Assembly: GCF_000612505.1 (NCBI RefSeq)
Contig: NZ_CP004078.1
Location: forward strand, 4,255,252 to 4,319,251
Direction: 5' to 3'
DNA: 64,000 nucleotides
From: Paenibacillus sabinae T27
GTDB lineage: Bacteria > Bacillota > Bacilli > Paenibacillales > Paenibacillaceae
Shown here in pieces: positions 1 through 64,000 of this stretch; position 1 is the stretch's first letter, and each line of letters opens with the position of its first letter. The notes under the pieces were generated by a model. It saw only the letters and a program-made list of their open reading frames with translations, had not been told where the DNA came from and ran no database searches. The position numbers and the translations under genes are program-made.

Positions 1-65
1 GCGGATAATGTTAGTACCACCAACATAGTCGTTAAAATGTAACTAATCATTATTATTTTCTTCAT
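1..65 (-). CDS. N-terminus of a secreted or lipoprotein cassette gene (partial)
   Basis: Reading leftward from 65, an ATG preceded by an AAGGAG site seven bases upstream opens a frame that runs off the window edge. The 21 visible residues begin MKKIIMIS and continue as a hydrophobic stretch rich in L, T and V, which is a typical signal-peptide start. It lies immediately downstream of the recombination-like site at 111-277, in the same orientation as the other cassette genes, so I read it as the next cassette gene. No function can be assigned because only the export signal is inside the window. Confidence 0.6.
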   Translation of the reverse strand, partial: MKKIIMISYILTTMLVVLTLS

Positions 66-110
66 CGAAAACTCCTTTTTTATTAATTTGAATATGTTCA
101 CTCGGGGATT

Positions 111-277
111 TCTGATAACGTTGTTGTGTTCCCGACGCCTCACTAACTTAAGCCCCGATAAGGACAGCCGCGATGTGGTTAGTCGGTACATGTATATCTG
201 CTGAACTCACTTCCTCGAATTTCCTCTTGCAGACTAAGAATCGCTTGCGATCCGCCGCGGGAATACGGTGCTGATGG
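111..277 (-). repeat. attC-like site, 5' outer box degenerate
   Basis: This is a member of the cassette-separating repeat family; the best-preserved copy is at 32738-32909. On the minus strand the 3' end carries AACGTTATC (R' box) preceded by the CGGGAACACAAC inner box. The opposite end has the conserved CCGTATTC inner box, but the outer box is damaged (CAGCAC where ATAACAC is expected). Interior arms are recognisable: an ACTAAC/GTTAGT stem and a CTGC/GCAG stem. It closes the cassette holding the acetyltransferase at 314-835. Confidence 0.65.
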
Positions 278-313
278 AGATGACTTATTCGAGTAAAACT
301 TCTGCAGTTTTTC

Positions 314-835
314 TTAATTGTTCTCATCAAGGCGCTTTGAATATCTCAATTGGATTAGCTCTTTTTCTCTTGTAATTGTTCTTTCTAATCCATCATTTAT
401 AAATCCCAAATGCTCATAAAAACACTTTGCACTTGTATTCTCTTTAAGGACCCATAAGGAAACATTAGAATATCCTGCTTCTTGCAGCCTATCAATCCCC
501 CAAAAAATTAGCTTCTTTCCATACCCATTCCCCCAATATCTCTTTAACGTATAAATGTTATAAATCTCTCCATATGTATTATCTAAGTCAGCATCTTTAT
601 TCATTCCAAATCCTATATAGCCAGCAGCTTCATTATTTACTAAAAGAATTGCAATAGTTTTAGCATCTTCTAGTAATGCTCTTTTATAGTGTATCTGTCG
701 TTTTTCAATTGAAAAAGCATTTAAATAGGTATCTGGGATAATGCCGGAATAAGTCTCACGATACGATTCTGAACTAACCAAGCCTAGTTGGAACCAATCT
801 TGATAATCCGCCCATCTAATCATCAATTCGCTCAT
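314..835 (-). CDS. GNAT-family N-acetyltransferase
   Basis: The product is about 173 residues and reads as a GCN5-related N-acetyltransferase that would move an acetyl group from acetyl-CoA to an amine; the substrate is unknown. The acetyl-CoA loop is visible as the YWGNGYGKKL segment after a beta strand, and the C-terminal NTSAKCFYEHLGF segment is the usual GNAT strand-helix end. The start at 835 is chosen because AAAGGAGA lies just upstream; twelve more in-frame codons precede it. Its first codons overlap the end of the P-loop gene at 816-1412, so the two share one cassette and are probably co-translated. The gene ends in the attC-like site at 111-277. Confidence 0.8.
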   Translation of the reverse strand: MSELMIRWADYQDWFQLGLVSSESYRETYSGIIPDTYLNAFSIEKRQIHYKRALLEDAKTIAILLVNNEAAGYIGFGMNKDADLDNTYGEIYNIYTLKRYWGNGYGKKLIFWGIDRLQEAGYSNVSLWVLKENTSAKCFYEHLGFINDGLERTITREKELIQLRYSKRLDENN

Positions 836-1412
836 AGCGATCTCCTTTATAACAAGCATATCCAAAAACATTTATTATTTTTTGTATAACAGACTGAACT
901 TGGTTTGATTCTTTAATTATAAATAAGTAATTTGCCTCCCCTTCTTCAGGATCTGATATATTCTCATTTTGTGATTCAGCTATTTGTCTGTTAAGTACTT
1001 CGGTAAAACTAGATGCTGTACGAAATATAGTTTTACTGCGCTGATTATTACTCACTCGGTCTTGAAGGATAGCGTCTGGCAGGTCAAAAAACACTAATAT
1101 GCTTTCAAAGCCTCTATTATGGAAATAACTAAGCAGCTCCGCTCGACCAATACGATTGCGATTTGAATTACAAAGTATTAGATGCAGATCAGTTTTTTGT
1201 ATAGCATAATCGACTATTGTATTTGTGAGGATATATTTGAAGGTATTTGACCCTTGTACCGGACGTAATGACTTATAGTAAGTATTTATGAATTCAGCAT
1301 GGTTATCTTGGTCAATTACTATTGAATTTTTTAATTGTTGTTCTAACTCTCTTGCAAAAGTGGTTTTACCACTATGAGTCTTACCAACTGTTATAATTAC
1401 CCGTCGTTTCAA
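816..1412 (-). CDS. P-loop ATPase/kinase-like protein
   Basis: A Walker A motif, GKTHSGKTT, sits near the N-terminus (about residues 10-18 from the chosen start). It is followed by a VIDQDNH segment and a later RVSNNQR arginine-rich lid-like segment, as in small nucleotide or sugar kinases (zeta-toxin/AAA_33-like folds). The frame is open to 1502, but the best ribosome site is TGGGGA before a TTG at 1412; ATGs at 1442 and 1457 are alternatives. Upstream DNA is the half repeat at 1505-1577, whose outer half is missing, so the natural start may have been altered by deletion. Its substrate is not predictable. Confidence 0.6.
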   Translation of the reverse strand: MKRRVIITVGKTHSGKTTFARELEQQLKNSIVIDQDNHAEFINTYYKSLRPVQGSNTFKYILTNTIVDYAIQKTDLHLILCNSNRNRIGRAELLSYFHNRGFESILVFFDLPDAILQDRVSNNQRSKTIFRTASSFTEVLNRQIAESQNENISDPEEGEANYLFIIKESNQVQSVIQKIINVFGYACYKGDRYERIDD

Positions 1413-1504
1413 TTTTAATCCCCATTCTATCCGGTTTAGCATCAAGCAACAGGACATTGCGTTTGAGTCGATTATTATATTTTTTTGGGTCAGATCTTTC
1501 ACCT

Positions 1505-1577
1505 AGTAAGTGCCGCCGAAACCTCTTCTGCAGACCTAGAGCGTCAGCCCTCAGCGTGAATGCTGTGTTTTGTGATG
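1505..1577 (-). repeat. Half attC-like site (5' half only)
   Basis: The plus strand shows the conserved arm end CTGCAGACC, a GGGCTGACGC-type hairpin and the inner box GCGTGAATGCTGTGTTTTGTGATG, which is the end that normally lies next to the upstream cassette gene. The other half, with the R' box and the first arm, is absent or unrecognisable toward 1440. The outer box is also altered (TTTTG in place of TTAT). This looks like a decayed site that has fused two neighbouring cassettes. Confidence 0.55.
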
Positions 1578-2108
1578 TCGTTGCATTCTTGAGTCAGCTA
1601 ACAAATACTCTTCAATGTGTTCCAATATTTCTTGCTTGTTCCTTGTTATTATTCTCTTATCCTCATATTCTTTTGTAATCTCTAGTATCTGCTGCATACC
1701 TTCCTGATCGTATCCACGATTATATATAAATAGCATTTGATATAAATTCTTTACAGTTTGTTTGTAATTGCATTGTTCTATTCCCATTCTTGTCTTTATA
1801 AATCTTTGTATTACTCTTAGATTACGAATGTATCTATTAGGTTGAAGAATAAATATTAAGTCAGCTTTCCTAAAACTCTCCTGTCCCCATTTATAATGAG
1901 CTCCTTCAAGTATCCAATTTCCATTATGTATGATTTCATCTAACATTGAATCTCTTACCTCTATTGGAAATCGTAAATTCACAGCGCTCCGATCCCATAC
2001 AAGATTGTCCATTTCATAGTGATTTATTCCATACTTGTCCGAAAGTTCTCTTGCGATGTAGGACTTGCCGCTACCACAAGCCCCTATTATACGAATTTTG
2101 ATTTTCAC
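1551..2108 (-). CDS. AAA-type P-loop kinase, FlaR/DNA-topology-modulation-like
   Basis: A 185-residue protein with Walker A GACGSGKSYIA at residues 9-19, then MDNLVWD and WILEGAHY segments. This is the pattern of the small adenylate-kinase-like family that databases call DNA topology modulation protein (FlaR), whose substrate is still unclear. It starts with GTG at 2108 behind an AGGTGGTGA site. The last 15 or so residues are read from inside the half repeat at 1505-1577 and are unlikely to be part of the conserved fold, so the C-terminus is probably hybrid. It is a separate cassette from the similar-sized P-loop gene to its left. Confidence 0.7.
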   Translation of the reverse strand: MKIKIRIIGACGSGKSYIARELSDKYGINHYEMDNLVWDRSAVNLRFPIEVRDSMLDEIIHNGNWILEGAHYKWGQESFRKADLIFILQPNRYIRNLRVIQRFIKTRMGIEQCNYKQTVKNLYQMLFIYNRGYDQEGMQQILEITKEYEDKRIITRNKQEILEHIEEYLLADSRMQRHHKTQHSR

Positions 2109-2150
2109 TCACCACCTGGAATCACATTCTAAAAAACATTTGCAATGATA

Positions 2151-2321
2151 TCAGACAGCGTTCTTGTGTTCCCGACCCACCACATAAAAGGAAGCTCAGA
2201 GCCAGATCCCAGCTAGCTCCCGACCAGGCGCGACTGCGCGGAGTGTCGCCTAATTTCCTCGAAGTCCCCCTTGGCGACAAAAGGCCGTAAGGCCCGATGG
2301 GGGAATGCGGTGTTATCGGAT
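2151..2321 (-). repeat. attC-like site
   Basis: A member of the cassette repeat family with both ends recognisable. On the minus strand it opens with CATCCGATAACACCGCATTC (R'' and inner box) and ends with GGGAACACAAGAACG followed by CTGTCTGA, where GTTATC is expected, so the R' box has one change. A GTCGCC/GGCGAC arm and a GGCCGTAAGGCC hairpin occupy the interior. It lies between the DinB gene (2346-2828) and the kinase gene at 1551-2108. Confidence 0.75.
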
Positions 2322-2345
2322 GTTTTTTCCCTCTTCGAATACTTA

Positions 2346-2828
2346 TTAGATTCTCTTCTTAGGAACTGATGTTGTAACATACTCTCTGTCCTTTATCATC
2401 TTCCCAATATAAAACACTTGTCCCATATGTTCTGAAAAGTGTGTCGCACACTGTATCAATACATCCAAATTCGTTCTTTCCCTGTCTCGCTCCAATTGTG
2501 TTTTCTTAAATGTTTCTTCTGTCATGCTCTTTGTCGTTTGAATTAATTCGAGCAACGATTCATTCGTTATTTGAATCAACTCTTGTTTCGTCCTATAAAG
2601 TTCTTCAAATTCTTCATCTCGATTTCGTGTGAGATCTTTATTATTAATTCCTTTGCTAACTCTTTCATTAATATTGCCACTAATATGGACTATTAAGTTC
2701 GCTATGCTGTTACTAGATTCATTAGGCCGCCAATTGACCTGTTCATCGCTTAACTGCTCTAAAACCAATATTACCCTTCTCTGGATCTCCTCGAATTTCG
2801 CTATCAAAATGCCTTTTACCACATCCAT
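2346..2828 (-). CDS. DinB-like / DUF1572 family protein
   Basis: About 160 residues, helical throughout. The order is LEQLSDEQVNWRP near the N-terminus, a histidine in IANLIVHISGN, and a second histidine pair in CATHFSEHMGQVFYIGKM near the C-terminus. These are the metal-ligand positions of DinB four-helix-bundle proteins (thiol-transferase-like or unknown enzymes). The start at 2828 is chosen over upstream in-frame ATGs because GGTGA lies just before it. It is the last cassette gene before the array is interrupted: instead of another repeat, the DNA upstream carries an ISL3-type transposase remnant. Confidence 0.75.
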   Translation of the reverse strand: MDVVKGILIAKFEEIQRRVILVLEQLSDEQVNWRPNESSNSIANLIVHISGNINERVSKGINNKDLTRNRDEEFEELYRTKQELIQITNESLLELIQTTKSMTEETFKKTQLERDRERTNLDVLIQCATHFSEHMGQVFYIGKMIKDREYVTTSVPKKRI

Positions 2829-3029
2829 GAGATCACCCATCCTTATCGGATAAAATCCACAAAAAAATCTGCAATCTTCATTGCAGACGTAGTAGTTCAA
2901 GGTTGTATAAATCAATATTGAATTTGCCTTTTATTAATATATCTAGTCCTAGTAATCCGGCTCAAAACCGAAATTAGTGGTTGAAAATAAAAAGATCCGG
3001 CATCTGAATCTCTTAGGCAAAAGATGAGA

Positions 3030-3413
3030 CCATCTTTCTGAAAAAAGCAAAATCCAGCTGAATGTCCTGCTGGCCTTATCTCCTCTGCTGCGCAAGGTTT
3101 GGGAATGGAAAGAAGCTTTTTCCCACTGATATGGGTACTCTCCAAATGTTCGGGTAGCCACTCAGGGCTTTCATCGTTGGCTTCAGCAAGGCGAGCACAT
3201 CGATCATGAATCCGTTCAAAGCATTTTGAAAACGATGTGTAATTGGCAGAATGAAATCATTAATTACCATCTTGTCGGTGGACGAATGCAACAGTAGAAG
3301 GCCGCCACAATCGCATTAAAGCCTATCAGCGGAGACATTATTTTACTCGTAATCGCGTTTGCTATAAGGCCGGTATTTTAATCGAATGCAATCGGCATCG
3401 CTTATCTGGCTGA
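3030..3413 (+). pseudogene. ISL3-family transposase remnant (C-terminal part)
   Basis: No intact frame is present, but three plus-strand frames joined by frameshifts and a stop give the C-terminal third of an ISL3-type transposase. First comes LLALSPLLRKVWEWKEAF, then GFHRWLQQGEHIDHESVQSI with LKTMCNWQNEIINYH, then the hallmark NATVEGRHNRIKAYQRRHYF followed by CNRHRLSG and a stop at 3411-3413. The DDE core is missing and I see no clear terminal inverted repeats. It marks a past insertion that broke the cassette array between the DinB gene and the oxidoreductase island. Confidence 0.7.
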
Positions 3414-3520
3414 AGATATCAACCACTGATTTTTAGATTGAGCCGGAATTCATATTGAAAAAAATGTATCAGCAAGCGTGACGCCGTTTATGCCTATCTC
3501 TGGACGGGTGTTTGTAGTCA

Positions 3521-3898
3521 TCATTCTCCTGTTTCACCTCTTATATCATCAATCCTAACTTGGTAAGTCTCCCCCCAATTTAACATAGCCAGAATTATCG
3601 GCTTCAACGTTGTCCCGAATTCAGTCAGCGAGTATTCCACTTTAGGGGGTACCTGTTTATAAACTTCGCGGTGAATAATACCGTCCCGTTCAAGCTCGCG
3701 GAGCTGCAAGGTAAGCATGAATTGCGTCATTCCCGGATAGAGACGCCGGAATTCATTGAATCTTTTAGGACCATCTATAAGATGATATAGAATGATCGCT
3801 TTCCATTTCCCCCCGATAACATCCAAAGTTGTTTTAACAGGACAACCTGTCATGCTCGGATTCACGTCGTACTTTTTTCGATCGCCCAAAGCCCTCAT
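3521..3898 (-). CDS. HxlR-family winged-helix transcriptional regulator
   Basis: The HxlR signature is clear: CPVKTTLDVIGGKWKAIILYHL, then RFNEFRRLYPGMTQFMLTLQLRELERDGII and the wing VEYSLTEFG. The near-N-terminal cysteine is the residue used for redox or aldehyde sensing in HypR/YodB-type members. The start is uncertain: the frame is open to 3991, and the ATG at 3898 has its GAAGGG site very close. It is divergent from the flavin quinone reductase at 4034, so it most likely controls that gene in response to electrophiles or quinones, as YodB/HypR regulators do; that role is inferred. Confidence 0.8.
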   Translation of the reverse strand: MRALGDRKKYDVNPSMTGCPVKTTLDVIGGKWKAIILYHLIDGPKRFNEFRRLYPGMTQFMLTLQLRELERDGIIHREVYKQVPPKVEYSLTEFGTTLKPIILAMLNWGETYQVRIDDIRGETGE

Positions 3899-4033
3899 CC
3901 CTTCAATAGTTTGATTTTTAATACTATATAATAAAATTATGCGTACTTTTCTAAATCCAATATATACTTTATTATAACACTCATACGGCACCTAATAAAG
4001 CGTCGTTAGCCAATACAAAGGGAGAGTGAAGTC

Positions 4034-4807
4034 ATGTCAAAGAAGGTTTTGATCGTTTATGCGCACCCCGAGCCCACTTCGTTAACTAGCCAGTTCGTTG
4101 AGGCGGCTGTGCAAACACTTCAGGAGCAAGGGCACGAAGTCATGTTGTCCGACCTATACGGCATGAACTGGAAGGCCGTGTTCGATGAACACGACTTCCC
4201 GACCCGAGCTAATCCCGACCGATTGTCGTTCACAACAGAGTCGGGTAACGCCTATTCGACTGGCCAACAAACCGCAGACGTTGTATCCGAGCAACAGAAG
4301 CTGCTTGCCGCCGACGCGTTGATACTGCAGTTTCCGCTTTGGTGGTTTAGCATGCCGGCTATTCTCAAGGGATGGGTGGAACGGGTGTACGCTTATGGCT
4401 TCGGTTATGGCTACAATGGAGAAGGTAATCGCTATCGCTACGGCGATGGCGGCTTGAAGGGCAAGCGGGCAATGCTGTCAGTGGCCGTCGGGGGGCCGGA
4501 GAAAGACTATTCACCGCGAGGCATCAACGGACCGCTGGAGCAGCTGCTATTCCACGTCACTCACGGCATGCTCTTCTACCCCGGCATGGATGTGCTGCCT
4601 ATCCATGCGGTTTACGGGACCGGTCGCATGACTGCAGCCGACATAGACGTGGCGAAGACAGCCTGGCGCTCACGTCTCGAACATCTCTTCGATGAGGAAC
4701 CCATCCCCTTCCGGCGTCAAAACGGCGGAGACTATCCGGACAGACACGTGCTCGCAAGCGATATCGCTGTTGGACAGACCGGATTGACGGCTCACATTGC
4801 AGAATAG
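4034..4807 (+). CDS. NAD(P)H:quinone oxidoreductase, flavodoxin-like fold (NQO1/MdaB type)
   Basis: A 257-residue protein starting KVLIVYAHPEPTSLTSQF, the flavin-binding first loop of the Flavodoxin_2 family. The FPLWWFSMPAILKGWVERV segment contacts the isoalloxazine ring in this family, and AVGGPEKDYS follows. Such enzymes reduce quinones or azo compounds by two electrons with NAD(P)H. A GGGAGAG site precedes the ATG. It is divergent from the HxlR regulator, and a PEBP-family gene follows 32 bases downstream, making a likely two-gene operon closed by the terminator at 5398-5442. Its base composition is clearly higher in GC than the flanking cassette genes. Confidence 0.85.
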   Translation: MSKKVLIVYAHPEPTSLTSQFVEAAVQTLQEQGHEVMLSDLYGMNWKAVFDEHDFPTRANPDRLSFTTESGNAYSTGQQTADVVSEQQKLLAADALILQFPLWWFSMPAILKGWVERVYAYGFGYGYNGEGNRYRYGDGGLKGKRAMLSVAVGGPEKDYSPRGINGPLEQLLFHVTHGMLFYPGMDVLPIHAVYGTGRMTAADIDVAKTAWRSRLEHLFDEEPIPFRRQNGGDYPDRHVLASDIAVGQTGLTAHIAE

Positions 4808-4839
4808 CACGGCGCATAACGAAAAAGGGAGGAATTTTA

Positions 4840-5376
4840 GTGAGCAACAATCCGTTTGCAGGTTTACCGGAGGTTGCAGCTTTTCAGGTGACGAGTAAAG
4901 ATATTTCAGAGGGCCTTCCTCTATCGCGTGAACATTATTCGGGAATTTTTGGAGTGGAGGGCGGAAAAGATCTTTCTCCTCATTTGAAATGGGCGAATGC
5001 ACCGGAGGGGACGAAGAGTTTCGCTGTAACGGTATATGACCCGGATGCTCCGACTGGCTCGGGTTTTTGGCACTGGGCGGTCATTAACATCCCGGTGGAT
5101 GTAATAGAACTACCAACTGGAGCAGGCGATGAGATAGGTAACGGTTTACCGCAGGGTGCCTTGCAATTGCCTAACGATGCGCGAGCCGCACGCTTTATCG
5201 GTGCAGCGCCCCCGGCAGGGCACGGTCCTCATCGTTATTTTTTTGTAGTTCATGCTCTGGATGTAGAGAATATTGGCGTCGACTCTAACTGTACACCTGC
5301 ATTCTTAGGTTTTAATATGCTAAGCCATACATTAGGAAGAGCTGTACTCATGGTGACAGCAGAGATCGATAAATAG
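4840..5376 (+). CDS. YbhB/YbcL family (PEBP-like) protein
   Basis: A 178-residue protein of the bacterial phosphatidylethanolamine-binding-protein family. The hallmark order is visible: LSPHLKWANAPEGTKSFAVTVYDPDAPTGSGFWHWAVINIP at residues 45-87 (DPDAP and the HW pair form the ligand pocket), then PPAGHGPHRYFFVVHALD near residue 130. It starts with GTG at 4840 behind GGGAGGAATTTTA. Function in bacteria is not settled; anion or small-ligand binding is the usual guess. It sits in an operon with the quinone reductase. Confidence 0.85.
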   Translation: MSNNPFAGLPEVAAFQVTSKDISEGLPLSREHYSGIFGVEGGKDLSPHLKWANAPEGTKSFAVTVYDPDAPTGSGFWHWAVINIPVDVIELPTGAGDEIGNGLPQGALQLPNDARAARFIGAAPPAGHGPHRYFFVVHALDVENIGVDSNCTPAFLGFNMLSHTLGRAVLMVTAEIDK

Positions 5377-5397
5377 AGTTGTTCGTGAGTAACCAAA

Positions 5398-5442
5398 AGA
5401 ACCTTCAAACCCACCATGTAGTGGAGATGAAGGTTCTTTTTT
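5398..5442 (+). terminator. Rho-independent terminator of the oxidoreductase operon
   Basis: A ten-base stem AGAACCTTCA pairs exactly with TGAAGGTTCT across a 20-base loop and runs straight into six T residues. It lies 22 bases after the stop of the PEBP-family gene. Confidence 0.85.
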
Positions 5443-5472
5443 GAGGCGCGAAACGTTTTTTAAAGAGGCTGA

Positions 5473-5670
5473 TCAACCCATTAAAACATCATCTATAATT
5501 TCTTGATTATCTTTTTCTTTAGAATGAAGAATGTCGAACTTCACGAATTGGTTTGGGAAAATTTGTTGTACTTCTTGCCATTTCACATTTGATCCCTCCA
5601 AACGTTTTATTGTATCATTTATTGGATTTGTTAGCTTTAGAAGCAGCAGGAATATGGCGTTATTTGACAT
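5473..5670 (-). CDS. Small hypothetical protein, possibly a truncated gene
   Basis: A 65-residue frame whose C-terminal half (KWQEVQQIFPNQFVKFDILHSKEKDNQEII) resembles short Bacillus hypothetical proteins with a W-x-E-x-x-x-x-F-P-N-Q opening. The N-terminal half is hydrophobic and looks unrelated, and no convincing ribosome site precedes the ATG. This suggests the start of a longer gene with a foreign upstream joint, or a decayed remnant. It lies between the plus-strand operon and the resumed cassette array. Confidence 0.4.
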   Translation of the reverse strand: MSNNAIFLLLLKLTNPINDTIKRLEGSNVKWQEVQQIFPNQFVKFDILHSKEKDNQEIIDDVLMG

Positions 5671-5722
5671 ACTAAATCCAGTGTACAGCTGATTTAACTT
5701 CCTCTAATCCCCACTTACTCAT

Positions 5723-5893
5723 CTACTTTTTTCTAGAATATAAACTTAAATAAAGTGAACCTAGACTTATAAAAATTACAAACAATGGTATCCAGACTAC
5801 TTTTTCTTTTTGAAATATTACATTTATTAAAAAAGTCAAAGAAACAAGATAAAATAAACAACTAGCCAGAAGAAAAAGTCTTTTTTGTTCCAT
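5723..5893 (-). CDS. Small two-helix membrane protein (56 aa)
   Basis: The frame starts with ATG at 5893 behind AGGAAGGA and ends at a TAG at 5723-5725. The peptide begins MEQKRLFLLASC, has one hydrophobic helix (about residues 6-25), a short charged turn with FQKEKVVW, a second hydrophobic helix (about 34-52), and ends in SRKK. The charge pattern suits a two-pass membrane protein with both ends inside. It occupies its own cassette directly upstream of the attC-like site at 5937-6087. No family is recognised. Confidence 0.65.
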   Translation of the reverse strand: MEQKRLFLLASCLFYLVSLTFLINVIFQKEKVVWIPLFVIFISLGSLYLSLYSRKK

Positions 5894-5936
5894 CTTTAAT
5901 TGTCCTTCCTATGATTATTAAGATTCCGAGTCCTTC

Positions 5937-6087
5937 CCATAACGTTTAGTTTTTACGACGTCGATCTTCCTTAGATAGCTCCTATATTAGGAAGATCGAT
6001 GTGTCCAGTTGCTCTGACGTTCAGCGTAATCTCTTCTACTGGACCAAGACCGGATGGCCCGAAGCGTGAATATATTGTTATCAGATG
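5937..6087 (-). repeat. attC-like site, short-arm subtype
   Basis: Minus-strand ends are CATCTGATAACAATATATTC (R'' and inner box) and TAAAAACTAAACGTTATGGG (R'). The first interior arm is a 12-base perfect stem, ATCGATCTTCCT with AGGAAGATCGAT, around the loop TTAGATAGCTCCTAT. The second arm is GTCCAGT with ACTGGAC. The truncated site at 11707-11831 has the same loop on a different stem. The stop codon of the acetyltransferase at 6081 lies inside the R'' box. Confidence 0.8.
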
Positions 6088-6668
6088 TCTGGGCTATCTC
6101 TGAATCCACTCTCAAAATCATCTCTTATTATTGAATACATTGCTAAATCTTGAAACTCATTCTTAGCCCAAATATGTCTTCTTAATATGCCTTCATACTT
6201 CATTCCTGTTTTCTCCATAACTTTGGATGAACCTAGGTTACTTGGCAGACATCTAGCCTCTATTCTAATCAATTCAAGATCTTTAAATCCAAACTCAATA
6301 ATTCTTCTTATCACCTCGGTCATTATTCCTTGATTCCAATACTGATTTGATAACACATATCCTAATTCAGCTCTGCGATTATTATTATCCCATGAAACAA
6401 AACTACAGCTTCCAATTATTCGTCCGGACTCTTTGAGTTCAATTCCCCATGGGCCAACCTTCTGTGTAGCATAACGATTTATCACAAAATCAATAAATGC
6501 TTTGGTATCCTCAATACTTTTGTGAACATCCCAAACTGTATAACGGGAAACTTCTGGAACAGTACAGTAACTAGCAATATCATTTAGATCTGAATATTCA
6601 ATAGGCCTTAAAGTTGCTCTCTTAGTTGCTAGTTCAGGAAAAGGTTCAAAATGTTCTTCAAGCTTCAT
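6081..6668 (-). CDS. RimJ/RimL-type GNAT acetyltransferase
   Basis: About 195 residues of the Acetyltransf_3 branch: RATLRPIEYSDLNDIASYCTVPEVSRYTVWD at the N-terminus, IGSCSFVSW and RRAELGYVLSNQYWNQGIMTEVIRRI (acetyl-CoA loop), then LELIRIEARCLPSNLGSSKV with MEKTGMKYEGILR. Relatives acetylate ribosomal protein N-termini or small amines. The start at 6668 is set by GGGAGGGG upstream; the open frame continues 47 codons further into the neighbouring repeat. The stop falls within the recombination site, showing how tightly gene and site are packed in this cassette. Confidence 0.85.
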   Translation of the reverse strand: MKLEEHFEPFPELATKRATLRPIEYSDLNDIASYCTVPEVSRYTVWDVHKSIEDTKAFIDFVINRYATQKVGPWGIELKESGRIIGSCSFVSWDNNNRRAELGYVLSNQYWNQGIMTEVIRRIIEFGFKDLELIRIEARCLPSNLGSSKVMEKTGMKYEGILRRHIWAKNEFQDLAMYSIIRDDFESGFRDSPDI

Positions 6669-6701
6669 TTGATACCCCTCCCAAAATAGTCTTGCCCAGG
6701 T

Positions 6702-6869
6702 TTCAGATAACGTTCTTGTGTTCCGACGCCTCAACAACTTAAGCCCCGTTAGGGGCGGCCGCGGCGCGGTTAGTCGGTGCAGGTGTGTCGGCTGAATCCA
6801 CTTCCTCAAAATTCCTCTTGTTGACCAAGGGGCGTAGGCCCCGCAGCGGGAACACGGTGTTATCAGATG
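6702..6869 (-). repeat. attC-like site
   Basis: Minus-strand ends are GCATCTGATAACACCGTGTTC and CGGAACACAAGAACGTTATCTG, an almost perfect outer palindrome. The interior shows the GACTAACCGCG...CGGGGCTTAAGTTG arm with a CCCC/GGGG hairpin, and the GTCGGC arm (weakly paired here). It separates the hydrolase gene at 6863-7471, whose stop lies inside the R'' end, from the acetyltransferase at 6081-6668. Confidence 0.8.
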
Positions 6870-7471
6870 CCTGTGCCATCTTCGATTCGCTTAAGAAAAT
6901 CAATGCTAATCTCTATACAATCCCTATATTCTTTAGATTTATAGTTTTTGTAGAAAGGATTCATAAATCCATGTTCAGCTTCAATAATTTCTACTACAGT
7001 TTTCTTCTTAGTCTTTAGTTTTGTTTCTAAATCTAATACATTAAATGACTTCTCATTACTTGAAAAGAATAATAAGGTTGGACATCTAGGCTCTATCTTC
7101 TCTACATGATTTCTAATTCTCGATCCATAATACCCAATTATTCCACTAACCTCAAATTCACTACTCATCCAAGCAATTGTTGCACCTATACTAAATCCAA
7201 TAATGTATATCTGATCATACTTCTCTCTATTCACTTTTAACAGTTGCTTAACTTCATGTAATGATTTATTGAAACCAATTTCATTCATATAATAATGATA
7301 TGCTATATCTTCTTGATCATAAGGAAATGATTCCCTGTGTAATAAATTAGGAGTAAGTACATCAAAACCTTCTTTAATCATCACATCACTGAAAAAATTA
7401 ATATGATCATTAATGCCATAAATTTCGTGAAGGATAATCACTAAAGATCGTCTTGAAGAATCTATATTCAT
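6863..7471 (-). CDS. Dienelactone-hydrolase-like alpha/beta hydrolase
   Basis: A 202-residue alpha/beta hydrolase: LVIILHEIYGINDHINFFSD at residues 10-29 (oxyanion-loop strand), the nucleophile region IGFSIGATIAW near residue 95 with serine in G-F-S-I-G, and a histidine in EAEHGFMNP near residue 166. This matches dienelactone-hydrolase relatives, although the classical DLH nucleophile is cysteine and here it is serine, so esterase or lipase activity is likely. It has a weak ribosome site (AAAGATGTG) upstream of the ATG. The C-terminus overlaps the attC-like site. Confidence 0.8.
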   Translation of the reverse strand: MNIDSSRRSLVIILHEIYGINDHINFFSDVMIKEGFDVLTPNLLHRESFPYDQEDIAYHYYMNEIGFNKSLHEVKQLLKVNREKYDQIYIIGFSIGATIAWMSSEFEVSGIIGYYGSRIRNHVEKIEPRCPTLLFFSSNEKSFNVLDLETKLKTKKKTVVEIIEAEHGFMNPFYKNYKSKEYRDCIEISIDFLKRIEDGTGI

Positions 7472-7513
7472 TGAATTTCACATCTTTCTTATATGATCAC
7501 TCTTTGTACAGGT

Positions 7514-7683
7514 TTCCGATAACGTTGTTGTATTCACGACGCCTTACCGACTTAAGCCCCGTTAGGGGTGGCCGCGACGCGGTTAGTCGGTGCAGGTTTG
7601 TCTGCTGAATATGCTTCCCCGAATTGCCTCGGGCAGACCAAGGCTCCGTAAGAGCCGCAGCGGGAATACGGTGTTATGTGATG
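7514..7683 (-). repeat. attC-like site (copy shared with 36036-36202)
   Basis: Minus-strand ends are CATCACATAACACCGTATTC and GTGAATACAACAACGTTATCGG. Interior arms: CCGACT/AGTCGG enclosing a CCCCGTTAGGGG hairpin, GTCTGC/GCAGAC, and GGCTCCGTAAGAGCC. The site is nearly identical to the one at 36036-36202, and the gene it closes is also duplicated there. The conserved TTCTTCGA motif follows just outside the outer box at about 7692-7700. Confidence 0.85.
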
Positions 7684-7727
7684 CTCCTCACTTCTTCGAG
7701 TAAGCCTCCAAGTCGCCTTTAATCTTG

Positions 7728-8081
7728 TCAGTCTACTTCTGTCTTGATCTTGATTTGTATATAGTTTTTTGTTATTTGTTGTGTTGAGACTGTAGTCTCG
7801 TAATTGTCTTTAATGAATTTGAATCCTGATCCTATTTGTTCTTCGTATTTCCAGCCTTTGTCTTTCATATAATCCTTTAGATTTTCATATCCGTTGCCCT
7901 TTATATTCTTTGCCATGAATGTTGCATAATTTTGATTTTCATCTGTCTTTATCATGTCTTTATCGGTTGTTTGTAGTTTAATTATTCCCCAGAGGTTACT
8001 TGCTCCATATCTACTAACTGGTAAAAATATTAACACCATAACGATCAAAGTTGATATGAAAAGTAATTTTCCTTGCTTCAA
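7728..8081 (-). CDS. Membrane-anchored hypothetical protein, duplicated cassette (copy 1)
   Basis: A 117-residue protein with an N-terminal hydrophobic anchor (KLLFISTLIVMVLIFLPV) and a soluble part that contains NYATFMAKNIKGNGYENLKDYMKDKGWKYEEQIGSGF. It differs from the copy at 36247-36600 at only one residue that I can see (KDKGW here, KGKGW there). A TTG start with GTAGGTGAAACA upstream is used in both copies. No family is recognised. The gene, its spacer and its recombination site have been copied together, as expected for a mobile cassette. Confidence 0.75.
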   Translation of the reverse strand: MKQGKLLFISTLIVMVLIFLPVSRYGASNLWGIIKLQTTDKDMIKTDENQNYATFMAKNIKGNGYENLKDYMKDKGWKYEEQIGSGFKFIKDNYETTVSTQQITKNYIQIKIKTEVD

Positions 8082-8121
8082 TGTTTCACCTACTCACTGT
8101 TTTCATATGTCTTTGAGGGGT

Positions 8122-8160
8122 TTCACATAACGTTGTTGTATTCACGACGCGCCCCGGCGC
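8122..8160 (-). repeat. Half attC-like site (3' half only)
   Basis: Only the R' end survives: the plus strand shows CACATAACGTTGTTGTATTCACGACGC followed by GCCCCGGCGC, then unrelated DNA containing the end of the lipoprotein gene at 8171. The matching R'' half is deleted, so the two cassettes on either side are now joined. Confidence 0.6.
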
Positions 8161-8170
8161 TATTACTATA

Positions 8171-8584
8171 TCATCTATTTATTTGTTCATATTTGTTAAG
8201 CCATTCCTTACCCGTACTCCATCCTGTTATTATTTGCTTTTTCTCCTTTAATATATCTTCACAAGCTTTAGCCATTATCCATTCTTTCAAACCGTTGTCT
8301 TTACTCTGCTTAAGTCCTTTGACTAAATATTCTAAGCCATCATTTCCTGTCTTTATTATTTCATCATACTGCTCTTGATTTGCCTTTATATAATCATTTG
8401 GATTACTTGAAATCTGAACTTTCTTGTTTGTAATAATTGTTTCTAGGTTTGTATTAAGCTGTTTCCCTATTATAGTTTGGTTTTTTCTTTCGATTTCTTG
8501 ATCAATTGTTTTGTTGGATTGACATGCCGCCATTATTGCCAGACATATCGTAGCGAACAAATATTTTATTAATTTGCCTCTCAT
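8171..8584 (-). CDS. Lipoprotein of unknown function
   Basis: A 137-residue secreted lipoprotein: basic start MRGKLIKYLFA, hydrophobic core, and a lipobox IMAAC at residues 17-21 for lipid attachment. The mature part is helical and charged, with NDYIKANQEQYDEIIKTGNDGLEYLVKGL followed by a WIMAKACEDIL segment. This resembles small Bacillus lipoproteins annotated only as hypothetical. GGGAG lies before the ATG at 8584. It is in its own cassette, but the recombination site downstream is cut to a half. Confidence 0.7.
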   Translation of the reverse strand: MRGKLIKYLFATICLAIMAACQSNKTIDQEIERKNQTIIGKQLNTNLETIITNKKVQISSNPNDYIKANQEQYDEIIKTGNDGLEYLVKGLKQSKDNGLKEWIMAKACEDILKEKKQIITGWSTGKEWLNKYEQINR

Positions 8585-8652
8585 GAATTTACTCCCATCT
8601 GATATTTTTTTCGGTTTTTGTTTGTTGGTTTTTATATCTTCTTTGCTGACCT

Positions 8653-8823
8653 TTCTGAAAACGTTCTTGTATTTTACGAACCCAAGAGGCTTAAAAGAGC
8701 GTCAGCGACTGGTTCGAAGACTTAGCCTCGCAGGGTTGTCTGCATGAATTCACTTCGCCGAAATTCAACGGGCAGACCAAGATCGGCGTAGCCAACCGCA
8801 GCGTGAATACAGTGTTTTTAGCG
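8653..8823 (-). repeat. attC-like site, outer boxes diverged
   Basis: Inner boxes (GTATTCACGC on one side, GTAAAATACAAGAACG on the other) and interior arms are conserved: GGCTTAAAAGAGC...CTTAGCC, TTGTCTGC/GGCAGACCAA and the GATCGGCG hairpin. The outer boxes have drifted (minus strand GCTAAAAACACTG and CGTTTTCAG). It belongs to the CGAACCC-GAGGCTTAA subtype. It separates the two lipoprotein genes. Confidence 0.75.
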
Positions 8824-8851
8824 CCTTCCTTGATTTACCTAACACTTAATA

Positions 8852-9406
8852 TCATTTTTGTTTTGTTATTCTTCCGCTGAAAAAACCATCCTCATAAATT
8901 CCGTTCTTCCATAATACCTCACCATTTTTTTCTATCGCTTCAATCTTTAATGGATCCGATTCATTCATTTCAGGTTGTTCTAAAGTATCAAAGAGAACAT
9001 ACCAATAACGTCCTTGATTTAGGTTGATTACGTAAGCCTGTTTTGATAATGTTCTTTGCTTAACTAAAACCGTAGTAATATTGTCATCATTAATTACTCC
9101 CCCAAATATAACAATCGGTATATAGGGTGCATTCAACATCGTCCATGAAAATCCATCTTTTGGATTTGCATCTGCATTTCCAGTAATATTCCAATTATTT
9201 ATTCTATTTGAGTAGAATGCTGTACGAAATCCAGATTCATCTATTATTAAAGCTATTTTTCCATTATCAACATTTGTACTGTAAAGTAAATGAGTTGATT
9301 CGGGAAATGGAACTGACTTCATTAATTGATCAATCGCATTATTAGTTAATGATAAGCACCCAGATAAAGCTGTTACTAAAAGAACAAAAACTAATAAATG
9401 CTTCAA
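8852..9406 (-). CDS. Lipoprotein of unknown function
   Basis: A 184-residue lipoprotein with signal peptide and lipobox ALSGC at residues 13-17. The mature part looks beta-rich, with STNVDNGKIALIIDESGFRT, then FSWTMLNAPYIPIVIFGGVI and KQAYVINLNQGRYWYVLFD segments. The start is TTG at 9406, supported by AAAGGAGCG upstream. It does not match a family I know; small Bacillus lipoproteins with similar composition are common. It is one of several secreted proteins in the array. Confidence 0.7.
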   Translation of the reverse strand: MKHLLVFVLLVTALSGCLSLTNNAIDQLMKSVPFPESTHLLYSTNVDNGKIALIIDESGFRTAFYSNRINNWNITGNADANPKDGFSWTMLNAPYIPIVIFGGVINDDNITTVLVKQRTLSKQAYVINLNQGRYWYVLFDTLEQPEMNESDPLKIEAIEKNGEVLWKNGIYEDGFFSGRITKQK

Positions 9407-9446
9407 GTAAACGCTCCTTTCATTTTTTTATTTTTTGCGCTGATTT

Positions 9447-9464
9447 CTGATAAGATAACGTCAT
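9447..9464 (-). repeat. Vestigial attC-like end
   Basis: Plus-strand CTGATAAGATAACGTC, just left of the methyltransferase stop, looks like an R' box without its arms. With so little sequence this could also be chance; I list it because every other cassette boundary in the array carries such a box. Confidence 0.3.
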
Positions 9465-9470
9465 GCTTAG

Positions 9471-10244
9471 TTAATACTTCTTTCCTAAATATAAATCCAT
9501 AGTATCGTAAATATTGATTATACCGCCAAACTTATCGATTACAGTTGCTATTTCACTTTCTAATACGTTTTTAACATCCATCTGTAAGGATCTGTGATCT
9601 GAGTATGTATTCAATAACGAAATATAGTCTTCTGCATGTAGCTTCCGTGTTTGACGGTAAATTTTTGTAATAACATTAGAAAAGCCATATTTTCTCATAG
9701 TATCTACATACTGCTGACAAGTTTTTTCATCAAACTCTTTCGGTGATTTGTCGCCAAAAGGCTTGTATTTTTTATATATTTTTTGAATTTCAGTGTGCAT
9801 AGTACCATCTTTGCCAATAGCACTTGGATGATTCCAAAATAATGCAACTGTACCACCGTGTTTTAACAGACTATGCACTTTGGTAAAACCAATATCCTGT
9901 GGTAACCAATGAAAAGCAGTTGCAGAATATATCATATCGTATTTATTGTCATTATTAGTAAAACTTTCAAAATCAATATTAATCACTTTAAAGTTACTAA
10001 ATTGTGAAAACTTTTGTTTTGTAAACTCAGCTAATTTTTCACCAAGCTCAACAGCCGTTACTTTACAGCCTGTTTTCAAAATTGGTAACGTTGCTTGACC
10101 TGTCCCTATACCTATTTCAAGTGCATTTTTTGTACTGTTTAGACCCGAATAATGGATAATATCATTAAACAACTCCGCAACATATGTCGGTCGCCATTTA
10201 TCATAATTAACTACATCTTCATTAAATTTCAATCGCAAGTCCAT
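9471..10244 (-). CDS. Class I SAM-dependent methyltransferase
   Basis: About 257 residues. The SAM-binding motif I is ALEIGIGTGQATLPIL near residue 40, motif II/post I is CKVTAVELGEKLAEF, then IYSATAFHWLP and LLKHGGTVALFW, typical of the Methyltransf_11/25 group (small-molecule methylation). YDKWRPTY at the N-terminus is the usual start of YcgJ/TehB-like relatives. The start at 10244 is preceded by GGGTGA; the frame stays open upstream into the repeat. No substrate can be inferred from neighbours since cassettes are functionally independent. Confidence 0.85.
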   Translation of the reverse strand: MDLRLKFNEDVVNYDKWRPTYVAELFNDIIHYSGLNSTKNALEIGIGTGQATLPILKTGCKVTAVELGEKLAEFTKQKFSQFSNFKVINIDFESFTNNDNKYDMIYSATAFHWLPQDIGFTKVHSLLKHGGTVALFWNHPSAIGKDGTMHTEIQKIYKKYKPFGDKSPKEFDEKTCQQYVDTMRKYGFSNVITKIYRQTRKLHAEDYISLLNTYSDHRSLQMDVKNVLESEIATVIDKFGGIINIYDTMDLYLGKKY

Positions 10245-10298
10245 TGAGTTCACCCACAAATTATTATTTTCTTTATGCTTTAAAACTAGTGCGCAATT

Positions 10299-10477
10299 TC
10301 GCCTAACGTTCTTGTATTTACGACGTCCCACCGACTTAAGGCTCCGTCAGGAGCCGGCTGCGCTTGGCAGTTAGTCGGTGCGGATGTGTCCGCCTGATCC
10401 CGCGCCCCTCCATTCTCCTCGGGCGGACCAATAGGCGGTTTTGCCAGCTCGCAGCGTGATTGCTTTGTTAGCTGAAG
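10299..10477 (-). repeat. attC-like site with canonical R' box
   Basis: On the minus strand it opens with CAGCTAACAAAGCAATCACGC and closes with GTAAATACAAGAACGTTAGGC. GTTAGGC fits the integron GTTRRRY rule exactly. Interior: CCGACT...AGTCGG arm carrying a GGCTCCGTCAGGAGCC hairpin, a GTCCGCC/GGCGGAC arm, and a short third arm. The stem of the second arm differs from GTCTGC/GCAGAC elsewhere while keeping pairing. Confidence 0.85.
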
Positions 10478-10498
10478 TGCGACGTTTCCTTGAGACCA

Positions 10499-10864
10499 TC
10501 AAAAGTCCTTTTTAAATTCCTTTCTTTGTAATGTTGATTCTTTTATCCATTCATTTAACTCGTCCCTGCTGACAAATATCTCATTATCGATTTTAATATA
10601 TGGAAACATCTTCCCATCATAAGAATGTGCAACGTTTAGTATGTAATTTTCCCATCCAATAATAGTTTTGACTTGTTGTTCAGTTAGATTTAAATATTCA
10701 GCTGTTTCCTTTATATTCATTAACGCTTTAGACTCTTTTGTTATTTCATTTGTTACTATCGGCTTTTTGGTATTAAAATCTTTTTGTATTAATAAACATC
10801 CTGTAATAAAAGATAGACCTAAAATTACTGAGCTTAGAAACAAACTAATATTAAATTGCTTCAT
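10499..10864 (-). CDS. Lipoprotein-like protein with excisionase-type helix-turn-helix segment
   Basis: About 121 residues. The N-terminus is a signal peptide with a lipobox ITGC near residue 23. The rest contains ALMNIKETAEYLNLTEQQVKTI and later MFPYIKIDNEIFVSRDELNEWIKE, which is the layout of a MerR/excisionase DNA-binding domain (helix-turn-helix then a wing and a final helix). A DNA-binding fold outside the membrane makes no obvious sense, so the domain may have been recruited for another role or the signal may be a plain anchor. GGAGGAAG precedes the ATG at 10864. The frame is open upstream to 10924. Confidence 0.65.
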   Translation of the reverse strand: MKQFNISLFLSSVILGLSFITGCLLIQKDFNTKKPIVTNEITKESKALMNIKETAEYLNLTEQQVKTIIGWENYILNVAHSYDGKMFPYIKIDNEIFVSRDELNEWIKESTLQRKEFKKDF

Positions 10865-10901
10865 GTTATATCTTCCTCCAATTTGTTTTTGCACATTGAT
10901 T

Positions 10902-11023
10902 TCCTCTAACGTTGTTGCATTCACGAACCCGTAGGGTTGTCTGCTTAAATGTACTTCCCCGACTTAGCATCTATTAGCCCAAGGAGCGTAGGGCCCACAG
11001 CGTGAATACGTTGTTAGGCGATG
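10902..11023 (-). repeat. Short attC-like site with canonical R'' box
   Basis: At 122 bp this is the shortest two-ended copy. On the minus strand it opens with CATCGCCTAACAACGTATTC; GCCTAAC matches RYYYAAC exactly and is the usual integron sequence. It closes with GTGAATGCAACAACGTTAGAGG. The first arm is reduced to ACCC/GGGT-sized remnants; the GGAGCGTAGGGCCC arm is kept. The outer TTCTTCGAA motif follows at 11032-11040. Confidence 0.85.
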
Positions 11024-11108
11024 TCTTCTCTTCTTCGAATTCTTTGCGCTGCTTTCATATATCTTAATCACCTTTTCTTTAATTATTGCTTCAGTGTCTA
11101 GACGGTTT

Positions 11109-11265
11109 CGCCTAACGTTTCCGCATTTCACGAACCCGAGAACCTTTAAGACCCCTCAGAATCCGACCGCGACGCAGTTAGGGTTCGAGGGTTGTTCGCC
11201 TGAGCTTAGCTTCCTCGAATTACCTCGGGCGGACCGAGGGCCAAAAAGGCCCGAAGTGTGAGCCG
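11109..11265 (-). repeat. attC-like site, R'' end lost
   Basis: The R' end is canonical (minus strand CGTTAGGCG). The interior is intact, with the GAACCC...GGGTTC arm, the GTTCGCC/GGGCGGAC arm, and the GGGCCAAAAAGGCCC hairpin. At the other end the inner box (GTGTGAGCCG) runs into acetyltransferase coding sequence where the outer box should be. The joint looks like a deletion that removed the R'' box and the 3' end of the gene. Confidence 0.75.
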
Positions 11266-11665
11266 TTTCATTAATTTTATATACATCAATTCGTACACTT
11301 GTATATCCCTTCTCGATTGCGAAATTCTCTATATATTGTAATAAAAACTTACCTAAACCTTTACCTTGATGGCTCGGATTAACTGCAAGCCGATGAATAC
11401 AGTATGGTTTTCCTTTTTGATCGTTCCAATTTAATGTTTGATATTGCTGGCTTTGCATTTCATCGAGCGAAACTACGGCTATTAATTCATTTCCATCTGT
11501 AATTCCATGCATAGTTCCATTCTTGATATCAGCCTTATAATTAGATCGATTTGGATAAATCCATTTCCACTGATCATTATTCTGATTTTTTAAATCCTTT
11601 TTAACTTTTTTGAAAATTTTCAATACGGATGGTAAGTTATCCAATTGAACCAGTTGAACGTTCAT
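11156..11665 (-). CDS. GNAT acetyltransferase truncated and fused to the recombination site
   Basis: The first 135 or so residues are a normal GNAT domain: VSLDEMQSQQYQTLNW and the acetyl-CoA loop RLAVNPSHQGKGLGKFLLQY, then KGYTSVRIDVYKIN. The usual next segment (N-x-x-A-x-x-x-Y-x-x-x-G-F) is missing; the frame instead reads about 35 residues out of the attC-like site at 11109-11265, giving a proline-, serine- and glycine-rich tail. AAGGAG precedes the ATG at 11665. The gene is probably non-functional or of altered function. Confidence 0.7.
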   Translation of the reverse strand: MNVQLVQLDNLPSVLKIFKKVKKDLKNQNNDQWKWIYPNRSNYKADIKNGTMHGITDGNELIAVVSLDEMQSQQYQTLNWNDQKGKPYCIHRLAVNPSHQGKGLGKFLLQYIENFAIEKGYTSVRIDVYKINETAHTSGLFGPRSARGNSRKLSSGEQPSNPNCVAVGF

Positions 11666-11706
11666 TATTGAGATCGCTCCTTTTGATTTGATTGGAATCT
11701 CCGGTT

Positions 11707-11831
11707 TCCTCTAACGTTCTTATTCACGAAACGCCCCAGCCTTAGATAGCTCTTATCTTAGGCTGGAGCGTTTGTCGTCTGAGCTTTTTCGATGATTATA
11801 CATCTGACAACCAAGGGGCGGTAGCCCCGAA
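11707..11831 (-). repeat. attC-like site truncated at the island junction
   Basis: The R' end is present (plus-strand CCTCTAACGTTCTTATTCACG). The first arm is a long stem, AACGCCCCAGCCT with AGGCTGGAGCGTT, around the loop TAGATAGCTCTTATCTT also seen at 5937-6087. The second arm TTGTC...GACAA and the GGGGCGGTAGCCCC hairpin follow, then the site stops at CCGAA; the inner and outer boxes of the far end are missing. This is the left boundary of the surface-protein block. Confidence 0.75.
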
Positions 11832-11941
11832 ATAAAGGAAGGAGTCTTCTCGGCTTATTAAGATATACGCAGGTCCAATCTATATTACGCCTCACAGCGC
11901 TAGATGAAGCTTCGGGAGGCTTATAAACTTATGATGAATGT

Positions 11942-14900
11942 TTATTTGTTATAAATCCTATAAAGAAACACTGCAGCTTCAGCTCTTGTTGTATTTCCTG
12001 CAGGATTAATTCTACTTTTGGATCCAACAATTAAACCTTCCTTAACCAGAGCTGCAATGCTATTTACTGCATACCCTGAAATCACTGATTTATCACTGTA
12101 TTTGCCCAGATCAGAGGAAGAACCTGTTGCGCTTATTTTCTTTACCATTCTCAGGGCTTTTTCTGAAAGTACCATCATATCCTGCCTTGATATTGCAGCT
12201 TTAGGGTTAAACAAATTATTGCCTGATCCAGTAGCTATACCAAGCTTTTTAGCAATACCTACTGCATTATAGTAATAATCTCCCTCTTTCACATCCCCAA
12301 AGTTGCCGTTCACATCAGTTGTAAGTCCAAGTGTCTTGACAAGCAGCATCATAAAGTCAGCCCTTGTAATGTTTGCTGCCGGTGAGTAGGTTTTTGCCCC
12401 TTTACCTGAGATGATGCCTTTTGATGCGAGCACTTCTATCTGCTTTTTTGCCCATCCATAATCTTCTATATCGCGGAAGGTGTTATATACCGATGCAACT
12501 GCATATTTGCTGAAATGGGTGGTGCTGAATATGACCATACCTGTTGCTGCATCATACTTTGCACTCGGTACAGGGATTAAGCTTCCTGACCCGTCGATGT
12601 AGAATACGGTAATATGCTCCGGATCATTCAATTCCTGTGCAGTCGGAGTATACTCCACTGCAATGGTAACCGGTGCGTTATTATTGCTCCAGATAGTTGA
12701 ATTTCCATCCACTGACAGTCCTAATTCAATAACAGGCTTATCGCCTATGTATGTTCTGGCTTCTTCAGTAAGCGTTGAAACATCTGCTTTGGAAATACTT
12801 AAAGTTACGTTCCTTGCATTCGCTCCTTTTGCTTTATCTAGCATGTTACCCGGTAAGGTGACTGTCGCAAACTCTGTTTTCAGTTTTACCTTCTTTTCAG
12901 AAGTGTTTTGTGTTAAAACGCTGGCTGGAAGAGTAATCAAATAGGATTTTATCCCTTCTACCTTTGGAATGACCACAAGGACTGTCTTTGACCCATCTAA
13001 GCTGCTCTGAACCTTTGAGAATCCGGCAGTGATTGATTCCAAATCTATTGCTGCAGTTGCTATTCCTGAATCTTTACCCAGAATCTGTACTTCAGCCGTA
13101 ATTATTCCATCCTTCCCCAAATCGGCGCCGACAGTGATCGTATAGGTCATTTTTGTTTTCCGATTCTGGGCAGTCACAACAAGGGTATCCCCTGTGGCAA
13201 CAGGGTTATGCACATTGCCTGTGTCCCAGGTTTGATGGCTTTCTCCCTTGACAAGATGACTAAGGAAGGTCTCTTTTGATGTGTTCACAGGTACATTTTT
13301 TATGGTTCCGCTCGTCGCACTTGTAGTACTCACGGTATATTTATCCGATGTGATTTTCGCTATTGAACTTAGACCTGCTTGTTGAATGGTGAAGGAATAT
13401 CTCCCATCCATCCCCAATATCGGCTGTCCGTTTTCGTTAGTTGACTGTCCGGAACCGCCAAACAACCCGGCAATTAAATTCACATAAACAGGCATGTTGG
13501 AAGAAATATCGAAGTCCGGCGTCTTGGGCAGTTCATAATAGATCCACATGGCTGCCGGATCAACAGTATCCATTCTGTTGTCACCGCTGTAGTTGATGAC
13601 ATATTTGTTGGTGCATAGATTATAGGGATTCGCTGAATCGAGCCCTCCGGCCGTGATCTGATTCTCCACCTTCAACCATTCCGGACCATCCGCAGGTGTA
13701 TAGGTAGTAGAGCTTCCGCCGCTGTAGCCGGTAGCATACTTGCTTGTACGAAAGAGATTTGTAAAGAAGGTGCTCATGTTCTTGGCGCTGGCCCACTGCG
13801 TTGGACCCGTACGGGTATCAACCACGATCTTGATCAGCTTGTTCCCTGTGCTGTTTGGCCCCATTGTTCCGCCATCGCGGATGTCCTCTTCGGTCAGTTC
13901 ATTTCCTTCTACCTTTTTAACATAATAGGTGGAACTATAGGGATATAGCGATGAAGTATTTTTATCATAACTATTGATGCGGCTATTAAAGGAAAATACG
14001 CCCGCTTCGTTTGCGCGGCTCGCATCGACATATTCCCAAATCTCTGGATGCAACTTCACCTCCTGAATTGTGAAATAGCTGTCGACACTAACGACATCAT
14101 TTACCCCTTTGACCACGCCTGCAGGAAGATTCGCAGACAGCAGAATATCGCAGTTCGCAATCTGGAAGCCCCCGTTCACTACAGGTACCGAATTCGTAAA
14201 GGTGGAGAAATAGCCGTTTGCTGCATCCTTTGTGCACCGGATTACCAGATTCCCGTTACTGTCGACACTGACAGTTGCTCCAGCTTTCAGGGCGTTAATG
14301 ATGCCCTTTTTCACACCGGGATATTGTTTCTTCAATGCGTCGTTGACTGAGGCAATACTGCTTGCTCCCTTGGGATCCAATCCTACAAAGCGGTCATATG
14401 CCGTAATGTCATTGGTTTTGTCAACATATGGAAAGTATGCGCTGCTGTATGCATTCAATACACTCGTAATAAACGTATCATATGAAACCACATCGTAATC
14501 GTTTTTCGATTTGTCGAACTTCACACCGTTGAATATCAAACCGTCGATAATAGCATCTTTATATGCTGAGACATTGTCTGCAAAGCTGTATCCATTGCTT
14601 AACGCAATAGTGATCGTCAGCCCATCCCCGTTAATATCCCATTCTGTTACCGTGTTTGCTCCTGAAAAACTGGCCGTAACAAGTGATCTGATACTCTGAA
14701 CTACCGTCACATCCTTATAGTCCTGAGCTTTGACCACAATGGTATAGTCATTGGTACTGGTGAAGAGGCTGCCGTTCAAACTGATTTTCCCTTCGCTGAT
14801 TGTATACCTGTCAGCCGTGAGAATGGTTCCGTTCACACTGATGCTTGTAATCGCTGCCCTGTAGGCGGCATCATCGGCAAACGTTAAATCTATTGTCTTT

Positions 14901-16957
14901 CCGACATAATTGTCAGTATTATCTGCAGTAAAATCAGGCGCTTTCTTCTTTACCGCTATGGTATTAACCGTTATGGTATAATTTGCTTTTGTTGTGCCAT
15001 CCTGTGCCGTTACAACAAGGGTATCCCCTGTTACGACTGGGTCATGCACATTTGCCGTGTCCCACGTTTGATCGCTTTCCCTCTTGGTCAGATTCCCAAG
15101 AAATGTCGCTTTCGAGGTATTATACGGCACATTGGTGATCGTTCCCGCCGCCGTATTGACGGTGTAGCTGCTTGAAGAGATTGTTGTTACAGTACTGGGT
15201 AAGATATTAAGCGTTATGGTGTAAGCAGCTTTTGTTGTGCCGTCCTGGGCAGTTACAACCAAGGTATCCCCTGTGGTTACAGGATCATGCAGATTGTCTG
15301 TATCCCACGTTTGATGGCTTTCCCCCTTGGCCAGATTCCCAAGAAATGTCGCTTTCGAGGTATTATACGGCACATTGGTGATCGTTCCCGCCGCCGTATT
15401 GATGGTGTAGCTGCTTGAAGAAATTGTTGATACCGTTGATTTTGGACCGTCTGCTTTAATGGTAAAGGAGAATCTTCCATCCATCCCTAATATCGGCTGT
15501 CCGTTTTCGTTAGTCGACTGTCCGGAGCCTCCGAAAAAACCGGCTATTAAATTCACATAAACAGGCATATTGGAAGAAATATCGAAGTCTGACGTCTTGG
15601 GCAGTTCATAATAGATCCACATGGGTGCCGGATTTATTTGATCGGCTCTGTGGTCACCGCTGTAGTTGATGACGTATTTGTTGGTGCCCACATAATAGGG
15701 ATTCGCTGGATCCAGCCCTCCGCTTGTGATCTGATCCTCCACCTTCAACCATTCCGGGTCATCCTGAGGCGTATAGGTGTTAGAGCTTCCGCCGCTGTAG
15801 CCGGTAGCATCCTTATTGGTGCGGAAAATATTAGTAAAGAAGGTGCTCATATTCTTGGCGCTGGCCCACTGGGTGGGACCCGTACGGGTATCAACCACAA
15901 TCTTGATCAGCTTGCTCCCTGTTCCGTTTGGTCCCATTGTTCCGCCATTGCGGATGTCCTCTTCAGTAAGTTCATTTCCTTCTACTTTTTTAATATAATA
16001 GGTGGTACTGTAGGGATAAGGGGATGAAGTATTACTATCATTACCATCTATGCGGCTATTGAAGGAATATACACCCGCTTCGTTCGCGCGGCTCGCATCA
16101 ACATATTCCCAAATCTCCGGATGCAATTTCATCTCCTCTATTGTGAAATAGCCATCCACTGTAACAACATCATTTACACCATTAACCACCCCTGCAGGAA
16201 GTTCGGCAGACAGCAGAATATCGCAATTCGCAATCTGGATACCCCCATTCACTACAGGTACCGAATTCGTAAAGGTGGAAAAATAACCATTTGCCGCATC
16301 CTCTGTGCACCGGATTACCAGATTCCCGTTGCTGTCGACACTGACGGTTGCTCCAGCCTTCAGAGCGTTAATGATGCCCTTTTTCACACCGGGATATTGT
16401 TCTTTCAATTCATCGGTGACTGAGGCAGTACTCCTTGCTCCCTTAGGGTCCAGTCCTACAAAGCGGTCATAGACTGTGACATTGTCTACCGATACACCGT
16501 CTTGTACATTAAGAAACGGGAAATAAGAGCTTCCATACGCATTTAAAGCGCTAGTTATAAATGTATCAAAGGGAATTACATCGTATTGGTTCGTCGTTTT
16601 GTTAAACAACTCTCCGTAAAATGTCAGCCCGTCAATAATGGCATCCTTATAGTCCGAAACATTGTCTGCAAAGCTGGAGCCACCGCCTAACGCAATAGTG
16701 ATCGTCAGCCCATCCCCGTTAACATCCCATTCCGTTACCGTTTTTGTTCCTGAAAAACTCGCCGTCGCAGTATAGGTTGCTTCATAAACAGAAGTGTTGA
16801 CGCTGGCATAGGTTGCGGCCGCTTCGTTGCTTGAACTTGAAGTGTCTGCAAGCACCGGCATTGTACCAAATATGCTTGTCAAGATGAGTAAAAAACTAAG
16901 CAGCAACGTGAAGTGGGAATACCCCCTCATTCTTCTTTTCTCTGTAGATTTTTGCAT
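11942..16957 (-). CDS. Large SLH-anchored surface protein with duplicated 440-residue domain and HID domain
   Basis: A 1671-residue exported protein. A signal peptide (about residues 1-38) is followed by an unfamiliar domain of about 440 residues (61-503, opening with TASFSGTKTVTEWD and closing near GMDGRFSFTIKADG). Two beta-sandwich repeats follow (about 506-665, TISSSSYTxNTAAGTITNVP), then a hemoglobin-interacting-type domain (PF07550, once DUF1533; about 669-756, with PDFTADNTDNYVGKTIDLTF). A second copy of the 440-residue domain (about 761-1194) comes next, then a third beta repeat, an Ig-like stretch and three SLH modules (about 1496-1671) that bind pyruvylated wall polymer. GGAGTGAAG precedes the ATG. 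It is the last gene of the block; the HID domain suggests contact with heme proteins, by inference. Confidence 0.8.
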   Translation of the reverse strand: MQKSTEKRRMRGYSHFTLLLSFLLILTSIFGTMPVLADTSSSSNEAAATYASVNTSVYEATYTATASFSGTKTVTEWDVNGDGLTITIALGGGSSFADNVSDYKDAIIDGLTFYGELFNKTTNQYDVIPFDTFITSALNAYGSSYFPFLNVQDGVSVDNVTVYDRFVGLDPKGARSTASVTDELKEQYPGVKKGIINALKAGATVSVDSNGNLVIRCTEDAANGYFSTFTNSVPVVNGGIQIANCDILLSAELPAGVVNGVNDVVTVDGYFTIEEMKLHPEIWEYVDASRANEAGVYSFNSRIDGNDSNTSSPYPYSTTYYIKKVEGNELTEEDIRNGGTMGPNGTGSKLIKIVVDTRTGPTQWASAKNMSTFFTNIFRTNKDATGYSGGSSNTYTPQDDPEWLKVEDQITSGGLDPANPYYVGTNKYVINYSGDHRADQINPAPMWIYYELPKTSDFDISSNMPVYVNLIAGFFGGSGQSTNENGQPILGMDGRFSFTIKADGPKSTVSTISSSSYTINTAAGTITNVPYNTSKATFLGNLAKGESHQTWDTDNLHDPVTTGDTLVVTAQDGTTKAAYTITLNILPSTVTTISSSSYTVNTAAGTITNVPYNTSKATFLGNLTKRESDQTWDTANVHDPVVTGDTLVVTAQDGTTKANYTITVNTIAVKKKAPDFTADNTDNYVGKTIDLTFADDAAYRAAITSISVNGTILTADRYTISEGKISLNGSLFTSTNDYTIVVKAQDYKDVTVVQSIRSLVTASFSGANTVTEWDINGDGLTITIALSNGYSFADNVSAYKDAIIDGLIFNGVKFDKSKNDYDVVSYDTFITSVLNAYSSAYFPYVDKTNDITAYDRFVGLDPKGASSIASVNDALKKQYPGVKKGIINALKAGATVSVDSNGNLVIRCTKDAANGYFSTFTNSVPVVNGGFQIANCDILLSANLPAGVVKGVNDVVSVDSYFTIQEVKLHPEIWEYVDASRANEAGVFSFNSRINSYDKNTSSLYPYSSTYYVKKVEGNELTEEDIRDGGTMGPNSTGNKLIKIVVDTRTGPTQWASAKNMSTFFTNLFRTSKYATGYSGGSSTTYTPADGPEWLKVENQITAGGLDSANPYNLCTNKYVINYSGDNRMDTVDPAAMWIYYELPKTPDFDISSNMPVYVNLIAGLFGGSGQSTNENGQPILGMDGRYSFTIQQAGLSSIAKITSDKYTVSTTSATSGTIKNVPVNTSKETFLSHLVKGESHQTWDTGNVHNPVATGDTLVVTAQNRKTKMTYTITVGADLGKDGIITAEVQILGKDSGIATAAIDLESITAGFSKVQSSLDGSKTVLVVIPKVEGIKSYLITLPASVLTQNTSEKKVKLKTEFATVTLPGNMLDKAKGANARNVTLSISKADVSTLTEEARTYIGDKPVIELGLSVDGNSTIWSNNNAPVTIAVEYTPTAQELNDPEHITVFYIDGSGSLIPVPSAKYDAATGMVIFSTTHFSKYAVASVYNTFRDIEDYGWAKKQIEVLASKGIISGKGAKTYSPAANITRADFMMLLVKTLGLTTDVNGNFGDVKEGDYYYNAVGIAKKLGIATGSGNNLFNPKAAISRQDMMVLSEKALRMVKKISATGSSSDLGKYSDKSVISGYAVNSIAALVKEGLIVGSKSRINPAGNTTRAEAAVFLYRIYNK

Positions 16958-17086
16958 CTACTTCACTCCATTTCATTATTAAAATAAAGGCAGCGGTTTC
17001 TGCCCGGTTTTTTTTCAAAGTTATATAAAAACAGCGATAACTGCTGCTTTACGCAGCATAGCCTGCCGTCTGGATTTTCAATTTTC

Positions 17087-17162
17087 AAGAAGAAACGCCT
17101 GACGGCGTCCTTGAAGGACGCAAGTACGTTTCTCGTAGAAATATTAATTCTTATATTAAAAA
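17087..17162 (-). repeat. Two-hairpin intergenic repeat, copy 1 (partial)
   Basis: The plus strand begins CAAGAAGAAACGCCTGACGG and contains GTACGTTTCTCGTAGAAATA, forming the first hairpin (GAAACG...CGTTTC). The second hairpin found in copies at 38493, 39043 and 59663 is shortened here to ATTCTTATATTAAAAAA. Together with the hairpin at 17166 and no frame of note, it fills the 327-base gap between the two SLH genes. Confidence 0.7.
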
Positions 17163-17165
17163 AAG

Positions 17166-17207
17166 AATATTTTGCAGAAGAGCTCATGGGCTCTTCTGCA
17201 AAATATT
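17166..17207 (-). terminator. Perfect 18-bp inverted repeat, probable terminator
   Basis: Left arm AATATTTTGCAGAAGAGC is exactly complementary to the right arm across a six-base loop. On the minus strand it is followed by CTTTTTTT, so it should terminate transcripts of the SLH gene ending at 17285. The next gene (11942-16957) would then need its own promoter or readthrough. Confidence 0.6.
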
Positions 17208-17284
17208 GATTTACCAGAATTTAATAGAACGCGGTCTCTCAAAAGTCTCGATCGAGGTTTTCTTATATAGCCGATTGCTGTTTG

Positions 17285-20239
17285 TTATAGCCCCAGCTTG
17301 TCCATGAATGTTTTGAGCATAACCGTACCTTCAGCACGGGTAGCATGACCCGGCGCTCCAAAGCTTCCATCCGGGTATCCATTGATAATACCCAGGGTGT
17401 ATACGCTCTGAACTGCATCATTGGCCCACGCGCTAATGCTGCCTTTATCGGTGAAGGCCAGATCTGTAAGTGTACCAATCTTGCCTCCTGCATAGCTGTA
17501 TGCTCTATTGATCATTACTGCCATTTCCTGGCGGGTAATAGAATCACCTGGATGGAAGTTGCCGTCAGAGCCCTGGATGATTCCGGCTTTTGCTGCCTTC
17601 CTCACATCGTTTGCGTACCATTCACTGCCTGTTATATCTTTAAATGTACCTTCATTTGCAGCATCAGACAGTTTCAGTACTCTCGACAGCAAAGCGGCAA
17701 ATTCTGCACGGGTGATATTGTTCTGTGGAGCAAAGGTATCCGCGTCTGTTCCGTTTATGACATGCCTTGCCACCATGACTTCGATATCAGCCTTAGCCCA
17801 GTGGGATGCAATATCTCCGAAGGTCTTCTGGGATTCAGCCACCATGTATTTCGAGAAGTGGTTTGTATTAAATACCAGTTTACCGTCAACGATTCTTCCT
17901 CCCACGTAATCCCATTGGCCGGTTGTTTCATTGAGGTAATAAACTCCTAATTTCCCCAGCTCTGTCACCCCGGCTGGAATTGGAAGGGTTATTGTAATTG
18001 ATTTAGTAAAGTTATGAACTGCCGTTTCACCAGCCCATGCATCGAATGAGTAGACCGCTTTGCTTTCAACATGTTCAGGAGCTGATGCAACTGTCTGACT
18101 TGACACCTGGGTTGTGCTGAAGGTCATATTCTGTCCCTGTATCAATACTTCAGACGGAATAACTATTTTCAGCCCACTATCCTGAATGACTATTGGTTTA
18201 TTCGCAGCTTTAACAAGGTTTATTACTTCAGCTGGCAGCTGTACTGCTTTACTTTGGCCTGATCCTGCTGTTACTTGTGAAAGGTTGATAACCAATTCAC
18301 TTTGTGCAGCGTCTTTCAGCTGATCAGCTACTTTTTTTGCATCTACTTGTAAGGTTACCGTGCTTCCAGACTGGATAACCTGTCCTAAGTCCGTAGTGGA
18401 TGTCTGCTGAGTGGTGGTAGGTGTCTGCGTGCCGCCGCCGCCGCTGCTTTCACTGTTGCCGTTTGTTGCCGCAGCATTTACAGTAACCTGACAGGTATCT
18501 TTGAAGCTTCCGTCTTCCGTTGTAACCGTTACGGTAGCTTTCCCTGCTCCTACTGCTGTAACAACTCCGTAAGTGACTGTGGCTACAGTGGAGTCACTGG
18601 TTGTCCAGATCACATTTTTATTTGTTGCATCCGTTGGAGCTACGGTCGCTGTTAATGTTCCGGTTGCTCCTGCGGTCAATGTTATCGCATGCTGATCAAG
18701 CTCTACTCCTGTGACTGCTACTGCTGCTGGAGTTACAGTTACTTCGCAAGAATCCTTGAAGCTTCCGTCTGCTGTTCTAACCGTTATGGTCGCTTTCCCT
18801 GCTCCTACTGCTGTAACAGCTCCGTAAGTCACTGTTGCTACAGTTGAATCGCTGGTTGTCCAGATTACATTTTTGTTTGTTGCATCTGTTGGAGCTACTG
18901 TCGCTGTTAATGTTCCGGTTGCTCCTGGGGTCAATGTTAGCGCATGCTGATCAAGCTCTACTCCTGTGACTGGTTGTAAACGGATTGTATAGTCAGCCGT
19001 CATCACGTCACTATCTTCCCCATTTACTGAAGCATATGCCTTTATGGTCGTATCAGAGTTGATGACGATGGGTTGATTATATAAACCAAATGTCACTGTT
19101 GCCGGATCAATTCCTGCTGAGTAAACAGCATAGTAAACCGATGCTCCAACTGTCGCAGTGCTTAGCGTAACCGCTGTGCCAGGTGCTACCGCTCCTGCTC
19201 CGGGATTAGCTGTAGGCATTACCGGATGAATGATATCAGGGTAGCTGTAACCGTTGAACACATTGACGCCATTTTTATTTTCCCAGGCAGGACCCAGATT
19301 TGACGCTTCCAGCCCCCCTGCTGTAAAGGAGAAGCAATTGCCAAGATCAATGTCAGGAGGAAGAGTGCCTTCGCCAATGATAGAACCGCTCATGCCGGAC
19401 AAATACCAGGTGTTGGTAATATTGAGGGTGCTGAGGGTTGGGATGGAGAAGGTATTGTAGTTGATGTTGGCGACCAAGGCACCGGTGATGCCGCCTGCGT
19501 TAACCAGAGAAGCAGCCACATAGCTGTTAATAACATTTACGTTAAAACCGGTGTAAATGTGGCCGATCAAGCCGCCGACCGGATTGGAGGGAGTGTTGCT
19601 TGTGAAACTCCCCAATGCAGCGGAGTTACTAATAGTCACTGTACCGGCTTTGTAGTACTGGCCGGCGCCGAACTGGCCGACCAGGCCGCCGACGGAATTA
19701 CTCGCTCCGCCGCTTAGGGTCAAGCTCATATCGGCAACGCAGTTTTGCATGGTAAAGCTGCCTATTGCTCGTCCAACAATGCCTCCTATAAAGCGATTGG
19801 AGGTTATGGAGCCGGATACTTTCAAATCTTTGATGGTCATATCCGAGACCAGATTAAACAGGCCTCCCTTTGGGCCTACTGGTGATGTGTTAACGAGCGA
19901 AATTCCAGATATCGTATGACCATTCCCGTCAAAGGTACCCGTGATGCCAACCCAGCTCTGAGGTACTCCGATACCTTGCCAGTTGGTTACACTAGACATA
20001 TCAATGTCGGCGTCAACTTCGACATAATAGTCTCCCACATTCGGCTCGGTACCGGAGCCGGCGCCCATGGAGAGTCGACCGTTGATCGTGTTTGCAAGAT
20101 CCACAAGATCTTGGGCTGTAGTGATATGTACCGTGGTTTGTGCTGCATGCGCCGGCGCGACACTAATAAGGCTGATCACCATAGCCAGTGCAAGGAATAG
20201 GCTAAATTTGCGCGTAAAAGCTTTAAACTTTGATTTCAT
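17285..20239 (-). CDS. SLH-anchored GLUG/Ig-like surface protein
   Basis: 984 residues. Signal peptide ending at HAAQ; a region of about 300 residues with GLUG-type repeats (GGIVGRAIGS, GGLVGQFGAG, GGLIGHIYTG) that forms a beta-helix-like stack; a CHB_HEX-like beta domain near 345-420; two bacterial Ig-like (Big_2) domains near 423-505 and 511-590, almost identical to each other; a serine/glycine/threonine linker; and three SLH modules at about 805-984. It would sit in the S-layer or cell wall. The first 300 residues are closely related to the downstream-oriented paralogue at 20269-21255, so the pair arose by tandem duplication. GGGGGAG precedes the start. Confidence 0.85.
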   Translation of the reverse strand: MKSKFKAFTRKFSLFLALAMVISLISVAPAHAAQTTVHITTAQDLVDLANTINGRLSMGAGSGTEPNVGDYYVEVDADIDMSSVTNWQGIGVPQSWVGITGTFDGNGHTISGISLVNTSPVGPKGGLFNLVSDMTIKDLKVSGSITSNRFIGGIVGRAIGSFTMQNCVADMSLTLSGGASNSVGGLVGQFGAGQYYKAGTVTISNSAALGSFTSNTPSNPVGGLIGHIYTGFNVNVINSYVAASLVNAGGITGALVANINYNTFSIPTLSTLNITNTWYLSGMSGSIIGEGTLPPDIDLGNCFSFTAGGLEASNLGPAWENKNGVNVFNGYSYPDIIHPVMPTANPGAGAVAPGTAVTLSTATVGASVYYAVYSAGIDPATVTFGLYNQPIVINSDTTIKAYASVNGEDSDVMTADYTIRLQPVTGVELDQHALTLTPGATGTLTATVAPTDATNKNVIWTTSDSTVATVTYGAVTAVGAGKATITVRTADGSFKDSCEVTVTPAAVAVTGVELDQHAITLTAGATGTLTATVAPTDATNKNVIWTTSDSTVATVTYGVVTAVGAGKATVTVTTEDGSFKDTCQVTVNAAATNGNSESSGGGGTQTPTTTQQTSTTDLGQVIQSGSTVTLQVDAKKVADQLKDAAQSELVINLSQVTAGSGQSKAVQLPAEVINLVKAANKPIVIQDSGLKIVIPSEVLIQGQNMTFSTTQVSSQTVASAPEHVESKAVYSFDAWAGETAVHNFTKSITITLPIPAGVTELGKLGVYYLNETTGQWDYVGGRIVDGKLVFNTNHFSKYMVAESQKTFGDIASHWAKADIEVMVARHVINGTDADTFAPQNNITRAEFAALLSRVLKLSDAANEGTFKDITGSEWYANDVRKAAKAGIIQGSDGNFHPGDSITRQEMAVMINRAYSYAGGKIGTLTDLAFTDKGSISAWANDAVQSVYTLGIINGYPDGSFGAPGHATRAEGTVMLKTFMDKLGL

Positions 20240-20268
20240 TTTGTTCTCCCCCTTTTTGCCTTATGGAA

Positions 20269-21255
20269 TTACTGCCAGCTTAAAGCAGGGTAACTGTAAC
20301 TGTTGAACACGTTGACGCCGCTTTTTGTCTGCCAAGCCGACCCCCCGTTATTCAGAGCTGACGCAGTCAGAGCCCCTGCACTAAATGATGTGCAACTGCT
20401 AGTACTGGTGCTACCTGTGTCTGTGCCAATGATATTACTGCTCATGCCGGACAAATAATAGCAATTGGTTAGAGTCAGGCTAGTGGAAGCATTGTTGGCA
20501 ACCAAGGCACCGGTAGTGCCACCCGAGTTGTTAAGAGAAGCAGCTACATAGCTGTTGCTTACGGTTACGTTGAAACCGGAGTAAATGTGGCCAATCAAGC
20601 CGCCCACCGGATTGGAGGAGGTGTTGCTGGTGAAAGTCCCCAGCGCAGCGGAGTTTGTAATAGTTGTTGTATTGCCGCCAGTCGTCTGGCCGGAGCCGAA
20701 CTGGCCGACCAGGCCTCCGATGGAATTACTCGCTCCATTGTTAAGAGTCAAGCTCATATCGGCAATACAGTTTTGCATGGTCAAGCTGCCCAATGCCCGT
20801 CCAACAATTCCACCGATAAAACGGGTGGAGGTCACGCTGCCGGATACTTTCAGATCCTTGATGGTAATATCCTGGACCAGATTAAACAGGCCACCCTTTG
20901 GGCCTACATACTGTGTGTTAGTGAGCGAAATTCCAGAGATCGTATGACCGTTCCCGTCAAAGGTACCCGTGATGCCAATCCAGCTCTGGGGCACTCCGAT
21001 ACCTTGCCAGTTGGATACACCTGACATATTAATGTCGGCATCAATTTCGACATAATAATCGCCCAGAGACGGTGTGGTGCTTGTGCCGGCGGATTGTGAG
21101 TTGATCGTGTTTGCCAGATCAACAAGATCTTGGGCGGTGGTAATATGAACAGTGGTTTGTGCCATTGCCGGCACGACACTTAAAAGGCTGATCACCATGG
21201 CCAGTGCAAGGAATAGGCTTACTTTGCGCGTAAAAGCTTTAATCAGTGATTTCAT
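20269..21255 (-). CDS. Secreted GLUG-repeat protein without SLH anchor
   Basis: About 328 residues: signal peptide (KVSLFLALAMVISLLSVVPAMA), TTVHITTAQDLVDLANTIN, then GLUG repeats with GGIVGRALGS, GGLVGQFGSG and GGLIGHIYSG, ending in FNSYSYPALSWQ. It matches the N-terminal third of the neighbouring 984-residue protein but has no Ig or SLH part. It may be a released form or may attach by other contacts. The start at 21255 is supported by AGGAGAAG; six further in-frame codons precede it. Confidence 0.8.
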   Translation of the reverse strand: MKSLIKAFTRKVSLFLALAMVISLLSVVPAMAQTTVHITTAQDLVDLANTINSQSAGTSTTPSLGDYYVEIDADINMSGVSNWQGIGVPQSWIGITGTFDGNGHTISGISLTNTQYVGPKGGLFNLVQDITIKDLKVSGSVTSTRFIGGIVGRALGSLTMQNCIADMSLTLNNGASNSIGGLVGQFGSGQTTGGNTTTITNSAALGTFTSNTSSNPVGGLIGHIYSGFNVTVSNSYVAASLNNSGGTTGALVANNASTSLTLTNCYYLSGMSSNIIGTDTGSTSTSSCTSFSAGALTASALNNGGSAWQTKSGVNVFNSYSYPALSWQ

Positions 21256-21406
21256 TTTTTCTTCTCCTCTCATTCATACCAATTTTGTGTTTGATAGCTT
21301 CTTTCATTATTATTTGCCTGCCCCAATCATAGATCATCTCCCCCTGGCAAATATCGTTGTTATGATATATGTTTGCTGAATAACAGCGAAACTCACAAAA
21401 TATCTA

Positions 21407-23389
21407 TTATTGGGTATAGATTCTATACAGGATGACCGCAGCTTCCGCCCGGGTAGTGCTGCCAAGAGGATTAATTAGGCCATTCGCCCCCGTCACCAAG
21501 CCTTCGCCGATCATGACGGACACACTATTTGCCGCATATCCTGACACCTGCGCCTTATCCTTGAATGTTTCCAGAATCTCTGGTGATGCCGACCCTTTGA
21601 TCTTACCCGCAGCCCTTAATGCGCGTTCGGTCAGAACCATCATGTCCTGTCTGGATATCTCAGCTTTTGGATTAAATCTGTTGTCACCGGAGCCTGTCGC
21701 AATTCCTGATTGTTTGGCGATGCCAACCGCCTCATAGTAATAGGCCCCCTGCTTTACATCCTCAAAGTTCTCTTTTATATCCGCCTTCAAGTCCAGTGTT
21801 TTTACAAGCAGCATGATAAAGTCCGCTCTGGTAATATTGGTGCCTGGAGAATAGGTTGTTGCCCCTGTACCTGAAATGATTCCTTTGGATACAAGTGCTT
21901 CAATCTGCTTTTTGGCCCACCCGTAGTTTGCAAGATCATCAAAGGTTATGGCACTTGAGTTATCCGCCTTTATGGTAAAAAGGTATCTCCCATCCATCCC
22001 CAATATTGGCTGACCGTTTGTTGTGGTCGACTGGCCGGAACCGCCGATAAATCCGGCAATCAAGTTTACGTAAATTGGCATATCGGATGTAATGTGGAAG
22101 TCCGGCGTTTGGGGCAGCTCAAAAAATATCCACATCTTGGCCGGATTTACCGTATCCATTCTGCTGTCACCGCTGTAGTTGACTACATATTTGTTCGTGC
22201 ATACATTATATGGACTTGCAATATCTGTGCCTCCGTTTGTGATTTGATCCTCTACCTTCAGCCATTCCGGATCATCGGCTGGTGTATAGGTGGTATCGCT
22301 CTTGCCTCCATACCCAGTTGCATCCTTATTGGTGCGGAAGAAGTTGGTAAAGAAGGTGCTCATGTTCTTGGAGCTTGCCCACTGTGTAGGGCCCACACGG
22401 GTATCCACCACAACCTTGACCAGCTTGCTGCCGGTTCCATTAGGTCCCAATGCTCCCCCTTTGCGGATATCTTCCGCAGTCAGGACATTCCCTTCTACCT
22501 GCTTCACGTAATAGGTAGTGTCATACGGATACTGCGAGGTCGTATTCCGATCATAACTATTAATACGGCTGTTAAAGGAAAATACACCGTCTTCGCCCGC
22601 ACGGCTCTTATCTACATATTCCCATATCTCTGTATGTACTTTTACCTCCTGGATCGTGAAAAAGCCATTGACCTTAACAACCTCATTGACATTCTTAACT
22701 GCACCTACCGGGAGTTCTGCAGACAGCAGGATATCGCAGTTCGCGATTTGGATACCTCCATTTACTACGGATACCGAATTGGTAAAGGTTGAGAAGTAGC
22801 CGTTGGCGGCTTCTTTAGTGCATCGGATCACCAAATTCCCGTCCTCGTTGACACTGACAGTTGCTCCGGCTTTCAAAGCATTCAAGATTCCCTTATTCAC
22901 ACCAGGATAAGCAGCTTTCAATGCATCGGAGACAGCTGACGTACTTCTTGCTCCCGCCGGATCCAGTCCTACAAAACGGTCATAAACCGTAACACTGTTG
23001 GAAATATCAATATACGGGAAATATCCTGAGTTACCGTATATATCCAATGCGCTGGCTACAAACATTTCATAGGGAACCACATTATATTGGTTCGTCTTTT
23101 TGTCGAATAACAAACCGTTCAAGGTCAGTCCGTCGATGATTGCATTCTTATAGTCCGTAATATTGTCTGAAAAGCGATAGCCCTTTGGGAGTGCAATGGT
23201 TATTGTCAAACCATCAGCGTTTACATCCCATTCCGTCACCGTATTGGTTCCTGTAAAGCTGGCCGTCATCGTATTTTCTGCCGCATGCTCTGCATGCGCC
23301 GCAGGGATATCATAAGTCAGAACGGTAAACAGCATAATCATTAGAAACACAAAAGACAGACATGTATTTTTTTTCTCGATTCTAACCAT
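21407..23389 (-). CDS. SLH-anchored surface protein with single 440-residue domain
   Basis: 660 residues. Signal peptide ending near HAEHA, one copy of the same 440-residue domain found twice in the 1671-residue protein (about residues 41-485, opening TASFTGTNTVTEWD), then three SLH modules (about 487-660). Conserved features shared by all three domain copies include VYDRFVGLDP, GYFSTFTNSV, IANCDILLSA, GPTQWAS and VNLIAGF. Two cysteines (in VIRCTKEAANGY and IANCDIL) are kept in all copies, and CTNKYV is kept in two of three. AGGAG precedes the ATG. It lies directly downstream of the ExbB/DUF2149 pair, which suggests a joint role. Confidence 0.8.
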   Translation of the reverse strand: MVRIEKKNTCLSFVFLMIMLFTVLTYDIPAAHAEHAAENTMTASFTGTNTVTEWDVNADGLTITIALPKGYRFSDNITDYKNAIIDGLTLNGLLFDKKTNQYNVVPYEMFVASALDIYGNSGYFPYIDISNSVTVYDRFVGLDPAGARSTSAVSDALKAAYPGVNKGILNALKAGATVSVNEDGNLVIRCTKEAANGYFSTFTNSVSVVNGGIQIANCDILLSAELPVGAVKNVNEVVKVNGFFTIQEVKVHTEIWEYVDKSRAGEDGVFSFNSRINSYDRNTTSQYPYDTTYYVKQVEGNVLTAEDIRKGGALGPNGTGSKLVKVVVDTRVGPTQWASSKNMSTFFTNFFRTNKDATGYGGKSDTTYTPADDPEWLKVEDQITNGGTDIASPYNVCTNKYVVNYSGDSRMDTVNPAKMWIFFELPQTPDFHITSDMPIYVNLIAGFIGGSGQSTTTNGQPILGMDGRYLFTIKADNSSAITFDDLANYGWAKKQIEALVSKGIISGTGATTYSPGTNITRADFIMLLVKTLDLKADIKENFEDVKQGAYYYEAVGIAKQSGIATGSGDNRFNPKAEISRQDMMVLTERALRAAGKIKGSASPEILETFKDKAQVSGYAANSVSVMIGEGLVTGANGLINPLGSTTRAEAAVILYRIYTQ

Positions 23390-23412
23390 CGCTATTCTCC
23401 TATAAATACAAT

Positions 23413-23733
23413 TTAAGGTGTTTCAGAAATCATATACATCTTTCCTGTCGCAGGATCCTTATACAACATACCCATTTTCTGGTATTTATCGTTTTTATTC
23501 ATCATCTGATCCAGATTTTTCTGCACGGACTCTAGATTATTGACCTCCTTACCCAGATCAACGTTCACATCCACCAGCCCTGAAGAAGTATTGCCATTCA
23601 GAAATACAGACAGCATAAGGCTGCAGGCTAATACCAACATGGCATCAATAATGTTGACCATCCCTTCCAAAGGACTGCTGTTATCTTTGCTTCTTTTATG
23701 CCGCAATCCGCTGCCGCCTCTCAGACTACTCAT
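23413..23733 (-). CDS. DUF2149 (ExbD-like) membrane protein
   Basis: 106 residues with one transmembrane helix (about residues 26-45) preceded by the typical SPLEGMVNIIDAMLVLA segment; the aspartate at the start of the helix is the position used for proton relay in ExbD/TolR/MotB-type partners. The rest is an external helix with QKNLDQMMNKNDKYQ. This layout is DUF2149, known from archaea and some clostridia next to a MotA/TolQ/ExbB gene, as here. It starts eight bases after the ExbB-like gene stops, so the two are surely co-translated. Confidence 0.8.
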   Translation of the reverse strand: MSSLRGGSGLRHKRSKDNSSPLEGMVNIIDAMLVLACSLMLSVFLNGNTSSGLVDVNVDLGKEVNNLESVQKNLDQMMNKNDKYQKMGMLYKDPATGKMYMISETP

Positions 23734-23740
23734 GACCCAA

Positions 23741-24364
23741 TCATTCCTCCTTCAAAATACATTCCATTAAACTTTCCATAGAGACCAAATAGCTGTCATA
23801 CCATCCCCTTCTGATTTTGCTGATTACCAAGCATACTGCCGCACTAACCAAGCCGCCTATCGTCATGTCAAATGCCACCAACAGAGCATTGGCAAGAGTC
23901 ATGGTATCTCCCTGTCCCAAGGCAATAATACCGGGACCGAGTGGTATTAATGTACCCATCAATCCAAACATGGGGGCGATTTTAGAAATCGTATCCGTCC
24001 ATCCCAGAATTCTTTCATACCGTTCTTCCTCAGACACAATCAATCGTTTCGCAATGGCCCTCTTCTCTACTGATGTCAGACTGCTATATTGGATCAACTC
24101 TAATAAAATTGCTTTTTGCCGCTTCAATAATTTACTCTCTTTAATAATTAGTGATAATTCTTCTTTGTCTTTGCCATGAAAGGATGACAGCAATAATGGA
24201 ATATCCTCTTTTAACTCCCTGCGTTCCGTTAATGCTTCCGAAATAATGCTGCCGATCGCCCATACTGCCGCCAGACTTAGGAAAGTCACAATGACAATAG
24301 TAGGCAGCAGCAATCCCTGAGTAAATGTGTGAAATATATGTTGAGTCTCATTTTGTATGTTCAT
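23741..24364 (-). CDS. MotA/TolQ/ExbB-family proton channel protein
   Basis: 207 residues with three predicted transmembrane helices: one near residues 15-37, then after a long cytoplasmic loop two more near 130-150 and 165-187 (RILGWTDTISKIAPMFGLMGTLIPLGPGIIALGQG and LLVAFDMTIGGLVSAAVCLVIS). The APMFGLMGTLIPLGPG segment is the family's conserved glycine-rich helix. In Gram-negatives such proteins use the proton gradient to drive TonB or Tol; here there is no outer membrane. It lies between the DUF2149 partner and the anchored repeat protein at 24366-26669. GAGAGG precedes the ATG. Confidence 0.85.
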   Translation of the reverse strand: MNIQNETQHIFHTFTQGLLLPTIVIVTFLSLAAVWAIGSIISEALTERRELKEDIPLLLSSFHGKDKEELSLIIKESKLLKRQKAILLELIQYSSLTSVEKRAIAKRLIVSEEERYERILGWTDTISKIAPMFGLMGTLIPLGPGIIALGQGDTMTLANALLVAFDMTIGGLVSAAVCLVISKIRRGWYDSYLVSMESLMECILKEE

Positions 24365-24365
24365 A

Positions 24366-26669
24366 TTAACCTCTCTCCCCTTTATATTTTTTAAATCTAT
24401 TTCCAGCCCCCCCTAATACCAGGCCTCCTATTGCAATGAACAGTACTGCAGCATTATGATCCCGAGCCACTGGAATTTGAGCCTCCGTCATGCCGTTCAC
24501 TTCATAAATGTGTACCCCCTTCGCATTGGAGGATTCCGGTAAGGATTCCTGTGAAACTTCTGATGATCCTGTTGCTTCTGTTGCTGCTGTTGCTTCCATC
24601 GCTTCTGGTTCTTTTGTTGCTTTTGTTTCTTCTGTATCTTTTGTCGCTTTTGTTTCTTTTGTCGCTTCTGATGATAATTTCTTATCCGGTATTTGTGATT
24701 GCTGCGAAGGTGTTCCCTTACTTTTTGCCCCAATCAATGAAGCATTTTGAACGCTATTCCCCTTTTCATCGGGCGGACTTCCCAGCAGCTGGATTTCAAC
24801 CGAGTCAATCCATTTGACATGCCTGGATACCGTTTCAGATCTCGTATTGGTTTGACCGAATATCAGCTTGAACCTGTTATACCCATTCACCTTGTAAAAG
24901 TCTGGTGCTGTAGCTCCCTGCTGCTGCAAATCCCGGAAGGCGATGATCGTGTCAACCTGAAGCGCATCTACCGCAGCTCCTGCAGTTGGACCAGAGCCAT
25001 TCCACCGGAGCGGAAGGTTAGGATAGAAATACCGCGGTGTATCCAGAAGAAACCCCCTTGAAAATGAGAGACGTTTCTTCTCTCTGTTTTCTGTAAAAGT
25101 AAAAGTGATCTTATCTACAGAATTTCTATCGATACCCGCAGCTGCCAAAAGGTCCTTGAGCCTTACACCCACGGCGGTCTCCATCACTACCTTTCCAGAC
25201 GAATCAACTGCTGTATATGCTTGCGTAACCCTCGGCAGTGACTTTATTTCCTCAAGTGAAAATATTTTTCTTGGCAAATACTCAAGCCCGAAGTAACCAA
25301 CGTTGAAAGCAAGAGTCGTAGGAAGCTCATCCAGTCTATCCCCAGTTTCTTCAGAAACAGCCGGTCCAAAAACATCATTATCATCAATAGTCTTTGTCTT
25401 TGCCTGCTCTGTTTCATTGATTTTGGATGTTACAACAATTTCCATCCGGTTGATGCTGTATCCATACATCGGACTAACGACGTCGGAGATTTTCATCTGT
25501 CCGTAGCAGATCTTTATTCCTTCCTTATTGCTGATTGCATCCCAACCCTGCAAACTCTTATCCGTCCGCTCTGCGTATCGAAGGGCCAGCATCGGCATTA
25601 CTTCCTGAGATTCCTTACTTTTGTCTATCATTCTCCCTTCTCCATCATCCAGATCACCGCTGACCAACTCAGGGTAACTATAGCGTTTGCGATCAAAGAG
25701 AAATGTTTTGGTAAAACTGCTATCAAGACCGTCGGCGTAGAAAAAACGGAGATTTTTGACATCATTAAAGTCCACTCCCGCAGACTCAATCAGCTTTATG
25801 ATGGGAATTCCCTCAGCCAATGTGGTCTCCGGCTCACCCTTTTCATTTATGGAAGTATAATACTGCCGTTCCTTCTCAAATTGTTCGAGTTGTTGAAAGC
25901 TGAATGGAATTTCACGTTTGATGTCGTCAGTCCCAACTCTGATGCTTATTTTAAAGTCCGGCTCCGTGGGGAGCGGTTCTTTTTGCCCGTATGTACTGTC
26001 CTCTTTCAGAATTACAATAATCTTTTGAATATTCCCTTTCAGCATGGCACTGCTGATTTCGTCCGGATTCTGCTGGCCGTAGCATAAACGCAAGCCAGAT
26101 GTGCTATCCAGCGCATCCCCATTCTCCTCCGGCTCATTCAATACCGCTGACCGCAATGCCAGCATGGGCGGAACTTCGATTCCGGCAGACGGGTTATAGG
26201 TTTGCTCCGTCACTGTTCCGGATTCTGCTATCGATGTATCCTGTTCTGTTTTTAATTGATCCGTATAATGATACCGCTTTGTTTCCAGCAGTTCTTTTCC
26301 AGTAAATGCAGCAGGAGCCCCTTCTTTCCAATAAAGATATATATCCTCAACTTCCTCTAAGTTAATTCCCAGAGCTTTCAGATAATCTGAAAGTATAATC
26401 CCCTCCCCCAATATCGTTTTGCGTTCCCCATTCTCGGTCATTGTGCTGTACTGGTTGTGGACCGTATTCAAATTCTCATTCTGCTCAGGCACCGCAGCTT
26501 GTTCCAGCACTTTTCGCTCTCCAACCTGTACCTGAAGCTTCGCCACTCCTGCATCTTCGCCGCTAACAATCCCGGGATAAGGGTTCAAAGCAAACAGCAC
26601 CATTACTATTAAAAAAACAGGGATACATCTATTGCAGCAGATCTTGCGGCAGTGTTTTTTTAAGTTCAT
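24366..26669 (-). CDS. Membrane-anchored surface protein with three molybdopterin-binding-like repeats
   Basis: About 767 residues. Signal peptide; then three repeats of about 170 residues, each with a pattern like YTAVDSSGKVVMETAVGVRL, LLAAAGIDRNSVDKITF and RYFYPNLP, reminiscent of the oxidoreductase molybdopterin-binding fold without catalytic residues; a threonine/glutamate/alanine-rich spacer (KETKATKDTEETKATKEPEA region) able to span the wall; a C-terminal transmembrane helix and basic tail FKKYKGERG. It starts within two bases of the substrate-binding protein's stop. It probably presents ligand-binding domains between wall and membrane; that is inference. Confidence 0.7.
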   Translation of the reverse strand: MNLKKHCRKICCNRCIPVFLIVMVLFALNPYPGIVSGEDAGVAKLQVQVGERKVLEQAAVPEQNENLNTVHNQYSTMTENGERKTILGEGIILSDYLKALGINLEEVEDIYLYWKEGAPAAFTGKELLETKRYHYTDQLKTEQDTSIAESGTVTEQTYNPSAGIEVPPMLALRSAVLNEPEENGDALDSTSGLRLCYGQQNPDEISSAMLKGNIQKIIVILKEDSTYGQKEPLPTEPDFKISIRVGTDDIKREIPFSFQQLEQFEKERQYYTSINEKGEPETTLAEGIPIIKLIESAGVDFNDVKNLRFFYADGLDSSFTKTFLFDRKRYSYPELVSGDLDDGEGRMIDKSKESQEVMPMLALRYAERTDKSLQGWDAISNKEGIKICYGQMKISDVVSPMYGYSINRMEIVVTSKINETEQAKTKTIDDNDVFGPAVSEETGDRLDELPTTLAFNVGYFGLEYLPRKIFSLEEIKSLPRVTQAYTAVDSSGKVVMETAVGVRLKDLLAAAGIDRNSVDKITFTFTENREKKRLSFSRGFLLDTPRYFYPNLPLRWNGSGPTAGAAVDALQVDTIIAFRDLQQQGATAPDFYKVNGYNRFKLIFGQTNTRSETVSRHVKWIDSVEIQLLGSPPDEKGNSVQNASLIGAKSKGTPSQQSQIPDKKLSSEATKETKATKDTEETKATKEPEAMEATAATEATGSSEVSQESLPESSNAKGVHIYEVNGMTEAQIPVARDHNAAVLFIAIGGLVLGGAGNRFKKYKGERG

Positions 26670-26670
26670 A

Positions 26671-27813
26671 CTATTTTTCCTTTTCTCCTGAGCTTTTGTT
26701 TCGAATCCCGTTGCCGGAAAGAATAAGTTCGTAAGTATGATCATCGATTTTCAAACCGAGGATTTTATTATAGAAATCCAGCACTTCTTTCTTTAAATCC
26801 ACATCTTTGTACTGTTCCGGGTAAATCGTAGTTCCCAGCCATAATATGGCAAAAAAGGTTTCCAGGCTGCCTCTCTGTCCCCATCTTGTTGCGCCTACGG
26901 GAATGTTATAAACCCTATGCTCCCTGACAGCCCTCAGTCCCTGCCATTTTGAATCCTCCATCAAATAGACCACCGTGTCCGCCTCATTGCAGATTATGAT
27001 ATCCGGATCCCACTGATAGATCTGTTCCATGCTGGCAAAGTAGTCGTTCTCATAAAACTTAAGCTGGCCTCCAGCGGATATGTCGATGGCTCCCACGGAC
27101 GAAATCCAGTCATTTCCCAGTGTTTTAGCCCCATCCGTACGCACGATCTCATTAATTGCATGGTAAACGCGGAATCTGTCCTTCTCGGGAATTTGCCTTT
27201 GAATCTCCTTAGCCTGAACAATAACTTTCCTATAATATTGATTGATGGCTGCCGCTTTTTCTGCCGCGATTGACCCAATGGACTCTCCTATCATATGTAA
27301 AGCATTAATCTGCTCCTCCATACTGTCATATCCAACTACCAGATAGGGTACGCCAAGTTTATCCAGCTTCGCCCTCTCTCCCTCTGTTAAATACATGGCT
27401 TCCTTAATGAAAATCAAATCCGGTTGTAAAGCCATCAGAGTCTCTGCATTGATTGCAGCGCCCGCCATCGGAACTCCAACTTTCTGCATATTGGGGTAAA
27501 TTCTTTGTAAAAGGAGATCTGTCTTGACTCCGTTAGGAGCAGCTATCATTTTATCGCCAGCCCCTATCATCACCATGGCTTCTCCTGCAAAAGAGTCCAG
27601 CGCAGCTATTCGCTTCGGAGAGGCTGGAACTTCTACTTTTCGCCCTATGCAATCCGTGGTTAGTTTGTATCCCTCTCGCGCTGCAACACTTCCATTCGGT
27701 TTCTCAGTCAACCTCGAAGTATTACCGTAACAGGCTGTAAGTGAAGTAATGATTGCAATAACAAGCATGATGCAAACCAATCGCCAGATTTTTGATTTTT
27801 TGCAAGTATTCAT
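26671..27813 (-). CDS. ABC transporter substrate-binding lipoprotein (BtuF/FecB type)
   Basis: About 380 residues. Lipobox SLTAC near residue 27; then CIGRKVEVPASPKRIAALDSFAGEAMVMIGAGD, LQPDLIFIKEAMY and the C-terminal DPDIIICNEAD, WQGLRAV and GTTIYPEQY segments of the Peripla_BP_2 family, which binds iron-siderophores, heme or cobalamin. The start at 27813 is set by GGAG upstream. The frame order SBP-ATPase-permease with overlaps, plus the ExbB module and SLH proteins in one run, argues for a single uptake system. Confidence 0.85.
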   Translation of the reverse strand: MNTCKKSKIWRLVCIMLVIAIITSLTACYGNTSRLTEKPNGSVAAREGYKLTTDCIGRKVEVPASPKRIAALDSFAGEAMVMIGAGDKMIAAPNGVKTDLLLQRIYPNMQKVGVPMAGAAINAETLMALQPDLIFIKEAMYLTEGERAKLDKLGVPYLVVGYDSMEEQINALHMIGESIGSIAAEKAAAINQYYRKVIVQAKEIQRQIPEKDRFRVYHAINEIVRTDGAKTLGNDWISSVGAIDISAGGQLKFYENDYFASMEQIYQWDPDIIICNEADTVVYLMEDSKWQGLRAVREHRVYNIPVGATRWGQRGSLETFFAILWLGTTIYPEQYKDVDLKKEVLDFYNKILGLKIDDHTYELILSGNGIRNKSSGEKEK

Positions 27814-27841
27814 AGGCAGAGCTCCTTTTTCATTCACACTT

Positions 27842-28645
27842 TCACAAGCTGCCGCGTGGAATGATCTGACGCATGATTCCTTGTTCATCTTGATATACAG
27901 CCCTTTTAGCCTCTATCCGGTATACTTTTCTGATCGTTTCCTCTGTAAGCACTTCGTCGGGTGTTCCTGTTTGAAGAATAGTCTGATTCCCCATAACGGA
28001 CACTTGGACAGATAGCCCCTTGTTTTCAAAATAAAATGCTTGGTTAGGCGAGTGTGTGGCCATCAAAATACCCACATTTTTTTGTTGCACCAGTTTGGCA
28101 ACCGTCTCCATAAATAACAGTTCGTTGCGGAAGTCCAAGTGTGCTGTAGGTTCGTCCATTATGATAGCCGGAGTTTCCTGCACCAATGCCCGTGCAAGAA
28201 TAACAAGCTGGAGCTCTCCTCCACTGAGCTTTGTATAAGGCCGCTCTGCCAGATGCAGCATCCCCACAGTCTCTAAAGCCTCAATAGCTAATTCCCGATC
28301 TTTTTTACTCGGACCGGCAATCCCATTCCCATATGTTGTCCGTCCCATTAGTACAATCTGTTCCACTGTATAAGGAAAGGAACGCGTATGCAGCTGCGGA
28401 ACATATGCGATTTGCCTTGCCAAATCTGCAATTTTGTATAATAAAAACGGTTTGCCCCCTAAAAAGATTTCGCCGCGGCTTAATCTTAAAAATCCCAAGA
28501 TACAATCAAGCAATGTACTCTTTCCGCATCCATTCGGCCCCATCAGACAACAGATTTCTCCTTTAGAAACCGAAAGATTCACATTATTAAAGATTTCTTT
28601 CTCCTCATAAGCAAATGAGGCATTTCGAATATCTATGAGAGTCAT
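27842..28645 (-). CDS. ABC transporter ATP-binding protein (FecE/BtuD type)
   Basis: About 267 residues. Walker A GPNGCGKST near residue 37, Q-loop YVPQLHTRSFP, signature LSGGELQ, Walker B AIIMDEPTAHLD, switch histidine ATHSPNQAF. It would power the importer with the permease at 28645-29646. The ATG at 28645 overlaps the permease stop by one base (TAATG), favouring this start over the ATG at 28654. Its C-terminal end overlaps the open frame of the next gene, though not its chosen start. Confidence 0.9.
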   Translation of the reverse strand: MTLIDIRNASFAYEEKEIFNNVNLSVSKGEICCLMGPNGCGKSTLLDCILGFLRLSRGEIFLGGKPFLLYKIADLARQIAYVPQLHTRSFPYTVEQIVLMGRTTYGNGIAGPSKKDRELAIEALETVGMLHLAERPYTKLSGGELQLVILARALVQETPAIIMDEPTAHLDFRNELLFMETVAKLVQQKNVGILMATHSPNQAFYFENKGLSVQVSVMGNQTILQTGTPDEVLTEETIRKVYRIEAKRAVYQDEQGIMRQIIPRGSL

Positions 28646-29646
28646 TACCGCCATCCCCCACCCTTGGTTTTCTTTATAAGGTAGATAAAAAATGGTGCTC
28701 CGACCAAAGAGGTTAGAATGCCTAGCGGGATTTCCGATTCTATGATTGTCCTGCTGAGCGTATCAATCAGGATCATAAAGGCAGCACCCAGTGAAATGGA
28801 CAACGGAATCAGTTTGCGGTTGTCGTTTCCGGCTACCATACGGCCAATATGGGGAATTACCAAGCCAACCCAGCCAACTACGCCGGCCATACAGACCGCT
28901 CCAGCAGTGGCAAGTGTTGCCCCTACAATAATAATGGCCTTCGTTTGTATAACATCGACGCCCATGGTTTGCGCCTCTTTGTCACCCATGGAAAGTACGT
29001 TAACCTTCCAACTGAACCCGATTAAAATTAGAATCCCCATCCCAATAGGGATCAGCGCCCAAAAATCCTTATAAGCAACGGAAGATAAACTTCCCATCAG
29101 CCAATACACAATCGCCGGAAGCTGGCGATCAGTATCTGCCACAAATTTCAACAAGGAGACCAACGCATTAAAAATACTGGATATGATCGTTCCGCCCAGC
29201 ACCAGCATAATGGTAGGTACTGTTTTGTAAATACGCGCAACCCAGTAACTTGCAGCTACCGCAATCAATCCAAAAACAAAAGCAAATGGATAGGTCGCCC
29301 AACTGGCTTGAAAAAGAATGATTGCAAGTGCTGCTCCAAAACCCGCACCAGAGCTAACTCCCAAAAGACCGGAGTTAACCAGGGGATTATGAAAAACCCC
29401 TTGAAATGCAGCTCCACTGACAGCAAGCCCAGCGCCTACAAAGGCAGCAGCAATAATTCTGGGTAACCGCAGCTGCAGAACAACAGTAGCACTCTGTATC
29501 CCCACATTCGTTCCGCCCTGGGTAAATAACTGGGTAAACGTTAATAAAACCTCTTTGGGATGAGCATGATACCGCCCCAAAAACAGACTGACCACAGACA
29601 GCAGAAATGGTATTATTCCAATAAGAATCAGATGTCTAGTTTTCAT
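28645..29646 (-). CDS. FecCD/BtuC-family ABC permease
   Basis: 333 residues with about ten hydrophobic helices. Family marks include LRLPRIIAAAFVGAGLAVSGAAFQGVFHNPLVNSGLLGVSSGAGFGA in the first third and the coupling-helix region GVVGWVGLVIPHIGRMVAGNDNRKLIPLS (only parts quoted as landmarks). This family imports iron-siderophore, heme or vitamin B12 as a homodimer. It overlaps its neighbours at both ends (11 bases with the gene at 29636), consistent with one operon. Confidence 0.9.
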   Translation of the reverse strand: MKTRHLILIGIIPFLLSVVSLFLGRYHAHPKEVLLTFTQLFTQGGTNVGIQSATVVLQLRLPRIIAAAFVGAGLAVSGAAFQGVFHNPLVNSGLLGVSSGAGFGAALAIILFQASWATYPFAFVFGLIAVAASYWVARIYKTVPTIMLVLGGTIISSIFNALVSLLKFVADTDRQLPAIVYWLMGSLSSVAYKDFWALIPIGMGILILIGFSWKVNVLSMGDKEAQTMGVDVIQTKAIIIVGATLATAGAVCMAGVVGWVGLVIPHIGRMVAGNDNRKLIPLSISLGAAFMILIDTLSRTIIESEIPLGILTSLVGAPFFIYLIKKTKGGGWR

Positions 29647-30607
29647 AATGACTGTTCCTTACCTTTGGAGAACCGCCCCATTTTATCCTGACAACTGTTG
29701 AAAGAATAAACGCCAAGATAAGTATTACAGCTACTAAAATCCAAGATATTCGGGAACTATTTCCTGTACTCTGTATCTGCGCCTGTTTCAGTGTCTGCGT
29801 CTGTGCCTGCGGTTTTATCTCCATCTCCTTTTGCGCTTCTTCTTGTGCTGCTGCTTCCTCCTTTACACTTTCCTGTGTACTCTGTATCCGCGCCTGTGTC
29901 TGCGGTTTTGTCTCCGCCTCCTTTTGCGCTTCTTCTTCTGTATGAGCCGACATTTGAGAAACATCTGTCTGCTGAACTTTCGCCTCTGGCTCTATCTGCT
30001 TATCATCCGAAAAATCTTCAGATTGGATTGAATGTTCAGAATGATCAGTGCTGTGTACATTCTCGATAGCCTGCTCCTCTCCAGAAGCTTTTTTTTCAAT
30101 GTCTACCAGCAAAGGCACTGAATAATTTTTGCTTCCAGTAACAAAGCTAAATTGTTGTTCCTTTTCTGTGGCCATACCGTTTTTGGCCTGTACTCCTTCT
30201 TGCACACTAACGTAATACTTCGTATTTTCTTCAAGCGGATTGATCGGAGATAAATATATGTATTGGCGTTTATCAAATTCGATTTGAACATCTGCCGCAA
30301 ATGCTTTGATTGGAACTTCCGTCCCATCCTCTTTTCTTAAAGAAAACAACGATTTATTTCGCTTCTGGACTTCAAACTGTGCGACATTATGGCTGAACTT
30401 GCACTGGATTATTGGATTTATACTGATATTGGTCTCACCATCACGGGGATATGACCAATCCATATAAAGCGGAACAGCAGGACCTCCTCCCCCTCCACTT
30501 CCATCACCAACGTCAGCGAATGTGGTAAGAGGCCAGTACATAATCGCAGCCGTCAACAAAATAATAAATACAGCTATTACCCGCCACCAGCTTTTACGTA
30601 TTACCAC
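29636..30607 (-). CDS. Membrane-anchored protein with Ig-like (Big_5) domain
   Basis: About 323 residues from a GTG at 30607 behind AAAGGGGTGA. An N-terminal signal or anchor helix (VIAVFIILLTAAIMYWPL) is followed by a glycine-rich stretch. One Big_5-type Ig-like domain comes next (WSYPRDGETNISINPIIQC ... YYVSVQEGVQAKNG ... FSFVTG). Then follow a long glutamine/glutamate/threonine-rich linker and a C-terminal transmembrane helix (ISWILVAVILILAFIL). It shares the Big_5 module with the SLH protein upstream. It probably bridges the membrane transporter and the wall-bound proteins; no direct evidence for binding. Confidence 0.65.
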   Translation of the reverse strand: MVIRKSWWRVIAVFIILLTAAIMYWPLTTFADVGDGSGGGGGPAVPLYMDWSYPRDGETNISINPIIQCKFSHNVAQFEVQKRNKSLFSLRKEDGTEVPIKAFAADVQIEFDKRQYIYLSPINPLEENTKYYVSVQEGVQAKNGMATEKEQQFSFVTGSKNYSVPLLVDIEKKASGEEQAIENVHSTDHSEHSIQSEDFSDDKQIEPEAKVQQTDVSQMSAHTEEEAQKEAETKPQTQARIQSTQESVKEEAAAQEEAQKEMEIKPQAQTQTLKQAQIQSTGNSSRISWILVAVILILAFILSTVVRIKWGGSPKVRNSHYEN

Positions 30608-30623
30608 AAATTCACCCCTTTCC

Positions 30624-32174
30624 TCATGGAAGTCCAAGCAAGGTGTTGATCATTTTGCATGCTTCTGCTCTGGTTACATTGGCCTGAGGCGCCAACGTTT
30701 TATCAGAATAACCATGAATAATCCCATTTTTAATTGCTATTTCCATACTATCCTTTGCCCAGTCTGACACAGTAGCCGCGTCTATGAAGTCAAGCAACGT
30801 TGCTGCACTGCTGTCCTGATACACTGCTGATGTGACGGTGCTGCCCTGATACACTTCTGTTGTGACGCTGCTTTCCTTACTGTTGTCTTTGGAGGGAATC
30901 TTTTCTTTCAAATTCAGGCCCGATGCCCGGATCAGCATTACCACAAGCTGCTCACGTGTTACCTTTTCGTTCGGAACAAATCTATTTGCATCAAAACCTT
31001 TAACAATACCGCTTGCAGCAGCAGTAGATATGTAATTCTCAGCCCAGTGGTTCTTGGTGTCATTAAATGAGATTGTAGTATTACTCTCCAAGTCAAAAGC
31101 TCTCACTAAGATAGCAGCGATTTCAGCTCTTGAATTATATTCATTCGGATGATATGTCCCATCAGCAAATCCATTTATTATCCCCAAATCAGCCAAGGCA
31201 TTGATTTCATCCCTTGCCCATGAGTTTGCGATATCTGTAAAGTAGGTGAAGTTGTTATCAGCAACCTCTTGATCCACATCATCATCCGATCCCGGCTTTA
31301 CCGATTTAAAATATAAGTTGATCGGGCTTGACATGGTGCTTCCGTTTTTCGCCGATAATTCCTTCACAACAACAATCTTGTACTCCGTACCCTCCTTCAG
31401 CGGCAGAATAGGCTTAATCACAAAATCATTGACCGTTTCCCCCGCTTTCACCTCAATAGGAATTGATTTTGTGCCCTCTTCAAACAGGAAAAACAATTCG
31501 GAATTATACGTCAGCATTTCCGGTCCGGAAACATTAAAGGAAAAGGACAGCGTTATAGCCGTGTCCACAGGAACCCCTTTTTGGGAATTCTTTATGGACG
31601 AATCTGTCATATACAAAGGAGGAATCGTGACATTATTAATAGGAAGCGGTACTGTCGGACCCCACTTTACTACCTGAGGATCAGCAGATAGATTAAATAA
31701 AATCTCATACGGCGATCCAAGGCTGTTGCCCATGTTGGCGTATAAATCCTCATCTATGTGCAGAATATAGTCGGTTTTCGGATCCAGTCCTTCCGCATAT
31801 ACATAGAAGTATTTTGATTCTTCGGTATGCTTAAGCGCTTGAGGATGAGGCGTCACTTTAACAGGAATTTCCTTCCCGGTCTTTGCTTCTTTCATATGAA
31901 ACTTTGTCAGGTTTTTAGCATTATAACCGGTCATATCATAGCGGTCTTCCTGTGTCTCATCAATAAAGCCTACATTGTTTGAGAATTTCAAGTGAATTTC
32001 AAAGCTGCTGCTTTGTCCGCTTGCAATCTCAACCTCATCCAATTTCGGATACATCTTCAGAGGCCTTGTATTATAGGCCGCAAAAGCCGGAACAGTAGCC
32101 TGGGTTATGAAAATAATCATCATCCAAACGCAAATCATCCATCGCATCAATTGTTTATAGTTGTTATTTTTCAT
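30624..32174 (-). CDS. SLH-anchored protein with Big_5 domains
   Basis: 516 residues: signal peptide ending near VPAFAAY, two Big_5-type Ig-like domains (about 35-155 and 165-295, each with an FxFSNNV or LSFSFNVSG strand and a TEYKIVV/TDYILHI strand), then three SLH modules at about 310-516, with a serine/threonine/valine-rich insertion (SSVTTEVYQGSTVTSAVYQD) in the third. It is the first gene of the block's operon. GGGGAC lies before the ATG and the AT-rich promoter region lies upstream. Confidence 0.8.
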   Translation of the reverse strand: MKNNNYKQLMRWMICVWMMIIFITQATVPAFAAYNTRPLKMYPKLDEVEIASGQSSSFEIHLKFSNNVGFIDETQEDRYDMTGYNAKNLTKFHMKEAKTGKEIPVKVTPHPQALKHTEESKYFYVYAEGLDPKTDYILHIDEDLYANMGNSLGSPYEILFNLSADPQVVKWGPTVPLPINNVTIPPLYMTDSSIKNSQKGVPVDTAITLSFSFNVSGPEMLTYNSELFFLFEEGTKSIPIEVKAGETVNDFVIKPILPLKEGTEYKIVVVKELSAKNGSTMSSPINLYFKSVKPGSDDDVDQEVADNNFTYFTDIANSWARDEINALADLGIINGFADGTYHPNEYNSRAEIAAILVRAFDLESNTTISFNDTKNHWAENYISTAAASGIVKGFDANRFVPNEKVTREQLVVMLIRASGLNLKEKIPSKDNSKESSVTTEVYQGSTVTSAVYQDSSAATLLDFIDAATVSDWAKDSMEIAIKNGIIHGYSDKTLAPQANVTRAEACKMINTLLGLP

Positions 32175-32209
32175 AAAGTCCCCTTTTCCTTCCCGTCATC
32201 CACAACCAA

Positions 32210-32330
32210 TTAATCGATTTACTTATATAATAATATATCTATCTATATCAAAAGAACTAAATAAATAATCATTTAAGCATGTTTCGTTATATTTAAATAT
32301 ATTTCGTTATATTACAACATTATACGTCAC
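32210..32330 (-). promoter_or_regulatory. AT-rich promoter/operator region of the surface operon
   Basis: The bases between the SLH gene start and the IS3 remnant are strongly AT-rich and contain no frame. The direct repeat TTTCGTTATATT occurs at 32282-32293 and 32302-32313, exactly 20 bases apart, so both copies face the same side of the helix. On the minus strand TTGATA and TATAAG-like elements lie downstream. I infer a promoter with a tandem operator; the regulator is unknown, and it does not match the Bacillus Fur box. Confidence 0.4.
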
Positions 32331-32418
32331 TAACTCCGAATAACAATCAGAGTTTAACGTGTAAATTCAACAATTTTATTACAGAGTGACTTTCTATGAA
32401 AGTATTACGTAATGTTAC

Positions 32419-32698
32419 ATGACACAAAAATTCCATAGGTTAAGAAGCAATTTAAAACGAAGGTAGTACTGGAGGGTCTTATAGGAAGAGTAGACGGTCA
32501 ACGAGATTCCCGCCAAATATGAAATGAGTTCCGTGATAATTAGCCGGTGGAACGCCGGTTTTCTGAGCCGGGCGTCCATAGTGTTCGAGAAAGGGGAGAG
32601 TGAAGCGGACAAGATGAGAAAGGAGTGCGAAGCAAGCAGGAACGCCTGGAAAGCTGGTCGGTCAACTTACCGTTGAAGTCGGCTGGCTAAAGTTTTAA
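32419..32698 (+). pseudogene. Decayed IS3-family orfA (transposase N-terminal subunit)
   Basis: Plus-strand frames joined by two or three frameshifts give almost the full orfA product: MTQKFHR, then KKQFKTKVVLEGL, then TVNEIPAKYEMSSVIISRW with NAGFLSRASIVFEKGESEAD, then KLVGQLTVEVGWLK. This is the helix-turn-helix plus leucine-zipper layout of IS3 orfA proteins. orfB is absent. It sits exactly at the right edge of the inserted surface-protein block. Confidence 0.7.
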
Positions 32699-32710
32699 GA
32701 AGTTGCTCAT
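32687..32710 (-). pseudogene. Start of an interrupted cassette gene
   Basis: Directly after the attC-like site at 32738-32909, in the cassette direction, AAAGGAGATTAAAA is followed by an ATG at 32710. It encodes only MSNFLKL before a stop formed with the IS3 remnant. Ribosome site, spacing and position are those of a normal cassette gene, so I infer a gene cut by insertion of the block. Its 3' part is not recognised at the left junction near 11831. Confidence 0.4.
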
Positions 32711-32737
32711 TTTTAATCTCCTTTTATTTGCTGTGAT

Positions 32738-32909
32738 TTCACCTAACGTTCATGTATTCCTGAACCCGAGAAGCCTAAGCCAGCTTTAGCAGGCGGGTCC
32801 GACGGACTTGGCTTCGCAAGGTTGTCTGCCTGACTCCACTTCTTCGAACTCCCTCGGGCAGACCAAGGAGCCGTCAGGCTCCGCCGCAGGAATACGGTGT
32901 TAGATGATG
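32738..32909 (-). repeat. attC-like site, fully canonical outer boxes (model copy)
   Basis: This is the clearest copy. On the minus strand it starts CATCATCTAACACCGTATTC: ATCTAAC fits RYYYAAC, and CCGTATTC is the 5' inner box. It ends GGAATACATGAACGTTAGGT: GTTAGGT fits GTTRRRY, and GGAATAC is the 3' inner box, complementary to the first. Between them lie three arms: GGCTTC...GAAGCC-type with a nested hairpin, GTCTGCC/GGGCAGAC, and GGAGCCGTCAGGCTCC. The plus-strand TTCTTCGA motif lies just outside at 32918-32926. Integron attC sites share the outer and inner boxes and 60-140 bp length; the three-armed interior here is unusual. Confidence 0.88.
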
Positions 32910-32938
32910 TGGATACCTTCTTCGAGCTTACTTACAAA

Positions 32939-33619
32939 TTAAGGTTTGTTGGCTTTCCATATGTATTTATAATCTTTCAATCCAAGTTTTCCGTTTATAA
33001 TATTCTGTTGAACCCTTAATTCTAATTCCTTCTTTAGTTCAGGCGTAGTATATTCGGGATTTCCGGGTATTCCTGAAATAAACTTAGCAAATTCAATCTC
33101 ATCAGGGAAAAAGATAATCGCACTATTAAATTCTTCAATTTCAATGTTTATATATCCATTACTGTTTAATCTGTTTTTAACTGTTTGCAATGCGCCTGAG
33201 TGAATTCCGAATACAGTGCCTCCAGAAAAAAGTATTCTACTATGATTTAATATAGATGTTGGCCCTCTTCTGTCATAAATTAAATCAAATTGTTCATCAT
33301 TAAAAGGTAAGTCAGTCTTGGTGCTAGCGCATACAATTCTTACATTATTCACTTTACTTTCTTCTAAAATTGACTCAGCAATCTTAATCATTTCAACTGA
33401 GTTGTCAAATCCTATTATCGATTTAGCATGTCTCGACATCTTTAGTGTAAAATCCCCATGTCCGCACCCAGCATCTAAGACTGAATTGAAATTAGGTAAC
33501 ATACCCATTAGTCTTTCTTCAAATATCTGCTCCGCTGAAATTCCCTCAATGGTAAATACAGCATTGCTTTTATATCCGCCATTTCTTCTAGCGATCATGT
33601 CATACCATTCGACTCCCAT
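32939..33619 (-). CDS. Class I SAM-dependent methyltransferase
   Basis: 226 residues. SAM motif I VLDAGCGHGDFTLKMS near residue 48, SIIGFDNSVEMIKIAES (acidic residue binding the ribose), then DLPFNDEQFDLIYDRRGP. The C-terminal part (FFPDEIEFAKFISGIPGNPEY) is typical of Bacillus small-molecule methyltransferases annotated from sequence only. GGAGG precedes the ATG. It is an independent cassette between attC-like sites at 32738 and 33672. Confidence 0.85.
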   Translation of the reverse strand: MGVEWYDMIARRNGGYKSNAVFTIEGISAEQIFEERLMGMLPNFNSVLDAGCGHGDFTLKMSRHAKSIIGFDNSVEMIKIAESILEESKVNNVRIVCASTKTDLPFNDEQFDLIYDRRGPTSILNHSRILFSGGTVFGIHSGALQTVKNRLNSNGYINIEIEEFNSAIIFFPDEIEFAKFISGIPGNPEYTTPELKKELELRVQQNIINGKLGLKDYKYIWKANKP

Positions 33620-33671
33620 GAATTAACCTCCGAGAATAAGTGTTTTAGTTTTTATTATTGTTGCAGCCATT

Positions 33672-33838
33672 TCCTCTAACGTTTCCGCATTCACGAACCC
33701 GAGAGGCTTAAGTGAGCGCCAGCGAGCGGGTCGCCAGACTTAGCCTCGCAGGGTTGTCTACCTGCCAATTTCTTCTTTGAAATCTCTTCCGCAGACCCAG
33801 GGCGTTAGCCCGCAGCGTGAATGCTGTGTTATAAGATG
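33672..33838 (-). repeat. attC-like site
   Basis: Minus-strand ends are CATCTTATAACACAGCATTC and GTGAATGCGGAAACGTTAGAGG. It belongs to the CGAACCCGAGAGGCTTAA subtype: GAGGCTTAAG...CTTAGCCTC arm with a nested GCGCCAGCGAGC hairpin, GTCTACC arm (weakly paired with GCAGACCC), and a GGGCGTTAGCCC hairpin. Confidence 0.82.
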
Positions 33839-33956
33839 TCTCCGTCTTCGAAGCATCCCCTTTAAGTTATGTTGTTTGATAAATATGATTCTATTCCATT
33901 CGCGAGGTAAAAACAGTCACAGATCTGGAACCTTACATACTCTATAGTCTTTAGTC

Positions 33957-34055
33957 TTAATGTTTCTTTAATATAGGTATTACTCCGATCGTTATTAGCC
34001 TTACTTCTTCTAAAATTTTTGATACATCAATTTTCTTTAGTTCATGTTCATCAAT
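33957..34055 (-). pseudogene. Coding-like fragment without start
   Basis: A minus-strand frame of about 32 codons with strong codon character reads IDEHELKKIDVSKILEE and then VRLITIGVIPILKKH before TAA at 33957-33959. A stop lies immediately upstream and there is no start codon or ribosome site. It may be the last part of a decayed gene in the same cassette as the small protein at 34081. The rest of 33839-33956 shows nothing. Confidence 0.3.
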
Positions 34056-34080
34056 TTAAAATAGATGGATAACCAATCTT

Positions 34081-34242
34081 TTATTTTTCTAAAATTACCA
34101 ATGAATATACAGCATTATTACCACCACCGCCACCCATCGCACTTTGACTAACTAATTTCCATCCGGTATTTAACAATTCATTTAATTCCTCTAAGTTATT
34201 TTTCTTCTCAGTTAAGAAATAGACTACTATTGCTTTTTGCAT
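34081..34242 (-). CDS. DUF4177-like small protein (53 aa)
   Basis: The frame starts with ATG at 34242 behind GAAGGAAG and ends with TAA at 34081-34083. The peptide MQKAIVVYFLTEKKNN continues with LEELNELLNTGWKLVSQSAM, a run of five glycines, and AVYSLVILEK. The order strand, helix, GWKLV, strand is that of DUF4177-type proteins. Function unknown. It is alone in its cassette, between sites at 33672 and 34288. Confidence 0.7.
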   Translation of the reverse strand: MQKAIVVYFLTEKKNNLEELNELLNTGWKLVSQSAMGGGGGNNAVYSLVILEK

Positions 34243-34287
34243 TTTTGCACTTCCTTCTTCTTTATAGTTTTACTCATAACAAGGATT

Positions 34288-34451
34288 TCTTATAACGTTA
34301 TTGTATTCACGAACCCGAGAGGCTTAAAGGAGCGTAGCGACTGGGTCGAAGACTTAGCCTCGCAGGAGTTGTCTGCCTGAATCCACTTCTCCGTATTATC
34401 TTCAACAGACCAAGGGGGTAGCCCGCAGCGTGAATGTTGTGTTATACGAAG
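34288..34451 (-). repeat. attC-like site
   Basis: Minus-strand ends are CTTCGTATAACACAACATTC and GTGAATACAATAACGTTATAAG. The arms are of the GAACCCGAGAGGCTTAA subtype: GAGGCTTAA...TTAGCCTC with nested GGAGCGTAGCGACT, then TTGTCTG...CAGACCAA and a short GGGGGTAGCCC hairpin. Confidence 0.8.
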
Positions 34452-34482
34452 ACTTGCTCTTCATCGAAAAACCTCACTAAAC

Positions 34483-34941
34483 CTATTCGAATGTACTTTC
34501 GAAAAAGGGCCCTTCAATATCATTTATATAGTTTTCAATAATCTTTCTCATTGGTTGAGGAAGAAGGTTATGTCGGTCCATCTCATTTATGGGTATCCAA
34601 TAAAATTCTAAATGGCTCTCTTTTGATTCTGGATTCTTTCTATAATCTGCGTTTTCTAATTTAGTAATAAAAACATGATTTATCTCTTGATGATATGTTC
34701 CTTCATCTTCGTGTTCAGCTTCTACTGCTCCTATGTACGGCCCGACTTCACTTATTAAACCAAGTTCTTCATTTATCTCTCTATACAAAGAGGTTCTAAT
34801 ACTTTCATGAAACTCAACATGTCCTCCTGGTAAAAATGTGTTATCCATTCCTATGCAATGGGCAACTAAAAGATGGTTATCGGTTAATATGACTCCTCGA
34901 GCCAGCACGTGGTACTTTTGTGGTTGTTCTTGCTTTATCAT
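34483..34941 (-). CDS. Nudix hydrolase
   Basis: 152 residues with the Nudix box GGHVEFHESIRTSLYREINE followed by ELG (about residues 39-61), carrying the REx2E-E metal-binding glutamates. The preceding strand LLVAHCIGMDNTFLPG and the following AVEAEHEDEGTYHQEINHVFITKL are normal for MutT-like enzymes that hydrolyse nucleoside diphosphate derivatives. Substrate unknown. GAAGGAGA precedes the ATG. It is an independent cassette. Confidence 0.9.
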   Translation of the reverse strand: MIKQEQPQKYHVLARGVILTDNHLLVAHCIGMDNTFLPGGHVEFHESIRTSLYREINEELGLISEVGPYIGAVEAEHEDEGTYHQEINHVFITKLENADYRKNPESKESHLEFYWIPINEMDRHNLLPQPMRKIIENYINDIEGPFFESTFE

Positions 34942-34991
34942 TTTGAAGTCTCCTTCTAAAATTGTTGGTTTTTAATAGGGTTAGCAAGTTT

Positions 34992-35159
34992 TCGTATAAC
35001 GTTGTTGCATTCCCGAATCCGAAAGGCTTAAAGGACGAATGCGACTGGGTGGCTTGCCACTTAGCCTTGCAGGGTTGTCGCCTGAATTTGCTTGCCTGTT
35101 ATAACTTCTGGCGACCAAGGGCCGTAAGGCCCGCCGCGGGAATGCGGTGTTATCTGATG
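34992..35159 (-). repeat. attC-like site
   Basis: Minus-strand ends are CATCAGATAACACCGCATTC and GGGAATGCAACAACGTTATACG. Second arm is GTCGCC paired with GGCGAC, a compensated change from the GTCTGC/GCAGAC of other copies; third arm is GGGCCGTAAGGCCC. The conserved plus-strand CTTCCTCGAATT motif follows at about 35170-35181. Confidence 0.83.
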
Positions 35160-35257
35160 GATCGGCCCCACTTCCTCGAATTGAGACAGGACGTCGACCC
35201 ACATAATCTTTATTGTATTGTAAGTCTCCAATATTTATTGAGTTTTATATAGTTTTT

Positions 35258-35911
35258 CTATTTTCTTGCTGTCACAAGGATCGCTACTATTCTATGTTTA
35301 TTTCCATATGTATCCTTAAATTCATATACTTTGTCCTTTAATACAACATCACTAAACTTGCGAAACATCCCACACAACTCTTCGCGTGTCGTATAGTAAT
35401 GTGGTATATTCTCTTCTCCTGGTCTTCCTCCTAAAAATGTGTTCGGTGCAATTTCATCGCCAATCCCATAACTTGGATCTTCTGTAGTTACAAAATCCGT
35501 TACAACTATTCCATCATTTTTAAGTATTCGATATATCTCATTGATTCCTTTTTGAATTTCTTCCCGAACACCATGACCTTGAACCCAAATACATAATACT
35601 CCATCAAATATATTATCTTCTAATGTCATTGAGTACATATTCTGTATACTATATTCCGCATTAGATTTCTCTGATCGTTCTAATAATTCCTTAGTTATTT
35701 CTATTCCTGTTTCTGAGATATCACATGCATGTACATTGAATCCTTTATCTACCAAATAATACGTATGTCGTCCTGTCCCACATCCTAAATCTAAAATTTT
35801 CTTGCATTTATTTTCTAAGAATACGTTAGCAGCCTCTACAACCGAGTCTAGAACATCAATTTGTACTTTCCCTTGTTCCACATAAATTTTTTCCCAACTG
35901 CCGTTATTCAT
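35258..35911 (-). CDS. Class I SAM-dependent methyltransferase
   Basis: 217 residues. Motif I ILDLGCGTGRHTYYLV near residue 39, FNVHACDISETGIEITKELL, then FDGVLCIWVQGHG and IYRILKNDGIVVTDFV. The long GIGDEIAPNTFLGGRPGEENIPHYYT segment before the last strands recurs in small Bacillus methyltransferases of the TehB-like group. GAGAGGAGACAAGG precedes the ATG. Between its stop and the site at 34992-35159 lie about 98 bases without a frame. Confidence 0.85.
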   Translation of the reverse strand: MNNGSWEKIYVEQGKVQIDVLDSVVEAANVFLENKCKKILDLGCGTGRHTYYLVDKGFNVHACDISETGIEITKELLERSEKSNAEYSIQNMYSMTLEDNIFDGVLCIWVQGHGVREEIQKGINEIYRILKNDGIVVTDFVTTEDPSYGIGDEIAPNTFLGGRPGEENIPHYYTTREELCGMFRKFSDVVLKDKVYEFKDTYGNKHRIVAILVTARK

Positions 35912-36035
35912 TATTTCCTTGTCTCCTCTCTATTTTGGGAAATGTCGTTACAATGAGGTTTGCGATTTTCTATTTACTTCAAGCAACACGATGTTGCGAA
36001 TGAATTACCTTCAAGTCATCATTGGGGCCGATCTT

Positions 36036-36202
36036 TCAGATAACGTTATTGTATTCACGACGCCTTACCGACTTAAGCCCCATAGGGTGGCCGCGACGCG
36101 GTTAGTCGGTGCAGGTTTGTCTGCTGAATATGCTTCCCCGAATTGCCTCGGGCAGACCGAGGCTCCGTAAGAGCCGAAGCGGGAATACGGTGTTATGTGA
36201 TG
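36036..36202 (-). repeat. attC-like site (copy shared with 7514-7683)
   Basis: Nearly identical to the site at 7514-7683: same CATCACATAACACCGTATTC opening, same three arms (CCGACT/AGTCGG with a CCCCATAGGG variant, GTCTGC/GCAGAC, GGCTCCGTAAGAGCC), same GTGAATACAATAACGTTATC closing with one base change. It closes the duplicated cassette. Confidence 0.85.
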
Positions 36203-36246
36203 CCCCTCACTTCTTCGAGTAAGCTTCCAAGTCGCCTTTAATCTTG

Positions 36247-36600
36247 TCAGTCTACTTCTGTCTTGATCTTAATTTGTATATAGTTTTTTGTTATTTGTTG
36301 TGTTGAGACTGTAGTCTCGTAATTGTCTTTAATGAATTTGAATCCTGATCCTATTTGTTCTTCGTATTTCCAGCCTTTGCCTTTCATATAATCCTTTAGA
36401 TTTTCATATCCGTTGCCCTTTATATTCTTTGCCATGAATGTTGCATAATTTTGATTTTCATCTGTCTTTATCATGTCTTTATCGGTTGTTTGTAGTTTAA
36501 TTATTCCCCAGAGGTTACTTGCTCCATATCTACTAACTGGTAAAAATATTAACACCATAACGATCAAAGTTGATATGAAAAGTAATTTCCCTTGCTTCAA
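36247..36600 (-). CDS. Membrane-anchored hypothetical protein, duplicated cassette (copy 2)
   Basis: 117 residues, nearly identical to the protein at 7728-8081 (one visible change in KGKGW). N-terminal anchor helix, soluble domain with NYATFMAKN and TQQITKNYIQIKIKTEVD near the C-terminus. A TTG start with GTAGGTGAAACA is kept. The surrounding spacer and the flanking site on the downstream side are also nearly identical, while the upstream sites differ (8122 half site versus 36642 full site), fitting copying of a single cassette unit. Confidence 0.75.
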   Translation of the reverse strand: MKQGKLLFISTLIVMVLIFLPVSRYGASNLWGIIKLQTTDKDMIKTDENQNYATFMAKNIKGNGYENLKDYMKGKGWKYEEQIGSGFKFIKDNYETTVSTQQITKNYIQIKIKTEVD

Positions 36601-36641
36601 TGTTTCACCTACTCACTGTTTTCATATGTCTTTAAGGGGTT

Positions 36642-36828
36642 TCACATAACGTTTCCGTGTTCACGACGTCCATTCACCCTAAGCTGCCAGCGTCGTGCGT
36701 CGAGCACGATCTCGGCCGGCCGCGATGCGGTTGGGTGAATGGATGTGTCCCGGCAACTACATCTTCGACTTATATGCCGGGACCGAGGCGGCTTGTCCGC
36801 CGAAGCGTGAACACATTGTTATCTGATG
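36642..36828 (-). repeat. attC-like site, divergent arm subtype
   Basis: Minus-strand ends are CATCAGATAACAATGTGTTC and GTGAACACGGAAACGTTATGTG. The first arm is a different stem, CATTCACCC with GGGTGAATG, carrying an inner GTCGTGC...GCACGA hairpin; the second arm is GTCCCGGC/GCCGGGAC. At about 187 bp it is the longest copy. Confidence 0.8.
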
Positions 36829-36877
36829 CCAGCAACTTCTAAGAGTTACCCTTAAAATCGCTTTATTCATGCTTTAT

Positions 36878-37147
36878 TTATTTGTTTATTGGCGACTTTT
36901 CCTTTTCCCATTCTGTAGGCCCTTCATTAGAAGGTATGAATCTCCTCCAATAGTCACCGGTTTGTTGATCAAATATTATGATATTGTTTTCGTTTACATT
37001 TATCATTTGATATCGATTGCCATTTTGGTCTTTACTGTCGTTCTGATTTGATTCTCCTTTAAAAGATATACCTAATAGAAAGCCAAATATTCCAGAAATG
37101 AGAACTAGCGTCAAAATAGAGACTGCGATAATTGTCTTGTTTTTCAT
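36878..37147 (-). CDS. Small signal-anchored protein
   Basis: 89 residues: N-terminal membrane anchor (KTIIAVSILTLVLISGIFGFLLG), then an asparagine/aspartate-rich part and NNIIIFDQQTGDYWRRFIPS followed by NEGPTEWEKEKSPINK. It is the first cassette after the putative attI site, the position from which integron cassettes are normally expressed best. GAGAGGAAT precedes the ATG at 37147; the frame is open upstream into the site. No family known, although short Bacillus proteins with a similar YWRRFIPS region exist. Confidence 0.65.
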   Translation of the reverse strand: MKNKTIIAVSILTLVLISGIFGFLLGISFKGESNQNDSKDQNGNRYQMINVNENNIIIFDQQTGDYWRRFIPSNEGPTEWEKEKSPINK

Positions 37148-37189
37148 TATTCCTCTCCCTCGATTCACTAGAAAATCCATCTTGCTGGT

Positions 37190-37260
37190 TTCAGATAACG
37201 TCTTATCTCTGAACTTCATGTATCCCTTTAATCCGGGTTATCTCTGTACTTCGTGAATCC
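37190..37260 (-). other. Putative attI-like insertion site
   Basis: The first cassette begins at an AACGTTATC-type box not flanked by any attC-like arm. On the minus strand two direct repeats, CGAAGTACAGAGATAA (complement of 37238-37253) and TGAAGTTCAGAGATAA (complement of 37203-37218), lie 35 bases apart, and the second abuts GACGTTATCTG. A recombination box next to direct integrase-binding repeats, at the end of the array beside the recombinase gene, is the layout of attI in integrons. The repeat sequence is not that of known attI sites. Confidence 0.5.
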
Positions 37261-37330
37261 AGCATTGGATTCTTTTTTCATGTACCACAAGACATCTTCT
37301 CCCAACATTCACCTCCCCCCCTATTCGTGC

Positions 37331-38449
37331 CTACATCCGATCTAGAGGACTCTGAATCCGCCGGATATCCTTTACACTTACATGGGTATACCGCTCTGTC
37401 GTACGAGAACTCTGATGGCCGAGCAGTTCCTGGATATAGCGCAGATCAATTCCATTTTCAAGCAGGTGGGTCGCAAAAGAATGCCGGAGCGCGTGGATGC
37501 CAACCTGTTTCATCACACCGGAGGCGGAGAGTGCCTTTTCGAATACTTTTTGCACGGAGCGTTCAGTCAGATGTCGGCCGGGAGTTTGTCCGGGGAATAA
37601 CCAAGGTTCGGGTTTCTCCTGATCAACATATTTGCGGACCAGTTGGTAAGCGGAATCGGACAATAGAGTGATCCGGTCTTTTCTTCCCTTCCCTTGACGC
37701 ACACGCAGCACTTGACGGGCATGATCACAATCCTCAATCCGAAGCCGAACCACCTCGCTGACCCGCAGGCCGGACGAATAGGTCAGATATAGAATAGCTT
37801 GATGCTTCAGGTTGTCCACGGCCTTTAAAATGATCATCACCTCATCAAGTGATAGCACATTAGGAAGCTTATTCTCCTTTTTGGGCCGAATATATGAAGC
37901 TGTCTCTTTCAGGTTAAGAACATGCTTGGAATAGAATTTCAGTGCGCTAATCGCCTGGTTCACGTAGGCATGGGAGTACGCCCGCTTGAGCAAAGATAGA
38001 GCATACTGTTGAACACAAGATTCACCGGTTTGAGACTCTCGCTCCCTATGGTAAGCACAGAATCTCTTTACATGGGCACTATACGCCCGAATGGTCTTGC
38101 CACTGTATCCGCGGACAGTTAGTGCATCCCGAAATCTATGTTCCATCTCTTCATTCCATAGATAAGAGCTCCGCTTGGCGGCAGCCACCGCCTGAACTTG
38201 TTTGTCCAGCCATTCTTGAATAAAAGGGCTATCCTCCACCAGACGCTGATCCACCTTCACCTCATCGCCGAAGCAAGCATTTAGCAGTTGTTCGACTTTA
38301 GCGATAGTGTAAGGGATCGTCCAAATGCCTTCGTCAGGTACCCACTTCCTACCGGGGATCGATTTTATCTTCAGAATGTCCTCTTTGCCGAATCTGTTGA
38401 TTTGGATCCCGATCGTTCGCTCATCGCGTATGCCCAGTCGGATTTCCAT
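37331..38449 (-). CDS. Tyrosine recombinase/integrase at the head of the cassette array
   Basis: 372 residues. An N-terminal extra domain (residues 1-65; KSIPGRKWVPDEGIWTIPYT) is unlike IntI. A SAM-like core-binding domain follows (100-182; YSGKTIRAYSAHVKRF), then the catalytic domain (195-370) with R229 in SSGLRVSE, lysine in GKGRKDR (about 254-257), H319 and R322 in HALRHSF, H345 in LLGHQS and Y354 in TTERYTHV. The tail IQSPLDRM recalls IntI and XerA-like ends. The additional domain between patches II and III that defines IntI is absent. Length exceeds typical IntI (about 320-340). It points the same way as the cassettes and lies upstream of them; GGAGGGAG precedes the ATG. I infer it acts on the arrays, untested. 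Confidence 0.85.
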   Translation of the reverse strand: MEIRLGIRDERTIGIQINRFGKEDILKIKSIPGRKWVPDEGIWTIPYTIAKVEQLLNACFGDEVKVDQRLVEDSPFIQEWLDKQVQAVAAAKRSSYLWNEEMEHRFRDALTVRGYSGKTIRAYSAHVKRFCAYHRERESQTGESCVQQYALSLLKRAYSHAYVNQAISALKFYSKHVLNLKETASYIRPKKENKLPNVLSLDEVMIILKAVDNLKHQAILYLTYSSGLRVSEVVRLRIEDCDHARQVLRVRQGKGRKDRITLLSDSAYQLVRKYVDQEKPEPWLFPGQTPGRHLTERSVQKVFEKALSASGVMKQVGIHALRHSFATHLLENGIDLRYIQELLGHQSSRTTERYTHVSVKDIRRIQSPLDRM

Positions 38450-38492
38450 TTATTTCTCCCTCCAGTGTAACCTCATTTCAAGATATTGGATA

Positions 38493-38598
38493 CAAGAAGA
38501 AACGGCTGACGACGTCTTTCAAGACGCAAGTGCGTTTCTCGTAGAAATACAAGGTCTGTTATAAGCGTGAAACTTATAAATTCTTGTATTTTAAAAAA
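38493..38598 (+). repeat. Two-hairpin intergenic repeat, copy 2
   Basis: Starts CAAGAAGAAACGGCTGACGA; first hairpin GAAACG...CGTTTC with inner GACGTCTTTCAAGACGC, then the constant CGTAGAAATACAAG, then the second hairpin centred on TTATAAGCGTGAAACTTATAA, ending TTGTATTTTAAAAAA. Same family as 17087, 39043, 49624 and 59663. It lies between the integrase promoter region and the terminator at 38604. Confidence 0.75.
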
Positions 38599-38603
38599 GT
38601 TAA

Positions 38604-38646
38604 GAAGCCAACAAGTCTTCCGGTTATTGGAGACTTGCTGGCTTTT
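38604..38646 (-). terminator. Bidirectional hairpin terminator
   Basis: AAGCCAACAAGTCTTCC pairs with GGAGACTTGCTGGCTT across GGTTATT; GGCTTTTGCTTTT follows on the plus strand and CTTCTTAACTTTTTT on the minus strand. It separates the integrase unit from the chromosome. The remaining 38700-39040 has no frame; it carries short inverted repeats (AGCTAAAGTGCAGCTTTTTT near 38762; CCTGCAATTATACAGG near 38811). Confidence 0.55.
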
Positions 38647-39042
38647 GCTTTTCTATTGGTGCAATTCCTCCATCAAACCAAGTTAGGAATTAGGGCAATC
38701 GCTCTAACATCAAGGGACAGGTCAGGTTGGTTATGATTTTAATTCAACATCATTGCAAAACAGCTAAAGTGCAGCTTTTTTCGATCAAAAACGTTTTTTC
38801 TCAAACATAACCTGCAATTATACAGGGATTTGAGACTGTTCTGACTGAATTTGAGGCGGAGCGGAGAAAAACCTGTATTTCCGTAGGCATGTTATACATA
38901 GCTATTCTCAGGCGATCAAAAGATGCAGAATTTCAGGTTTTCTGCATTATTTACTTCCCCCCCTAAAAAGAAAGAAGGATCACCCGCTTCCATTCGGGCG
39001 GCCCCGTCCACCTACGTAAATCCCACCTACCTGAATCCCACC

Positions 39043-39150
39043 CAAGAAGAAACGCCTGACGGCGTCTTTCAAGACGAAAGTGCGTTTCTCGTAGACATAC
39101 AAGGTCTTTTATAAGCGTGAAACTTATAAAAGACCTTGTATTTAAAAAAA
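39043..39150 (+). repeat. Two-hairpin intergenic repeat, copy 3
   Basis: Starts CAAGAAGAAACGCCTGACGG; GAAACG...CGTTTC first hairpin, constant CGTAGACATACAAG, and a long second hairpin where ACAAGGTCTTTTATAAG pairs with CTTATAAAAGACCTTGT. It ends in TTTAAAAAAA next to the Fe-S carrier terminator. Confidence 0.8.
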
Positions 39151-39180
39151 GAGACTCCAAGGCTTGTTGCCTCAAAGTCT
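39142..39180 (-). terminator. Terminator of the A-type Fe-S carrier gene
   Basis: On the minus strand AGACTTTGAGGC pairs with GCCTTGGAGTCT (one mismatch pair region) around AACAA and is followed by CTTTTTTT. It lies about 45 bases after the stop at 39225. Confidence 0.8.
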
Positions 39181-39224
39181 CCGCTGCTTTCGGAACTCAA
39201 ATATTCTGCTGTTTCTTAACTACC

Positions 39225-39584
39225 TCAGCAAGGCTCCTCGCTAGGTTTCCCCGCATCCGTCGCCGTTCTGAAGCTGTGTCCGCAGCCGCACGTGGCGGTG
39301 GCGTTCGGGTTGTTGATCGTGAAGCCGCCGGACATTCCGGATTCCTCGAAGTCGATTTCGAGGCCGTCGAGCAGGCGCAGGCTGTCTTTTTCCATGACGA
39401 CCTTGAGGCCCTTCACATCCATGTAGACGTCCTGATCGGTTTCGTTGTCGTCAAAGCCCATCGCGTACGAAAATCCGCTGCATCCTCCGGCGGTTACGCC
39501 AAGGCGAAGGAACATGTTCGGGATCTCCTGCGAGTCGCGCATGGTCTTCAGCTGCTCCGCAGCCGTATCGCTGATTGTAATCAT
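39225..39584 (-). CDS. A-type iron-sulfur carrier (HesB/IscA/ErpA family)
   Basis: About 119 residues beginning MITISDTAAEQLKTMRD, with the three conserved cysteines: one in TAGGCSGFSYAMGF and two in TATCGCGHSF near the C-terminus. Such proteins hold and pass Fe-S clusters to apo-proteins. The start at 39584 is chosen for AAGGAGG upstream. It is monocistronic with its own terminator. The nearby NifU-like protein and YuzB suggest a local cluster of Fe-S and redox genes. Confidence 0.9.
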   Translation of the reverse strand: MITISDTAAEQLKTMRDSQEIPNMFLRLGVTAGGCSGFSYAMGFDDNETDQDVYMDVKGLKVVMEKDSLRLLDGLEIDFEESGMSGGFTINNPNATATCGCGHSFRTATDAGKPSEEPC

Positions 39585-39971
39585 GGTTTCCAGCCTCCTT
39601 CTAAATATATGGGATCGGCCGTGCTTGGCCAAAAGTTATTGTCTATATAAAATAAAGTATACTTCACTCCACCCCGCTCCACAAGCCGCAGATGAGGGGA
39701 CAAGAACGGTTCCGGGCGGTTGCTCACCTTTCAAGAGAGGTTTATAATAGGAAAAAGCACTATGCAAAATTCGAAATTTTGTCACGCGCGGCCTATGACT
39801 CCATAGAAAATGAAATTGCTGCCGCTTCGATATGTTGTTCTTGAAAACATCTGCGTCGTTTTTCTCTAGGTGAGAAACAACGGGGTGTTTTCTTATTGGT
39901 AGGCCGCACTCGCTATCGTTTGCCCATGCTGGCTGAGCCTCTGATCTCAAACCTTACTAGGAGGAATCATA

Positions 39972-41078
39972 ATGTCTACTCTTATTACGCCCCACACCGA
40001 TGCCAGAATGGCGGATATTATTGAAAAGGTTCACGCCGGCGAGCGATTGACCCTTGAGGATGGCGTTTATTTATATGATAGCAACGACTTGCTGACGATC
40101 GGTCAGCTCGCTAACGAGGTTAACCTTCGGAAGAACAGAAACAAGGTGTATTTTATCGAAAATATGAGCCTGTACTTCACCAATGTATGCGAATCGCGCT
40201 GCGCGTTCTGCAACTTCCGCAAGGATGAGGGCGAAGAAGGTGCCTATACCCTCTCCGGCGAGGAAATGATCTCCTACGTGGAGCAGCATATCCACCCCGG
40301 CGTGCGCGAGTTCCATATTGTGGGCGGGCACAACGCAAACGTCCCTTTCCAGTACTATGTTGATTCGCTTCAGGCGCTGCATGACCGTTTTCCTGATGTG
40401 ACCTTAAAGGCTTATACGGCGGCGGAGATCGATTTCTTCACCCGGATCAGCGGTCTGAGCATCCGCGAAGTGCTGGAACGCTTGCAGGCGGCGGGTCTTA
40501 AGACCCTTACAGGCGGAGGAGCGGAAATTCTGTCCGACCAATACCGCCAAAAAATGCACGTCGACAAAGCGAATGTCGAACAATATCTGGAGGTGCACCG
40601 GCAGGCGCACAAGCTCGGTATGCGGACCCATACGACCATGCTGTACGGCTCCATCGAGTCCCACGAGGACCGCGTCCGGCACATGCTGCAAATCCGCGAG
40701 CTTCAGGACGAAACGAACGGCTTCATGGTGTTCATTCCGCTGTCGATGCAGCCCAAGAGCAAGAATGCCGGCATTATGCGACGAAACTCCGCGTACGAGG
40801 ATCTCAAGACGATCGCTATCAGCCGGCTGATGATCGACAATATCGATCACATCAAAGCTTACTTCATTAATATAGGGCCGCAGCTGACCCAGGTCTCGCT
40901 GAGCTTCGGCGCTTCCGACGTGCACGGAACGATTCTGAAGGAACGAATCAGCCATTCCGCCGGTGCACTGACACCAGAAGGTCTTACACGCGAAGAACTG
41001 ATCTGGCTCGTGAAGGGCGCAGGCAAAATCCCCGTTGAGCGCGACACCTTCTACAACGAAATCAAGGTATACGAATAG
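39972..41078 (+). CDS. mqnE: Aminofutalosine synthase
   Basis: 368-residue radical SAM enzyme with the cluster motif CESRCAFCNF near residue 75 (CxxxCxxC). It joins the 1-carboxyvinyl chorismate product to SAM to form aminofutalosine in the alternative menaquinone pathway. Family landmarks include FHIVGGHNANVPFQYY, TGGGAEIL and MLYGSIESHEDRV. AGGAGG precedes the ATG. An imperfect palindrome (GAAAACATC...GGTGTTTTC, about 39841-39890) lies upstream and may be a leader hairpin. The UbiD-family gene at 46784-48562 could be a further step of the same pathway. Confidence 0.92.
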   Translation: MSTLITPHTDARMADIIEKVHAGERLTLEDGVYLYDSNDLLTIGQLANEVNLRKNRNKVYFIENMSLYFTNVCESRCAFCNFRKDEGEEGAYTLSGEEMISYVEQHIHPGVREFHIVGGHNANVPFQYYVDSLQALHDRFPDVTLKAYTAAEIDFFTRISGLSIREVLERLQAAGLKTLTGGGAEILSDQYRQKMHVDKANVEQYLEVHRQAHKLGMRTHTTMLYGSIESHEDRVRHMLQIRELQDETNGFMVFIPLSMQPKSKNAGIMRRNSAYEDLKTIAISRLMIDNIDHIKAYFINIGPQLTQVSLSFGASDVHGTILKERISHSAGALTPEGLTREELIWLVKGAGKIPVERDTFYNEIKVYE

Positions 41079-41115
41079 CCAACCCATTTCACAGCGGAAA
41101 GGAAGGGCGCACTGC

Positions 41116-42177
41116 ATGAAGAAACTGCTTGTTCTCGGGGGCGGCTATGGCGGCCTCGCACTGATCCAGGATTTGCTTAACCATCATCTCCCCAGCGACG
41201 TGGAAATCGTCCTGATCGACCGGATGCCCTTCCAGGGCATCAAGACGGAATATTATGCGCTTGCCGCCGGTACGGTTTCTGATTATGATCTTCGCATCGC
41301 CTTTCCCGTTCACCCCAGGCTCTCAACCAAGTACGGCGAAGTCGGCTCCATTGATCTGGAGAGCCGGCTCGTCCTTATGGCAGACGGCGAGCCTGTCCCT
41401 TACGATATCCTGGCCATCGCCCTCGGCTGCACCGATAATTATCACGGCATTCCCGGCGCCGTGGAGCATACATGCAGCATACAGACGCTGCCTGGCACCC
41501 GAGAGACCTACCGCCGCCTGAACGATGTGAAGCCCTATGGCACCATCAACATTGTGGGCGGCGGCCTGAGCGGCGTCGAGCTTGCCGCCGAGCTGCGCGA
41601 AAGCCGGCCCGATCTGAATATCTCTATTCTCGACCGGGGCGATCGTGTGCTGTCCGCTTTTCCGGCCAAGCTGTCTGAGTACGTCGAGGAATGGTTCAGC
41701 GAGCATCAGGTGCAGACGCTCAGCCGGATTTCGGTCTCCCACATTGAGAAGGATGCGGTCTTCAACGGCTCACAGGCAATCGCTTCGGACGTTACGGTCT
41801 GGACCGGCGGCATTCAGCCTGCCCAGGTCGTACAGAACCTCAATGTGGCCAAAGACCGCGGCGGAAGGGTGCTTCTCGGCCAATACTATAATATCCCGGA
41901 GTATCCGGAAGTTTATGTGATCGGCGACTGCGCCAGCCTGCCGTATGCGCCCAGCGCCCAGGCGGCGGGTGCCCAGGGCGAGCAGATCGGGCAGGTCTTG
42001 CGGGCCCTGTGGCGAAACGAGAAGCCGAGACTGCATAAAATCAAGCTGAAGGGAACGCTCGGTTCCCTGGGTAAAACCGAGGGTTTCGGCCTGCTCGGCA
42101 GCCGTTCCGTGATGGGCCGGGTCCCCCGCATTCTGAAGAGCGGTGTGCTGTGGATGTCCAAGCGTCATTTCGGCTAA
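41116..42177 (+). CDS. yutJ: NADH dehydrogenase-like flavoprotein (NDH-2 family)
   Basis: About 353 residues. FAD-binding start KKLLVLGGGYGGLALIQDLL at the N-terminus, NAD-binding GGGLSGVELAAEL mid-protein, and the FAD-phosphate motif VYVIGDCASLP near residue 275. This is the type II NADH dehydrogenase fold, and the neighbours (yuzB, NifU-like) match the Bacillus yut region, so I use yutJ. A GGAAGGG site precedes the ATG at 41116; the open frame starting at 41035 overlaps mqnE and is not needed. It would feed electrons to menaquinone. Confidence 0.85.
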   Translation: MKKLLVLGGGYGGLALIQDLLNHHLPSDVEIVLIDRMPFQGIKTEYYALAAGTVSDYDLRIAFPVHPRLSTKYGEVGSIDLESRLVLMADGEPVPYDILAIALGCTDNYHGIPGAVEHTCSIQTLPGTRETYRRLNDVKPYGTINIVGGGLSGVELAAELRESRPDLNISILDRGDRVLSAFPAKLSEYVEEWFSEHQVQTLSRISVSHIEKDAVFNGSQAIASDVTVWTGGIQPAQVVQNLNVAKDRGGRVLLGQYYNIPEYPEVYVIGDCASLPYAPSAQAAGAQGEQIGQVLRALWRNEKPRLHKIKLKGTLGSLGKTEGFGLLGSRSVMGRVPRILKSGVLWMSKRHFG

Positions 42178-42184
42178 AGCCCGC

Positions 42185-42439
42185 TTAGTCGATTTCAAGA
42201 TTGTCCCAGGCTTCCAGTTCCTTGATCTTGGAATCAATGGCGGCTTCCAGCTCTTCGGGCGAATCGGCGGCGACGACTTCTCCGTTTACCATCGCGAACG
42301 GCTCGAAGCGGCATTGGTTGCAGTTGCCCAGGCAGGTGTATTCGATGACATCGTAACCCGGATTCTGCTCCAATTTATTCTTAAGCGCTTCGGTGCCATG
42401 TCCCAGGTTGCTGACACAAAATTCAATAATTGGTCTCAT
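42185..42439 (-). CDS. yuzB: YuzB-like DUF1450 protein
   Basis: 84 residues with EFCVSNLGHGTEAL at the start and the four-cysteine segment EYTCLGNCNQCRFEPFAMVNGE around residues 34-55, which is DUF1450. The thioredoxin-like ferredoxin fold and cysteines suggest Fe-S or redox use, unproved. AAGGAGA precedes the ATG. It is convergent with yutJ, the stops being about seven bases apart. Confidence 0.88.
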   Translation of the reverse strand: MRPIIEFCVSNLGHGTEALKNKLEQNPGYDVIEYTCLGNCNQCRFEPFAMVNGEVVAADSPEELEAAIDSKIKELEAWDNLEID

Positions 42440-42521
42440 GTTGATCTCCTTGGCCCTTACTAACCGTTTTATTTTTTAAGTATTTGTACTATAATATACG
42501 TACGAAAGGAGTGATTGAGAA

Positions 42522-42770
42522 ATGAGTGAGAATACACAAAGCACTAGCATGTACGATGAAGTGCTTGAAGTTCTTGATAAACTGCGTCCGTTCCTGCAGC
42601 GCGATGGCGGCGACGTTGAGCTCATCGACGTTGAGGACGGTATTGTTAAACTGAAATTGATGGGTGCCTGCGGCAGCTGCCCAAGCTCCACCATTACGCT
42701 GAAAGCCGGAATTGAACGTGCTCTGATCGAAGAAGTTGAAGGTGTCGAGGAAGTCGTTCAAGTATTCTAA
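42522..42770 (+). CDS. NifU C-terminal-domain protein
   Basis: 82 residues with [20 protein letters not shown] and the CxxC motif [14 protein letters not shown] (C52 and C55 region) that binds a 4Fe-4S cluster for delivery to apo-proteins; the counterpart in Bacillus is YutI. AAAGGAG precedes the ATG. It is divergent from yuzB and ends in the terminator at 42788. Confidence 0.9.
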
Positions 42771-42787
42771 TTTTCGCGTACACACCG

Positions 42788-42828
42788 TCCCGGTGCTTTG
42801 CCCTATGGCAAACGCCGGGATTTTTTTG
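42788..42828 (+). terminator. Terminator of the NifU-like gene
   Basis: TCCCGGTGCTTTGCC pairs with GGCAAACGCCGGGA around CTAT, followed by seven T residues. Confidence 0.85.
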
Positions 42829-42924
42829 TGCTTATTTTTGCGCCTAATCTATCGGTCAATTATATTAAATTTTATCTTTCGCCACAACCTTGTCTCTTAG
42901 CTGAACCCGAACCCGTGATCTCCA

Positions 42925-42966
42925 CAAAAAAATCCCGCACGCCCTTTAAACAGGCAGTACGGGATT
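42925..42966 (-). terminator. Terminator of the metNIQ operon
   Basis: On the minus strand AATCCCGTACTGCCTG pairs imperfectly with GGGCGTGCGGGATT around TTTAAA and runs into TTTTTT. It follows the metQ stop by about 20 bases. Confidence 0.8.
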
Positions 42967-42986
42967 GGTTTTTAGCTTGCAGTCAA

Positions 42987-43853
42987 TTAGAACGCCGGGA
43001 TGATGGAGCCTTGGTACTTGTCTTCAATAAATTTCTTCGCTTCCGGGGAAGTCAGCGCGGCTGCCAGCTTCTTGATGGCGTCTTTCTCCTTGTCGTCCGG
43101 ACGGACTACAAGCAGGTTCGCATATGGAGAATCTCCGCTCTCGATGAACAGGGCGTCCTTCGTCGGAACGAGTCCCGCTTCCAGCGCGTAGTTGGCGTTG
43201 ATCAGCGCGAGGTCGACTTCATCCAGCTGACGCGGCAGGTTAGCGGCTTCCAGCTCGATGATTTTGAGATTCTTTTTATTTTCCGTGATATCCGATTTGG
43301 TAGACGCAATATTGTTAGGGTCCTTCAGCGTGATCAGACCGTTCTTCGCCAGCAGAATCAGCGCGCGGCCGCCGTTGGTGGCATCGTTAGGGATGGCCAC
43401 TTTCGCGCCGTCTTTCAGTTCGTCGATCGATTTGATTTTTTTGGAGTACGCGCCAAAAGGTTCAACATGGACAGCGGCGACGGAAGTCAAATTCCAGCCG
43501 TTCTTTTGATTCTGGTCGTCCAGGTAAGGCTTGTGCTGGAAGAAGTTCGCGTCCAGTTGGCCTTCGGCCAGCTGCACGTTCGGCTGAACGTAATCAGTGA
43601 ATTCCTTGATTTCAAGCTTGATGCCCTGCGCTTCAAGCTGCGGTGCGATAGCCTTCAAAATTTCTGCGTGCGGAATCGGAGAAGCTCCGACAACTAGTGT
43701 GACAGGTTCTGCGCTTGGAGCAGCCGAAGCTCCGGCAGCAGGCGCACTGGAGGCGGCAACGTTGGAGGCTTTGTTTCCTCCATTGTCAGCGCCGCAGGCA
43801 GCCAGCACCATAATCAGCGTCAGGCTGAACAAGGTCAACAGCATTTTTTTCAT
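42987..43853 (-). CDS. metQ: Methionine ABC transporter substrate-binding lipoprotein
   Basis: 288 residues; lipobox VLAACG at residues 16-21, an alanine/serine spacer, then NlpA-family landmarks VTLVVGASPIPHAEILK, FTDYVQPNVQLAEGQLDANFFQHKPYL and VAIPNDATNGGRALILL. It binds methionine outside the membrane for MetNI. It lies downstream of metI in the same operon with a gap of about 150 bases. AGGGGG precedes the ATG. Confidence 0.93.
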   Translation of the reverse strand: MKKMLLTLFSLTLIMVLAACGADNGGNKASNVAASSAPAAGASAAPSAEPVTLVVGASPIPHAEILKAIAPQLEAQGIKLEIKEFTDYVQPNVQLAEGQLDANFFQHKPYLDDQNQKNGWNLTSVAAVHVEPFGAYSKKIKSIDELKDGAKVAIPNDATNGGRALILLAKNGLITLKDPNNIASTKSDITENKKNLKIIELEAANLPRQLDEVDLALINANYALEAGLVPTKDALFIESGDSPYANLLVVRPDDKEKDAIKKLAAALTSPEAKKFIEDKYQGSIIPAF

Positions 43854-44005
43854 TTGATAAATCCCCCTCTGAAAGTGTATGTGTGTTAACGGAGGCTTGT
43901 AAGGTTCCCCAACCGCCAGCTCCGCCGGTTTCGGCGAAAGCCTCTGCTTCCATCGGAAGCGGAAGGCGCCCTCGCCTCAATAAGGTATTTTTATATAAAT
44001 AGGCC

Positions 44006-44677
44006 TTATTTTCGTGTGAAATGTCTTACCAGCCGGTCGCCCGCCATCTGCAGGAACTGCACCAGCACAACAAGCAGAATAATCGAGACAATCATGACTT
44101 CCTTCTCATAACGCTGATAGCCGTAGCGGATCGCCAAATCCCCAAGTCCCCCGCCGCCGACCATGCCTGACATGGCTGTGTACGACACCAGCGTAACAAC
44201 GGTAATCGTAATCCCGGCAAGCAGGCCCGGACGGGCTTCCGGCAGCAGCACGCGCATCACGATCTGGGTAGTCGAAGCTCCCATCCCCTGCGCCGCTTCA
44301 ATCACGCCACGGTCCACCTCACGCAGCGACGTTTCCACCAGACGGGCGAAGAACGGCGCGGCTCCGATGACCAGCGGCGGTATGGTTCCCAGAACCCCGA
44401 TGGACGTACCGACCACGGCCCGGCTGAACGGGATCAGCGCAATGACCAGAATAATAAACGGCACCGAGCGCAGAATATTAACAATGAAGGAAATAACCGC
44501 GTATAAGCCTTTTACAAAAGGAAGCTGTGATCTCCCCCATAAATATAACACAATTCCGAGCGGTAAACCAAGGATTATTGTAAAAATCGCGGAACTGCCC
44601 AGCATTTTTAAGGTATCCACCGTACCGGTAATCATCTCATCCCAGTCAACGGCTGAAAAATCAAGACCGAATATCAT
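44006..44677 (-). CDS. metI: Methionine ABC transporter permease
   Basis: 223 residues with five hydrophobic helices and the EAA coupling loop EVDRGVIEAAQGMGASTTQIV around residue 130. It overlaps the metN stop by four bases (ATGA), with GGAGGTG upstream, so translation is coupled. Confidence 0.92.
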   Translation of the reverse strand: MIFGLDFSAVDWDEMITGTVDTLKMLGSSAIFTIILGLPLGIVLYLWGRSQLPFVKGLYAVISFIVNILRSVPFIILVIALIPFSRAVVGTSIGVLGTIPPLVIGAAPFFARLVETSLREVDRGVIEAAQGMGASTTQIVMRVLLPEARPGLLAGITITVVTLVSYTAMSGMVGGGGLGDLAIRYGYQRYEKEVMIVSIILLVVLVQFLQMAGDRLVRHFTRK

Positions 44678-45690
44678 GACAGCACCTCCACATCAAGTCC
44701 CTGCGCGGTCAGCTCGGAGATTGTTCTGCCGATGGCTGTGGCGTCTCCTTCGAAGCGGACAACGAGCTGGCCGTACGGAATATCTTTAATGGTGGAGATG
44801 GTTCCTTGCAGGATAGCGAAGTTCACTCCGGTACCGCTGGCTACGCGCGACAGCGTCGATTCGTACGTCTTTTCCCCAAGGAACGTAATCTTGACCGCCG
44901 TCGTCCCGTCGGGATGCGGAGCCTGCAGCGCCGCAAGGAGCGGACTGTCGTCATGGGCTTCGCTTTGGATGAACTCCTTCGTCACCCCATGCCTTGGCTT
45001 CAGGAACACATCGGCCACCCGCCCTTGCTCGACGATGCCCCCGCCGTGAATCACGGCCACCCGGTCGCAAATGCTCTGAATGACATGCATTTCATGCGTA
45101 ATCAGCACAATCGTCAGATTGAACTGCTTGTTGATGTGAAGCAGCAGTCTTAGGATCGAATCGGTCGTCTGCGGATCAAGCGCCGATGTGGCCTCGTCGC
45201 ACAGCAGCACGTCCGGATCGCTCGCCAGCGCCCGGGCGATGCCTACCCGCTGCTTCTGCCCGCCCGACAGCTGAGCAGGGTATTTGCTCCGGTGTTCGGT
45301 GAGGCCCACAAGCGCGAGCAGCTCATTCACCTTCCGGTCGACCTCGGCCTTTGGTGTGTGCACCAGCCGGAGCGGAAAGGCGATATTGTCATACACCGTC
45401 GCCGACGAGAGCAGGTTGAAATGCTGATAAATCATGCCGATCTTCCGCCGGCGCTCCTGCAGCTGGTTTTTGCCCAGCCGGGTCAGCTCGGTGCCGTCGA
45501 CCCACACTTCGCCTTTCGTCGGACGCTCCAGCAGATTAATGCAGCGGATCAGGGTGCTTTTGCCCGCGCCGGAGTGGCCGATTACCCCGAAGATTTCCCC
45601 TTTTTCAATATGAAGATTCACGCCCGAGAGCGCTGTGGCGGCGGTGCCGCCTTTTCCGTACACTTTGGTCAAGCCTTTTAACTCTATCAC
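44674..45690 (-). CDS. metN: Methionine ABC transporter ATP-binding protein
   Basis: 338 residues. Walker A GHSGAGKST near residue 37, signature LSGGQKQR, Walker B VLLCDEATSALD, then the C-terminal NIL/ACT-like regulatory domain (from about 260, ending AQGLDVEVLS) that senses methionine in this family. Starts with GTG at 45690 behind GGGGAGGAT. Controlled by the SAM riboswitch directly upstream. Confidence 0.93.
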   Translation of the reverse strand: MIELKGLTKVYGKGGTAATALSGVNLHIEKGEIFGVIGHSGAGKSTLIRCINLLERPTKGEVWVDGTELTRLGKNQLQERRRKIGMIYQHFNLLSSATVYDNIAFPLRLVHTPKAEVDRKVNELLALVGLTEHRSKYPAQLSGGQKQRVGIARALASDPDVLLCDEATSALDPQTTDSILRLLLHINKQFNLTIVLITHEMHVIQSICDRVAVIHGGGIVEQGRVADVFLKPRHGVTKEFIQSEAHDDSPLLAALQAPHPDGTTAVKITFLGEKTYESTLSRVASGTGVNFAILQGTISTIKDIPYGQLVVRFEGDATAIGRTISELTAQGLDVEVLS

Positions 45691-45737
45691 TTTCTATCCT
45701 CCCCATGCCCCATAAACCACAAATCAAAAATCTATCC

Positions 45738-45944
45738 AAAAAGCCCCCCGACAATCCGTGCAGACCGCGGGAGGCTCTCTTAACTGTAAAAGACCATGCC
45801 TTCTCATCTGCACAAAGCCGTGAACATGCCACGCCATGTAGGAATTAGCACCATGACACTGATGCTTGGGGACGTATGTATACACCGCGCATCAATCGGT
45901 TGCCGGGCTTCATCGGGCCTGTCCCTCCGCCACTCTCGATAAGA
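45738..45944 (-). ncRNA. SAM-I (S-box) riboswitch with terminator, metNIQ leader
   Basis: On the minus strand TCTTATCGAGAGTGGCGGAGGGA opens the aptamer (45944 downward; landmarks GTGGCGGAGGGAC, GGCCCGATGAAGCCCGGCAACC, GTGCTAATTCC). P1 closes with GATGAGA (45808-45802). A strong hairpin follows at 45777-45738, AGCCTCCCG with CGGGGGGCT, then TTTTT, so SAM binding should end transcription before metN. All core S-box motifs are present. Confidence 0.95.
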
Positions 45945-46011
45945 TTGGATATGAAATTTTCATGCCTTAGTATAAAATCTTTTACATGCTTTGTCAAAGA
46001 TTTTTTAAAGA

Positions 46012-46752
46012 TTATCGTTTACTATCTCTTGATTTTTCCAGACTCTTGCCGAGCAGCTCGTTGCTGTACGTGAAGACTTCGACCAGGGTTTTGCATACCA
46101 TTTCCATCCCCTGACGCAAATCCTCCAAATGCTCGTCGAGATCCTCAAGCCGAATTTTGTCGTGCAGGCCCTGATGCCGCTGCCACAAGTCATCCTGCAT
46201 TTCGGAATTCATATAATGAATCTCGGCGTTGCGTCGGTTCCGCAGCTTCTGCATCGGATCGCGGTACGATTCCTTGATCTCATCCAGCCGGCCCGACAAT
46301 TCTCTATGCTTCTTGGTGGAACGGAATCGCCGGAGCACGGTAAAGTAGGAAAAATGCGCTTTAACCCTGACCGTATTCAGGTCGTACAGCGTGTTCAGCA
46401 CCGTTCCCAGCTTGTCGAGCAGGGAGAAGACGCGGATGAAGCCGTTTTTGTAAAAATAGACATAGCGCGCGTAATCCCCCTGTTCGCTGACGGACATATC
46501 GTCCATATAGCCCGCCTTCACCGATTTGCGGAAAAAGCTAGCAGCGAACAGGCTCTGCTCAAGCTCATCCAGCGAGGAGATCAGCCCGCGAATCCAGATT
46601 TCCAGCTTCCGGTACTCATGGTCCCGGTCCTCGTTGTCATTCATTTCCGAGCGCAGCATGGACGCCATTTCCGCCATTTTGTCCATGGCATCGGCCAGCA
46701 CGCCGGTGTTTTCACGGGGAGGCTCCCCCAGCAATATCCGCAGCATATCCAT
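46012..46752 (-). CDS. HEPN-domain protein, Cthe_2314-like
   Basis: 246 residues, all helical. The C-terminal half has RFRSTKKHRELSGRLDEI and the RNRRNAEIHYM segment, where R-x4-H fits the HEPN ribonuclease motif; the overall look is the Cthe_2314 HEPN family that is common in Paenibacillus. There is no partner nucleotidyltransferase next to it, so a toxin-antitoxin role is not supported by context. It lies about 30 bases downstream of the UbiD-family stop in the same orientation. Confidence 0.65.
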   Translation of the reverse strand: MDMLRILLGEPPRENTGVLADAMDKMAEMASMLRSEMNDNEDRDHEYRKLEIWIRGLISSLDELEQSLFAASFFRKSVKAGYMDDMSVSEQGDYARYVYFYKNGFIRVFSLLDKLGTVLNTLYDLNTVRVKAHFSYFTVLRRFRSTKKHRELSGRLDEIKESYRDPMQKLRNRRNAEIHYMNSEMQDDLWQRHQGLHDKIRLEDLDEHLEDLRQGMEMVCKTLVEVFTYSNELLGKSLEKSRDSKR

Positions 46753-46783
46753 CCTCCTTATGCATTCGGCACGGGAAGTATCA

Positions 46784-48562
46784 TTAAAAAGCTTGTTTAG
46801 GGAAATAGTTCTTCCAGTTGCGGTCGACCAATTCCACGATATCCTCGCGCGGTAACAGCTCGTCCGGGTACCCCGGCTTCATGCGGGCGTCAATGACGAC
46901 CGGAAGCTCGTAGGCGATGTGATGATTTTTAACCGATGCTTCGGCAAAAATATCGGTCGCCGGATTAAAGCGGGTGAATACCGTCCACAGGAACGAGGTT
47001 TGCGACTTCACCGTTTCGGCGGCATTGTCGACCAGAATAACGAGCGGCCAGGAGGTATTCTTCTCCCGAAGCGCGCCTACGAGGCGCTGCGGCAGCTCCG
47101 GATCCTCCGTATAGGACGGGCCTGATACGACAAGGCAGCCGCCGCAGTAAGGCAGCGCCGAGTGAATGCCCGGAAGGTTGCCCTCCTCGTAGCTTCGCGG
47201 AAGCTCGCGCACCTTGCTGCCGATGCCCATCAGGACGCCTTTGCTGCCGTGATTCATTCGCTGGCCGGTGTAATCGAGCGTGTCATGCGAGGTTTTGTTG
47301 AAAATAAACAAATCGACCGCCGGATTGAACCGCTCCAGCACCGTTTCCAGCAGCTTCGGGAAATCGGCCAGATCCACGAGCTCGTTCGTCAGAATCAGGA
47401 ACTTGGTCAACGACAGCTGCCCCTCGCCCAGGATGCGGAACGCCGATACGAGCGCTTCGCGGGAATAGCTCTCCCGCACGACGGCGGACGCCAGCGTATG
47501 GGAGCCCGACTCCGAGTACGCCCACAGGGAGTGGACGGACGGCATGACGAGCGGATAAGCCGGAGACAGCAGCCGCTGGAGGAAATCACCGAGGTAATAA
47601 TCCTCCTGCCTTGGCTTGCCGACGATGGTCGCCGGATAAATGGCATCCTTGCGGTGCCACATGCGCTGCACATTCATCACCGGGAAGTCATGCTTCAGCG
47701 AGTAGTAGCCGTAGTGGTCCCCGAACGGGCCTTCCGGTCTGCGCTCATGCGGCGGAACCAATCCGCGGATGACAAATTCCGCCTCCGCCGGCATCCGGTG
47801 GCCGCCCATCGGATCTTTGACCATCGGCAGACGGCCGCCCAGCACCATGGAAGCCAGCAGCAGCTCCGGCATGCGCTCCGGCACAGGAGCGATGGCTGTG
47901 GCGATCAGGGCCGGCGGACCGCCGATGAAGACGGAAACCGGCAGCGCTTCGTTCCGCTGCTCAGCCTCAAAGTGATGAAAGCCTCCGCCCTTATGAATCT
48001 GCCAGTGCACGCCTGTCGTTTGATCATCATAGATTTGAATCCGGTACATCCCGAGATTATGGTCTTTGGGATTGGAAGGGCTTTCGGTGTACACAAGCGG
48101 CAGCGTGACGAACGGGCCGCCATCCTCCTGCCAGCTTGTGACTCGCGGCAATCCCTTCAAGGGATCGGTGCTCCGGCAGACGTTCAGGATGGGCGCGTCT
48201 CCCTGCGGCACATTCTTAATGCCGACCTTAAGCAGGTCAAAGAGCAGCCCTTTTTCCTTCCAGACGCCGGTCACTGTAGGGGGCAGCAGCGTTTCCACCG
48301 CGCCCATCAGCGACTTCATCAGTTCCTCGGGACGGGGGCCAAATGCTTGATCTACCCGGCGGACCGTGCCGAACAGGTTGGTCACTACTGGGAAAGGAGT
48401 TCCTTTTACATTCGTAAACAACAGCGCCGGCCCCTCTTCCTGGATGACGCGGCGGTGAATCTCCGCCAGTTCCAGATAAGGATCGACCGGCGCTTCAATA
48501 ACGGCAAGATCTTTATCCTTCCGCAGTTGCTCTATCCATTGACGTAAATTGCTGTATCCCAA
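46784..48562 (-). CDS. UbiD-family prenylated-FMN decarboxylase
   Basis: About 592 residues. The prenyl-FMN/metal site segment GVHWQIHKGGGFHHFEAEQR is clear, with PEGPFGDHYGYYS (conserved E and D) and RPEELMKSLMGAVETLLP. UbiD enzymes decarboxylate aromatic or unsaturated acids with prFMN made by UbiX. With mqnE nearby, a role in futalosine-pathway menaquinone synthesis (MqnL/MqnP-like) is plausible but not shown. The start is TTG at 48562 behind GGAGGA. It overlaps neither neighbour; ctaA stops 25 bases upstream. Confidence 0.85.
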   Translation of the reverse strand: MGYSNLRQWIEQLRKDKDLAVIEAPVDPYLELAEIHRRVIQEEGPALLFTNVKGTPFPVVTNLFGTVRRVDQAFGPRPEELMKSLMGAVETLLPPTVTGVWKEKGLLFDLLKVGIKNVPQGDAPILNVCRSTDPLKGLPRVTSWQEDGGPFVTLPLVYTESPSNPKDHNLGMYRIQIYDDQTTGVHWQIHKGGGFHHFEAEQRNEALPVSVFIGGPPALIATAIAPVPERMPELLLASMVLGGRLPMVKDPMGGHRMPAEAEFVIRGLVPPHERRPEGPFGDHYGYYSLKHDFPVMNVQRMWHRKDAIYPATIVGKPRQEDYYLGDFLQRLLSPAYPLVMPSVHSLWAYSESGSHTLASAVVRESYSREALVSAFRILGEGQLSLTKFLILTNELVDLADFPKLLETVLERFNPAVDLFIFNKTSHDTLDYTGQRMNHGSKGVLMGIGSKVRELPRSYEEGNLPGIHSALPYCGGCLVVSGPSYTEDPELPQRLVGALREKNTSWPLVILVDNAAETVKSQTSFLWTVFTRFNPATDIFAEASVKNHHIAYELPVVIDARMKPGYPDELLPREDIVELVDRNWKNYFPKQAF

Positions 48563-48587
48563 TATATTGTTCCTCCTCCAAACAACT

Positions 48588-49550
48588 CTATCCAGAACGG
48601 CTGATTTGATCTGAAGCCGTCTCATTTTTTAACCGGCCAAGCTGCCAGACGCGTACACTCAAATAGCACAGTACACCGAACAGACCGGAGATCAATACAA
48701 TGTGTGCCAATGCGGCGAACAGGTACCACTGCTCGTTATCCAGCGTGAACACGACGCCCGCTCCGCTAAAAATCTGCAGCACGCACAAAATAACGGCGGC
48801 GATGCCGAGCTTCTTGAACTCGGGGTAATTGCCATAGCGCCAGAACGCTAGATGCCCGAGCGCCGCCACGAGAAGAAACAGAAGCAGCGCCGCGACCCGG
48901 TGAAAGAACATAATGGCGACTCCTCCGGAAAGCTCCGGAATCACTTCTCCGTTGCACAATGGCCAGCCTGAGCAGCCTCCTTGTGAATCGGTATGACTCA
49001 CATAAGCGCCGATGTAGACGACGATATACGAATAAACGGCGGTTGCCCAGGTTAGCAGGCGGAAGCCTCCGGCAAGCGGCGGAAGGCCGCCGGGCACTTC
49101 GGCAGAGGGACTTCTTCCCGCGCCGAGAGCCAGCATCAGGGAGCTGGCGAAGGCGATCAGCGAGAAGCCCATATGCAGCGCCATCACGGCAGCGGATTGG
49201 GGCCGGACGACCGCCAAAGCGCCCATGGCCGCCTGGATGACGACGAAGAGCAGCGTCAAGAAGGCATACGCCTGCAAATCTCGGCGGTCCCGGGCATAGC
49301 GCCGGAAGGCCAGCGCCGAAGCCAACGAGAACAAGCCCGCCAGACCGCTCAGCAGCCGGTGGCTCCACTCAATCATCTGTCCGAGCGTATAAGCCGGTAC
49401 CAGCTTGCCGTTGCACAGCGGCCATTCATTGCCGCATTCAAGTCCGGACCCCGTTTTCGTGACCACCGCACCGCCAAGCAGGGCGAGAAACATAATGAGA
49501 CAGGTTATGTATCCAAGCCATTTCAACTGTTTCGCCGTCAATCCGATCAC
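48588..49550 (-). CDS. ctaA: Heme A synthase
   Basis: 320 residues, eight helices. Heme ligand histidines lie in MIEWSHRLLSG, MALHMGFS, MFFHRVAALL and AALAHIVLI; the extracytoplasmic cysteine pairs are in GLECGNEWPLCNG and GGCSGWPLCNG. Converts heme O to heme A for aa3 oxidase, with ctaB and SCO in the same window. The listed GTG at 49550 and a TTG at 49541 with GGGTGA upstream are both possible starts. Confidence 0.9.
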   Translation of the reverse strand: MIGLTAKQLKWLGYITCLIMFLALLGGAVVTKTGSGLECGNEWPLCNGKLVPAYTLGQMIEWSHRLLSGLAGLFSLASALAFRRYARDRRDLQAYAFLTLLFVVIQAAMGALAVVRPQSAAVMALHMGFSLIAFASSLMLALGAGRSPSAEVPGGLPPLAGGFRLLTWATAVYSYIVVYIGAYVSHTDSQGGCSGWPLCNGEVIPELSGGVAIMFFHRVAALLLFLLVAALGHLAFWRYGNYPEFKKLGIAAVILCVLQIFSGAGVVFTLDNEQWYLFAALAHIVLISGLFGVLCYLSVRVWQLGRLKNETASDQISRSG

Positions 49551-49623
49551 CCGCTGTCTTATGGAATTTTATAGCTTCCGGGTCTATCGCGACAAAAAGT
49601 TATGCGTTTCCATTATAACCGAT

Positions 49624-49694
49624 AAGTACGTTTCTCGTAAAAATATAAGACCAAATGATAAGCGCTCAGCTAAAAATTCTTATATTTGAAAAAA
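49624..49694 (+). repeat. Two-hairpin intergenic repeat, copy 4 (partial)
   Basis: Carries AAGTACGTTTCTCGTAAAAATATAAG and then GATAAGCGCTCAGCTAAAAATTCTTATATTTGAAAAAA, i.e. the right arm of hairpin one and a shortened hairpin two. Upstream GAAACG arm is missing or merged into GCGTTTCC at about 49602. Confidence 0.65.
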
Positions 49695-49728
49695 AGCCGC
49701 CTCCGCACGAACCTTTGCGAAAGCGGCG
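49688..49728 (-). terminator. Terminator of the thioredoxin-like gene
   Basis: On the minus strand GCCGCTTTCGCAAAGG pairs with GTGCGGAGGCGGC, followed by TTTTTTT, about ten bases after the stop at 49736. Confidence 0.85.
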
Positions 49729-49735
49729 AATCGCA

Positions 49736-50080
49736 TTACTTGTGAATGGTCTGGTACACCTCGGACGCCCGGTTCAGGAAATCTTCAATTTCCTGTCTCG
49801 ACTTGCGTAGCTTGTTGACGAACCGGACCAATTCTTTTCCCTCCGAATAAGCGACAAAGCTGGGGATGCCGAGTATATTCTGTTCCTGGCTGACATCGCC
49901 AACCGCATCGACGTCCACCTCAACCAGCGTCAGTTTATCTGCGAAATTCCGCTCTACCTCGGGAATAAACGGATTGATAAATTTACAATCTCCGCACCAG
50001 TCTGCCTTGAATACGGCCACGGTCAGTCTTGGAGATTGGATGGCCTCCTGAAATTCGGCCGCAGAGCTGATTTTGTCCAT
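49736..50080 (-). CDS. Thioredoxin-family protein
   Basis: 114 residues with the active site DWCGDCKF (WCxDC) near residue 28 and the cis-proline loop LGIPSFVAYSEG. The charged C-D-C variant differs from WCGPC thioredoxin and resembles YdbP-type proteins. Likely a cytoplasmic thiol-disulfide oxidoreductase. GAAAGGGACGG precedes the ATG. Confidence 0.88.
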   Translation of the reverse strand: MDKISSAAEFQEAIQSPRLTVAVFKADWCGDCKFINPFIPEVERNFADKLTLVEVDVDAVGDVSQEQNILGIPSFVAYSEGKELVRFVNKLRKSRQEIEDFLNRASEVYQTIHK

Positions 50081-50165
50081 TACTTACACCGTCCCTTTCT
50101 AATATGGCAATAATCTCTTCTTACTCTTTAAGTGAAGCAAAATGCGCAGCGGAAGTCAAATGCCC

Positions 50166-51791
50166 TTATTCTCTTTCCCGCACGCGGGAGGGCTGCAGCT
50201 TCATGAGCGGATTCAGCAGCCTGCGCACCGGACGCGGATAGCTTGCAAGTTCCTGCGCGCTTAATACGCCCAGCACAATCAGCATAACGAGATAAAGAAT
50301 GACAACCGCCGCTCCTGCGGCCAGACAGGCAATCAAATAAGCCAGCCGCGCAGGCATCATTCCGGAGAGGGCGATACCGGCCTCGTTCAGACCGTACCCT
50401 GCGGCCCCCGATACGAGCACAGCCAGCAGATATCCTCTCCAGCGCTTGCCCATGATCTCGAACGGCACAATGGTCCGAAGCAGCCGCAAGTTGAGGGCGG
50501 TGATTACGATAAAACAGAGCGCCGTAGCGATAATGATGCCGTAAATGCCCATGAACTGGCTCAGCAGAATGCTTGCCGCCAGCTTGACGATAACCCCTGC
50601 CAACACGTAGAACATGGAGATGCGCGATTTGCCCATGCCGAGCAGGATGGAGTTCGAGGTGGTCATCGTAATCTGAAAAATCGTGCCCAGCGTCAGCAGG
50701 GCGATGATGCCGCTGCCGGAGGTGCTGCTGAAGAGCAGGCCGTTCACCGAGTAGGCCGCGACGACAAGCGACAGCACGATCGGCGTACCGGTCAGGATGG
50801 CGATGCGCATGGCGAGTGTAATCTGCCGCTTCAGGTGGTCTTCGTCCCGGCGGGCATAGGCTGCTGAAATGACCGGAATCAGGGAGGTGCTGAGGGCGAT
50901 CGCAAGTATCGGCGGAATGCCCGCAATACTCTGCGCCTTCAGTCCGAGAATACCAAGCAGTCGCTTCGCTTCAAAGGCGCCCACCTGCCCGCTGATGAGC
51001 GGGACAACCAGGGAAGTGTCAATGAAATAGACGGCTTGAATCGTCATGGAAGACAGAATGATCGGGATGGACAAGCTGAAAATATCTTTATAAATCCCGA
51101 GCAGCGGCAGCTTGGCTTCGGAGGAAGCCTGGATGCCGCTTTGCTTGTCGCTCCGCTTCATCTTGATTGCGGCATACAGCATGATGGCGAAAGCTCCGAC
51201 GCTCCCGAACACGCTGCCAAACGAGGCTCCCGCCGCCATAACCGGGTTACCGTACCCTTGATGAAGCAGGAAATACGCTAAGAGGATAGCCGTAAACACG
51301 CGGGCAATCTGCTCCACAATTTGCGAGATTCCGTTGGCCATCATATTGTTACGGCCCTGCGAGTACCCGCGCATCATTGCGATGGTGGGGAACAGCAGCA
51401 GCGCGGGAGCGATCGCCCGGATCGCAAGCGTGCTCTCCGGAACGCCCGCATGCTTTGCGAACAGCGGAGCGGATATGTACAGCACCGCAGAGATGATCAC
51501 GCCGGCAACGGCGCCAAAAATAAGCGCGGCCCGGTACACCTGGCGCGCTTCATCCGGACGGTTCAGGGCGTAGCGCTCTGAGACCATTTTGCTAAGCGTG
51601 CTGGGAATGCCCGCCGTGGCGAGCGTCAGCAGCATCAGATACACATTGTTGGCCTGCGTAAAGGCCACATCCCCTACTTCATTGAATAAATGCTCCAGTG
51701 GAACCCGCTGAAAAATGCCAAGCACGCGCGCTACCAGCGCGGCGGCGGCGAGTATAATTGTGCCTTTGACAAAAGAATCCTTCTTAGACAA
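50166..51791 (-). CDS. MATE/PST-family polysaccharide flippase, YtgP/SpoVB-like
   Basis: About 541 residues with fourteen hydrophobic helices (MurJ/MATE fold); landmarks SFVKGTIILAAAALVARVLGIFQRVPLEHL at the start and YSQGRNNMMANGISQIVEQIARV. Relatives YtgP and SpoVB flip lipid-linked wall precursors. Start is TTG at 51791 with AGGGGA upstream rather than 51836, which would overlap the DUF456 gene. Confidence 0.85.
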   Translation of the reverse strand: MSKKDSFVKGTIILAAAALVARVLGIFQRVPLEHLFNEVGDVAFTQANNVYLMLLTLATAGIPSTLSKMVSERYALNRPDEARQVYRAALIFGAVAGVIISAVLYISAPLFAKHAGVPESTLAIRAIAPALLLFPTIAMMRGYSQGRNNMMANGISQIVEQIARVFTAILLAYFLLHQGYGNPVMAAGASFGSVFGSVGAFAIMLYAAIKMKRSDKQSGIQASSEAKLPLLGIYKDIFSLSIPIILSSMTIQAVYFIDTSLVVPLISGQVGAFEAKRLLGILGLKAQSIAGIPPILAIALSTSLIPVISAAYARRDEDHLKRQITLAMRIAILTGTPIVLSLVVAAYSVNGLLFSSTSGSGIIALLTLGTIFQITMTTSNSILLGMGKSRISMFYVLAGVIVKLAASILLSQFMGIYGIIIATALCFIVITALNLRLLRTIVPFEIMGKRWRGYLLAVLVSGAAGYGLNEAGIALSGMMPARLAYLIACLAAGAAVVILYLVMLIVLGVLSAQELASYPRPVRRLLNPLMKLQPSRVRERE

Positions 51792-51817
51792 CCTGTTTCC
51801 CCTACTTTGCAGTGAAT

Positions 51818-52303
51818 TTAATACCGGCCGATCCAAATAAAGAAGAGGATCACCATAACGATTTGAAGCACGACTTTAACCACGGTGCTGCTGAACAGCC
51901 CGAGCATGGAGCCAGCGCTGACCTTTAGCGCTTTGCCCGGATTCGATCCGGCGATCATCTCGCCGATAAATGCTCCAAGAAGCGGCCCGATAATGAGGCC
52001 GAACGCCGGGATCACGAACGGTCCCGCGATCAGGCCGATGGTGCTGCCGATCACGGAGGCGCGGGAGCCGCCGAATTTTTTGACGCCCCATGCCCCCACG
52101 ACATAGTCCGCAATGAACAGCGCGGCGACGATCAGCGTCTGGATGATCCAGAACAACGGTCCGAACGGCGCGAAGCCGAAGAACCAGCCATAGACGAAGA
52201 AGGCAAAGTAAATCGCCAAGGCTCCCGGCAAAATCGGATAGACGGCTCCGGCCAAGCCGACGGCAAAGAGTGCGATAATCAGAATCCAACCGAGAATAGT
52301 CAA
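51818..52303 (-). CDS. DUF456 small membrane protein
   Basis: 161 residues, four hydrophobic helices, with the glycine-rich repeat GLIAGPFVIPAFGLIIGPLLGAFIGEMI typical of DUF456. Function unknown. Starts with TTG at 52303 behind AGGAGGGACC. Adjacent and co-directional with the flippase. Confidence 0.8.
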   Translation of the reverse strand: MTILGWILIIALFAVGLAGAVYPILPGALAIYFAFFVYGWFFGFAPFGPLFWIIQTLIVAALFIADYVVGAWGVKKFGGSRASVIGSTIGLIAGPFVIPAFGLIIGPLLGAFIGEMIAGSNPGKALKVSAGSMLGLFSSTVVKVVLQIVMVILFFIWIGRY

Positions 52304-52364
52304 GCTTGGTCCCTCCTGTGTTTAGTTGTCAGGCTTGCATTCATGAGCAGGCCCTTGCGTTAGG

Positions 52365-53135
52365 TTAAGATCTGTGCTGGGAGGCAGCCGCTTCATCCAG
52401 CAGAATAAAACGGCGGATGACCTCGGCAATTCCATCTTCGTTGTTCGACGAAGTCACCGCGTCGGCTTCCTCCTTGACCGTATCCTGGGCATTGCCCATC
52501 GCAACGCCAAGGCCTGCCTGCTGAATCGCCGCCAGATCGTTCAAGCTGTCGCCGACCGCGACGACTTCCTCCATCTTGATGCCCAGCAGGCCGCACACTT
52601 CCTTGATTCCGGCTGCTTTATTCACACCGAGCGGATTGATCTCAAGATTGTAAGGCGAGGAGTTGGTGATCTCCAGACCGCCCATGTCCTGCAGCTTCAG
52701 CAGCACCTGATGGCGGATCTCGTTATCTTCCGTATGATAGCCGAACTTCAGCCACTCCCGCCCGTCGATATCGCCGTCCCAGCTTTCCTTGTTATACACG
52801 CCATCGACGGCATACGCCCAATACCAGATGCCGGCCTTCGCCGCGATCGCGTGCATTTGTTTGACGAGCTGCGGGTCCATCAGCGAACGGCGGTACAGCT
52901 CATGCGGCGCCCGCCACACTTCGCTGCCGTTCACCGTCACCATCGGTGTCTTGAGTCCAAGCTGCTCGGCGTAAGGATACGCAGAGTCGAAAGAGCGTCC
53001 GGTGGACAAGCACACATGGATGCCCGCGTCGACCGCCTTGTGAATCCATTTTACCGTCTCCGGTGTAATCAATTGTTCGTCATTCAGTAAGGTCCCATCC
53101 ATATCCAAAGCAAGCAGGCGGTATTTGGCAGTCAT
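52365..53135 (-). CDS. Cof-type HAD phosphatase
   Basis: About 256 residues: HAD motif I LLALDMDGTLLND, motif II STGRSFDSA, motif III/IV lysine VNKAAGIKEV and VVAVGDSLNDLAAIQQAGLGVAMGNA. These dephosphorylate sugar phosphates, FMN or similar. ATG at 53135 with GGAGGGGTGG upstream is preferred over the GTG at 53141. Confidence 0.88.
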   Translation of the reverse strand: MTAKYRLLALDMDGTLLNDEQLITPETVKWIHKAVDAGIHVCLSTGRSFDSAYPYAEQLGLKTPMVTVNGSEVWRAPHELYRRSLMDPQLVKQMHAIAAKAGIWYWAYAVDGVYNKESWDGDIDGREWLKFGYHTEDNEIRHQVLLKLQDMGGLEITNSSPYNLEINPLGVNKAAGIKEVCGLLGIKMEEVVAVGDSLNDLAAIQQAGLGVAMGNAQDTVKEEADAVTSSNNEDGIAEVIRRFILLDEAAASQHRS

Positions 53136-53157
53136 TGCCACCCCTCCATTTTCTGTT

Positions 53158-55246
53158 TTATTGGTTTATATTAACCGGTTGATTCTGCTGGAGACTCTTC
53201 TTCGGCACACCATTCAAGCCGTACTCCCAGTCGTAAGCGTCAAAAATCTTCCGTGCGACCGGCGCGGCGCTGTTCGAGCCGAAGCCCCCTTCGGGGATTA
53301 CAACGGCTACAGCCAGCTTCGGATGCTCGCGCGGAGCGTAGGCGATAAAGACGCCGTTGTCAACGGTGTGTTTGCCACTTTTATCATAATAATCCTGCTG
53401 TGAGGTTCCCGTCTTGCGGGCAAAATCGTAAGGGAAACCGTCAAACACCTTGACATCGCTCTTCATACCGCGCTTCACTTCGTTCCAGTACGCATCGTTG
53501 ATTTTAACGGTATTTAATACCGTCCGGCCGAACGTTTTGACCACTTTGCCACTCGAATCCGTAATTTTACTGACCAGATGCGGCTTGATCCGCTCACCCT
53601 TATTAGCCAATGTTGACGCATACTGGGCAAGCTGCAGCGCCGTATATCCGCCCTGCTGGCCGAACGAGGCATAGACGAGCGCCGCCTGGGAACTGCCCGC
53701 AGCTTTAATATTGGTGTAGTTGATTTTCCCTCTGCGTTCTCCCGGGAGGTCTACTCCCGTAAAGACACCAAGGCCAAACTCCTTCATATATTTATCCCAT
53801 ACTTCAATGCCTTCTGAATGATATTTGTTATATAATCTCTTGCCTACCATGTCCACCATAAATACATTGGAGGAATGCTCGATGGCCTGATGAGGATACA
53901 TTCCTCCATAGACATGTCCGGATGCGTTTCGAACGCTGGTCTCATGGCCTGCTCTGCCAAAATAAGCAATCCCTGTATCCGTGTACTTGTGATATTCTAA
54001 AGAGTCCTTCATTTAGCCCTAGCAATACACTGAGCGGCTTGACGGTGGAACCCATCAGAACGGCCGAGTCAAAGTTATGGCCCGATCTGCCTGAAGCAAT
54101 TGGAGTAATCGTGCCATTTTGGTAGTTCTCCATAATTTTATTCCAAACATCCGTATCAATACTACCGCTGGTCCACGCATTCGTATCGTAATCCGGCATG
54201 CTGGCCATGGCCACGATATTTCCGGTATCGACTTCCATCGCCACCGCATAGCCGGTTACGGCGTCAGGATGCGTCTTGCCCTGAACGGCATGCGTATGCA
54301 GCCATCTCAATTGATTGGTGATCGCCTGCTCCGTCTTGAGCTGCATATTTTTATTAATCGTCATCCAAATGTCATTGCCCTTGACGGGAGGAACGACCTT
54401 CTCAACCTTCTCAGCCATGTTCTGTGGATTGATGGAGACCACCTGATAACCGTTCTGCCCGCGAAGCTCCCGCTGATACTCCCGCTCAAGCCCATCGAAG
54501 CCAACAAATTCTTCATCTTTGTACATCAGCCCCGAGTTCGACCCCTTCTTCTTCATCGCGTTCAGGACGTTCTGGTAGATGGGAAGACTGTTGGAATTCT
54601 TGAACAGCTTGATATACCCGACCGTCTGGACAGCCACCGTATCCTTGTCGTAATGCCGCACGTTCTCTTCCACGACTTCGAGGCCAGGGTATTCATGTTT
54701 GTGCTCCATAAAATAAGCGACTTCCTTGGCGGAAAGTCCCACCTTGATCCGGCGGGGCGTATAGCCGTTGTACTTCTTGTACTTTAGGTCAAGCGAGTCT
54801 TTTACTTGTTCCACCGTCAGCTTCTCCCCGCTCTTGTCGCCCAGTTCATTGAATTTATTCACCAGATCCGTCGCCAGCTTGTCGACAGCGGTCTTCGCTT
54901 CCGGAGTAAAGTCCGTAATGCGGGTATCTTTGTCCGTCTTTTTGGCGGTGTATTCCTTGGTGAGCGTAATGTACAGCGACTGGACAGGGGAGGAGTAGGC
55001 GATCTTCTCGCCTCCGGCGGCGAGGATCGAACCTCGCATGGCAGCCAGCGGCACATCTTTCGTATCCCGGTTCGTCTCCACTTCGGTCAGCGTCGGTCCT
55101 TCTACAAATTGCAGTACGGCAAGACGGATAATAATGACACAAAAGATCACAAACGTGCTGAAAAAGAATACATTGGTCCGCAGCGCCAGGGTGCTTTTGC
55201 CGTTGGTCTCGTCCGAGGGCGAGATTTGATTGCGAAAAAGGTTCAC
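53158..55246 (-). pseudogene. Class B penicillin-binding protein, frameshifted tandem copy
   Basis: Two overlapping frames, 53942-55246 and 53158-54012, together match the intact gene at 55491-57587 over its full length. The break is just after SVLLGLNEGLF: where the intact gene has RTTDWYTDRG, this copy is two bases shorter and changes frame, so translation ends shortly after at SRP. The SxxK motif (GSTVKPL) lies in the N-terminal piece, while KTG lies in the second piece, so no active transpeptidase would be made from either alone. A sequencing error or recent mutation are both possible. GTG start behind AAGGAGAG. Confidence 0.75.
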
Positions 55247-55490
55247 TTTGTTCTCTCCTTAATTATAACATCAAAGAATACCCTATGAATCCCTGTGAAG
55301 AAGGTTAATGTCCAAGGAATCCATTTCCAAAGTAACCCATTTATTGTAACACAAGCACCGCTGAGCCTCGAATATTTTTCGGCACATTTCTGTGGCCTGT
55401 CATCAAAGAAAAGGACATCTTCTTATGTGGATAAATACAAAGAAGATGTCCCCTCTCTTAATATACGATTAAAGGCTGCTGTCAGCTCCT

Positions 55491-57587
55491 TTAGTTCGTA
55501 CCCGTTGCGCCGCTCTCGCCAGAACTGCCGCTTTGACCCGCGGATTGCTGCTGGAGACTCTTTTTCGGCACACCATCCAGCCCGTACTCCCAGTCGTAAG
55601 CGTCAAAAATCTTCCGCGCCACCGGCGCGGCGCTGTTCGAGCCGAAGCCCCCTTCGGGGATCACGACGGCAACAGCCAGCTTCGGATTCTCTCTCGGCGC
55701 GTAGGCGATGAAGACGCCGTTGTCTTTTAAATCACCTCTAGCTGCCTGCTGCGAGGTCCCTGTCTTGCGGGCAAAGTCGTAAGGGAATCCGTCAAACGCG
55801 CTGACGTCACTGTTCATCCCTCGCTTGACTTCGTTCCAGTAAGCATCGTCCATTTTGACAGTATTCAGTACCTCGCGTCCAAACGTCTTGACAACTTTCC
55901 CCGAGGGATCCGTAATTTTGCTGACAAGATGCGGCTGGATCCGCTCACCCTTATTGGCCAGGGTAGAAGCATATTGGGCAAGCTGCAGCGTGGTGTAAGC
56001 CCCCTGTTGACCAAAAGAAGCATAAACCAACGCTGCCTGGGCACTGCCTGCCGCCTTTAGATTCGTATAGTTGATTCTTCCCAGAAACTCATTGGGCAGA
56101 TCAACTCCAGTGGACACACCCAGTCCAAATTCCTTCATATACTTGTCCCATACATCGATGCCCTTGGAAGCATATTTCTCATAAAGTCTCTTACCAACCA
56201 TATCAACCATAAAGACGTTAGAGGAATGCTCAATAGCCAAAGCGGGGTCCATTCTTCCATAGACATGGCCAGAGGCGTTCCGAACCTTGGTTTCATGGCC
56301 GGCCTTACCGAAGGAAGTAATCCCCCTATCCGTATACCAATCTGTTGTTCTAAAAAGTCCCTCGTTAAGCCCGATCAATACGCTTAGCGGCTTGACGGTG
56401 GAGCCCATCAGAACAGTCGATTCAAAATTATTGCCCGATCTCCCGGACGAAAAAGGAGTTATCGTGCCATTCTGATAGTTGGTGATGTCCAGGATTTTCG
56501 AAATACTTCCGTCCGTCCATGCATTCGTATCATAATCCGGCATGCTCGCCATGGCCACGATATTTCCGGTGTCGACCTCCATCGCGACCGCGTAGCCCGT
56601 TATGGCATTGGGATGCGTCTTACCCTGAACCGGGTGCGTATGCAGCCATTTGATCTGGTCCGTTATTGCCTGCTGGGTCTTGAGCTGCACATTTTTGTTG
56701 ATCGTCATCCAGATGTCATTGCCCTTTATTGGAGGAACGACCTTCTCAACTTTTTCCGCCATGTTCTGCGGATTGATAGAGATCTCCTGATATCCGTTCT
56801 GCCCGCGAAGCTCGCGCTGGTACTGAAGCTCAAGGCCGTCGAAACCGACGAATTCATCGTCTTTATAAGTCAGGCCCGCTGCCGGATCCTTTTTCATCGC
56901 GTTTAGAACGTTCTGGTAGATGGGAAGACTGTTGGAATTCTTGAACAGCTTGATATACCCGACGCTCTGAACGGCCACCTTATCCTTGTCGTAATGCCGC
57001 ACGTTCTCTTCTACAACTTCCAGGCCGGGATATTCATCCTTGTGCTCCATAAAATAAGCGACTTCCCTTGAAGAAAGTCCCACCTTGATCCGGCGAGGCG
57101 TATATCCGTTATATTTTCTGAACTCCAGATCGAATGAATCCTTGACCTCTTCCACCGTCATCTTCTGCTCGCCTGGATCACCCAGCCGATTAAACTTATC
57201 CACCAGGTCAGCCGCCAACTGGTCGGCCTTCGCCTTGGCTTCCGGAGTAAAGTCCGTTTTGCCGGTATCCTTGTCCGTCTTTTTGGCGGTATACTCCTTG
57301 GTCAGTGTAATATACAACGACTGAACGGGTGTCGAAAAGGCGATCTTCTCGCCTCCCGCAGCGAGGATCGAACCTCGCATGGCGGCCAGCGGCACATCTT
57401 TCGTATCCCGGTTCGTCTCCACTTCGGTCAACGTCGGTCCTTCCACAAATTGCAGCACGGCAAGACGGATAATAATGACGCAAAAGATGATAAATGTGCT
57501 GAAAAAGAATACATTGATCCGCAGCGCCAGGGTGCTTTTGCCGTTGGTCTCGTCCGAGGTCGAGCCCTGCTTGCGAAAAAGGCTCAC
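55491..57587 (-). CDS. Class B penicillin-binding protein (PbpA/PBP2-like transpeptidase)
   Basis: 698 residues: cytoplasmic tail and one membrane helix (NVFFFSTFIIFCVIIIRLAVL), dimerisation domain with MRGSILAAGGEKIA, and the transpeptidase domain with SxxK in GSTVKPLSVL, SSN in IEHSSNVF, and KTGTSQQ. It cross-links peptidoglycan. GTG start behind AAGGAGAG. A C-terminal serine/glycine-rich tail ends the protein. It lies beside its frameshifted duplicate, of which it is probably the working copy. Confidence 0.9.
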   Translation of the reverse strand: MSLFRKQGSTSDETNGKSTLALRINVFFFSTFIIFCVIIIRLAVLQFVEGPTLTEVETNRDTKDVPLAAMRGSILAAGGEKIAFSTPVQSLYITLTKEYTAKKTDKDTGKTDFTPEAKAKADQLAADLVDKFNRLGDPGEQKMTVEEVKDSFDLEFRKYNGYTPRRIKVGLSSREVAYFMEHKDEYPGLEVVEENVRHYDKDKVAVQSVGYIKLFKNSNSLPIYQNVLNAMKKDPAAGLTYKDDEFVGFDGLELQYQRELRGQNGYQEISINPQNMAEKVEKVVPPIKGNDIWMTINKNVQLKTQQAITDQIKWLHTHPVQGKTHPNAITGYAVAMEVDTGNIVAMASMPDYDTNAWTDGSISKILDITNYQNGTITPFSSGRSGNNFESTVLMGSTVKPLSVLIGLNEGLFRTTDWYTDRGITSFGKAGHETKVRNASGHVYGRMDPALAIEHSSNVFMVDMVGKRLYEKYASKGIDVWDKYMKEFGLGVSTGVDLPNEFLGRINYTNLKAAGSAQAALVYASFGQQGAYTTLQLAQYASTLANKGERIQPHLVSKITDPSGKVVKTFGREVLNTVKMDDAYWNEVKRGMNSDVSAFDGFPYDFARKTGTSQQAARGDLKDNGVFIAYAPRENPKLAVAVVIPEGGFGSNSAAPVARKIFDAYDWEYGLDGVPKKSLQQQSAGQSGSSGESGATGTN

Positions 57588-57629
57588 TTTGTTCTCTCCT
57601 TTATGATTCAGATAATTAGAATAAATGCC

Positions 57630-58772
57630 TCAAAGCACACTTTCCTTCATATGTGTGGAGTCAAAATCCGGCGGATTGAACCAGTTTCCGCTCTTGGCCC
57701 ATGTGGAGTCCATTGGAATCCACGCCTTCCGCTCGGCGATATACACCTCGTTCCAGGCATGCGGCCCGTATCCGCCCTGACCGTCATAGCCGCGGCCGGT
57801 TACCACCCGCACATCAAGGCCCTGCGAACGGGCCATCACGGCATAAAGCCGGGCATAGTCGATGCATACGCCAAGCCGGGTATTGAAGGTATCCTGCGGC
57901 GTCTGTTCTTTCCATATCCGATTCTGCTCATAGTTCTCCGCTTTGGCGTAATCGTAGGAAATTCTGCTGCCGACCCAGTCGTAGAGCAGCCGGGCTTTCT
58001 CCTCGTCGTCCTTCGCGTTCCCCGCAATGTCCTCCGCCGCTCCGGCAATATCCTTCGGCACATCCCGGTCGATGATTTCGTATTTGCGCCGGAGAATTTC
58101 GTTCATCTCGTCGGCGACCGCCTTGGTCAGCACCGGCAGATGGTCCTGCACCGTGGTACCGGCCACAGGCTTGATCACGGATTCGACGCCCTGCCGGTAC
58201 ACCGGCGACTCTTCCACGTAGCGGGACAACCCGCTGCTTGGACTCAGTCCGGTCCAGACATACAGCGCGATGATGATCAGAAGGCAGCGGACGGCGCCGA
58301 TGAACAGTCCGATGCCCGCACCGCCGAGGCGGCTTGCTGCCGAGATTCTCCTGCCCGGCAGACCGGGCCGCCGGCTCCGGGGAAACGGCAGCAGCGGGAC
58401 CAGCAGCCCCAGGATGATCCGGATCAGGCTGTAGCCCAGGATCAGCAGGAACAGGAACCGCAGCAGCGGAAGTCCCGCAAGCGCCGACACGGCAGTGTAA
58501 TAAAGCTGCTGCCACTGCTTCAGTTCTCCTGCGGGCGCGGTTGTTTCCGCCGCCCACGTTTGAACGTACGGCGAGAAATACGCCGCGGCCAGCGCGGAGA
58601 GAACCAGCGCCGCAATCGTCGCAATGCCCGAACCGAGCAGCCCGAACAACCTGCCCGCGGACATGGAAAATCCCCGAAACCAGCCCTGAATCAACGAGAA
58701 GGCGGCAACAACCAGCAATAATAACGTGATGATATTGGCATCGCGCAGGCTCTGCAGCCATTCGTTCAACAT
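57630..58772 (-). CDS. Membrane protein with transglutaminase-like domain
   Basis: 380 residues: four or five N-terminal helices in a CvpA-like arrangement (LIQGWFRGFSMSAGRLFGLLGSG), then an external transglutaminase fold with the triad cysteine in LGVCIDYARLYAVM, histidine in YGPHAWNEVYI and aspartate in IPMDSTW. Such domains may act as peptidases or amidases at the wall. It lies upstream of the PBP gene with the same orientation, suggesting a wall-related role. Confidence 0.82.
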   Translation of the reverse strand: MLNEWLQSLRDANIITLLLLVVAAFSLIQGWFRGFSMSAGRLFGLLGSGIATIAALVLSALAAAYFSPYVQTWAAETTAPAGELKQWQQLYYTAVSALAGLPLLRFLFLLILGYSLIRIILGLLVPLLPFPRSRRPGLPGRRISAASRLGGAGIGLFIGAVRCLLIIIALYVWTGLSPSSGLSRYVEESPVYRQGVESVIKPVAGTTVQDHLPVLTKAVADEMNEILRRKYEIIDRDVPKDIAGAAEDIAGNAKDDEEKARLLYDWVGSRISYDYAKAENYEQNRIWKEQTPQDTFNTRLGVCIDYARLYAVMARSQGLDVRVVTGRGYDGQGGYGPHAWNEVYIAERKAWIPMDSTWAKSGNWFNPPDFDSTHMKESVL

Positions 58773-58852
58773 GTCTTCCCTCCTGCTCTAACACCTGTCT
58801 TGTATTTTGCTGCGACTATGATTAATCCGGTACCGATCGTTCTTGAAACCCT

Positions 58853-59302
58853 TTATTGACCCGTTCCCTGCGCTTTCCGCGCTTCATTGATGAAGCTGCG
58901 CAGCGTATCGTTCACGCTCCACTGACCGAGGCTGACGCCGCGGAAGGTTACGTTCACCTTATCTTCTCCGGCCTTGCCCTTCACCTCAATATTAGGCGTC
59001 GTAATCGTAAAGGTTCCGTCTTCACTCGCGGTGTAGACAGCATCCTTCGCTTCCTTCAGCATTACGCTCTGGGCTTCGGTCTTCAGCGTGTCGACCGTTC
59101 CCTCCTTGACCTTATTCACGGCATTTCCGATCTGATCTATAGTAACGCCGCTGTAGATGAGCAGCCCTGCGACAATGACAATGGCAATCGCCCATTTCAG
59201 CACCGTTTTGACCAAATTGACAACAGCGAACAGCAGCACCAGCCCGATAACGATCACGAGCCAATTTTCTCTAATAAATTGCGACCACACCTGAGTATCC
59301 AT
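58853..59302 (-). CDS. Hypothetical membrane protein
   Basis: About 149 residues with two hydrophobic helices near residues 15-55 and a soluble C-terminal part (TEAQSVMLKEAKDAVYTASEDGTFTI and VNVTFRGVSLGQWSVNDTLRSF). No family recognised. The ATG at 59302 follows a TTG that could also start. It runs in the same direction as the transglutaminase gene, from which it is separated by about 80 bases. Confidence 0.65.
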   Translation of the reverse strand: MDTQVWSQFIRENWLVIVIGLVLLFAVVNLVKTVLKWAIAIVIVAGLLIYSGVTIDQIGNAVNKVKEGTVDTLKTEAQSVMLKEAKDAVYTASEDGTFTITTPNIEVKGKAGEDKVNVTFRGVSLGQWSVNDTLRSFINEARKAQGTGQ

Positions 59303-59483
59303 CAATCCTGCAACACGCTCCTGTACCTATTTGCCCCGGGCTCCGCTCTATACTGTTTCGCATAAGCGCTATTGCCACGGATATTGATTATTATACATGA
59401 TCATTCGTCATATTTCACAAATCGGTCTAGATAAGTTGAACTTAAGATTTTCCCATCAGATATCAGTCGTAACTACGAGAAAC

Positions 59484-59590
59484 GTTTGGACTTCCGGCCG
59501 GTGTTGTCTCCAGATTTCTTGATTTAAACCGCTCCTCGCGGATGAAATCCGGAGACAAAGGCGATCGCTATCGCTCCTACAGTTCCAAAC
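59484..59590. repeat. Large imperfect palindrome (second intergenic repeat type)
   Basis: GTTTGGACT near 59484 pairs with AGTTCCAAAC at 59581; inside, TTGTCTCCAGATTTC pairs with GAAATCCGGAGACAA, and GCGATCGCTATCGC lies on the right arm. A different family from the two-hairpin repeat. It lies in the 585-base gap between the membrane protein and the MFS gene, which otherwise holds only the repeat at 59663. Confidence 0.65.
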
Positions 59591-59662
59591 TTCCCCTTTG
59601 TTACTCCTTCTTCTAATTTATTTCAAGTTCATCTTATTTAGATTGGTTTCATTCTTATATTT

Positions 59663-59768
59663 CAAGAAGAAACGGCTGCGCCGTCCTGTTAGGGACGGTA
59701 CCGTTTCTCGTAGAAATATAAGGCAAATGATAAGCGCGAAGCTTATACTTTCTTATATTTTAAAAAAA
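59663..59768 (+). repeat. Two-hairpin intergenic repeat, copy 5
   Basis: Starts CAAGAAGAAACGGCTGCGCC; first hairpin GAAACGG...CCGTTTC with inner GTCCTGTTAGGGAC, constant CGTAGAAATATAAG, second hairpin around GATAAGCGCGAAGCTTAT, ending CTTATATTTTAAAAAAA. Confidence 0.8.
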
Positions 59769-59887
59769 CGGCATATGCCGTCCCACCCTCACGTAAAGTA
59801 CAAGTAGCGATTGTCCACACCTTCCGGGAAGGTATCATTTCATTTTTCATTTCTGTCCGCCCTGACCTGGCAAGCCTGGGACGGCTC

Positions 59888-61102
59888 ATGGAGGTGCACA
59901 GCCGCTTGAAGACCGCACTCTGGCTCTATCTGTTCTTGTTTCTGGCCTACTTTGATCTGCATGCGCAGTATCCCGTTCTGACCCCCTTCGCCATTTCGCT
60001 GGGCGCCGGTCCTGCCTTTATCGGCTGGATGATGGGCATGTATTCGCTTACGCATCTTCCCGGCAATCTGCTGGCCGGCGTGCTGATCGACCGAAAGGGC
60101 AGCCGCCGCTATATCGTCTACAGCCTGGTCGCCGCGGGCGTAATCCTGCTGTTCCAGGCGTATGCCCGGCTGCCGTGGCATCTGCTGCTTCTCCGGGCGG
60201 CGAGCGGCTTTGCGCTCGCATTCCTCTCCCCCGCCTGCATGTCGCTGCTCGCCTCGCTGTCAAGCGATTCGGAGAAGCAGGGGAAGTACATGTCCGGGCA
60301 GGGGATCGTGCATACACTCGCTTCCGTCCTTTCGCCGGCCGCCGGCGCTTTCATCGTAGCCAAAGCCGGCTTCTCAGGCACGTTCCTGAGCCTGGGCTGG
60401 CTGCTGATCGCTACCGGCGTAATGGCGTTCTTCAGCGTGCCAAGGGCTGCAAGGAACCAGCCGGCGAAGGCGGTAAGTGCAGCGGCGGAACACGGGCACG
60501 CCAAAGCGTTGATTTCGCCGGAAGCCGCTTCAACGAAGCTGGTTCCCTTCCGCTTTCTCCTGCTGCCCTTCTTCATTGCAGCCGCCCAGGGCGTACTGTT
60601 CTTTGAGCTCCCCCTGTCGCAGGCCGCAAACGGAAACAAGGGCATTCTTTCAACGGGAATTTTGCTTTCGCTGCTCAGTCTCGGCGCGCTCGTCACGTTG
60701 AGCATGCTGTTTATGAACCGCCTGCCCGCTCTATGGCGGATCGGCGCGGCGCTGCTTGGCATGGCGCTCTGCTTCTTCGGCCTTGCCGCCGTCCCCGGAA
60801 TCCCTCCGGCGGTCATTCTGTTTCTGATGGGCACCGCAAAGGGCGTGCTGTTCCCGGCCTTGGCCTCGCTATTCATCAGCATCGGCGGACCCGGGCGTAT
60901 GGGGCGGATCTTCTCGCTGCAATCCATCGCCACTTCTCTCGGGGCCTTCGCCGGCCCTGTTGCGGCCGGACAGCTTCGGGGGTTCGTTTCGCCTTACTTC
61001 ATCGCCTTCGTTCTGGTGATGCTCGCCCTGCTGATTATCCCGCTTCCGGGATCAGGCAAGCTGTCCGCCTATCGTCCCGATTGGGAAGGTCCGGCGATTT
61101 GA
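59888..61102 (+). CDS. MFS transporter
   Basis: 404 residues with twelve hydrophobic helices. The A-motif loop is GVLIDRKGSRRYIVY between helices 2 and 3; ARLPWHLLLLRAASGFALAFLSPACMS follows. A charged central loop (about residues 180-220) joins two halves. The substrate is unknown; drug or metabolite efflux is typical. The ribosome site is weak (GGGACGG), and the GTG six bases downstream is an alternative. Confidence 0.85.
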   Translation: MEVHSRLKTALWLYLFLFLAYFDLHAQYPVLTPFAISLGAGPAFIGWMMGMYSLTHLPGNLLAGVLIDRKGSRRYIVYSLVAAGVILLFQAYARLPWHLLLLRAASGFALAFLSPACMSLLASLSSDSEKQGKYMSGQGIVHTLASVLSPAAGAFIVAKAGFSGTFLSLGWLLIATGVMAFFSVPRAARNQPAKAVSAAAEHGHAKALISPEAASTKLVPFRFLLLPFFIAAAQGVLFFELPLSQAANGNKGILSTGILLSLLSLGALVTLSMLFMNRLPALWRIGAALLGMALCFFGLAAVPGIPPAVILFLMGTAKGVLFPALASLFISIGGPGRMGRIFSLQSIATSLGAFAGPVAAGQLRGFVSPYFIAFVLVMLALLIIPLPGSGKLSAYRPDWEGPAI

Positions 61103-61240
61103 TCTATACGCAGTACAGCCGCCTCCCTAAAGTCGAGTCTTGCCGTCCGTCGTTAAATGGGCAGGGACACAAACCCGGTAGATAAATCGACATATAATAC
61201 ATCGTAGTCAAGAATCCACTGCGAAAGAGAGTTGATCTAC

Positions 61241-61369
61241 ATGATGAATCCCTGCTGCCCTAAACCCGTTGCACCGGTTCACACTGTTCCGGTGTGCCCG
61301 ACATCTGCCGGCGTTATTCTGGTCCTCTACGTCCTGCTTGTCATTATCCTCAAAACATGCTGGTTATAA
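61241..61369 (+). CDS. Tiny YjcZ-like membrane protein (42 aa)
   Basis: ATG at 61241 (or 61244) to TAA at 61367. The peptide starts MMNPCCPKPVAPVHTV and ends SAGVILVLYVLLVIILKTCWL. A cysteine/proline-rich start plus one C-terminal helix is the pattern of YjcZ-type sporulation-related miniproteins in Bacillaceae and Paenibacillaceae. AGAGAG lies upstream; the terminator at 61407 follows. The role is unknown. Confidence 0.6.
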   Translation: MMNPCCPKPVAPVHTVPVCPTSAGVILVLYVLLVIILKTCWL

Positions 61370-61406
61370 GACACGGACTCCGCTCTCTATAGCGCATATT
61401 CCACGA

Positions 61407-61445
61407 AATCATCCGGACAGCCGTCAGGCTCCGGGTGATTTTTTT
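61407..61445 (+). terminator. Terminator after the YjcZ-like gene
   Basis: AATCATCCGGA pairs with TCCGGGTGATT (one G-T step) around CAGCCGTCAGGC and continues into TTTTTTT. Confidence 0.85.
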
Positions 61446-61644
61446 GCTGTATCCATGTACGGTTTCAAGCCGCGAGATAAAATATCCGGCAGATTCTGGC
61501 GGATGATGCGACATTTCCCGGGGAATGACTACAATCCTGCGGCCGCTTCTGTTAAAAGTGACAAACCTTAGGTAATATATAGGTAAAGGCCCGGCAGCCG
61601 GTTATGCCGCGCTTCCATTATCCGCCGGAGGTGACGCCGCCATC

Positions 61645-61992
61645 ATGTCCATTACCATCATCGTCGAAGGAAAGAATGACCGCAGCCGGTTAAGGCGTCT
61701 GCTGAAGCCCGAGATCGACATTCTGTGCACCAACGGTACGCTCAATACGCTAAAGCTTGAGGCACTGCGTAAACAAGTCGGAGATAATGAAGTCTACCTT
61801 TACATGGACAACGACAGCTCCGGCAAAAAAATACGCGGCGTCCTGCGCGAAGCTTTTCCCGACGCCGAGCATATCTACACCCGCCGCGGTTACGCCGGAG
61901 TCGAAGGCACGCCCGATGAATACAATATTTCGCAGCTTGAAAAAGCGGGGCTGGAAGAATTCATTATCTATCCCGAGCCGCTGCCCTACTGA
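61645..61992 (+). CDS. Small Toprim-domain protein
   Basis: 115 residues with IIVEGKNDRSRLRRLL at the start (conserved E of Toprim) and YLYMDNDSSGKKIRGVLREAFP (DxD metal site) mid-protein. This is the Toprim core alone, as in RNase M5-like or small Toprim proteins of Bacillota, without the extra M5 domain. Likely nucleic-acid cleavage or transfer, unproved. GGAGGTGA lies upstream, slightly far from the ATG. Confidence 0.8.
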   Translation: MSITIIVEGKNDRSRLRRLLKPEIDILCTNGTLNTLKLEALRKQVGDNEVYLYMDNDSSGKKIRGVLREAFPDAEHIYTRRGYAGVEGTPDEYNISQLEKAGLEEFIIYPEPLPY

Positions 61993-62020
61993 AGCAGCCC
62001 GAGTCCTTATTTCCGAAAAA

Positions 62021-62084
62021 AGCGCCTTTTTCAGCTTTCCCCTTCCATGTCGGAACAAGGGAAAAACGAAAAAGGCGCGTTTCC
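62021..62084. terminator. Bidirectional terminator between Toprim gene and SCO gene
   Basis: AGCGCCTTTTTCAGC pairs with GAAAAAGGCGCG across a 30-base loop containing CTTTCCCC and GGGAAAAA that also pair. The two genes converge on it. Confidence 0.8.
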
Positions 62085-62110
62085 AAACAAAGCTTACTCA
62101 TCCAAAGCGT

Positions 62111-62728
62111 TTACTCGCGGGCGAGCTTGTTCACCGCATCCTCTAGAAATTCCGGGGTCACCTGATCCATGTCGCCGGCATTGTACAGGGCGCGCAGCCG
62201 GTTCTCCCGGTCCACCAGCCCGATCAGGTTCGCGTGGGCGAAATTGTCCTTGCTGTTCCCCGCGATCAGGATTTTGAACGAATCGGCCGCCAGATTCCGC
62301 ACCTTCTCCTGATCGCCGCGCAGAAAGTACCAGCCGCCATAGTTCGCATGGAAACGGTCGGCAAACGTCTTGATCGCTTCGCGCGTATCATTCTGCGGGT
62401 CGAATGAGATGGAGAGGAAGGACGAATCTTTGCCAAAGCTGCCGTCCTTGATCAGCAGCTTTTGAGTCTGCGACAGGGTAAAGGTCGTAACGGGGCACAC
62501 ATCCGGACACTGGGTAAAAAAGAAATAGACCAGCCGGACCTTGCCCTCCGTATCCGACAGCGTTACCGTGTCACCGTTTACATTTTCAAGGGAGAAGTCA
62601 TGCACTTCCCCGATAACCGGGAGCTTCCCCGTTCGGGAAGCCCAGGAGCTTGCGGCCAGATAGGCCGCCATGGCCAGCGCGAGCAGCAGCATCAGCCAAG
62701 TCCATTTATACCGTAAGAGGATGCGCAT
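62111..62728 (-). CDS. SCO1/SenC family copper chaperone
   Basis: 205 residues: N-terminal membrane anchor, then a thioredoxin fold with FFTQCPDVCPVTTF (CxxxC copper site) and the distal histidine in NFAHANLIGLVD. Helps build the CuA centre of cytochrome c oxidase. Sixteen bases downstream of ctaB, same orientation, so one operon. Confidence 0.9.
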   Translation of the reverse strand: MRILLRYKWTWLMLLLALAMAAYLAASSWASRTGKLPVIGEVHDFSLENVNGDTVTLSDTEGKVRLVYFFFTQCPDVCPVTTFTLSQTQKLLIKDGSFGKDSSFLSISFDPQNDTREAIKTFADRFHANYGGWYFLRGDQEKVRNLAADSFKILIAGNSKDNFAHANLIGLVDRENRLRALYNAGDMDQVTPEFLEDAVNKLARE

Positions 62729-62743
62729 GATCTTCTCCCTTCG

Positions 62744-63682
62744 TTATCCGTTAATCGTATTGAGCACCATAGCGATCAGGCTGAGCGTCAAATAATTAAT
62801 GGAGAAAAAGAAGTTCTGCTTCGCCCAGGCATCATCATCCTTTGCCCAGAGGCCTTTTAGCGTCAGATAAAGCCAGGTGACGGAGAGTCCGGCCGAAACG
62901 ATCAAATAAAAAATGCCGGCGTAATCGTACACATACATGTACACCGAAACCGGAACGAGCAGCGCAACATAGGGAATCATCTGCAGTTTGGTGCGCCGCG
63001 TGCCTTTCACGACCGGAAGCAGCGGAAATCCGGCGGCGCGGTACTCTTCCTTGCGGCGGATGCCAAGCGCCCAGAAATGCGGGGGCTGCCACAGGAACAG
63101 CATCGCGAACAGCAGCCAGGCGCCAAGATCAACCTTGCCCGTTACGGCAACATAGCCGATCACCGGCGGCATTGCGCCGGAAATGGCGCCGACCGAAGTG
63201 CTCCAGGTGGAGGTCCGCTTCAGCCAAAGGGTATATACTACAACATAGACGAACATACCGACGATTCCGAACAGACCCGCCAATACTCCGGAAAAAACGA
63301 ATAACGAGACGAGTCCGGCGATACCGAGCCCTGCAGCGTAGACCAGAACCGTATTCGGCTTCAAGCGGCCGGTTGGCAGACCCCGTTTCTTGGTCCGTTC
63401 CATTTTCATATCCAGATCGCGGTCGAAATAGTTGTTGAATACACAGGCCGAAGCCATCACAAGCATCGTGCCGATCAGGGTCAGGATAAGTTTGCCGTAA
63501 TGAACATCCCAACCGGAGGCCAGCCAGAAGCCCGCGAACGCGGCGATCAGATTCGACCGGATAATGCCCGGTTTGGTTACCGTAATGAAATCGCGCCATG
63601 TGGCGCGCTCGGCTTCAGGGGGGAGTTTAGCGGACATGGCCGCGGATTCGGAAGAGGCTTGATATCTCCATTGATTATCCAC
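62744..63682 (-). CDS. ctaB: Protoheme IX farnesyltransferase
   Basis: 312 residues with nine helices; first aspartate motif NNYFDRDLDMKMERTKKRGLPTG (split here in thought as NxxxDxxxDxxxxRTxxR) and the second conserved loop FLWQPPHFWALGIRRKEEYRAAG. Makes heme O from heme B; CtaA then makes heme A. The preferred ATG may be at residue 16 (MSAKLPPE) rather than the first; no strong ribosome site decides. Confidence 0.92.
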   Translation of the reverse strand: MDNQWRYQASSESAAMSAKLPPEAERATWRDFITVTKPGIIRSNLIAAFAGFWLASGWDVHYGKLILTLIGTMLVMASACVFNNYFDRDLDMKMERTKKRGLPTGRLKPNTVLVYAAGLGIAGLVSLFVFSGVLAGLFGIVGMFVYVVVYTLWLKRTSTWSTSVGAISGAMPPVIGYVAVTGKVDLGAWLLFAMLFLWQPPHFWALGIRRKEEYRAAGFPLLPVVKGTRRTKLQMIPYVALLVPVSVYMYVYDYAGIFYLIVSAGLSVTWLYLTLKGLWAKDDDAWAKQNFFFSINYLTLSLIAMVLNTING

Positions 63683-63785
63683 GTATATGAGTTCCTCCTT
63701 AATGCTCCGCCTTGAAGACGGAACGTACTTGCAAGCCTGTTTCGCAGTTTATACTGACGAACATTAACCTTCCGCTGTTAACTTT

Positions 63786-63815
63786 ATCATAACAAACGGC
63801 AAAATACTTTGACAA
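63786..63815 (-). promoter_or_regulatory. Sigma-A-type promoter for ctaB
   Basis: On the minus strand TTGTCA (complement of 63810-63815) and TATGAT (complement of 63786-63791) are separated by 18 bases, followed by an untranslated leader of about 100 bases to ctaB. Confidence 0.5.
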
Positions 63816-63942
63816 TCATTGACCAAGATGTTCATCAATTTGACAATTGCGTGACGGAAAATATTTCAGTTGAACATAAATATTAAGGAGTTAAAATGGG
63901 TAGTTATTAATAGAGAACTTCCGTACAAAGGAGAACTGCGCT

Positions 63943-64000
63943 ATGGATACCGCTACACACTTCGTTATGGGTTTTGGACTCGCGGGGCTCTCCTTCGTCG
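63943..64000 (+). CDS. N-terminus of a metal-dependent hydrolase-like membrane protein (partial)
   Basis: ATG at 63943 behind AAAGGAGAAC. The 19 visible residues MDTATHFVMGFGLAGLSFV match the start of the YfhP/YdjM-type (DUF457) metal-dependent hydrolases in Bacillaceae, which begin MDTxTH. The gene runs out of the window. It is divergent from ctaB. Confidence 0.65.
   Translation, partial: MDTATHFVMGFGLAGLSFV

Follow-up and report, generated by a model that had tools for sequence, protein, structure and literature searches.

Sedentary chromosomal integrons, the closest described systems, carry a recombinase gene beside an attI site, together with mostly co-oriented small accessory genes set apart by imperfect-palindrome sites that have an AAC/GTT core, and their cassettes turn over; all these features recur at the locus described here, in 64,000 nucleotides of Paenibacillus sabinae T27 (the window). 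The IntegronFinder 2.0 survey calls integrons extremely rare in Firmicutes, and for the host phylum it lists a single complete integron, that of Limnochorda pilosa, alongside a few CALIN (PMC9024848). The I2 region of integron integrases is held to be what lets the enzyme use single-strand sites (PMC7790495). Among the matches listed from the openly licensed literature, preprints aside, there was no published account of the present system.

The locus most probably encodes an integron-like gene-capture system made up of a recombinase gene, an attI-like site, and mostly single-gene cassettes with an attC-like site at the end of each; from sequence alone, we put the probability of this reading at about 0.87. 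Its support comes from the gene, the anatomy of the sites, compensatory pairing, the exchange of cassettes at one fixed locus, and the agreement between R'' and the start of its own cassette. The system would work like an integron, but it fails a defining feature of the IntI family.

Cassette array and attI-like site

Searching with a sequence profile (not a covariance model) built from 13 window sites gave 18 attC-like sites, all on the minus strand, between 110 and 36828, with scores of 16-140 bits. Twelve cover the whole profile; the other six are incomplete or decayed at one end (e.g., 1514-1577, 8122-8149, 11706-11831). Markov-shuffled control sequence (2 Mb) gave a single match, whose 11 bits fell below every window site. 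The imperfect-palindrome repeats that an earlier note on this DNA had described between genes are thereby borne out, and the boxes it quoted are correct (ATCTAAC...GTTAGGT at 32738-32909, GCCTAAC at 11023, GTTAGGC at 10298). The note has all the genes read on the minus strand, but two of them, at 4034-5376, are on the plus strand. Two more full sites lie further left, outside the window (locus L018), and do not figure in the earlier note. The features are as follows.

110-270, minus: attC-like site, 5' box decayed, GNAT cassette (profile)
1514-1577, minus: partial site, 5' end only (profile)
2151-2322, minus: attC-like site (profile)
5934-6087, minus: attC-like site, GNAT cassette (profile, domain scan)
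6702-6869, minus: attC-like site, dienelactone hydrolase cassette (profile, domain scan)
7514-7683, minus: attC-like site of cassette 7523-8131 (second cassette copy at 36044-36650)
8122-8149, minus: partial site, 3' end only (profile)
8653-8819, minus: attC-like site (profile)
10298-10477, minus: attC-like site (profile)
10901-11023, minus: attC-like site, short form (profile)
11107-11261, minus: attC-like site, 5' box decayed (profile)
11706-11831, minus: weak attC-like site, 23 bits (profile)
11942-32174, minus: 20-kb block without internal sites, splitting the array (conserved in close relative G071)
32738-32909, minus: attC-like site, methyltransferase cassette (profile, domain scan)
33671-33838, minus: attC-like site (profile)
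34287-34451, minus: attC-like site, Nudix cassette (profile, domain scan)
34991-35159, minus: attC-like site, methyltransferase cassette (profile, domain scan)
36035-36202, minus: attC-like site of cassette 36044-36650 (near copy of 7523-8131)
36641-36828, minus: attC-like site of first cassette (profile)
36878-37219, minus: first cassette gene, without Pfam match (domain scan)
37200-37262, minus: attI-like site, which the first cassette joins at 37199/37200
37331-38449, minus: tyrosine recombinase, 372 aa, co-directional with the cassettes and adjoining the attI-like site

Apart from the two plus-strand genes and the 20-kb block, in which all three proteins scanned have S-layer domains, the cassettes of the array share one orientation, have unrelated functions and turn over. 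The identity between the duplicate cassettes 7523-8131 and 36044-36650 stops at AACGTT. A defence-gene scan of 10 cassette proteins gave two weak matches.

The putative attI is beside the recombinase gene. A similar motif follows the recombinase stop codon in many loci of the genus and of Saccharibacillus and Cohnella, and its TTCGTGAATA box recurs in L' of the attC-like sites.

Site anatomy and folding

The earlier note had fitted the outer boxes to the integron rule RYYYAAC...GTTRRRY. Across the window and relatives, TAAC and GTTA are indeed near-invariant (77 aligned sites), but the strict boxes occur in just 34/150 (RYYYAAC) and 32/150 (GTTRRRY), 13 of 163 sites having been left out of this count for lack of a recognizable AAC or AACGTT. 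The 145 profile-selected sites measure 123-225 nt and have several conserved hairpins.

Among 187 cassettes of the window and its relatives, the variable bases of R'' agree with the beginning of their own cassette in 131; agreement with the next box downstream is limited to 16/187, against a mean of 14.1 and a maximum of 27 in 2000 shuffles (Fisher p 9e-37 for own-start versus downstream match, cassettes from related genomes not being independent). In the window alone, a script scored a full own-start match in 5/10 cassettes. Because R'' tracks its own cassette start rather than the downstream neighbor, we read the match as the probable footprint of units that circularize between AAC and GTT. 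Within the array, R''/R' pairing is at chance for the variable bases, a result to be expected only with the circle as active form.

The paired arms of the attC-like sites have a conserved predicted fold. Base pairing is kept in 84.6% of cells, compared with 33-41% when slid and 75.5% when shuffled, and the number of pair types is no higher than in shuffled alignments (65 vs 61.2), the structure in both cases being drawn from the same alignment. Double changes occur in 7/9 pairs of the L stem. When the 77-site alignment was inspected for extrahelical bases, no bulge was evident in the aligned L stem, and unequal spacers were present.

It is also conceivable, if unlikely, that the recombinase moves cassettes with both partners as double-stranded core sites (L'-R' alone), without single-strand folding. 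Such a reaction would suit a recombinase without I2, a region held to have brought the change from double- to single-strand sites (PMC7790495), and would suit the TTCGTGAATA box common to attI and L', as well as DNA-fold z-scores that are modest and alike on both strands (means -1.9 and -2.4). The L'' arm and internal hairpins are, however, maintained by compensatory changes, and a site consisting of L'-R' alone has no need of an R'' that tracks its own cassette start.

Recombinase

The recombinase gene at 37331-38449 went unmentioned in the earlier note. Its product has an N-terminal domain (about residues 1-66) followed by SAM-like and catalytic domains, and R229, K254, H319, R322, H345 and Y354 are invariant among 47 aligned sequences. 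The stretch around patch III that holds I2 in IntI spans 17-21 residues in the window recombinase and 36 relatives, versus 57-58 in 12/12 IntI, 11 of which come from one narrow clade. The integron-integrase model TIGR02249 (cut-off 265) gave the window recombinase 203 bits (range 193-207) and two IntI 396 and 508; the XerC and XerD models scored it far under their cut-offs.

The closest solved structure by fold was the integron integrase 2a3v (E 9.5e-16; predicted model, pTM 0.50); in a sequence-only search, the archaeal Xer 4a8e outranks it. The best lead for the N-terminal domain is HARP (PF07443), to which it is similar at best; modeled alone, the domain had low confidence (pLDDT 67). An SOS-type box was found in only 1/34 upstream regions with a relaxed Bacillus LexA motif.

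In a tree, 37 recombinases and 12 IntI formed two separate groups (94/89 and 100/99). Nine rows were left out of this tree and eleven out of that used for the AU test; they were distant recombinases of our own set, one badly aligned fragment, and L060. The AU test rejected neither a common origin with IntI (p 0.29) nor a clade uniting the IntI and the Chryseobacterium protein (p 0.38), so that the group may share its origin with IntI or have arisen independently.

By these sequence criteria the recombinase is not an IntI, because I2 is missing, the score is under the integron-integrase cut-off and there is an extra N-terminal domain; it belongs to a group of its own apart from the sampled IntI. 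Since integron integrases use I2 to read attC, site recognition must differ. The earlier note's term, integron-like, is right as to mode of working; a recombinase without the IntI-specific region rules out a canonical integron. A canonical integron with an ordinary IntI, horizontally acquired and later degraded, would explain the integron-type anatomy of the sites, the attI and the kind of genes in the cassettes, and decay could have weakened the R-box consensus; this history is nevertheless very improbable given that I2 is absent from the window recombinase and all 36 aligned relatives while the catalytic residues are intact, and given the TIGR02249 scores and the separation in the tree.

Relatives and distribution

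The earlier note had reasoned that gene order kept in related strains, or repeats spread genome-wide, would speak against an integron-like array. In the close relative G071, whose array flanks are syntenic and 80-94% identical, the 120 kb surrounding the array contain matches to 4/17 window cassette bodies, one of which spans just 70 nt, and none to the remaining 13/17. The site-end pattern matches the T27 genome 14 times: 10 matches fall in this array, 3 belong to a second, small array, and the last is isolated. The reversed pattern, used as a control, has 0. Both checks support the integron-like reading as to mode of working, and the predominance of cassettes unmatched at the same locus in G071 makes a gene-capture system likely.

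The first cassette body, which lies beside attI here, is 98.9% identical to an internal G071 cassette that lies beside another attC-like site. Elsewhere in G071 (3174624-3175024) there is a partial match of 80% to the site and part of cassette 33680-34296. G002, with core DNA 71% identical, has the Nudix cassette and its site at 94% identity, and gene and site are common as one block to G002 and G096 (94% and 90%), two species with core DNA 65-71% identical.

Relatives of the recombinase occur in 30/100 genomes of the genus; others come from Clostridium and from a plasmid of Chryseobacterium. In 20/22 loci from the genus, Saccharibacillus and Cohnella, there are sites downstream of the recombinase gene and on the same strand; the two loci without sites (L081 and L092) have <0.7 kb of contig downstream. 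The site-end pattern occurs at least 5 times in 42/100 genomes of the genus, namely 27/30 with the recombinase versus 15/70 without a detected one. The 13-site profile is adapted to sites of the genus, and most loci from other classes yield few or none with it. Among those loci, L052, L127 and L130 show attC-like repeats, and the repeats of L128 are ambiguous. A simple stem finder applied to 10 such loci gave own-start matches in 11/21 testable cassettes and downstream matches in 2/21, the former all from L130, L131 and L133 (11/15). It found none or one candidate in L125, L127, L128 and L141, and no own-start match in L052, L134 and L138. For the recombinase loci L054, L056, L059 and L061-L063, no array is shown.

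The least probable reading is that the repeats are mere imperfect-palindrome elements settling behind genes that are immobile as units: the sites are imperfect palindromes and also occur in the 15/70 genomes without a detected recombinase, but R'' and R' of a palindrome that had inserted should remain complementary within the element, whereas adjacent variable bases pair at chance and cassette ends match in 131/187, and the block common to G002 and G096, the end of duplicate identity at AACGTT, and the single site orientation beside one recombinase family likewise oppose it.

Proposed mechanism and significance

In the integron-like system as we picture it, the recombinase would act on the attC-like sites, used as folded single strands as in known integrons, and would cut cassettes out, and put them in, as circles whose junction lies between AAC and GTT. 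New cassettes would enter at attI, as suggested by the cassette that adjoins attI in the window and a different site in G071, and the N-terminal domain, HARP-like at best, may help to recognize the folded site. A more far-reaching proposal, which we advance tentatively and at somewhat less than even odds, is a second kind of integron: a Bacillota-centred lineage with folded-site cassette capture without I2, in which a HARP-like domain binding single strands or junctions replaces I2, and whose members have spread onto plasmids beyond the phylum as well.

The locus thus points to a likely gene-capture system in a bacterial group where almost none is reported, and the recombinases beside these sites fall short of an integron-integrase model such as TIGR02249. 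They may provide a naturally occurring integrase without I2 in which to study the emergence of single-strand recombination, and the array family a new cassette pool and possibly a second DNA-shuffling tool.

Comparison with known systems

XerA, XerC and XerD share the fold family, and the window recombinase scores 225.3, just over the cut-off of 220, with NF040815 ('site-specific tyrosine recombinase/integron integrase'); unlike them, it has an array and attI beside its gene and an extra N-terminal domain. In Treponema-type integrons, likened here by description alone, intI is likewise read toward attI in the direction of the cassettes, but the published description classes their recombinases as integron integrases (PMC3607928). 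Archaeal integrons in MAGs also combine intI, attI and attC arrays outside the usual hosts; their IntIs, however, are reported to have the IntI-specific additional domain (PMC9668308). From sedentary chromosomal integrons, whose layout it shares, the present system differs in a recombinase that lacks I2 and carries the extra N-terminal domain, and in its sites of 123-225 nt with several conserved hairpins (145 sites).

Sites and predicted recombination junctions

The palindromic repeats that the earlier note had described between the small genes are real sites: a profile built from 13 of them gave 18 matches in the window, all on the minus strand and scoring 16–140 bits, whereas 2 Mb of Markov-shuffled control sequence gave a single match, at 11 bits. 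The same profile found two further sites to the left of the window (extracted locus L018). The chromosome is complete, at 5.27 Mb, with the window at 4255252–4319251, and the features in the window are as follows.

110–36828, minus strand: attC-like sites
11942–32174: 20-kb block inside the array, with S-layer domains in its three scanned proteins, kept in a relative, splitting the cassettes into two zones
32450–32700: non-coding stretch by the S-layer block, with no Rfam match at gathering score
37200–37262, minus strand: attI-like site
37331–38449, minus strand: tyrosine recombinase
38490–38570 and 39045–39125: near-identical short sequence, present twice upstream of the recombinase gene
45801–45945, minus strand: SAM riboswitch

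In cassette orientation, the sites approximate to nnnTAAC-Ann-GTATTCACGC ... GCGTGAATAC-nnGAAC-GTTA. From 145 non-redundant sites, 77 from 25 loci were aligned (160–182 nt, at most four per locus). The pairing structure, which we derived from the same alignment on which it was scored, had 84.6% of cells paired, compared with 33–41% when partners were slid by 1–3 columns and 75.5% after shuffling. Double changes occurred in 25 of its 38 pairs, and the pair-type count was not above the shuffled level in these 77 sites. Of the L-stem cells, 91.8% were paired; pairing was poor at the three variable columns of the R arm (unpaired in 42, 35 and 35 of the 77 sites).

Were a cassette to move as a unit, with the cut between AAC and GTT, whatever lies 3′ of GTT in an array would belong to the next cassette, and the R″ box would be expected to agree with the first bases of the cassette that it ends. 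With AAC and GTT serving as anchors, only bases beyond them were scored, in 187 cassettes from 26 loci. All three variable R″ bases matched the own start in 131 of the 187 and the downstream box in 16, against a shuffled mean of 14.1 (maximum 27 in 2000 trials), many of these cassettes being from related genomes and hence not independent. Window cassettes matched their own start in 5/10 cases and the downstream box in 0/10. For the failure at 10910, the script had paired the wrong site; read from the sequence, the true start, by the 11107 site, agrees over nine bases. The remaining four failures lie in the distal part of the array or adjoin the S-layer block. The first cassette, joined to attI, likewise shows nine-base agreement of R″ with its start on reading.

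Many loci share an attI motif 3′ of the recombinase stop codon, ...TTCGTGAATAAGAC^GTTAnnnGAAA, and a further copy, CACGAAGTTCGT, frequently lies upstream of it (e.g., L050, L081, L089, L090, L093). It deviates in L051, L084, L085 and L087, and two Clostridium loci have a different repeat followed by GTTAnnTGAAAT. The window copy reads TTCAGAGATAAGAC^GTTATCTGAAA. Resembling stretches around CCGCAACGTCCTGTTGCT come after attI in L083 and L088, with a similar case in L051 and another at about 9550 in L150; in these several genomes the preceding element is attI or a site, and the stretch is perhaps a common ORF-less cassette.

Cassette turnover and probable movement

One cassette is present in two copies (7523–8131 and 36044–36650) that are 97% identical, identity stopping at AACGTT. 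In the close relative G071, both flanks, attI and the recombinase are syntenic with the window at 80–94% identity, as is the 20-kb block; its recombinase is 91% identical over residues 136–372, the gene being without part of the region between. Cassette content, which the earlier note had proposed comparing between strains, differed despite the syntenic flanks: 13 of the 17 window cassette bodies had no match in 120 kb around the G071 array. The other four matched at 98.9%, at 77% over 718 nt, at 86% over 504 of 3608 nt and at 79% over 70 nt. The 98.9% cassette lies at attI in the window and internally in G071, where it is joined to a different site, and the 77% and 86% cassettes lie on the opposite side of the 20-kb block.

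Together with its site, the window's Nudix cassette has a counterpart of 94% identity over 875 bp in genus member G002 and one of 90% in G096. For the gene part, identities are 90% in G036, 86% in G027 and 84% in G061; core region identity to these five genomes is 65–71%. G045, as near as G071 by its core region (89–90%), has attC-like sites near that region, though no recombinase was detected in this genome.

A second, smaller array lies elsewhere in the window's own genome (2268335–2271518; L150 6336–9519, plus strand), with about five attC-like sites and, by eye, Nudix- and acetyltransferase-like genes. No Phage_integrase match was found within 100 kb of it.

The recombinase and its distribution

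The nearest named relatives of the 372-aa recombinase are from Paenibacillus, and Clostridium is among the named hosts of its relatives. An alignment of 47 sequences showed no variation at its catalytic residues. In the fold comparison, the integron integrase 2a3v was the closest solved structure (model pTM 0.50); on sequence it came second, behind an archaeal Xer. Residues 1–66 have the predicted secondary structure β-β-α-β-β-α-β, with no change at G33, W36, W43 or P46 among 16 diverse pieces; the HARP domain (PF07443) is the best lead for this N-terminal domain, as an unproven assignment. Second, shorter recombinases without it occur on contigs of long ones (L052 19837–20676, L126 4282–5118).

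Within the genus, 30 of 100 genomes, counting that of the window, had recombinase matches at E ≤ 1e-30, and 10 of these 30 showed in-frame stops. Across the phylum, 40 of 398 genomes had matches at E ≤ 1e-40, a figure that takes in shorter proteins without the N-terminal domain. A 16-base site-end pattern, counted by hand, occurred at least five times in 42 of the 100 genus genomes, compared with at most 3 times per genome for the reversed control; these comprised 27 of the 30 with the recombinase versus 15 of the 70 without (Fisher p 1e-10). Beyond the phylum, a Chryseobacterium plasmid (Bacteroidota; NZ_CP041688.1, L141 11971–18700) encodes a relative with 40.5% identity across residues 8–372, followed by small genes between long folded repeats, seen by eye. 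One cassette there starts GTTATACGAT and has R″ = ATCGTATAAC, also by eye; the stem finder returned none in this locus.

Relation to known integrons

Our search of open-licence papers found no description of this system. The IntegronFinder 2.0 survey of 22,301 chromosomes gives, for Firmicutes, a single complete integron (Limnochorda pilosa) along with a few CALIN (PMC9024848). The I2 helix reportedly introduced single-strand use in integron integrases (PMC7790495), and the IntI-specific domain is reportedly kept in archaeal IntIs (PMC9668308).

On the sequence evidence, the window system appears to function in the manner of an integron, with a distinct recombinase, and it is not an IntI integron under the usual definition. 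The earlier description as integron-like holds for the apparent manner of working. The recombinase is not of the IntI type: it scores 203 bits with TIGR02249 (cut-off 265), and four relatives score 193–207, compared with 396 and 508 for two IntI. In a tree, 37 recombinases form one group (support 94/89) and IntI a separate one (100/99); a common origin of the two was not rejected (AU p 0.29). Between residues 274 and 292 the window protein and 36 members of its group, like the protein of the Chryseobacterium plasmid, have 17–21 residues, and this stretch is likewise short in the genome's own Xer-type recombinases, whereas all 12 IntI compared, 11 of them from one narrow clade, have 57–58.
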